Of a stretch of DNA of 20,226 bases, positions 1 to 20,226 are shown piece after piece. Within the stretch, counting starts at the first letter, position 1. Every line of letters begins with the position of its first letter. The DNA is from a virus. Under the pieces are notes generated by a model, which saw only the letters and a program-made list of their open reading frames with translations, did no database searches and was not told where the DNA came from. Location: positions 1 through 20,226 of the IMG/VR virus record IMGVR_UViG_3300032086_001678; one strand, 5' to 3'. The position numbers were made by a program, and so were the translations under genes.

Positions 1-75
1 TGTTGATACCGCAGGAATAATTCTACTTAAATCTTTTTCCTGTACGAGAACACCTGGTGATACTTGAAATGCCAT
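1..75 (-). CDS. gp18: Tail sheath protein gp18, N-terminal fragment
   Basis: Only the first 25 codons are present; the gene runs off the left edge. The peptide begins MAFQVSPGVLVQEKDL and continues SRIIPAVST, the characteristic start of the contractile tail sheath subunit of T4-like marine phages. The sheath polymerises around the tail tube and contracts during DNA injection. The start is fixed by a strong Shine-Dalgarno sequence (AGAGGAGA) a few bases upstream of the ATG at 75. The gene follows gp17, as in T4, and has its own perfect late promoter at 170-177. The predicted leader of about 89 nt is much longer than the other leaders here. Identity rests on the N-terminal motif plus synteny; the rest of the gene is not visible. 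Confidence 0.9.
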   Translation of the reverse strand, partial: MAFQVSPGVLVQEKDLSRIIPAVST

Positions 76-169
76 AGGTTTATTCTCCTCTTAATTAGCT
101 AATTTTCATTTTAATTTTTTCAAAATCCATAAGTTTTCTTATGACCATAGTCAAACTTTTCATTATTGA

Positions 170-177
170 TATTTATA
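170..177 (-). promoter_or_regulatory. T4-type late promoter for gp18
   Basis: The minus strand reads TATAAATA, the exact T4 late-promoter -10 element recognised by the gp55 sigma factor with the gp33/gp45 activators. It lies in the 120-base gap between gp17 and gp18. With the T4 spacing (element at -13 to -6) transcription would start near 164 and give a leader of about 89 nt. That leader contains a short inverted repeat (CATAAG, AAAA loop, CTTATG; 128-143) and a 12-bp palindrome (AATTAGCTAATT; 93-104) just upstream of the ribosome binding site. Confidence 0.8.
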
Positions 178-195
178 ATAACCTAAAATTGTAGT

Positions 196-1851
196 TTATT
201 GACCTTTTCTAGTGGCAGGGAACCAACGGGTACCATACTCATCTACAGTTTCTTCATTCATAGGGTCACTATTGATACCATCATCTACAAACCCAAACGG
301 TGCCATATCTTGTTCAATTAGATTTTGTTGTTCCATATACATTTGATTTCGTATATTTGAATCAGATAATTCTTTAAAATAGGGTTGATTTGAGAGCCAC
401 CCAAATATGACTAAACACATAACCAAGTCATCATTTGTACCCTCTTCAGCCATCCAACTATTCCCTCTACGTGAAAAAGTTGATATTTCTTCTATTATAC
501 TAAAGTCATTGACTTTTAGTTTATCACCCTCCATAAGCGTCTTAAAATTCGCACAGCCCACCTTCTTTATTTGTTTTGTCATACGCACACCAAGTGATGT
601 TCCTCTACCTGAGAACATCGCTCCTAATATTTGACCCGCTCTACCTCTTTGAGTTGTCATTAAGATATTAGGATATTCTAACTCATAATGCATCGCTTCG
701 GCGATTGATTGACCTAAATCATTGACTTCAATTAATGTGTGTGCTTCATTATATGCCTTTGCTGTTTGACTGATAATGTTTGGAAAGACAAAAGGTTTAA
801 CTTCATTGTTCTTATATGTACATACAACTTCGTATGGAATTTTTTTACTTTCATCTTTTGTGACATCTATTATAATAAACGCTGAGTAATCTCTGTTTGT
901 ACCTCTCGCCACATCAACACAACAAACATACATACGACCACTTTCTGGTTTCTTAAACATCTTCAATCCATTTTTAGATTGTAATGGATCAAAGTATGGT
1001 GTGTTTTTAATTTTTGCTGGTGAGATGAGTGTATCAACAGAACCTAAGAACTCACACTCAAACTCTTGCTGAAATTGTTCCTCACTTGTATTACGAATGG
1101 TCATCTCTTTCCATTTTTCATCTCTACCAGGAACTTCTGACCAATGTACTTCTATAGGTATATAATCATTTCTCTTATTGATTGCATCAATCCATAATTT
1201 GTAATATTGATTCATACCGTGTGGAGTTGATACTATAATCATCTTTGTATTTTTACCAGATGAAATAGTAGGATAAACTGAACTAAAAAACATCTCTGCG
1301 ATATTTGCTGGTACGAAAGCAAACTCGTCAAGGAAGATTATGTTAAATGAACCTCCCCGAATAGCAGAACTTGAAGTTGCTGCTGCCACAATAGTTGATT
1401 TATTTTCTAACTCAATATTACCTTTGTTCCAATTGATGATACCTTGTTGCATCCACTTTGGTAAGTTTTCATATGCAAGTTGTAATCTACTTAATATATC
1501 TCTTGCCGTAGAACTTTTGTTTGCAAGTAATGCGATGTTTGAATTTGGATTAAACAAAGCGTAATGTAAAAGATATGAAATCGTTGTTGTTGATTTACCA
1601 GATTGTCTAGGTAGTTTACAAATCGTAAATCTATTATCGTGTATTGTTTGTACAATCTTTCTTTGAAAGTCATACATCTTAAATGGTACCAAACCTTCAT
1701 CAAGCGATACAATTCGTACATAGCTTTCCATAAAATAAATTGGATCGTTTGCACATTTTTGATATTCAATAATCTGTTCTTGTGTAAACTCAACAGGTGT
1801 ATTTACTTTTTTTAGATTAGGATTACCGAGATATGCTTCTACATTAGACAT
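196..1851 (-). CDS. gp17: Terminase large subunit gp17 (packaging ATPase/nuclease)
   Basis: This is the motor that pumps DNA into the prohead and cuts the concatemer. At 551 aa it is somewhat shorter than T4 gp17 (610 aa). Visible motifs in order: Walker A RQSGKST (residues 82-88), Walker B IIFLDE (171-176), a coupling motif around IIVSTPHG (205-212), then an RNase H-like nuclease domain with acidic residues D312 (CVDVARG), E374 (LIEVNDLG) and D473/D474 (EGTNDDLV). All catalytic elements are intact. The ATG at 1851 overlaps the stop of the upstream oxygenase gene by 8 nt, and a possible Shine-Dalgarno (AGGA) lies rather far upstream, so translation may be coupled. The position before gp18 matches T4. 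Confidence 0.97.
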   Translation of the reverse strand: MSNVEAYLGNPNLKKVNTPVEFTQEQIIEYQKCANDPIYFMESYVRIVSLDEGLVPFKMYDFQRKIVQTIHDNRFTICKLPRQSGKSTTTISYLLHYALFNPNSNIALLANKSSTARDILSRLQLAYENLPKWMQQGIINWNKGNIELENKSTIVAAATSSSAIRGGSFNIIFLDEFAFVPANIAEMFFSSVYPTISSGKNTKMIIVSTPHGMNQYYKLWIDAINKRNDYIPIEVHWSEVPGRDEKWKEMTIRNTSEEQFQQEFECEFLGSVDTLISPAKIKNTPYFDPLQSKNGLKMFKKPESGRMYVCCVDVARGTNRDYSAFIIIDVTKDESKKIPYEVVCTYKNNEVKPFVFPNIISQTAKAYNEAHTLIEVNDLGQSIAEAMHYELEYPNILMTTQRGRAGQILGAMFSGRGTSLGVRMTKQIKKVGCANFKTLMEGDKLKVNDFSIIEEISTFSRRGNSWMAEEGTNDDLVMCLVIFGWLSNQPYFKELSDSNIRNQMYMEQQNLIEQDMAPFGFVDDGINSDPMNEETVDEYGTRWFPATRKGQ

Positions 1852-2440
1852 TGTAAGTATACCATCCTGTCATTATATATTTTTCTTTTGTTTTACTAAT
1901 TTGTCCTTTATGAGTATGTGTCCAATCAGCGGGCCATATTATAGTTAAACCTTTTTTTGCTGGAGATATCATATTTTGATATTTAAAATGAGTACCACCA
2001 TCTTCAACATCATTTAAATATGTCATAAAAACTAAAACTCTATTTTTTGTAGAGGGACCTGTTCTCTCAAAATGCCAGTTTTTAAAACCACCATTAGGCT
2101 TATAATACTGTAATTGTAATTCATCATTTATATCAATAGATCCTATGTTATTAGTCTCAGGAAATTTTTCAGTATATTTTATTAAACACTGTTGTAAATA
2201 ATATCTATAACTAACCACTTCTTTTATTAAGAAAGGATTAATTTCATAAGGTATTAGTAAATCTAAACTATCTTTTTTTACTTTATTTTCAACTATCTTT
2301 CCTGACTGAACAATTTTACCAGGTTTAGCATTTACCTTGTAATCTTCATTGTTAAATACTTTTACTAAATCATCACATAGTTTTTCAGGTATATACCAAC
2401 CACCTATAAAACTCTCATTAGGAAAATTATGTTCTTTCAT
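1844..2440 (-). CDS. Fe(II)/2-oxoglutarate oxygenase, HxE type, between terminase genes
   Basis: A 198-aa single-domain double-stranded beta-helix oxygenase. Family members use Fe(II), O2 and 2-oxoglutarate to hydroxylate proteins or small molecules. The first metal motif is WHFER, giving H123 and E125 (HxE rather than HxD), followed by a YLNDVEDGGT strand (141-150). The distal histidine is H175 or H177 in WPADWTHTHKG, and a basic residue about ten positions later (K187) could bind 2-oxoglutarate. The GG-T and WPADWTHTH pattern resembles small 2OG oxygenases I recall from marine phages. It overlaps the ParB-like gene by 14 nt and gp17 by 8 nt, so it is embedded in the terminase operon. Substrate unknown; a protein prolyl or lysyl side chain is one possibility. 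Confidence 0.85.
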   Translation of the reverse strand: MKEHNFPNESFIGGWYIPEKLCDDLVKVFNNEDYKVNAKPGKIVQSGKIVENKVKKDSLDLLIPYEINPFLIKEVVSYRYYLQQCLIKYTEKFPETNNIGSIDINDELQLQYYKPNGGFKNWHFERTGPSTKNRVLVFMTYLNDVEDGGTHFKYQNMISPAKKGLTIIWPADWTHTHKGQISKTKEKYIMTGWYTYNV

Positions 2441-2735
2441 TAACTATTGCCTCTATATGAGTATACCCTAGTCTTTTTGCTTGTGTCACTCTTTGATTAC
2501 CTTTCTCTACACTATATAGTTTTTCCACATAGTGTTTACCACCAGCACCATATCTTTGTGTAGGACTAATCTTATGTTTAAATACCTCAATAGGATTATT
2601 CATCATATCTTTTATATCTTCAACACCATCAGTTAATTTAGGATTATAATTTTCGTAATACCGATTATAAGTTAAATCACTTATCTTTAGTGTCGTCTTT
2701 TTCGGGTGTGATGTCTTTGACTTTAGTATTTTCAT
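2427..2735 (-). CDS. ParB/sulfiredoxin-like domain protein
   Basis: A 102-aa protein. The C-terminal segment GNQRVTQAKRLGYTHIEAIV (about 78-97) has the form of the ParB N-terminal domain signature (G-x-R-v-x-A-k-x-L-G-x-x-x-I-x-x-i-V), and ISDLTYNRYYENYNP near residue 20 would supply the first strand. Such domains occur in ParB nucleases, in CTP-binding ParB and in phage proteins of unknown role. The listed start at 2735 makes the gene overlap gp16 by 59 nt in another frame and has only a weak AG-rich sequence upstream. The first ~15 residues (KILKSKTSHPKKTT) look unlike a domain, so translation may begin elsewhere, but no better ATG lies before the domain. It sits between gp16 and the HxE oxygenase. 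Function unknown; an accessory packaging or nuclease role is inference. Confidence 0.72.
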   Translation of the reverse strand: MKILKSKTSHPKKTTLKISDLTYNRYYENYNPKLTDGVEDIKDMMNNPIEVFKHKISPTQRYGAGGKHYVEKLYSVEKGNQRVTQAKRLGYTHIEAIVNERT

Positions 2736-3147
2736 CTTTTTTCAACATCTTTTGCAACTCTGCCGTAGAGCCTACAAAAAGAGCATTCTTTATATTTTGA
2801 CTTGCTGTTTTAGGGACTTGTTTTAAGTCTTTAAGTTTCTTTTGTAAGTCTTGCAACTTATCTACTGTTTGTCCTACTTGTCCTATGAGTTGACCAGCGA
2901 CTTCATATGCTCTAGGGTGTTGACCCTCTCTTGCTATATCTAATATACCTTCAATCGCTTCTTGTCCTCTTTCAATTAGATTGTAATAATTTTCTCTACT
3001 GTATTTGTAATCGTTATCAACATCTTCTTTTTTATCGTCTTCTCTACGAGGAACAACTGGTTTAAATTCTTGTTTAACAATTTCTTTTTTAGGTTCAGGT
3101 TTATCAATACCTAAAATTTCATTTACCTTTTCTTCTAATTTACTCAT
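2677..3147 (-). CDS. gp16: Terminase small subunit gp16
   Basis: A 156-aa protein. Its core YSRENYYNLIERGQEAIEGI followed by LDIAREGQHPRAYEVAGQLI (about 49-88) is characteristic of the T4 gp16 terminase small subunit, which recognises viral DNA and stimulates gp17. A charged N-terminal tail (residues 1-45) precedes the core. A predicted helical coiled coil (QVGQTVDKLQDLQKKLKDL) follows, consistent with ring oligomerisation, and the C-terminus is Lys/Asp-rich. No Shine-Dalgarno is present upstream of the ATG. Instead a perfect TATAAATA at 3153-3160 is spaced so that late transcription would start at the ATG itself. In T4 gene 16 directly overlaps gene 17; here two extra genes separate them. 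Confidence 0.88.
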   Translation of the reverse strand: MSKLEEKVNEILGIDKPEPKKEIVKQEFKPVVPRREDDKKEDVDNDYKYSRENYYNLIERGQEAIEGILDIAREGQHPRAYEVAGQLIGQVGQTVDKLQDLQKKLKDLKQVPKTASQNIKNALFVGSTAELQKMLKKDENTKVKDITPEKDDTKDK

Positions 3148-3152
3148 ATTAT

Positions 3153-3160
3153 TATTTATA
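3153..3160 (-). promoter_or_regulatory. T4-type late promoter at gp16, probably leaderless
   Basis: The minus strand has a perfect TATAAATA overlapping the stop codon of the preceding halogenase gene. With T4 late spacing the +1 is 3147, the A of the gp16 ATG. The stretch between element and ATG (ATAAT) has no room for a ribosome binding site, so either the mRNA is leaderless or the promoter mainly serves the downstream genes. Confidence 0.65.
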
Positions 3161-4625
3161 AACTTTTTAAAAAATCTGTATGATCCATAGCTTTGTGTAA
3201 ATGTTGAACAACAGTTAATCTGTAATCTTTATATTGTGGATATAAATTTGTGTAAGGATCTAATTTAAATTTCTTATCAAAAATACCTAATCCATCTCCG
3301 ACTTGTAAATAACTTTGTTCAGTAAACATTGCTCTATGACTTCCAAAGTGTAAATCAAATGTTTTTATACCAGAGTTTTTTATATCATTAATTACACTTT
3401 CTATTTTTGGAGGTGGTTTATTTTTATCTCTAAACTCTTTCCAAAAAGGACTGTCATTTCTTTTTGTTAAATAATGAAAGTATAAAAAATTTAGTACACT
3501 ATCATTATCTTCCGTCACTAAATCATTATATAATTTTTTTCTATTAGTATTATTATCAAACATATCAGGTAAAAAATGTAAAAGATGATACAACTGTTCT
3601 ATTGCTAACCATATAGATGTGGCTTCTAAAGGTTCTGTAAATCCAGAAGATAACCCAACAGCAATACAATTATTATTCCACACTTTTTCAAAACGACCTG
3701 CATTAAAATTTATTGTTCTTATATATTCTATATCAGGGAAAACTTCTTTTACTTCATTAAACGCTTGTTCTTCAGTTATATAATCACTATCAAAAATATA
3801 ACCTGCACCATATCTATGTTGTAATGGGATTTTCCATACCCAACCATACTTCATAGCAATCGCTTGTGTATATGGTTTAATTTTTTCTTCTTGTTTTAAG
3901 AAAAAAGGAATAGCTTTTTTTATAGGTAAATGTTTTTGGTAATCTGTCCATTTAGTTTGATAGTGTTTTTGTATTAGTAATCTATGAAAACCACTACAGT
4001 CAAAAACAAAATCACATTTTTGAGAAAAGCCACTTTCAAAATTTAACTGTGTAATATTGTTATGTTCATCAGTATCTACATTTTTATACTCATCATAATG
4101 AAGTTTTATACCTCTTTCAATACCTATGTTTTTTAAGTATTCGGCTAATTTGTGTGCATCAAAGTGATATGAATTTGACATATTATTAATATCAATTTTA
4201 TTATCATAAGATAAGATAGGTGGATAAGTGTGATTATCAATTTTTTTATTATTATTAATTAAGTGTTTTAAATAAAAATTATAACAATCATTTCCAAATA
4301 TAGGTGGAATATGAAATCTATCCAATTCGTTTCTTACTTGAAAAGAATGGAAATACTTTTCATTATCACCATTCCAATTTTCAAAACATATTCCATTCTT
4401 TAATGTACCACCTGTTTGTTTTAAAAGATCGTGGCGATTAATACCTAACTCTTTTAAGAATTTAACTAGTGTTGGAGTTGATCCTTCACCTGCTCCTAAT
4501 ATTCCTACTTTTTTACTTTCAATTAATGTAATATTACAATCTTTAAATATTAGTTTGCTAAATAGTGCTGTTAACCATCCAGCAGTTCCTCCACCTAGTA
4601 TAACAATGTTTTTATCTTTTATCAT
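3156..4625 (-). CDS. Flavin-dependent tryptophan halogenase (copy near gp16)
   Basis: A 489-aa single-component FADH2-dependent halogenase of the PrnA/tryptophan 7-halogenase family. Family members oxidise chloride, bromide or iodide to hypohalous acid via a flavin hydroperoxide and halogenate an aromatic substrate. Visible motifs: FAD-binding GGGTAG (11-16), GAGEGST (44-50), the catalytic lysine K76 in GTLKNG (PrnA K79 equivalent), the halogenase signature W262-V-W264-K-I-P267 and EPLEAT with E334 (PrnA E346 equivalent). Length and motif order are complete, so the gene is probably active. Its ATG overlaps the stop of the oxygenase gene upstream in an ATGA. No flavin reductase is visible, so reduced flavin would come from the host or from elsewhere in the genome. 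The cyanophage halogenase VirX1 is a characterised precedent with broad iodination activity. Substrate here unknown. Confidence 0.93.
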   Translation of the reverse strand: MIKDKNIVILGGGTAGWLTALFSKLIFKDCNITLIESKKVGILGAGEGSTPTLVKFLKELGINRHDLLKQTGGTLKNGICFENWNGDNEKYFHSFQVRNELDRFHIPPIFGNDCYNFYLKHLINNNKKIDNHTYPPILSYDNKIDINNMSNSYHFDAHKLAEYLKNIGIERGIKLHYDEYKNVDTDEHNNITQLNFESGFSQKCDFVFDCSGFHRLLIQKHYQTKWTDYQKHLPIKKAIPFFLKQEEKIKPYTQAIAMKYGWVWKIPLQHRYGAGYIFDSDYITEEQAFNEVKEVFPDIEYIRTINFNAGRFEKVWNNNCIAVGLSSGFTEPLEATSIWLAIEQLYHLLHFLPDMFDNNTNRKKLYNDLVTEDNDSVLNFLYFHYLTKRNDSPFWKEFRDKNKPPPKIESVINDIKNSGIKTFDLHFGSHRAMFTEQSYLQVGDGLGIFDKKFKLDPYTNLYPQYKDYRLTVVQHLHKAMDHTDFLKSL

Positions 4626-5197
4626 ATTGCGTTATAATTTATTACACATCTTTGAGTTTTTTTAGGTTGTTCAGCAGTATGCCAACGATAACCATTAAAC
4701 ATAACAACTCTACCTTGTTTTGGTTTAATTTTTTTTTCAATAATTAAATCATTAATATTGGGTTTGTCTTTATCCTCACCTTTGTATTTATTTTTGTATA
4801 TAATCGTATCCGCTTCGTTATCACAAACATAATATAAAACAACAAGATGTGGAAAAAAAGAATCAATGTGTGGAGTATCAACCTGTTTTTCATCATCAAG
4901 TTTTAATGGTAATTGAAAAAACGCTCTACCTTGTGTCAAACAAGTATGATTAAAATTTATTTTTTTAAGTGAATTAGTTATTAATGGTAATATAAAAGAG
5001 TGGTGTTTGCTGTTTATTTCTCTATCATCTATAAAGAAGTGTGAAAACCCTGGTCTTTTCTGAATAGTATTATCAGCATAACTAATATCATCTACAAAAA
5101 ACCAAGGAAAGTTTTTACCAAAAAAAGTTTCTTTAATTTTGTTTTGATAATCATTATCAATAACATCATCAAATATATAAATTTCATCACCTATCAT
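4622..5197 (-). CDS. Fe(II)/2-oxoglutarate oxygenase paired with halogenase
   Basis: A 191-aa single-domain 2OG oxygenase. The metal-binding facial triad is visible as H110-I-D112 (TPHIDS) and H173 (RWHTAEQP), with R183 in TQRCVINY positioned to hold 2-oxoglutarate. The strand LVVLYYVCDNEADT after the HxD motif and GRVVMFNGYRWHTAE before the distal histidine fit the prolyl-4-hydroxylase-like fold. The gene ends in an ATGA shared with the start of the halogenase gene, so the two are translationally coupled and may act on the same substrate. No Shine-Dalgarno precedes the ATG at 5197; a CTAAATA element lies exactly where a late promoter would put +1 on the ATG. Substrate unknown. Confidence 0.87.
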   Translation of the reverse strand: MIGDEIYIFDDVIDNDYQNKIKETFFGKNFPWFFVDDISYADNTIQKRPGFSHFFIDDREINSKHHSFILPLITNSLKKINFNHTCLTQGRAFFQLPLKLDDEKQVDTPHIDSFFPHLVVLYYVCDNEADTIIYKNKYKGEDKDKPNINDLIIEKKIKPKQGRVVMFNGYRWHTAEQPKKTQRCVINYNAI

Positions 5198-5202
5198 AAT
5201 AA

Positions 5203-5209
5203 TATTTAG
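5203..5209 (-). promoter_or_regulatory. CTAAATA late-promoter-like element before oxygenase
   Basis: The minus strand reads GACTAAATATT in the short gap between gp15 and the oxygenase gene. It differs from TATAAATA at the 5' end only. Using T4 late spacing, +1 falls at 5197, the A of the start codon, and there is no ribosome binding site. The same CTAAATA sequence recurs before three other genes here. Its activity is inferred from sequence and position only. Confidence 0.5.
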
Positions 5210-5220
5210 TCAGTTAAATT

Positions 5221-6027
5221 TTATTCATCTGAGTCCGTTGATGTACTATATTTTTTACCATCTGCATAAGATGTAATAGTTGTTGTAAATCCAAAATCAT
5301 CATCAGCGTCTGCGCTAGTAGGATTAGGAACTACAATAATTCGTTCTTCTCTTGCTTTATTATTTACATCTGTGTCACTATATAAGTCTGCTTGTGTTTC
5401 TTTAATAACCTTGGAAGTATTCGCTGGACCAAATAGATAAGTTTTCGCAGTAAAACCTAAAGTATAAACTACGGCTCTTCTTTGTGAAAAATCACCACTA
5501 TAACTATCTTCATATTGCACACTATTTAAAATTATGGGTACATCTCTTTTTATACTTAATTCAGGTATTGCATTTACAGTCACAGTATAATCAGGTTGAA
5601 AAAAAGGTAATATTTGTTCTATAATTTGTAATCCACCTTCTGCTGTCGCTGTAAATGAATATAGATTATAAGATATGTTATATGGAACAGGTGTGTAATT
5701 ATAATTTAATACTTTACCGTCTATACCTGTTTTAACAGTTTTATATTTTTGTATTCTTGTTAATTTACGAGAGCCATCATATGAAATACCTGTAATCTCA
5801 AATCCCATACGAGGTAAAGTAATAGCAAATTCTCTATCTTCCAAAGATGGTTGTTGATCTAGTCTAGTTAAAAACTTTTCTTTTGGAGCATAAGCTAATG
5901 GAACTCTAATTGTTTGTACTACTGAACCACTAGAGTTTTTTCTTTTAATTTGTATGTTATTAAAGATTTGACCAAATGCAATGGTCATTCTTCTCATACT
6001 TTCGTTATAAAAATATCTTCCAAACAT
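5221..6027 (-). CDS. gp15: Tail sheath stabiliser/completion protein gp15
   Basis: A 268-aa protein close in length to T4 gp15 (272 aa). The N-terminus MFGRYFYNESMRRM and FGQIFNNIQIKRK matches the T4 gp15 start (MFGYFYN...LFSNIQIKR). The segment IIEQILPFFQPDYTVTVNAI (about 134-153) matches the gp15 IVEQILPYFQP motif, and the RRAVVYTLGFTAKTYLFGP strand follows. gp15 forms a hexameric ring capping the tail tube and sheath and connects the tail to the neck. It directly follows gp14 (TAG-ATG adjacent), preserving T4 order. It is the last conserved structural gene before the inserted oxygenase-halogenase pair. Confidence 0.94.
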   Translation of the reverse strand: MFGRYFYNESMRRMTIAFGQIFNNIQIKRKNSSGSVVQTIRVPLAYAPKEKFLTRLDQQPSLEDREFAITLPRMGFEITGISYDGSRKLTRIQKYKTVKTGIDGKVLNYNYTPVPYNISYNLYSFTATAEGGLQIIEQILPFFQPDYTVTVNAIPELSIKRDVPIILNSVQYEDSYSGDFSQRRAVVYTLGFTAKTYLFGPANTSKVIKETQADLYSDTDVNNKAREERIIVVPNPTSADADDDFGFTTTITSYADGKKYSTSTDSDE

Positions 6028-6813
6028 CTAAAAATCTACATCTCCAAATGGATTACGTTCTGTAAAATCTAATATATCATCTGCAGTTGATGCTGTATCA
6101 AAACCTGCTTCTGTATCTAAATCTAAATTATCAGCATATAATGATTGTGTCTGTAAGTTGTAAGTTTCTAATAACATATAATTACTTTCACCATCTGCTG
6201 CATCGTTTTCTAATAATAAAGCACCACTTTCATTTTCTAAACTAACTTGATGTGCTAATTGATCTAAAGAATATTGATCTTCAGCACTATCAATTGTACC
6301 AACGCCTGTATCAATTTGTTCTGAACTATATTCCCATCTAGTACATACTAATTTGTAAACTGGTAGTTGACCTAGTTGAAAGAATGGCTCTTGGTCTTGT
6401 ACAAATTGTATCTCAAAAAAACTATTCATCAAAGGCATATAAATTATATCGCCTTCGTTTGGTCTACCATCTTTTATTAATGTGGCTTTTTCATCAACGG
6501 CATCATTAAATCTTCTTTTAGAGATCATAAAGGTAGTATCTTCTCTAATCTCTAAACCAAACTTATTAATAATCTCTTGTTCGCCTGCGAAACCTTCTGT
6601 TGTTTCCATATACGCTTCTACTAATAAAGCAGAAGAGAATTTAGACAACATATCTTCGCCTAAAATTAAATCTCTATTTACAAGTGTTCGTGGTAAGTAA
6701 TATACATCTTGGCCATATATCTTTAGGCCCTCTATGATTAAATCTTCATAAAGTCTTTTTTCTTCGGAACTACCTATGCCCTTACCTGCTTGAAAATAAT
6801 GGTTAACGGCCAT
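6028..6813 (-). CDS. gp14: Neck protein gp14
   Basis: A 261-aa protein similar in length to T4 gp14 (256 aa). The sequence around NHYFQAGKGIGSSEEKRLYE and IYGQDVYYLPRTLVNRDLIL followed by GEDMLSKFSS (residues 4-61) corresponds to the T4 gp14 region with YYLPRE, LIFGEDL and SRFS. gp14 with gp13 builds the head completion/neck that joins the filled head to the tail. The C-terminal third is acidic and low in complexity (LETYNLQTQSLYADNLDLDTE), and the protein ends NPFGDVDF. The gene starts 4 nt after the gp13 stop and is immediately followed by gp15. Confidence 0.92.
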   Translation of the reverse strand: MAVNHYFQAGKGIGSSEEKRLYEDLIIEGLKIYGQDVYYLPRTLVNRDLILGEDMLSKFSSALLVEAYMETTEGFAGEQEIINKFGLEIREDTTFMISKRRFNDAVDEKATLIKDGRPNEGDIIYMPLMNSFFEIQFVQDQEPFFQLGQLPVYKLVCTRWEYSSEQIDTGVGTIDSAEDQYSLDQLAHQVSLENESGALLLENDAADGESNYMLLETYNLQTQSLYADNLDLDTEAGFDTASTADDILDFTERNPFGDVDF

Positions 6814-6817
6814 GGCA

Positions 6818-7624
6818 TTATCCTATCATCATTGCTGGATTTAATTCGTATGAACTTCTTATTTCTTGCTCAAGTTTTTCTATATCCGATAAAGCTTCAG
6901 AATACAATTGTTGTCCGTTTAATGATACACCACCAATCATAGCAACGCCATTAAATTTAGATAAGTTTGCTCCCCATTGTTTTTTAAACAACGCAGTGAC
7001 ATATCTTTTTAAGTATAAGTCGTTATATACATCTGTATATGTTTCAGGATCTAATTTTCTATAACACTCAATTACCATATATTCACCAACGGCTAAATCA
7101 TTTTTCCAATCTTGGTCAATATATAATCTATTATCGTGTTGATTAAATCTCAATGGTTTTTCACCAACAAGTACGTGATCTAAAAAATCTAAATGTCTTA
7201 ATACAACATCATAATTAATTATTGATGTAGAAGAAAAATCGTAAAGGTCATTTAATCTTAATTGGTATCTTACATCAAATAAGTTTAGATTACCTTTGTT
7301 TGAAAATGGAAAGATATTAATTACTGATATTACACTTTCAGGTACTACAATAAAACTATTACCCTCTTTCCAAGCAGTTGTCACAGAGTTTTTAGTGACT
7401 GATTCAGATGAGTCAGCGTTTATTCTATCGTAATCTGCTTGTGTGTATTGATACTTTAAGTATGTTCTTCTTATACCGTCATAGTGATATTGTGCGAAAT
7501 ATTGTAACGCTTCATCAATTCTATCTTCTAATTGGTCGTCATCAGCGTTAACTTCTATGACTGGTTTTCCGAGCGCTCTTAAAGCGTATTGTTTTAATGT
7601 TTCTCTACTTGATGGTGTTGCCAT
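6818..7624 (-). CDS. gp13: Neck protein gp13
   Basis: A 268-aa protein, slightly shorter than T4 gp13 (309 aa). The N-terminus SRETLKQYALRALGKPVIEV and the following DDDQLEDRIDEALQYFAQYH are the typical start of gp13 proteins of marine T4-like phages. Later segments include FIVVPESVISVINIFPFS and LDPETYTDVYNDLYLKRYVT with KKQWGANLSKFNGV. gp13 is needed with gp14 for head completion before tail attachment. The ATG has a GAGG ribosome binding site and lies about 20 bases after a perfect late promoter, giving a predicted leader of about 15 nt. It opens the conserved gp13-gp14-gp15 block. Confidence 0.93.
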   Translation of the reverse strand: MATPSSRETLKQYALRALGKPVIEVNADDDQLEDRIDEALQYFAQYHYDGIRRTYLKYQYTQADYDRINADSSESVTKNSVTTAWKEGNSFIVVPESVISVINIFPFSNKGNLNLFDVRYQLRLNDLYDFSSTSIINYDVVLRHLDFLDHVLVGEKPLRFNQHDNRLYIDQDWKNDLAVGEYMVIECYRKLDPETYTDVYNDLYLKRYVTALFKKQWGANLSKFNGVAMIGGVSLNGQQLYSEALSDIEKLEQEIRSSYELNPAMMIG

Positions 7625-7639
7625 ACTATTCCTCTATTT

Positions 7640-7663
7640 TCTACTATTTATAAGGATAGTAGA
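7640..7663 (-). repeat. Inverted repeat overlapping the gp13 late promoter
   Basis: A perfect inverted repeat with 8-bp arms (TCTACTAT at 7640-7647, ATAGTAGA at 7656-7663) and an 8-nt loop lies between the fibre stop codon and gp13. The late promoter 7645-7652 is inside it. Read-through mRNA from the fibre gene would form this stem just after its stop codon, while mRNA started at the promoter (about 7639) would lack it. No U-run follows, so it is not a classical terminator; an RNA stabilising or processing role is inference. Confidence 0.6.
7645..7652 (-). promoter_or_regulatory. T4-type late promoter for gp13
   Basis: A perfect TATAAATA on the minus strand, 20 bases upstream of the gp13 ATG. 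The predicted +1 near 7639 gives a leader of about 15 nt that carries GAGG as ribosome binding site. It would drive the gp13-gp14-gp15 block. Confidence 0.82.
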
Positions 7664-7666
7664 GTA

Positions 7667-8656
7667 TTAACCTAGTGCAACAGCTTGAGCGATAGCAAAT
7701 GCGTTAGTCGCTTTTGCGTCTAATTGTGTTTGAATAGCACTTGTCACGCCAACAGTATGATTTAATTGTGTAGCTGTCGCTGTGACTACCACATCTTCAT
7801 TAATCTTTGGACTAGTTAATGTTTTATTTGTAAATGTTTGAGTAGCAGTTAATAATGCGATAGCACTTGTGTTTGATAAATCTGTTGAAGCTATTGTAAT
7901 ATTTCCTGTACCATCAAATGATTGACCAGCAATATTTCTAGCAGTTTCTAATGCAGTTGCTGTAGCGGCATTTCCAGTTGTTGATCCTGAAGTACCTGAT
8001 ACATTTCCTGTGACGTTTCCTGTCACATTACCTTCTATATTTGCGACTAATGTTCCAGTTGTAATTGATAAATTACCTGTACTAGATGCAGTTGCTGTTG
8101 TAGTTCCAAGTACAAACTTGTCAGCACTTTCGTCCCATGCAACAATAGCGTTATCACCTGTACTACCTCTTTCAATAATTATTCCTGAATCGTTTGCGTT
8201 TGAAGTTGCACCTGAATTTAATTCTAATAAATTATCATCAATTGTTGTGTTAGTAGAATTGACAGTAGTTGTTGATCCGTTAACTGTTAAATTACCTGTG
8301 ACTGTTAAATTACCGCCAATCGCATCAATAGAAGATTCCATCAATGTGACTAACTGATCTAAAGTTGCTCTACCTTCAGAACCACCGTCTGATACTAAAA
8401 ACTTGTCAGTTGTTGCTAGTGTGGCACTTTCTAAATCTGTTGCGCCATCAATGTTTATTACTGCTTCAACAGCACCAAACTCTAATGCGCTTGCGCCTGA
8501 ATTTACTTTTAATACTTGTCCTGCCGAACCAATAGACAAAGCAGCACCTATACCACCGTGTGATAAAGGTATAAATTCACCTGATTGATATTCTGCTAGA
8601 CCAGTGGCATTACCACTTCCATCAAAGACTGTTCTGACTGGTATTTTTGACGACAT
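7667..8656 (-). CDS. Tail fibre-like protein with FAIAQAVALG C-terminus
   Basis: A 329-aa protein rich in Thr, Ser, Gly, Asn and Ala, as in beta-structured phage fibres. It starts MSSKIPVRTVFDGSG with ATGLAEYQSGEFIPLSHGG, a head typical of fibre proteins of T4-like marine phages. Repeated strands follow, such as LTVTGNLTVNGS (about 118-129) and NVTGNVTGNVSG (near residue 215), then TFTNKTLTSP, common in phage fibre shafts. The last ten residues FAIAQAVALG are identical to the end of the 174-aa protein at 18168-18692. It lies just before gp13, where T4 carries wac (fibritin), but no fibritin signature is visible. Start is supported by AAGAGGAGA and a perfect late promoter. A receptor-binding or whisker-like role is inference. 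Confidence 0.78.
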   Translation of the reverse strand: MSSKIPVRTVFDGSGNATGLAEYQSGEFIPLSHGGIGAALSIGSAGQVLKVNSGASALEFGAVEAVINIDGATDLESATLATTDKFLVSDGGSEGRATLDQLVTLMESSIDAIGGNLTVTGNLTVNGSTTTVNSTNTTIDDNLLELNSGATSNANDSGIIIERGSTGDNAIVAWDESADKFVLGTTTATASSTGNLSITTGTLVANIEGNVTGNVTGNVSGTSGSTTGNAATATALETARNIAGQSFDGTGNITIASTDLSNTSAIALLTATQTFTNKTLTSPKINEDVVVTATATQLNHTVGVTSAIQTQLDAKATNAFAIAQAVALG

Positions 8657-8673
8657 TATTTTCTCCTCTTACT

Positions 8674-8681
8674 TATTTATA
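8674..8681 (-). promoter_or_regulatory. T4-type late promoter for fibre gene
   Basis: A perfect TATAAATA on the minus strand between the coiled-coil fibre gene and the fibre gene starting at 8656. The predicted +1 near 8668 puts the strong GAGGAG ribosome binding site at the very 5' end of the mRNA. Confidence 0.82.
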
Positions 8682-8692
8682 TGTCTTTTTTA

Positions 8693-9904
8693 TTAGAAAC
8701 TAAACAACTCAAATTTACTTTGTTGTGTCCCATTTGCCTTTGTAAAACTAGTAAATACTGATGCATTTGAAGACCCTGCTGCCATTGTAAATGTAGTTGC
8801 TGCTGAGCTCAAACCTCCAGCGTTTGTAAAGAAAGGTACAGATTTAGTTACCACACCTGTTTTCGAATCTGCCTGAGCAATACTTTCACTACCTACTTTA
8901 GAACCCGTAGGTAAAGTGACACCTGTAGCAGACATAGCGATTGATCCAGTTCCGTCTGAACTAATTGTTGCCCCACCTAAATTGATTGTGTCACCTGAAA
9001 GAAATAAATCACCCCAACGTTTTGACGAACTACCTAAATTTCTTGTGCCATTACCATCAGGTATAATATCTTGGTCTACAGCAGATAAGTCACTTGCGAC
9101 TTCACCGAAGTCATATTTACCTGTTGATGAATTATATTTTAAAGCATAACCATTTTGTTGACCTGAAATATCAACATCGTCCATATTAGATATTTTTGTA
9201 CTACCACCACCACCAAGTGATTGTAATTGAAGTGTTGTAAGTTGTTTAAATTTACTAAACTCTGCTGTAAGTTTATCTAAACTTGTTTCGCCAGATTCAA
9301 TATCTTCTGTTATTGATTTAGCTTGTTTAGTTAACTCTTTTAATATAGTATCTTTATTATTAATATCTGTATTAGCATTTTCGTAAATCTGGTCTTGTTG
9401 TAAACTTCTAACTGGTTGTGTATTTGTTTCAATAACTTTTTTAACATTATTTACTAAATCTTCAGATACTATACTTGTTCTTTGTTGTTTAGCCACAAAT
9501 TTAGTAAAGTCATTTTCTGTAATATTAGTTTTAACAATCTCATCTGTTTGAAATTTATTTACAGCGCCTGTTAATTCTTTTAAAGTGTTTAATAGTTTTT
9601 CTTCGTTAACAGATTTTTTGGTCTTAACATTTTCATCAACATTATCAAATTTAGGTAATTCAAATAATTTTTTAAGTTTATCTTGTTTTTGTTGTTCTGT
9701 TAATATCTCTTTTTCTAAATTTTCTTTTTCTTTAACTAGTTGTTTAATTTCTTCTTCTTGTTTTTTATCTAAAACTAATTCTAATTCTTCTTTTTCTTTT
9801 AAAAGTAATTGTATTTCTATATCTTGTTGCTTATTATATTCTTCTTCTAATCTTTTCTTTTCTGCTTGTAATTCTAATATTTCTATATCTATGTCTTTTG
9901 TCAT
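8693..9904 (-). CDS. Coiled-coil fibre/whisker-like structural protein
   Basis: A 403-aa protein with two parts. Residues 1 to about 85 are almost wholly Glu/Lys/Leu/Gln heptad-like sequence (repeats such as LLLKEKEELELVLDKK and LVKEKENLEKEILTE), a long predicted coiled coil; further helical sequence runs to about 225. After a GGGGS hinge, a beta-rich C-terminal half carries TRNLGSSSKRWGDLFLSGD, a motif seen repeatedly in tail fibres of marine T4-like phages, and ends KFELFSF. The gene starts at an ATG sharing one base with the stop of the BppU-like gene (TAATG). The coiled-coil rod plus position near gp13 suggests a whisker or fibre analogue of fibritin. That is inference; no homology to fibritin can be claimed by eye. 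Confidence 0.72.
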   Translation of the reverse strand: MTKDIDIEILELQAEKKRLEEEYNKQQDIEIQLLLKEKEELELVLDKKQEEEIKQLVKEKENLEKEILTEQQKQDKLKKLFELPKFDNVDENVKTKKSVNEEKLLNTLKELTGAVNKFQTDEIVKTNITENDFTKFVAKQQRTSIVSEDLVNNVKKVIETNTQPVRSLQQDQIYENANTDINNKDTILKELTKQAKSITEDIESGETSLDKLTAEFSKFKQLTTLQLQSLGGGGSTKISNMDDVDISGQQNGYALKYNSSTGKYDFGEVASDLSAVDQDIIPDGNGTRNLGSSSKRWGDLFLSGDTINLGGATISSDGTGSIAMSATGVTLPTGSKVGSESIAQADSKTGVVTKSVPFFTNAGGLSSAATTFTMAAGSSNASVFTSFTKANGTQQSKFELFSF

Positions 9905-10254
9905 TAGATTTTCGTAGCCTCTGGAAGAACTGTTATAATACCATTATGTACTTTTTCAATAGTTGAATCTGCTAATATTAATTCTACATCATATACATAA
10001 CGACCTGAGTCAATAGCAGCTGTGACTGTATCTGTAAGTGTTAATTTATATGTTCCCGCTGAACCTGAAACAACAGTACAAGTAAAAGATGCTGTTGCTG
10101 TTGAAGAAGAAAAACCTTTTCTCATTTGCGCTTGTAAAGTACGACCACTAATATCGTATGCAGTAGATCCATCAGTTGTGACTGTTAATGTTCTACTAAA
10201 ATCTGCGCCTTGATCTATTGTAAAATTTTCAGCTGTTTTTTGTGTGACTGCCAT
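9904..10254 (-). CDS. BppU-like small baseplate/structural protein
   Basis: A 116-aa all-beta protein. The order DQGADFSRTLTVTTDGSTAY with DISGRTLQAQMRKGFSSSTA (about 14-53), then GTYKLTLTDTVTAAIDSGRY and VYDVELILADSTIEKVHNGI, follows the pattern of the BppU/phage baseplate upper protein N-terminal fold found in many phage structural genes (x-D-Q-G, D-x-T/S-G, M-R, G-x-Y-x-Y-D-v). Such domains attach receptor-binding parts to the tail. A possible ribosome binding site (AAAGGG) lies inside the end of the upstream gene, which it overlaps by 26 nt. The downstream fibre gene overlaps its stop by one base, so the three genes look co-translated. Predicted virion component. Confidence 0.7.
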   Translation of the reverse strand: MAVTQKTAENFTIDQGADFSRTLTVTTDGSTAYDISGRTLQAQMRKGFSSSTATASFTCTVVSGSAGTYKLTLTDTVTAAIDSGRYVYDVELILADSTIEKVHNGIITVLPEATKI

Positions 10255-10459
10255 TTAATTTTTCTAACCCTTTTTTAATCTTATCATTATAGTAAGTAGT
10301 TAATACTTCAATTTTTTCTAATTCTAATTCGTGTCTTAACTTAGATTGTTGAATTTCTTGTCTAGCAACAATTGTATTTCTCACTTCTAATGGTAAATCA
10401 TTTATAATATATTCTTTACCATCAATTATTATCTTGTCTTGTTTTACAGTTTCCGTCAT
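10229..10459 (-). CDS. Small conserved phage protein, DUF6447-like
   Basis: A 76-aa protein with a short beta start, KIIIDGKEYIINDLPLEVRN (about 9-28), followed by a charged helix (QEIQQSKLRHELELEKIEVL). The I-x-I-D-G-K-x-Y-x-I-x-D-L-P/S start plus helix resembles the DUF6447 family of small proteins widespread in marine T4-like phages, which lie near structural genes and have no known function. The start is supported by AGGTGAT upstream and a CATAAATA late-promoter-like element further upstream. It is the first gene after the oxygenase-halogenase island and begins the fibre block. Family assignment is from memory of the pattern. Confidence 0.65.
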   Translation of the reverse strand: MTETVKQDKIIIDGKEYIINDLPLEVRNTIVARQEIQQSKLRHELELEKIEVLTTYYNDKIKKGLEKLNGSHTKNS

Positions 10460-10479
10460 ACTTTAATCACCTATTTTAT

Positions 10480-10487
10480 TATTTATG
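10480..10487 (-). promoter_or_regulatory. Near-consensus late promoter (CATAAATA)
   Basis: The minus strand reads CATAAATA, one mismatch from the T4 late consensus, in the 28-base gap after the oxygenase gene. Predicted +1 near 10474 leaves a leader of about 15 nt with AGGTGA as ribosome binding site. It would allow the fibre block to be transcribed independently of the enzyme island. Confidence 0.6.
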
Positions 10488-11114
10488 TTATTTTAAGTCT
10501 AATATAAATTCTTTTTTACCCAATGTTCCTCTTACAAAAAAGTTAAATGCGATAGAATATCTTTTTTCACTAGTTTTGTTTCTTTCTACGCTATGTTCCA
10601 AATGTGATGGAAAAAGAACTATTGATCCTTCTTTTATATCTACAGTACAAAAATCACAATTAATATTATCGTGTTCTTCATACTCTATTTTAATACAAGG
10701 GTGAAATAGATTAGTGAGTAAATGATTTTTATGAAATGTTATATTACCAGAGCCATCAGGAAAAATTGGATAATACACTCCACTTATCAAAGAATTTCCG
10801 TGATAATGAAGCTGTGATTCATCATTAGGATTATGTATATTAACCCAAGAATTTTGTAAATAAAATTCTACATTGTTTTTTATACGTAGATATTTTTTTA
10901 CAAATATCTCACAATGATTTTTAATTTTTTCTTCTAAGTCTTTTAATTCTAAATTGTTTTCAAAGATATAACGATCTTTTGTTATGTCACTATTACCAAT
11001 AGGTGTTCTCTCATAATCAAAATTTGTTATTATATTTTTCCATTTTTGTTCAACAGGTATCTCTGCTTCATAAACAGGAGTTGGCCATAAATTACGAACT
11101 TTAAACTGTGGCAT
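10488..11114 (-). CDS. 2OG-Fe(II) oxygenase-like protein, TIGR02466 type (HxH)
   Basis: A 208-aa protein of the putative 2OG-Fe(II) oxygenase family that starts with a W-P-T-P-V-Y element (residues 10-15) and has HYHGNSLISGVYYP, then LFPSHLEHSVERN and RYSIAFNFFVRG. Candidate metal ligands are H103 and/or H105 and the distal H174; R185 fits the 2-oxoglutarate arginine. The usual HxD aspartate is replaced by H105, so the metal site is atypical or uses another acid. The start codon lies inside the end of the halogenase gene (14-nt overlap, different frame), so the two are translationally linked and may share a substrate. It closes the enzyme island. It resembles the first gene of the same island (14757-15404) in family. 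Substrate unknown. Confidence 0.8.
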   Translation of the reverse strand: MPQFKVRNLWPTPVYEAEIPVEQKWKNIITNFDYERTPIGNSDITKDRYIFENNLELKDLEEKIKNHCEIFVKKYLRIKNNVEFYLQNSWVNIHNPNDESQLHYHGNSLISGVYYPIFPDGSGNITFHKNHLLTNLFHPCIKIEYEEHDNINCDFCTVDIKEGSIVLFPSHLEHSVERNKTSEKRYSIAFNFFVRGTLGKKEFILDLK

Positions 11115-12567
11115 ACATCGCTCTTATTGCTTTTAAATATGTTTTATGTTTTACTTGAGGAACATTTAAATTGTTTTTATATTCGTTCATTCCTATATCA
11201 AAATGTTTTCTATGTTCTTCATTAAAAGAGTTATATAAGATTTTTATATTTTCTTTGTTAAGTAAATCTAAAGCATATAATATTTGAGAATAGTTATGTT
11301 CTAAAAACAAGTAATAATTTGTTTCTCTAAAATCATCTCTAATAGGTAATCTAGTTTGCCATCTTTCTATATTCTCTCTTAATGTATCAGGTATCTTCAT
11401 AGTTTTTAAATCTTTCCAAAAACTAGTGTCATCTCTTTTTGTAATATAATGTAAAACAATAAAATCTCTAATATTGTTCATTATCAATTCCATTTTATAA
11501 TTATAATCATCTATTATCTTTTGATTATAGTTATCAAACATATGTATAAACAAAAACATTTGATTTATAGATGTACCTATTGATGTTGCTTCTAATGGTT
11601 CTACAAAGTTAGCACTTAATCCTACTGCCAAACAATTTTTAATCCAAGGTTTATCTAAACAACCAGGATCAAACTTGACGTGTTTTCCTATATCTATTTT
11701 ATGTCCTAGTGTTTCTTCTATTTCTTGTTTTGCGTCATCGGCACTTATGTAATCACTATCAAAAATATAACCATTACCCCAACGACCATAAGTGGGAATA
11801 TGCCAAGCCCAACCATATTTCATAGCTCGTGCAATTGTATAAACATTATATTCATCTGTACCATTTGTTGGAAAGGCAATTGCTTCTTTCATTTTTAAAT
11901 ACTTACTATATGATTTCCACTTTGCACCTAATTTAGAAATTAATAATCTTTTAAATCCTGTACAATCAATATAAAAGTCTGTATTGTAATTATTCTTTTC
12001 ACCTTTTAAATTTGATATTTCGCCTTTATTATTTAATTCTACATCAACTATCTCATCATCAATAACTCTTAAACCTTTTTCTATTGATTTTTTATTTAAA
12101 AATTCATTTAACTTAAATGTGTTAAAGTGATATTGATTAGTAGGACAATTGTGTAATTCACTTAATAAAAATTCTCTACCAACTTTGTTTTCCCAAAACC
12201 AAGGATTATTCAATTCTTTTACATCACAGTCTTCATTCATTAACTTTAAATAACTTGCTAAATGTTGTCCGTGTTTAAAGTTTTTTAATTCATTTACATT
12301 ATGTAAAAAATCATTACCTGTCCAATTTTTAAACATAATACCACACTTCAAAGTTGCGTCACATTCAGTAATCAATTCTTTAAAATCAATACCGACAAAA
12401 TCCATAAACTCTTTCCAGTGCTCGGTTGAACCCTCACCAACTCCTATAATACCAATTTTATCTGACTTAATTAGTTGTATATCAATATTACTTCCGTATC
12501 TAGTTTTTAAAATTAACGCAGTAATATATCCGGCAGTACCTCCACCAACTATTGTTATTGTTTTCAT
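11101..12567 (-). CDS. Flavin-dependent tryptophan halogenase (island copy)
   Basis: A 488-aa halogenase of the same family as the one at 3156-4625 but clearly diverged. Motifs: GGGTAG (8-13), GVGEGST (42-48), catalytic lysine K74 in ATLKCG, the signature W253-A-W255-H-I-P258, then GYIFDSDYI (266-274) shared with the other copy, and EPLEAT with catalytic E326. All key residues are intact. The enzyme needs FADH2, which must come from a reductase not seen here. Its ATG overlaps the preceding oxygenase stop as ATGA, the same junction as in the other pair, and its end overlaps the next oxygenase gene by 14 nt, giving a tight oxygenase-halogenase-oxygenase unit. Likely acts on an aromatic side chain or metabolite; the real substrate cannot be read from sequence. 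Confidence 0.93.
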   Translation of the reverse strand: MKTITIVGGGTAGYITALILKTRYGSNIDIQLIKSDKIGIIGVGEGSTEHWKEFMDFVGIDFKELITECDATLKCGIMFKNWTGNDFLHNVNELKNFKHGQHLASYLKLMNEDCDVKELNNPWFWENKVGREFLLSELHNCPTNQYHFNTFKLNEFLNKKSIEKGLRVIDDEIVDVELNNKGEISNLKGEKNNYNTDFYIDCTGFKRLLISKLGAKWKSYSKYLKMKEAIAFPTNGTDEYNVYTIARAMKYGWAWHIPTYGRWGNGYIFDSDYISADDAKQEIEETLGHKIDIGKHVKFDPGCLDKPWIKNCLAVGLSANFVEPLEATSIGTSINQMFLFIHMFDNYNQKIIDDYNYKMELIMNNIRDFIVLHYITKRDDTSFWKDLKTMKIPDTLRENIERWQTRLPIRDDFRETNYYLFLEHNYSQILYALDLLNKENIKILYNSFNEEHRKHFDIGMNEYKNNLNVPQVKHKTYLKAIRAMYATV

Positions 12568-13244
12568 AATTTAGGTAGTTTATTGTTTCCTAACGACAAG
12601 TCACTTCCATCACCTAAAGGGATTGCAAAGTAAAAATGTGTAATAGTATATTTTCCATATCCTGCCTCTTCTGGTTGAGTATGAAATTTTAGAGGCGTTA
12701 CACTATGTAATAAACAACTAGGAAACATAACCATTCTATTATTTTTTAATTTAATTTCATAATTGGGTTCATTTAATAAAAAATCACCACCATCAAATAA
12801 TTTAGGCTCTCTTACCATCCATATTAAACAAGTCCAACTAAAAGAATCATAATGAGGTTTATAATGATCGTTATCCTCATAATAAGATATTAAAGATGTA
12901 TCTTCTGTAGTAGATAAAAAACTACGAGCATAAGGCATAAAATTACCCATAATATCTCTAAATTCTGGTGATCGTTGTTTTTTCATACAATTATAAATTG
13001 GAGATATTAATTTATTATTATAAAATGTTTCTAAATAAAATCTATATGCTGTACTTCTAGGTGAGCCATCTTTATCACGAGCAACAATTGTATCTTCTGC
13101 CTTTTCTAAATATTTTTTAGGTGTTGCACTATAAAAATCTAACTCTTTCCACACAGCCTTTTCTTCATTAGGAGTATACCAATTATCAATAACTAAAGCA
13201 GGGTATAAAGGATTATCTTTTAAAAGTTTTATATTCCAAGTCAT
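12564..13244 (-). CDS. Fe(II)/2-oxoglutarate oxygenase paired with island halogenase
   Basis: A 226-aa oxygenase. The HxD motif is H131-Y-D133 in DHYKPHYDSFSW, and the distal histidine is H180 in MFPSCLLHSVTPL. Strand LIWMVREPKLFDGGDFLL between them carries the family F-x-G-G-x-F element. A 2-oxoglutarate-binding basic residue is less obvious; K200 in YGKYTITHFYFAI is the best candidate. It begins 3 nt after the previous oxygenase stop without a clear ribosome binding site, suggesting coupling, and ends in the ATGA overlap with the halogenase. This repeats the arrangement at 4622-4625. Likely a hydroxylase of a protein or peptide; substrate unknown. Confidence 0.84.
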   Translation of the reverse strand: MTWNIKLLKDNPLYPALVIDNWYTPNEEKAVWKELDFYSATPKKYLEKAEDTIVARDKDGSPRSTAYRFYLETFYNNKLISPIYNCMKKQRSPEFRDIMGNFMPYARSFLSTTEDTSLISYYEDNDHYKPHYDSFSWTCLIWMVREPKLFDGGDFLLNEPNYEIKLKNNRMVMFPSCLLHSVTPLKFHTQPEEAGYGKYTITHFYFAIPLGDGSDLSLGNNKLPKL

Positions 13245-13247
13245 TTA

Positions 13248-13958
13248 TTAATCTATTACTTTTCTAGCATTATTAGTTGTATTATGTTTTTCATATTCGT
13301 TTAATTCTTCATCATTTCTTACAACTTGATCTAATACAGGCATACCTAAAAGGGGTCTACCATCAAAAGGAATATCGTATTTACCACCAGCTTCATTATA
13401 ATGTAAAAATACTTGAGCGTGATGATTACCTATAAATGGCTCTCTCCAATGTTCTAACTCACAACCACGATATATTACCATATCACCTGGTTTCATATAA
13501 ACTGGAGTTTCTATACCATTTTTTTCTTTTACATACATAGGCCAATTCCAGTTTTTATCTTCAAGGTTTGAAGTATCATAACCTAAACAAAGTGTAGTTG
13601 AAATTTCACAACTTGGTCTATCTTTATGTCTTTTTAACTCTGTACCATTTGTATAAAGTCTATGATAAGAATATGTAGGAACTAATTTTAATCCAGTTAA
13701 ATCTTGCATCTTTCCTAAGCCTAAACTTAAAAAAGCATCAAAGATAGGATCACCATATTTACTAAAGTCACCTGGAGCTTGATCGTCAGTAAAGGTGCCG
13801 TTATACGCCATATCAACTCTAATATCATTTTCTTCGTAATAACTTAATCTAGCAGTTTCTAATTGAATATGATGATAAAATAAATTGGCCATACTTTGGT
13901 CAATATAATTATCTATCTTAACCCAACTATGTTCTTTAAAAAATTTTGCCGCACTCAT
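13248..13958 (-). CDS. Fe(II)/2-oxoglutarate oxygenase-like protein
   Basis: A 236-aa protein. ELKRHKDRPSCEISTTLCL supplies the HxD motif H111-K-D113, and PGDMVIYRGCELEHWREPF supplies the distal H170. The Arg normally found ten residues after the distal histidine is not obvious (GNHHAQVFLHY follows), so cosubstrate binding may differ. The N-terminal KFFKEHSWVKIDNYIDQSMA resembles the entry helix of phage hydroxylases of this group. The start is supported by AAAGGAG directly upstream and by a CTAAATA element at 13977-13983. The next gene starts 3 nt after its stop. Probably catalytic, with a protein substrate as one possibility, but the missing basic residue lowers certainty. Confidence 0.78.
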   Translation of the reverse strand: MSAAKFFKEHSWVKIDNYIDQSMANLFYHHIQLETARLSYYEENDIRVDMAYNGTFTDDQAPGDFSKYGDPIFDAFLSLGLGKMQDLTGLKLVPTYSYHRLYTNGTELKRHKDRPSCEISTTLCLGYDTSNLEDKNWNWPMYVKEKNGIETPVYMKPGDMVIYRGCELEHWREPFIGNHHAQVFLHYNEAGGKYDIPFDGRPLLGMPVLDQVVRNDEELNEYEKHNTTNNARKVID

Positions 13959-13976
13959 TTTTACTCCTTTTTATCT

Positions 13977-13983
13977 TATTTAG
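13977..13983 (-). promoter_or_regulatory. CTAAATA late-promoter-like element
   Basis: The minus strand reads TACTAAATAAG between the PKHD-type hydroxylase stop and the oxygenase starting at 13958. T4 late spacing puts +1 near 13971, immediately before the AAAGGAG ribosome binding site, a geometry like that of the perfect promoter at 8674-8681. Function is inferred. Confidence 0.5.
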
Positions 13984-13986
13984 TAT

Positions 13987-14748
13987 CTACACAAATGGTC
14001 TTCCTAGTGTCCATAAAACTAGAGAGTATCTTGTTCCTTTAGTCACAGGAGTTACCTGATGATATACAAATGATGGAAATATAACGATTGATCCTTGAGG
14101 TCTTATTTCTGTACATTCGTGGAAACGTTTTCCTTGATTATGTGGACCAAAATCAAACTTTAAATTTCCACCTTCATATTCACCAGGTTTATTTAAATTA
14201 ATTGTCATAGATAGTTTACGAATTTTTCCTACCATATCAGGAACTGTAGTATAACCTTTAGGTATTTCACCATCTGGCCCTGTTTTAGTAATACCTGGAA
14301 TATATCTTTTATACTTTCCATGGTGACAACTCTCGCCATCTGCGTGCCAACCATAAAATTGATTAGGTCCATATTTGGTAAATTGAAAAGTCTCACTGTA
14401 ATCAAATTGATATTTCCAACCAGAATCATTATTTGCCTTATGTAAAAAAGGATATACTAAATCATATAACCATTGATGATTTAACCAAGATACTTCACTA
14501 TCTCTAATGTAACTTTTCTTTTCTTTTTCTTTTCTTAAATCTTCTACGGTTTTATCTGCTTGAGGAGAAACGGGTTCACCTAATTTTTCTAAAGCTTCTT
14601 TGTGACCACCATCAAATGTAGTTGCAACAGTAGACCCGCCTGCTTTTTTAACACTATCAATTTGAGATAAACCTAAATCAATAATTTTTTGACATTGATC
14701 AGGTGTCAAGGCAGATTCAATATAATAATATGAATTGTGTATCATCAT
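13987..14748 (-). CDS. PKHD-type prolyl 4-hydroxylase-like oxygenase
   Basis: A 253-aa protein matching the PKHD-type hydroxylase (PiuC/YbiX-like, prolyl 4-hydroxylase superfamily) pattern. FQFTKYGPNQFYGWHADGE gives H135 and D137; KLSMTINLNKPGEYEGGNLK gives the central strands; GSIVIFPSFVYHQVTPVTKG gives H230, and R240 in TRYSLVLWTLGRPF is the 2-oxoglutarate arginine. All four catalytic positions are present, making this the most canonical oxygenase of the set. A charged insert (EDLRKEKEKKSY, about 69-80) precedes the core. Two ATGs start the gene (MM); a CTAAATA element places +1 about 4 nt before the first. Homologues occur in other marine T4-like phages; substrate unknown, with protein proline a candidate. 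Confidence 0.9.
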   Translation of the reverse strand: MMIHNSYYYIESALTPDQCQKIIDLGLSQIDSVKKAGGSTVATTFDGGHKEALEKLGEPVSPQADKTVEDLRKEKEKKSYIRDSEVSWLNHQWLYDLVYPFLHKANNDSGWKYQFDYSETFQFTKYGPNQFYGWHADGESCHHGKYKRYIPGITKTGPDGEIPKGYTTVPDMVGKIRKLSMTINLNKPGEYEGGNLKFDFGPHNQGKRFHECTEIRPQGSIVIFPSFVYHQVTPVTKGTRYSLVLWTLGRPFV

Positions 14749-14756
14749 TTTACTTA

Positions 14757-15404
14757 TTATTTAGATAGGCTGAAATTACCAGATACACTAATACGCTCTG
14801 CGTCAACCCAATACGGTGAAACATAATGTTTTAATTGTGCTGGAAATATAAACATTAAATTTTCATAAGGCTCAATGGGATAATCATTACCCATTAGACT
14901 AGTTATATTTTCACCATATGAAAAAGTAATTTTTCCTGCACTTTGATTATTACTGTCTGCTTGTGTTTTAAATATTTCTGGTGGTACCTTACAAAATATC
15001 ACAAAAGACAAAACACCACTATGTGCATGTGGTGGATTAAAATCGTGTTTTTGAGAAAAATTAATCCACAATTCATCTAATTTTAATGGAGTAATTTTAT
15101 CTGTCATTAACGAATTACCATATAACTTATCTATTCCATCACAAAATCTTTTTACATAGATTTTTAAATATGTTTCTGATCTTAATTTAAATGATTCTTT
15201 AAAACGATATGATCGTCCGTATTTCAAATTACCTGCTAATTGATAATTCCAATCGTCTTCTTCTTTTGTAAGTTTACGACCTTCTACAATTAATTGATTT
15301 GTAAAGTTGCTATCAACTTCTGTTTGAAAAATAGGAGGACTAAATGGATAAATTATATTATCGCCAGTTTCCGTACTTACTGTAGGGACATTTGTATAAA
15401 ACAT
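14757..15404 (-). CDS. 2OG-Fe(II) oxygenase-like protein, TIGR02466 type (HxH)
   Basis: A protein of 215 aa from the ATG at 15404; a TTG at 15410 would add two residues but has no better ribosome binding site. IIYPFSPPIFQTEV near residue 17 is the P-x-P-I/V-F/Y opening of this family. FNPPHAHSGVLSFVIF gives H126 and H128, and MFIFPAQLKHYVSPYWVDAE gives H193, with R204 in ERISVSGNF fitting the cosubstrate arginine. As in the protein at 10488-11114, HxH replaces HxD. It is the first gene of the enzyme island and is followed by the PKHD hydroxylase with an 8-nt gap. No ribosome binding site is apparent. Function as an oxygenase is likely but not certain, and its substrate is unknown. Confidence 0.75.
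   Translation of the reverse strand: MFYTNVPTVSTETGDNIIYPFSPPIFQTEVDSNFTNQLIVEGRKLTKEEDDWNYQLAGNLKYGRSYRFKESFKLRSETYLKIYVKRFCDGIDKLYGNSLMTDKITPLKLDELWINFSQKHDFNPPHAHSGVLSFVIFCKVPPEIFKTQADSNNQSAGKITFSYGENITSLMGNDYPIEPYENLMFIFPAQLKHYVSPYWVDAERISVSGNFSLSK
14758..14764 (-). promoter_or_regulatory. CTAAATA late-promoter-like element
   Basis: The minus strand reads ATCTAAATAAT, overlapping the stop codon of the preceding oxygenase. T4 late spacing puts +1 near 14752, four bases before the PKHD hydroxylase ATG at 14748. No ribosome binding site would be included. Function is inferred. Confidence 0.4.
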
Positions 15405-15423
15405 TAACAAAAAATATTTTAAA

Positions 15424-15888
15424 CTATTTTTTAGTTAAATGTTCTGCTAATTTTTCAAGTTCTTCTAAATCTGCCGAGAAACCCATATGTGGTATTCTAA
15501 TCTGTTCACCGTCTCTAGTATCTTGTCTAAACCCTTGAACTGCTTCACCTAATCTAAAATCTTTGGTTAACTCGTACCATTTAGAATCTTCATATTTCAT
15601 TTCTGGTATTTTTGATATATCAAACTTTACTGCTAATTCTTTAGCAAACATTCTACAAGGTACATTTGCTCGTTCTTCTAATAGTTTTATGATTTCTTTT
15701 ACGACTCTTTTATCGTGGTCTGTGATATTTCCATAGTCATAATTTTCTTCAACTATGGTTCCTTGATCTGTTATAATTTCGCCAGGCTTTAGTGTATTTA
15801 ATACTATATCACCTTTGTCTTCTGAGGCTAGATAATTAGGATTTCCAAACTCATCTACGCCATCATATTTTGCTTCTTTATCAGTCAT
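15424..15888 (-). CDS. Hypothetical protein upstream of oxygenase island
   Basis: A 154-aa acidic, soluble protein that I do not recognise. It has a disordered-looking N-terminus (DGVDEFGNPNYLASEDKGD) and a helical middle segment HDKRVVKEIIKLLEERANVP (about 58-77) with one cysteine (CRMFAKEL). Its end is FSADLEELEKLAEHLTKK. No signal peptide or membrane segment is visible. The start is well supported by AAAGGAG and an upstream CTAAATA element. It lies between the polyglycine adhesin and the first oxygenase, so it could be an adhesin chaperone or an island accessory factor; nothing in the sequence decides between these. Confidence 0.75.
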   Translation of the reverse strand: MTDKEAKYDGVDEFGNPNYLASEDKGDIVLNTLKPGEIITDQGTIVEENYDYGNITDHDKRVVKEIIKLLEERANVPCRMFAKELAVKFDISKIPEMKYEDSKWYELTKDFRLGEAVQGFRQDTRDGEQIRIPHMGFSADLEELEKLAEHLTKK

Positions 15889-15926
15889 TTCAACTCCTTT
15901 AATTAAATAAAATAATATTTTAGTAT

Positions 15927-15933
15927 TATTTAG
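15927..15933 (-). promoter_or_regulatory. CTAAATA late-promoter-like element
   Basis: The minus strand reads TACTAAATAAT, overlapping the stop codon of the polyglycine adhesin. Predicted +1 near 15921 gives a leader of about 33 nt that ends with AAAGGAG before the ATG at 15888. If active, it would be the main promoter entering the enzyme island. Confidence 0.45.
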
Positions 15934-17396
15934 TAATCAACAATTACAATACCTTTACCGCCTGCGCCGCCGCCGCCCATATTACCATCTTGGCCATTAC
16001 CAGAACCACCTCCGCCACCACGATTGGCAGTTCCTGCACTATTCCTATTTCCGCCACCACCAGATCCACCAGATCCACCTGGACCCATATTGTGATCGGT
16101 CACGGCTCCACCACCACCACCATATGTCACTGATGTTCCTGATATTGAATATGCTCTACCATTACCACCATTACCTGCGTTATGAGGTCCACCAGAGTTA
16201 CCAGCATTACCGGCACCACCGCCACCACCAGCGCCCCAATTAGGTGGGTTTCCAGCGTTCCCGCCAGGATTACCAAAACCAAAGTTTCCAGAATCGCCTG
16301 ATTGAGTAGGTTGAGTTGCACTACCACCAGTTGGTCCACCACAACCAGCACCACCACCTGATCCACCAGGTTGTCCAGCTTGGTTTCTAGGTCCTCCACC
16401 TCCACCGCCGCCTTTAGCAGTTAGTGTACTAAATACAGAATCTTGTCCAGATACTCCAGGTCCAGCATTCGCACCACCATCACCAACTGTGACTGGAATT
16501 GAACCACCAGGTGTGACTGTAAAACCTGGTTTATAAATTAATCCACCAGCACCTCCGCCACCTCCAGCAGATGTACCACCACCACCTCCTCCAGCAACTA
16601 GTAATACATCAACAGAAGTAATACCTGTTGGTACAGAAAAAGTACCTGATGATGTAAATGATTCAGTTCCTGATGGAACTTCTGTTATTGAAAAGGCTCT
16701 TCCTACACTATTAGTTCCGTCTGATGCAGTTACTGTAAAGTTAGTAGTAGTTGTTCCTGTAATATTTGTGTTTAAAGTACCTGTAATTTGTCCATTAGAA
16801 GAATTTAAAGATAAACCTCCAGGTAATGAACCTGAAGTTACTGAAAATGTTATTGATCCTGATTCAGGATCAGTTGCAGCTAATGTAATTGTACTAATTG
16901 TAGTTTGTTCTGAAAAGGAACCTAAACTTCCTGCACTTGTTGTCCAAGATGGTGTTTGGTTAACATTAATTTGATCTGTTATTGTTTCATTACCATCAGA
17001 ATTTGATACTTTAACATCATAAGGTTCACCGCTACCAGGTAAACTAGATTTTGCTATCACACCAGTAATTTGTGTTAAAGAGTCAATTGTCACTGAATCA
17101 AAGTTAACTGTGCTACCTGATTCATTAATTAAATTTGCTGTAGTACCTGATACATAACCAGATCCAGTAAGTGTAAATGTATGATTACCTGTTCCGTCTC
17201 CTTCAGCAACAGATGTTGGAGAAACACTTGTTATTTTAGCAGGACGTGATATTATATTTGTTCTTTGAATTTTTTTAAGTGCACCTGCACTTGTATCGTA
17301 AACTAAAAATGTATCATCATCTGCAACTTGAGCTGATAATTCTGTTTGAGCGTTTAAAATACTTTTATCTATATTTGATTGTCTAATTTTTGCCAT
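15930..17396 (-). CDS. Modular adhesin with Ig-like domains and polyglycine tip
   Basis: A 488-aa virion adhesin candidate. Residues 1-50 (MAKIRQSNIDKSILNAQTEL and following) form an attachment head of the type seen on small fibres of marine T4-like phages. About 51-150 is an IPT/Ig-like fold (KITSVSPTSVAEGDGTGNHT). About 148-240 is a cadherin-like putative Ig domain (FSVTSGSLPGGLSLNSSNGQ, ITGTLNT, FTVTASDGTNSVGRAFSI). From about 245, a strand-rich cap SGTFSVPTGITSVDVLLVAG leads into about 230 residues dominated by Gly runs. This recalls the glycine-rich domain family and the polyglycine-II sandwich of the S16-type gp38 receptor-binding adhesin. The Gly tract makes the DNA locally much richer in G+C. 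It probably binds the host surface and is a plausible target for hydroxylation or halogenation (W in WTTS and NWGAG). Confidence 0.82.
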   Translation of the reverse strand: MAKIRQSNIDKSILNAQTELSAQVADDDTFLVYDTSAGALKKIQRTNIISRPAKITSVSPTSVAEGDGTGNHTFTLTGSGYVSGTTANLINESGSTVNFDSVTIDSLTQITGVIAKSSLPGSGEPYDVKVSNSDGNETITDQINVNQTPSWTTSAGSLGSFSEQTTISTITLAATDPESGSITFSVTSGSLPGGLSLNSSNGQITGTLNTNITGTTTTNFTVTASDGTNSVGRAFSITEVPSGTESFTSSGTFSVPTGITSVDVLLVAGGGGGGTSAGGGGGAGGLIYKPGFTVTPGGSIPVTVGDGGANAGPGVSGQDSVFSTLTAKGGGGGGGPRNQAGQPGGSGGGAGCGGPTGGSATQPTQSGDSGNFGFGNPGGNAGNPPNWGAGGGGGAGNAGNSGGPHNAGNGGNGRAYSISGTSVTYGGGGGAVTDHNMGPGGSGGSGGGGNRNSAGTANRGGGGGSGNGQDGNMGGGGAGGKGIVIVDY

Positions 17397-17404
17397 ATCT
17401 TATT

Positions 17405-17647
17405 CTAAACTGGTAGCTCCCTTATTACAATTGAGTCAGATGCATCAGGTGCAGTACCAAATGTTAATGTTGTACTAGATATTGTATAATCAGTAGTGGG
17501 TTTCTGCATCAACCCGTTAATTGTGACCATAACTTTATTCACTGTCATACCTTGTGTTACTGTAAAGCCTGTTGTTGACCCGTCACCAGTTGCTGCTCTA
17601 ACATTTACCTCTGTTGGTCTATCTTTAGACTGAATGTATCTAACCAT
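17405..17647 (-). CDS. Small beta-rich virion structural protein
   Basis: An 80-aa protein. VNKVMVTINGLMQKPTTDYT followed by ISSTTLTFGTAPDASDSIVI (about 36-75) is a domain repeatedly seen in fibres and small structural proteins of marine T4-like phages (V-x-V-x-I-N-G-x-x-Q-x-P-x-x-D-Y-x-v-x-x-x-x-x-x-F-x-x-A-P). The head MVRYIQSKDRPTEVNV is polar. The start has AAAGAG upstream. The gene precedes the polyglycine adhesin by 8 bases and may encode an adaptor or fibre cap in the same structure. Exact location in the virion unknown. Confidence 0.72.
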   Translation of the reverse strand: MVRYIQSKDRPTEVNVRAATGDGSTTGFTVTQGMTVNKVMVTINGLMQKPTTDYTISSTTLTFGTAPDASDSIVIRELPV

Positions 17648-17662
17648 TTTTAACTCTTTTTA

Positions 17663-18031
17663 TTATACGTCTTCTAAAACGGATACAACAACATCAATTG
17701 AAGAACCTGCCGAAGCTTCAGCTCTTAATACATCTGCGTTTGATCCATCATTTTGAAGAATTAATTTGTTTCCTTGCATAACTTCAACTGTAGTATTTCC
17801 TGGTACTTTTAATCCATTACAAATATAAGTATCATTTGATCCATCTTCATTATCTAAAAATATTCCTACTGTTCTTTCAGCGGCATTTTTATTACAGATA
17901 GATATACCAATTACAATTGACTCTAATGCACTTGAACCCGCACCTGCAGGTACTGAGTATAATGCATCACCAGATGCACCAGTTCCTGTTCCTACATTGG
18001 GTTTAGCAAATCTTTTAAAATCGTTGGCCAT
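17663..18031 (-). CDS. Small conserved virion structural protein
   Basis: A 122-aa all-beta protein without signal or membrane segments. MANDFKRFAKPNVGTG, ALYSVPAGAGSSALESIVIG, the N-x-T/A-R/S-x-V-x-I-x-L-x-N strand and the terminal SSIDVVVSVLEDV follow a pattern I know from a small structural protein found in most marine T4-like phages. The start is supported by AAAGGA and by two tandem late promoters in the 136-base gap upstream. Expected to be a fibre or baseplate accessory subunit; not assigned to a T4 gene. Confidence 0.72.
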   Translation of the reverse strand: MANDFKRFAKPNVGTGTGASGDALYSVPAGAGSSALESIVIGISICNKNAAERTVGIFLDNEDGSNDTYICNGLKVPGNTTVEVMQGNKLILQNDGSNADVLRAEASAGSSIDVVVSVLEDV

Positions 18032-18056
18032 TTTATTTCCTTTATTCTCTTATAGT

Positions 18057-18064
18057 TATTTATA
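18057..18064 (-). promoter_or_regulatory. T4-type late promoter, proximal of a tandem pair
   Basis: A perfect TATAAATA within CTATATAAATA on the minus strand. Predicted +1 near 18051 gives a 20-nt leader with AAAGGA before the ATG at 18031. The 11-bp CTATATAAATA is repeated at 18129-18139. Confidence 0.82.
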
Positions 18065-18128
18065 TAGTTTTAAATGTGTTATTAACAAAATCATTGATAC
18101 TATACAAATAATTTTGCCCGTATTAACC

Positions 18129-18136
18129 TATTTATA
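18129..18136 (-). promoter_or_regulatory. T4-type late promoter, distal of a tandem pair
   Basis: A perfect TATAAATA, again within CTATATAAATA, 72 bp upstream of its twin. Predicted +1 near 18123 would give a leader of roughly 90 nt to the same gene at 18031. Nothing else coding was seen in the 136-base gap 18032-18167. Confidence 0.75.
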
Positions 18137-18167
18137 TAGATTAACACCCTTATAAACATTACAAAAA

Positions 18168-18692
18168 TTAACCTAGAGCTACTGCTTGAGCAATCGCAAA
18201 AGGTTTAGTTGCCACAGATACACTATTAACTTGTACATCTGTAGTAAAATTAGCTGTTCCAGAACCAGTGACATTTACCATACTACTTATAGAACCTGCT
18301 CCAGAACCAGTTATATTTACAACACCAGTTATAGACCCACTGTTTATTGATGCAGTACCATCAGTTAATGTTGTTGATGTAATACTTGTCAAACCTGTTA
18401 TTGTACTATTTAATGAAATTGTTAGAGTATCAGTCGCACTTACTGCTGCGCTAATATTACTGGCACCGACAACATTTAAAGTATCCCCACCAGAAATAGC
18501 TTGTGTTGTAGATGATGAGTCTCTTAAAGTAAAAGAACTTGTTGCACCAAAAGCCTCATTGATCGCTCCTATTAAAGTGCTTTTATGAGATGTACTTAGA
18601 CTTGTTAGATCACCTATGTCTGTCCCGACAGTATTAAATGTCGTTCTAAATGTTTCTAAAGTATCTGTTGATGCTACTGATCTAATTGCCAT
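18168..18692 (-). CDS. Small fibre protein with FAIAQAVALG C-terminus
   Basis: A 174-aa protein rich in Thr, Ser, Gly and Val. The first 50 residues (FRTTFNTVGTDIGDLTSLST, HKSTLIGAINEAFG) form a helical head common in small fibres of marine T4-like phages. The remainder is a beta shaft of short repeats (INSGSITGVVNITGSGAGSI, SSMVNVTGSGTANFTT). The terminal FAIAQAVALG is identical to the end of the 329-aa fibre at 7667-8656, although the DNA differs at synonymous positions. The ATG lies one base after the stop of the preceding gene (TAAGATG), implying coupling; ribosome binding site is weak. Likely a virion fibre. Confidence 0.74.
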   Translation of the reverse strand: MAIRSVASTDTLETFRTTFNTVGTDIGDLTSLSTSHKSTLIGAINEAFGATSSFTLRDSSSTTQAISGGDTLNVVGASNISAAVSATDTLTISLNSTITGLTSITSTTLTDGTASINSGSITGVVNITGSGAGSISSMVNVTGSGTANFTTDVQVNSVSVATKPFAIAQAVALG

Positions 18693-18693
18693 C

Positions 18694-18915
18694 TTACTTA
18701 CTTATTGCTCCTTTTAATAAATCTTTAATTTCTCTTAACTCAGATTTTAAATTATTTATTTCTTTTACAGCGTTTCTAATTTCATCACCTTGTTTCTCTC
18801 TCGCTCTCGCTCTTGCCATATATATACTATATTCTGTTGTATTTGTATTAACAATACCATTTGAATTAGTATCTCTAATTAAACTTTGATATCCTTCTAC
18901 TTTTAATCTTGCCAT
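18694..18915 (-). CDS. Small conserved coiled-coil phage protein
   Basis: A 73-aa protein. MARLKVEGYQSLIRDTNSNG, then IVNTNTTEYSIYMARARARE and a C-terminal helix NAVKEINNLKSELREIKDLL. The MARLKVEG-x-x-x-L-x-R-D-x-x-x-x-x-I-x-N-x-D/N-T-x-E-Y pattern followed by a coiled coil is found in a small protein next to structural genes in many T4-like marine phages; function unknown. Its ATG shares a base with the stop of the upstream structural gene (TAATG), so it is translationally coupled. Could be a fibre-associated trimeriser or chaperone; inference only. Confidence 0.75.
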   Translation of the reverse strand: MARLKVEGYQSLIRDTNSNGIVNTNTTEYSIYMARARAREKQGDEIRNAVKEINNLKSELREIKDLLKGAISK

Positions 18916-20226
18916 TATACTGCCAATGCAATTGCTCTCATATCTTTTATAATAGGTGGATATGATGATACTGAACCTGTTAATACTATTTTAATTTGAA
19001 AACTTGTAAAGTCTTGTATATCACTTGCTGAATATTTGTATTCTTTAAATGTTGTATCGTCTTCAGCAGGTGTGACTGTTGTGTCTTCACTACCATCACC
19101 ATTAAATGGTGTCCAATTTAAATCTTCTATGTTTCTTGCTTCATCAGGACCAGATGTTCTAAAGTAAACTTCAACACCTGAACTTGATCTTACATTTTGA
19201 GATAATCTAACATCTAACGCTGTGGAAGTATTTTCTAAATTAATTGATTTAGTTAAATAAACTGCTGATGATGATGTACCTGTGTTCGCTGTATCATCAA
19301 CAAAATCTGGTGTATTACTTACAGTAGGATTATTTAATCTATTTGAAATTACAAATGCGCTCATTCGTTGAGTATCTAACACTGGTGACAATTTAGTATT
19401 TGTAGTTGAGAACTCTAATATATTCCAAAATGATTTATTACCTGACATTTCATTTGTTTCATTTATCTCACTCATAACAGCATTTGGTCCTGTAAAGTAA
19501 ATATTATCGTTATTAACCACTGATAATTTGTTTGCACTTGATGTCAAAGTAAATTCTGATTCAGAACCGTGAATTGATTTACCTGTTGTAGGTCTAATAT
19601 AATGATTAATACTTGTTCCTGGTAATTGCATTGTTTGAACACCAGATAAGTTTAATACATCATATGTTCTATTTTGAGTTGCTACAACAGTGGTACCACC
19701 AACATCACCTGTTGATGTAGCATTACTTGAAGAACCTGAAGTGATAACATAACTGTCTAAAGTCACGTCTTTAATAGATGTGTATGTTCCATTTATATCT
19801 GTATGCGCAATACCATTATATGTTCCAGATGCAACACCTGATATTGTGACATTATTACTTGTACCATGCATTCCATGGTTAGGGTGGAAAACTGTAATCT
19901 CTTTAGAAGCATTTTTTGTTCTTAAAGGATTATTTTTTAATGTTCTACTACCTAAAGTATCATTTGTTAAAGTAATTGTACCTGTGACATTACTAAATTC
20001 TGCTCTCTTAATTTTAAATTTAATATCTTCATTTTGATCTGCTGTCCAAGTCACACCATTTTGTGATTTAAAGAATACACCTGCATATGGTTGTTGTGAG
20101 ATTGTTCTATCTGAATTTAAAGCAGTTTCACCTAATCTCGCAACATAAACGTTGTAATCTGTTGAGTTCAGTAATTCCTGGATCATTTGGGCCACGCTGT
20201 TGAACAGCGGCGCATTGGCGGGCCTG
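18915..20226 (-). CDS. Large virion structural protein, C-terminal part
   Basis: The frame is open from its stop at 18915 to the right edge, so the N-terminus is missing. An apparent GTG at 20195 would give 426 aa but has no ribosome binding site and is not convincing. From about residue 5 of that version it reads IQELLNSTDYNVYVARLGET, then PYAGVFFKSQNGVTWTADQN and EDIKFKIKRAEFSNVTGTIT, a block I associate with large baseplate or fibre-linked proteins of marine T4-like phages (a gp10-like role is possible). The C-terminal SFQIKIVLTGSVSSYPPIIK with DMRAIALAV is also typical of that group. The middle is Ser/Thr/Asn-rich beta sequence. The first ~12 codons visible at the edge are abruptly GC-rich and may not belong to this gene. 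Confidence 0.75.
   Translation of the reverse strand, partial: RPANAPLFNSVAQMIQELLNSTDYNVYVARLGETALNSDRTISQQPYAGVFFKSQNGVTWTADQNEDIKFKIKRAEFSNVTGTITLTNDTLGSRTLKNNPLRTKNASKEITVFHPNHGMHGTSNNVTISGVASGTYNGIAHTDINGTYTSIKDVTLDSYVITSGSSSNATSTGDVGGTTVVATQNRTYDVLNLSGVQTMQLPGTSINHYIRPTTGKSIHGSESEFTLTSSANKLSVVNNDNIYFTGPNAVMSEINETNEMSGNKSFWNILEFSTTNTKLSPVLDTQRMSAFVISNRLNNPTVSNTPDFVDDTANTGTSSSAVYLTKSINLENTSTALDVRLSQNVRSSSGVEVYFRTSGPDEARNIEDLNWTPFNGDGSEDTTVTPAEDDTTFKEYKYSASDIQDFTSFQIKIVLTGSVSSYPPIIKDMRAIALAV
20195..20209. repeat. Palindrome in GC-rich edge
   Basis: CGCTGTT, a single G, then AACAGCG: two perfectly complementary 7-base arms around one central base. It lies within the GC-rich last ~40 bases of the window, which contrast sharply with the AT-rich remainder. 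Confidence 0.7.

Follow-up and report, generated by a model that had tools for sequence, protein, structure and literature searches.

In a fragment of a T4-like pelagiphage genome, oxygenase and halogenase genes follow the gene for a Gly-rich tail adhesin, and our analysis points, with roughly even probability, to late, optional tailoring of this receptor-binding adhesin, chiefly by prolyl hydroxylation. The adhesin gene, x154, four 2OG oxygenase genes, a halogenase gene, a further 2OG gene, and fibre genes form one contiguous run, and a tight run from adhesin to oxygenases and halogenase recurs in unrelated phage backbones. For 15–20 years, the 2OG oxygenases and PrnA-type halogenases of marine T4-like phages have been listed as metabolic genes, with no known substrate. 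Gene linkage and sequence covariation now point to a candidate substrate and residue, the prolines of the Gly-rich adhesin.

The window is the whole 20,226-bp IMG/VR fragment, part of one genome, and the gene census covers that fragment only. Its features are as follows:

196..1851, minus strand: gp17, large terminase (phrog_2)
1844..2440, minus strand: 2OG oxygenase (HFE...H) between gp16 and gp17 (PF13640, E=3e-9)
2677..3147, minus strand: gp16, small terminase (phrog_445)
3156..4625, minus strand: halogenase A (PF04820, E=6e-113), HTVC008M-type, between gp15 and gp16
4622..5197, minus strand: 2OG oxygenase (HID...H) (phrog_274, E=4e-33; PF13640 below the Pfam cut-off)
5221..6027, minus strand: gp15, tail sheath stabiliser (phrog_227)
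6028..6813, minus strand: gp14, neck (phrog_460)
6818..7624, minus strand: gp13, neck (phrog_211)
7667..8656, minus strand: tail fibre ending ...NAFAIAQAVALG (phrog_26292 and related; C-terminal tail)
8693..9904, minus strand: fibre-like protein with coiled-coil N-terminus (phrog_36222/13853, weak; position and sequence)
9904..10254, minus strand: L-shaped-tail-fibre-assembly-like (LtfC-like) protein (phrog_3304, E=1e-15; PF23926, weak)
10488..11114, minus strand: 2OG oxygenase-like protein, PF13759 type (HYH...H) (E=2.2e-23)
11101..12567, minus strand: halogenase B (PF04820, E=5e-103)
12564..13244, minus strand: 2OG oxygenase (HYD...H) (PF13640, E=8.5e-9)
13248..13958, minus strand: OX5, 2OG oxygenase with predicted prolyl-4-hydroxylase-like fold (phrog_2954/3531 “ferrochelatase”; AF2 model)
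13987..14748, minus strand: 2OG oxygenase (HAD...H) (PF13640, E=1.2e-13; alignment)
14757..15410, minus strand: 2OG oxygenase-like protein, PF13759 type (HAH...H) (E=4.6e-12)
15424..15888, minus strand: x154, conserved protein between adhesin and oxygenases (homologues in 19 loci)
15930..17396, minus strand: Gly-rich tail adhesin with He_PIG Ig and Gly_rich_2 domains, the proposed substrate (PF21722, E=1.9e-21; PF05345, E=1.6e-9; phrog_2295/863)
18168..18692, minus strand: fibre-like protein ending ...KPFAIAQAVALG, upstream of the adhesin (phrog_25848, E=1e-3)

The window carries gp13-gp17 of the HTVC008M-like pelagiphage type. These genes are homologous to those of HTVC008M (Kyanoviridae) and in the same order, which places the fragment among T4-like pelagiphages of the HTVC008M group; gp13 is 63% identical, and HTVC008M is the nearest isolate by both gp17 (63%) and halogenase A (55% identical to its PrnA). 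The isolate shares the order gp13-gp14-gp15-[2OG]-gp16-2OG-PrnA-gp17 and has a cluster of 2OG and “ferrochelatase” genes just upstream of gp13, but that cluster lies on the opposite strand, its halogenase is single, and both halogenase B and the adhesin-linked run are missing. In the window, both halogenases and all seven 2OG genes lie on the minus strand, as do gp13, gp14, gp15, gp16, and gp17. The initial annotation had described them as co-oriented and interleaved with fibre genes and gp13-gp18; this holds for the fibres and gp13-gp17, but gp18 is absent from the window. It had also called the module late-expressed. The late-promoter motif TATAAATA occurs six times in the window, always on the coding strand, and the sites include some immediately preceding gp13, gp16, one fibre gene, and the adhesin-bearing operon. 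That total is not above chance (5.3 expected), so the count was dropped as a measure of late promoters and only strand and position are suggestive; late expression of the module genes is supported at the level of sequence, through where the motif sits.

Linkage among relatives was assessed with interval, direction, and placement tests in place of within-locus shuffling, in which adhesin-2OG adjacency at distance 1 was not beyond chance, owing to the clustering of 2OG genes and to intervening genes of other kinds. We inspected the gp15-gp16 interval in 87 loci anchored on gp13/gp17. Inserts were found in 19, of which 18 were made solely of adhesin, 2OG, or halogenase genes, and all nine inserts with an adhesin also held 2OG genes (Fisher p=5e-8). 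Of 218 occurrences of these three gene types, 216 shared the strand of gp13-17. In 76 adhesin-anchored loci, 2OG genes reached up to 27% at positions +2 to +6 genes downstream and occupied 1 of 244 upstream positions; most Gly-rich adhesins in this sample had no 2OG genes. Among the 13 complete or long records, 8 had a halogenase no more than 1.5 kb from a Gly_rich_2 gene, compared with an expectation of 1.25 and a maximum of 6 in 20,000 simulations. One alternative is a recombination hot spot at fibre-gp13-gp17, where auxiliary genes that have nothing to do with one another, each with its own role in host metabolism, accumulate. The 2OG and halogenase genes do vary in number and location among close relatives, and the 2OG/nitrogen model of Sullivan et al. 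2010 (PMC3037559) also favors this account, but we consider it unlikely given the near-restriction of gp15-gp16 inserts to three gene types (18/19), the position of 2OG genes downstream of adhesins and not on both sides, and the covariation of adhesin proline with 2OG genes described below.

The density of these genes, which had looked special at first, is not out of the ordinary for marine T4-like phages, and is equaled or surpassed in Syn9, P-RSM6, and freshwater phages. Nor do they make up one dedicated module: a halogenase is present in 2 of 80 OX5-anchored loci, and some halogenase/2OG groups lie beside gp46/47-like genes (L068, L245) or in the metabolic hli/talC/psbA region (Syn1, S-PM2, S-MbCM6). 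In relatives, inserts of adhesin, 2OG, and halogenase genes recur, and most 2OG clusters stand without a halogenase. Among isolates, Syn9/Syn10 (VirX1), P-TIM40, P-RSM6, and S-RIM44 resemble the window in having Gly-rich adhesin genes, two tandem halogenases, and then a 2OG run; their halogenases, however, belong to other clades (21–26% identical to halogenase B), are in tandem and not separated, and follow the long fibres instead of lying at gp13-gp17. Mosig EXVC030M and HTVC023P have one or more Gly-rich adhesins, one or two small genes, and then 2OG genes including OX5, so that the adhesin-2OG arrangement spans T4-like and podovirus backbones, but neither has a halogenase within the stretch examined. 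The x154 homologue in Mosig EXVC030M is Mosig_00061 (E=8e-31).

The adhesin matches phrog_2295 with E=5e-57, and its PF21722 domain with GGGGxGG-type repeats identifies it as a Gly_rich_2 tail adhesin. Its Gly domain (residues 249–488) contains 39% Gly and 5.8% Pro; in Pam3 gp24 and S16 gp38, the Gly-rich domain has been proposed to form the receptor-binding tip (PMC9608196). Pooled Gly-domain proline was 5.8% in the presence of 2OG genes vs. 2.1% in their absence (p=1e-17), a difference that held at the cluster level (p=8e-12) and in a GC-matched bin (p=6e-6), and the adhesin-anchored sample gave 6.8% vs. 1.9% (p=4e-8); only one sequence cluster in the comparison mixes adhesins with and without 2OG genes, so lineage effects are possible. 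Background proline was nearly equal (4.0 vs. 4.2%), and K, T, R, and F also differed in the Gly domain, less strongly than Pro. It could be that the linkage is real but that the substrates are other fibre or assembly proteins and not the Gly-rich adhesin, the proline difference reflecting adhesin lineage. The single mixed cluster and the other differing residues fit such an account, and an invariant C-terminal tail common to two fibres per genome could be a recognition site. We judge it improbable, as no other residue comes close to proline in the size or significance of its difference, and as the proline difference persists by cluster and within the GC bin and has no counterpart in background proline. 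Covariation lends indirect support to putative hydroxyproline formation on a protein substrate. Virion fibres and adhesins, named as candidate targets in the initial annotation, stand as far as linkage (direction, gp15-gp16 inserts, proximity) and proline covariation are concerned; other parts of that proposal needed correction.

All seven oxygenase-like genes first reported were recovered, six by Pfam and/or PHROGs profile and the seventh, OX5, by fold. Five have the HxD/E...H metal ligands of the Fe(II)/2OG oxygenase superfamily, with its double-stranded beta-helix, while the two PF13759 members (10488..11114 and 14757..15410) have H-x-H...H in place of HxD/E, so their ligands are putative. 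Three of the genes overlap a halogenase: 4622..5197 shares 4 bp with halogenase A, and 10488..11114 and 12564..13244 share 14 and 4 bp, respectively, with halogenase B. OX5 has no Pfam match, and is counted here because residues of its HxDR and EHWR regions are invariant or nearly so among homologues (H170 is invariant) and because its AF2 model (pLDDT 89) has P. putida P4H and PHD2 as best Foldseek matches. These protein prolyl hydroxylases are the closest solved folds, at ~15% sequence identity and a TM-score of ~0.5 by query length, and a prolyl-hydroxylase-like fold was predicted for OX5 only. Wittmers et al. 2022 (PMC9599517) noted the co-location of 2OG and “ferrochelatase” genes in pelagiphages and interpreted them as auxiliary metabolic genes that include a ferrochelatase partner, an interpretation that gains no support from the fold predicted for OX5. 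A heme/ferrochelatase role was rejected, as OX5 has no ferrochelatase domain in Pfam and its modelled fold is of the 2OG prolyl-hydroxylase type; if this is correct, the “ferrochelatase” widespread in pelagiphages and cyanophages would receive a new label. DNA modification, hinted at solely by the PHROG names “DNA endonuclease V” and “DNA endonuclease” on 2OG proteins, was also dropped.

Both halogenases are intact and predicted to be flavin-dependent, in agreement with the initial annotation: each has a full-length PF04820 match, GxGxxG, the catalytic Lys (invariant column K74), and GWxWxIP. They are ~35% identical and fall in different supported clades, and the AF2 model of halogenase B (pLDDT 90) is PyrH-like (TM 0.88), consistent with a PrnA/PyrH fold. 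Neither is of the VirX1 type, as their clades differ from that of the Syn9/Syn10 halogenases (halogenase B is 23–24% identical to the Syn9 pair); in relatives, the same islands hold halogenases of several clades. “Tryptophan” halogenase proved to be a family name only. Signature motifs of free-tryptophan halogenases (Trp-FDHs), such as ATFSTV, HPFER, and YYHGFxxYS (PMC8269204), are absent from A and B, which have GSTPTL/HSFQV and GSTEHW/HNVNE, respectively, with partial likeness to the C-terminal motif in halogenase B; free-tryptophan halogenation was rejected on this ground. Mean Trp content of the Gly domain is higher in halogenase loci, at borderline significance by cluster (p=0.03–0.06), and many adhesins of such loci have no Trp there, so Trp of this domain was rejected as the sole halogenase target.

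The enzymes might instead work on small molecules, producing or changing a host metabolite (a halo-indole, for instance) that acts as a factor in exclusion, lysis, or antibiosis. Small molecules are the classical substrates of bacterial FDHs, and some of the phage halogenases are encoded in metabolic regions. In addition, VirX1 accepts many small aromatics (PMC8407142), and antibiotic protection has been a speculation for cyanophage prnA (PMC2984593). This account has a low probability in our estimation: Pfam and PHROGs profiles found no biosynthetic scaffold genes in the window, and small-molecule chemistry does not predict an adhesin/fibre association across backbones or the covariation of proline with 2OG genes.

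If the adhesin is the substrate, the tailoring genes would be co-transcribed late with the fibre genes, and the 2OG enzymes, or at any rate those resembling prolyl hydroxylases, would hydroxylate prolines, and perhaps other residues, in the Gly-rich loops at the time of virion assembly, with 2OG, O2, and Fe(II) supplied by the host. With FADH2 from the host, the halogenases may act on aromatic or imidazole side chains of the adhesin or a neighboring fibre protein. The hydroxylation step is better supported than halogenation of a virion protein, which we put forward more weakly. A modified tip would alter receptor binding or loop stability, and we propose that the enzyme set is therefore swapped together with the adhesin. 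More tentatively, the genes may form a swappable cassette that converts prolines of the Gly-rich adhesin to hydroxyproline and, in some lineages, also halogenates its aromatic or histidine residues, a collagen-like post-translational chemistry tuning or diversifying host recognition. A viral receptor-binding protein would then bear a tunable chemical layer invisible in the genome sequence alone, with consequences for predicting host range, and the presence of halogenases in marine phages would have a reason. None of the papers searched deals with hydroxylation or halogenation of phage fibres.

Bacterial loci offer a parallel in which PF04820 halogenase genes adjoin those for a surface receptor and an Fe-dependent cupin/JmjC-like oxygenase (e.g., L405, Bowmanella). 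Among 77 loci of bacterial relatives, TonB-receptor genes occur in at least 44, Cupin_8 in 8, and SapC in 3, which favors modification of a host surface or receptor protein, for example in superinfection exclusion, instead of the virion. The halogenases of the chromosomal loci are at most ~37% identical to halogenase B, and the receptor there is a TonB transporter. We think modification of a host protein decidedly unlikely for the phages: their loci have no host receptor gene but are linked to the phage's own adhesin, whose sequence covaries with the enzymes.

The record is exactly 20,226 bases long, and the closest isolate is Pelagibacter phage HTVC008M, whose gp13 and gp17 are each 63% identical to those of the window. 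Minus-strand transcription runs from a wedge/fibre C-terminus through small virion proteins to the Gly-rich adhesin and x154 (a conserved small gene), then four Fe(II)/2-oxoglutarate oxygenase (2OG) genes, halogenase B, a 2OG gene, a small gene and an LtfC-like gene, followed by two fibre-like genes, gp13, gp14, gp15, a 2OG gene, halogenase A, gp16, a small gene, a 2OG gene and gp17. The initial annotation of two halogenases and seven oxygenase-like genes among virion genes was correct: there are two complete PF04820 genes and six 2OG family matches, and the seventh oxygenase, OX5, was recognized by structure modeling. Halogenase and 2OG matches are far beyond chance. The relevant genes are:

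15930-17396, minus strand: Gly-rich adhesin
15424-15888, minus strand: x154
15410 down to 12564, minus strand: four 2OG genes
11101-12567, minus strand: halogenase B
10488-11114, minus strand: 2OG gene next to halogenase B
4622-5197, minus strand: 2OG gene between gp15 and halogenase A
3156-4625, minus strand: halogenase A
1844-2440, minus strand: 2OG gene between the small gene and gp17

By ORF coordinates, no intergenic gap exceeds 41 bp, and some genes overlap, between 18031 and the fibre gene ending at 8693; a single transcription unit therefore seems to span the adhesin, the oxygenases and halogenase B. There are overlaps of 4 bp between halogenase A and its 2OG partner, and of 4 and 14 bp between halogenase B and its two partners. 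Six TATAAATA sites, a total not above chance, all lie on the coding strand, at positions that include upstream of gp13, gp16, a fibre gene and the adhesin-containing operon; the tailoring genes would be co-transcribed late. The small conserved gene between gp16 and gp17 (2427-2735), ParB-like in look, overlaps gp16 in another frame and has homologues in about 91 loci, without a family match. Two otherwise unlike fibre-like proteins (7667-8656 and 18168-18692) have a common C-terminal tail, [KPTNAS]FAIAQA[VI]ALG, with 46 matches across related loci (a few being copies of the same contigs), mostly T4-like pelagiphage fibres; roles in docking, capping or recognition are possible.

OX5 (13248-13958), labeled “ferrochelatase” in PHROGs, had no match in a Pfam search. 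Its HxDR motif is invariant, an EHWR region is conserved, and the structures nearest to its model (pLDDT 89) are the EF-Tu-modifying prolyl-4-hydroxylase of Pseudomonas putida and human PHD2. OX5 was therefore read as a 2OG oxygenase. The “ferrochelatase” (PHROG 2954/3531) that many cyanophages and pelagiphages carry most likely has the same identity, with a prolyl-hydroxylase-like fold. Two of the seven oxygenases (PF13759-type, 10488-11114 and 14757-15410) carry H-x-H where HxD/E, with its carboxylate, is the usual metal ligand. PHROG 274 and 2297 (e.g., 4622-5197) are labeled “DNA endonuclease V” or “DNA endonuclease” yet match 2OG oxygenases, and these labels have now spread into RefSeq phage annotations.

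Linkage to the adhesin was evident in samples anchored on different genes. Among approximately 157 distinct T4-like loci anchored on gp13/gp17, and thus chosen independently of the enzymes, the gp15-gp16 interval was assessed in 87; it was empty in 68, and 18 of the 19 inserts consisted solely of Gly-rich adhesin, 2OG or halogenase genes. Every one of the nine adhesin-containing inserts also carried 2OG genes (Fisher p = 5e-8), and 216 of 218 2OG, OX5, halogenase and adhesin genes in these loci shared the strand of gp13-17. In 76 adhesin loci of varied backbones, found by scanning for the adhesin C-terminal motif without using enzyme information, up to 27% of those extending far enough had a 2OG gene at a given position from +2 to +6 downstream of the adhesin, vs. 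1 of 244 upstream positions. Cultured phages show similar orders: fibre, adhesin, x154, 2OG, OX5, further 2OG genes and gp13 in Mosig EXVC030M, and adhesins gp60-gp62, two small genes, 2OG, 2OG and OX5 in HTVC023P. Podovirus-type OX5-anchored loci have three 2OG genes and OX5 immediately ahead of a phrog_3287 virion protein.

The oxygenases form the core, to which the halogenase is an optional addition: 2OG genes were present in 9/9 halogenase loci vs. 65/148 loci without one (gp13/gp17-anchored sample) and in 66 of 79 halogenase-anchored loci, while only 2 of 80 OX5-anchored loci had a halogenase. A Pfam profile search of 32 halogenase-carrying complete or long records gave a Gly_rich_2 match in 13, not all independent lineages; in eight of these a halogenase lay within 1.5 kb of the Gly_rich_2 gene, compared to 1.25 expected from random placement of halogenase clusters (20,000 draws, highest 6).

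Adhesin composition varied with the enzymes. In the adhesin-anchored sample, Gly-domain proline averaged 6.8% with 2OG genes (n = 19) vs. 1.9% without (n = 40; p = 4e-8), and PPxSPxQG loops occurred in 10/19 vs. 1/40. For dereplicated domains pooled from all loci, the values were 5.8% (n = 120) vs. 2.1% (n = 48; p = 1e-17), and background proline in these loci differed little (4.0% and 4.2%). The difference persisted when only the GC bin 0.34–0.40 was compared (5.9% vs. 1.8%, p = 6e-6), when GC, background proline and length entered a regression as covariates (t = 6.3), and when 40%-identity cluster means replaced single sequences (p = 8e-12). Only one cluster has both states; about a dozen residues were tested, and several others differ more weakly. 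Among loci having 2OG genes, those with a halogenase had more Gly-domain His (1.94% vs. 0.61%; cluster level p = 4e-4 to 1e-3) and Trp (1.03% vs. 0.40%; borderline at cluster level, p = 0.03–0.06), and many halogenase-locus adhesins have zero Trp in this domain. The window adhesin's has 5.8% Pro and one Trp (NPPNWG).

Gene identities, order, conservation, linkage and covariation are established at the level of sequence. The initial interpretation is supported in part: of the targets proposed for oxidative tailoring (fibres and adhesins, or a metabolite), linkage, its direction and proline covariation make the adhesin the likeliest; halogenation is less certain, and optional. The 2OG enzymes would hydroxylate adhesin-loop prolines, the halogenases may act on aromatic or His side chains, either in the adhesin or in a neighboring fibre, and the modifications could alter receptor binding. 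Comparable Gly-rich domains have been proposed as the receptor-binding tip of Pam3 gp24 and S16 gp38 (PMC9608196). When S-TIM4 was evolved experimentally, a 2OG gene whose product is absent from the virion was one of 20 mutated genes, most encoding virion proteins, mainly tail fibres and baseplate; the authors took the 2OG mutation as a nutrient response (PMC6224464). A second context is unexplained by the adhesin model. Unlike adhesin-linked copies, the halogenases of Syn1, S-PM2 and S-MbCM6 and a third S-RIM44 copy lie in the hli/talC/psbA region, and four relative loci (L068, L245, L076, L396) have halogenases and 2OG genes away from fibres, among genes read from sequence, without profiles, as UvsW-/helicase-, gp46- and gp47-like.

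Halogenases A and B are both complete, with family residues kept, and are ~35% identical, falling in separate clades, A with HTVC008M and B in one that includes P-SSM2 and S-H38. A high-confidence model of halogenase B matches PyrH and AbeH. The signature motifs of tryptophan halogenases listed in PMC8269204 are absent from both A and B, so “tryptophan halogenase”, as they had been called, is here only a family name. In S-PM2 (NC_006820.1, 121319-122608) one in-frame TAA interrupts the halogenase frame; a later record (LN828717) annotates the gene.

The gene density, initially regarded as special, is not unique. In Syn9, adhesin/assembly genes are followed by two tandem halogenases and a 2OG run, P-TIM40 and P-RSM6 are laid out similarly, 20 kb of freshwater contig can hold as many as five or six halogenases alongside roughly a dozen 2OG genes, and the records G013 and G020 each have five PF04820 places, some of them fragments. 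Islands in L322, L325, L327-L333 and L337 combine, within 20 kb, three Gly-rich adhesins, about a dozen 2OG genes and as many as five or six halogenases from several clades, with GroEL/GroES-like genes nearby. In L355 and relatives and in L081 (S-SSM7), 2OG and halogenase islands located next to Gly-rich adhesins or immediately upstream of gp13 also contain a NodU-type carbamoyltransferase and sugar-phosphate enzymes, possibly for further hydroxyl-group decoration.

Cyanophage 2OG genes and prnA are long-standing entries in lists of auxiliary genes (PMC3037559, PMC2984593), and pelagiphage 2OG genes and “ferrochelatases” were reported as co-located by Wittmers et al. (PMC9599517). Our search, limited to non-subscription papers, found none linking 2OG genes, “ferrochelatases” or prnA to adhesins or fibres; as far as testable, novelty lies in the linkage to the adhesin and its direction, the covariation of proline and the reassignment of OX5.

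Chromosomal PF04820 relatives are at most ~37% identical to halogenase B. TonB-dependent receptors adjoin the halogenase in at least 44 of 77 such loci, Cupin_8 oxygenases in eight and SapC in three (e.g., L405, L424, L430), so the combination of surface receptor, halogenase and iron oxygenase recurs outside phages too.
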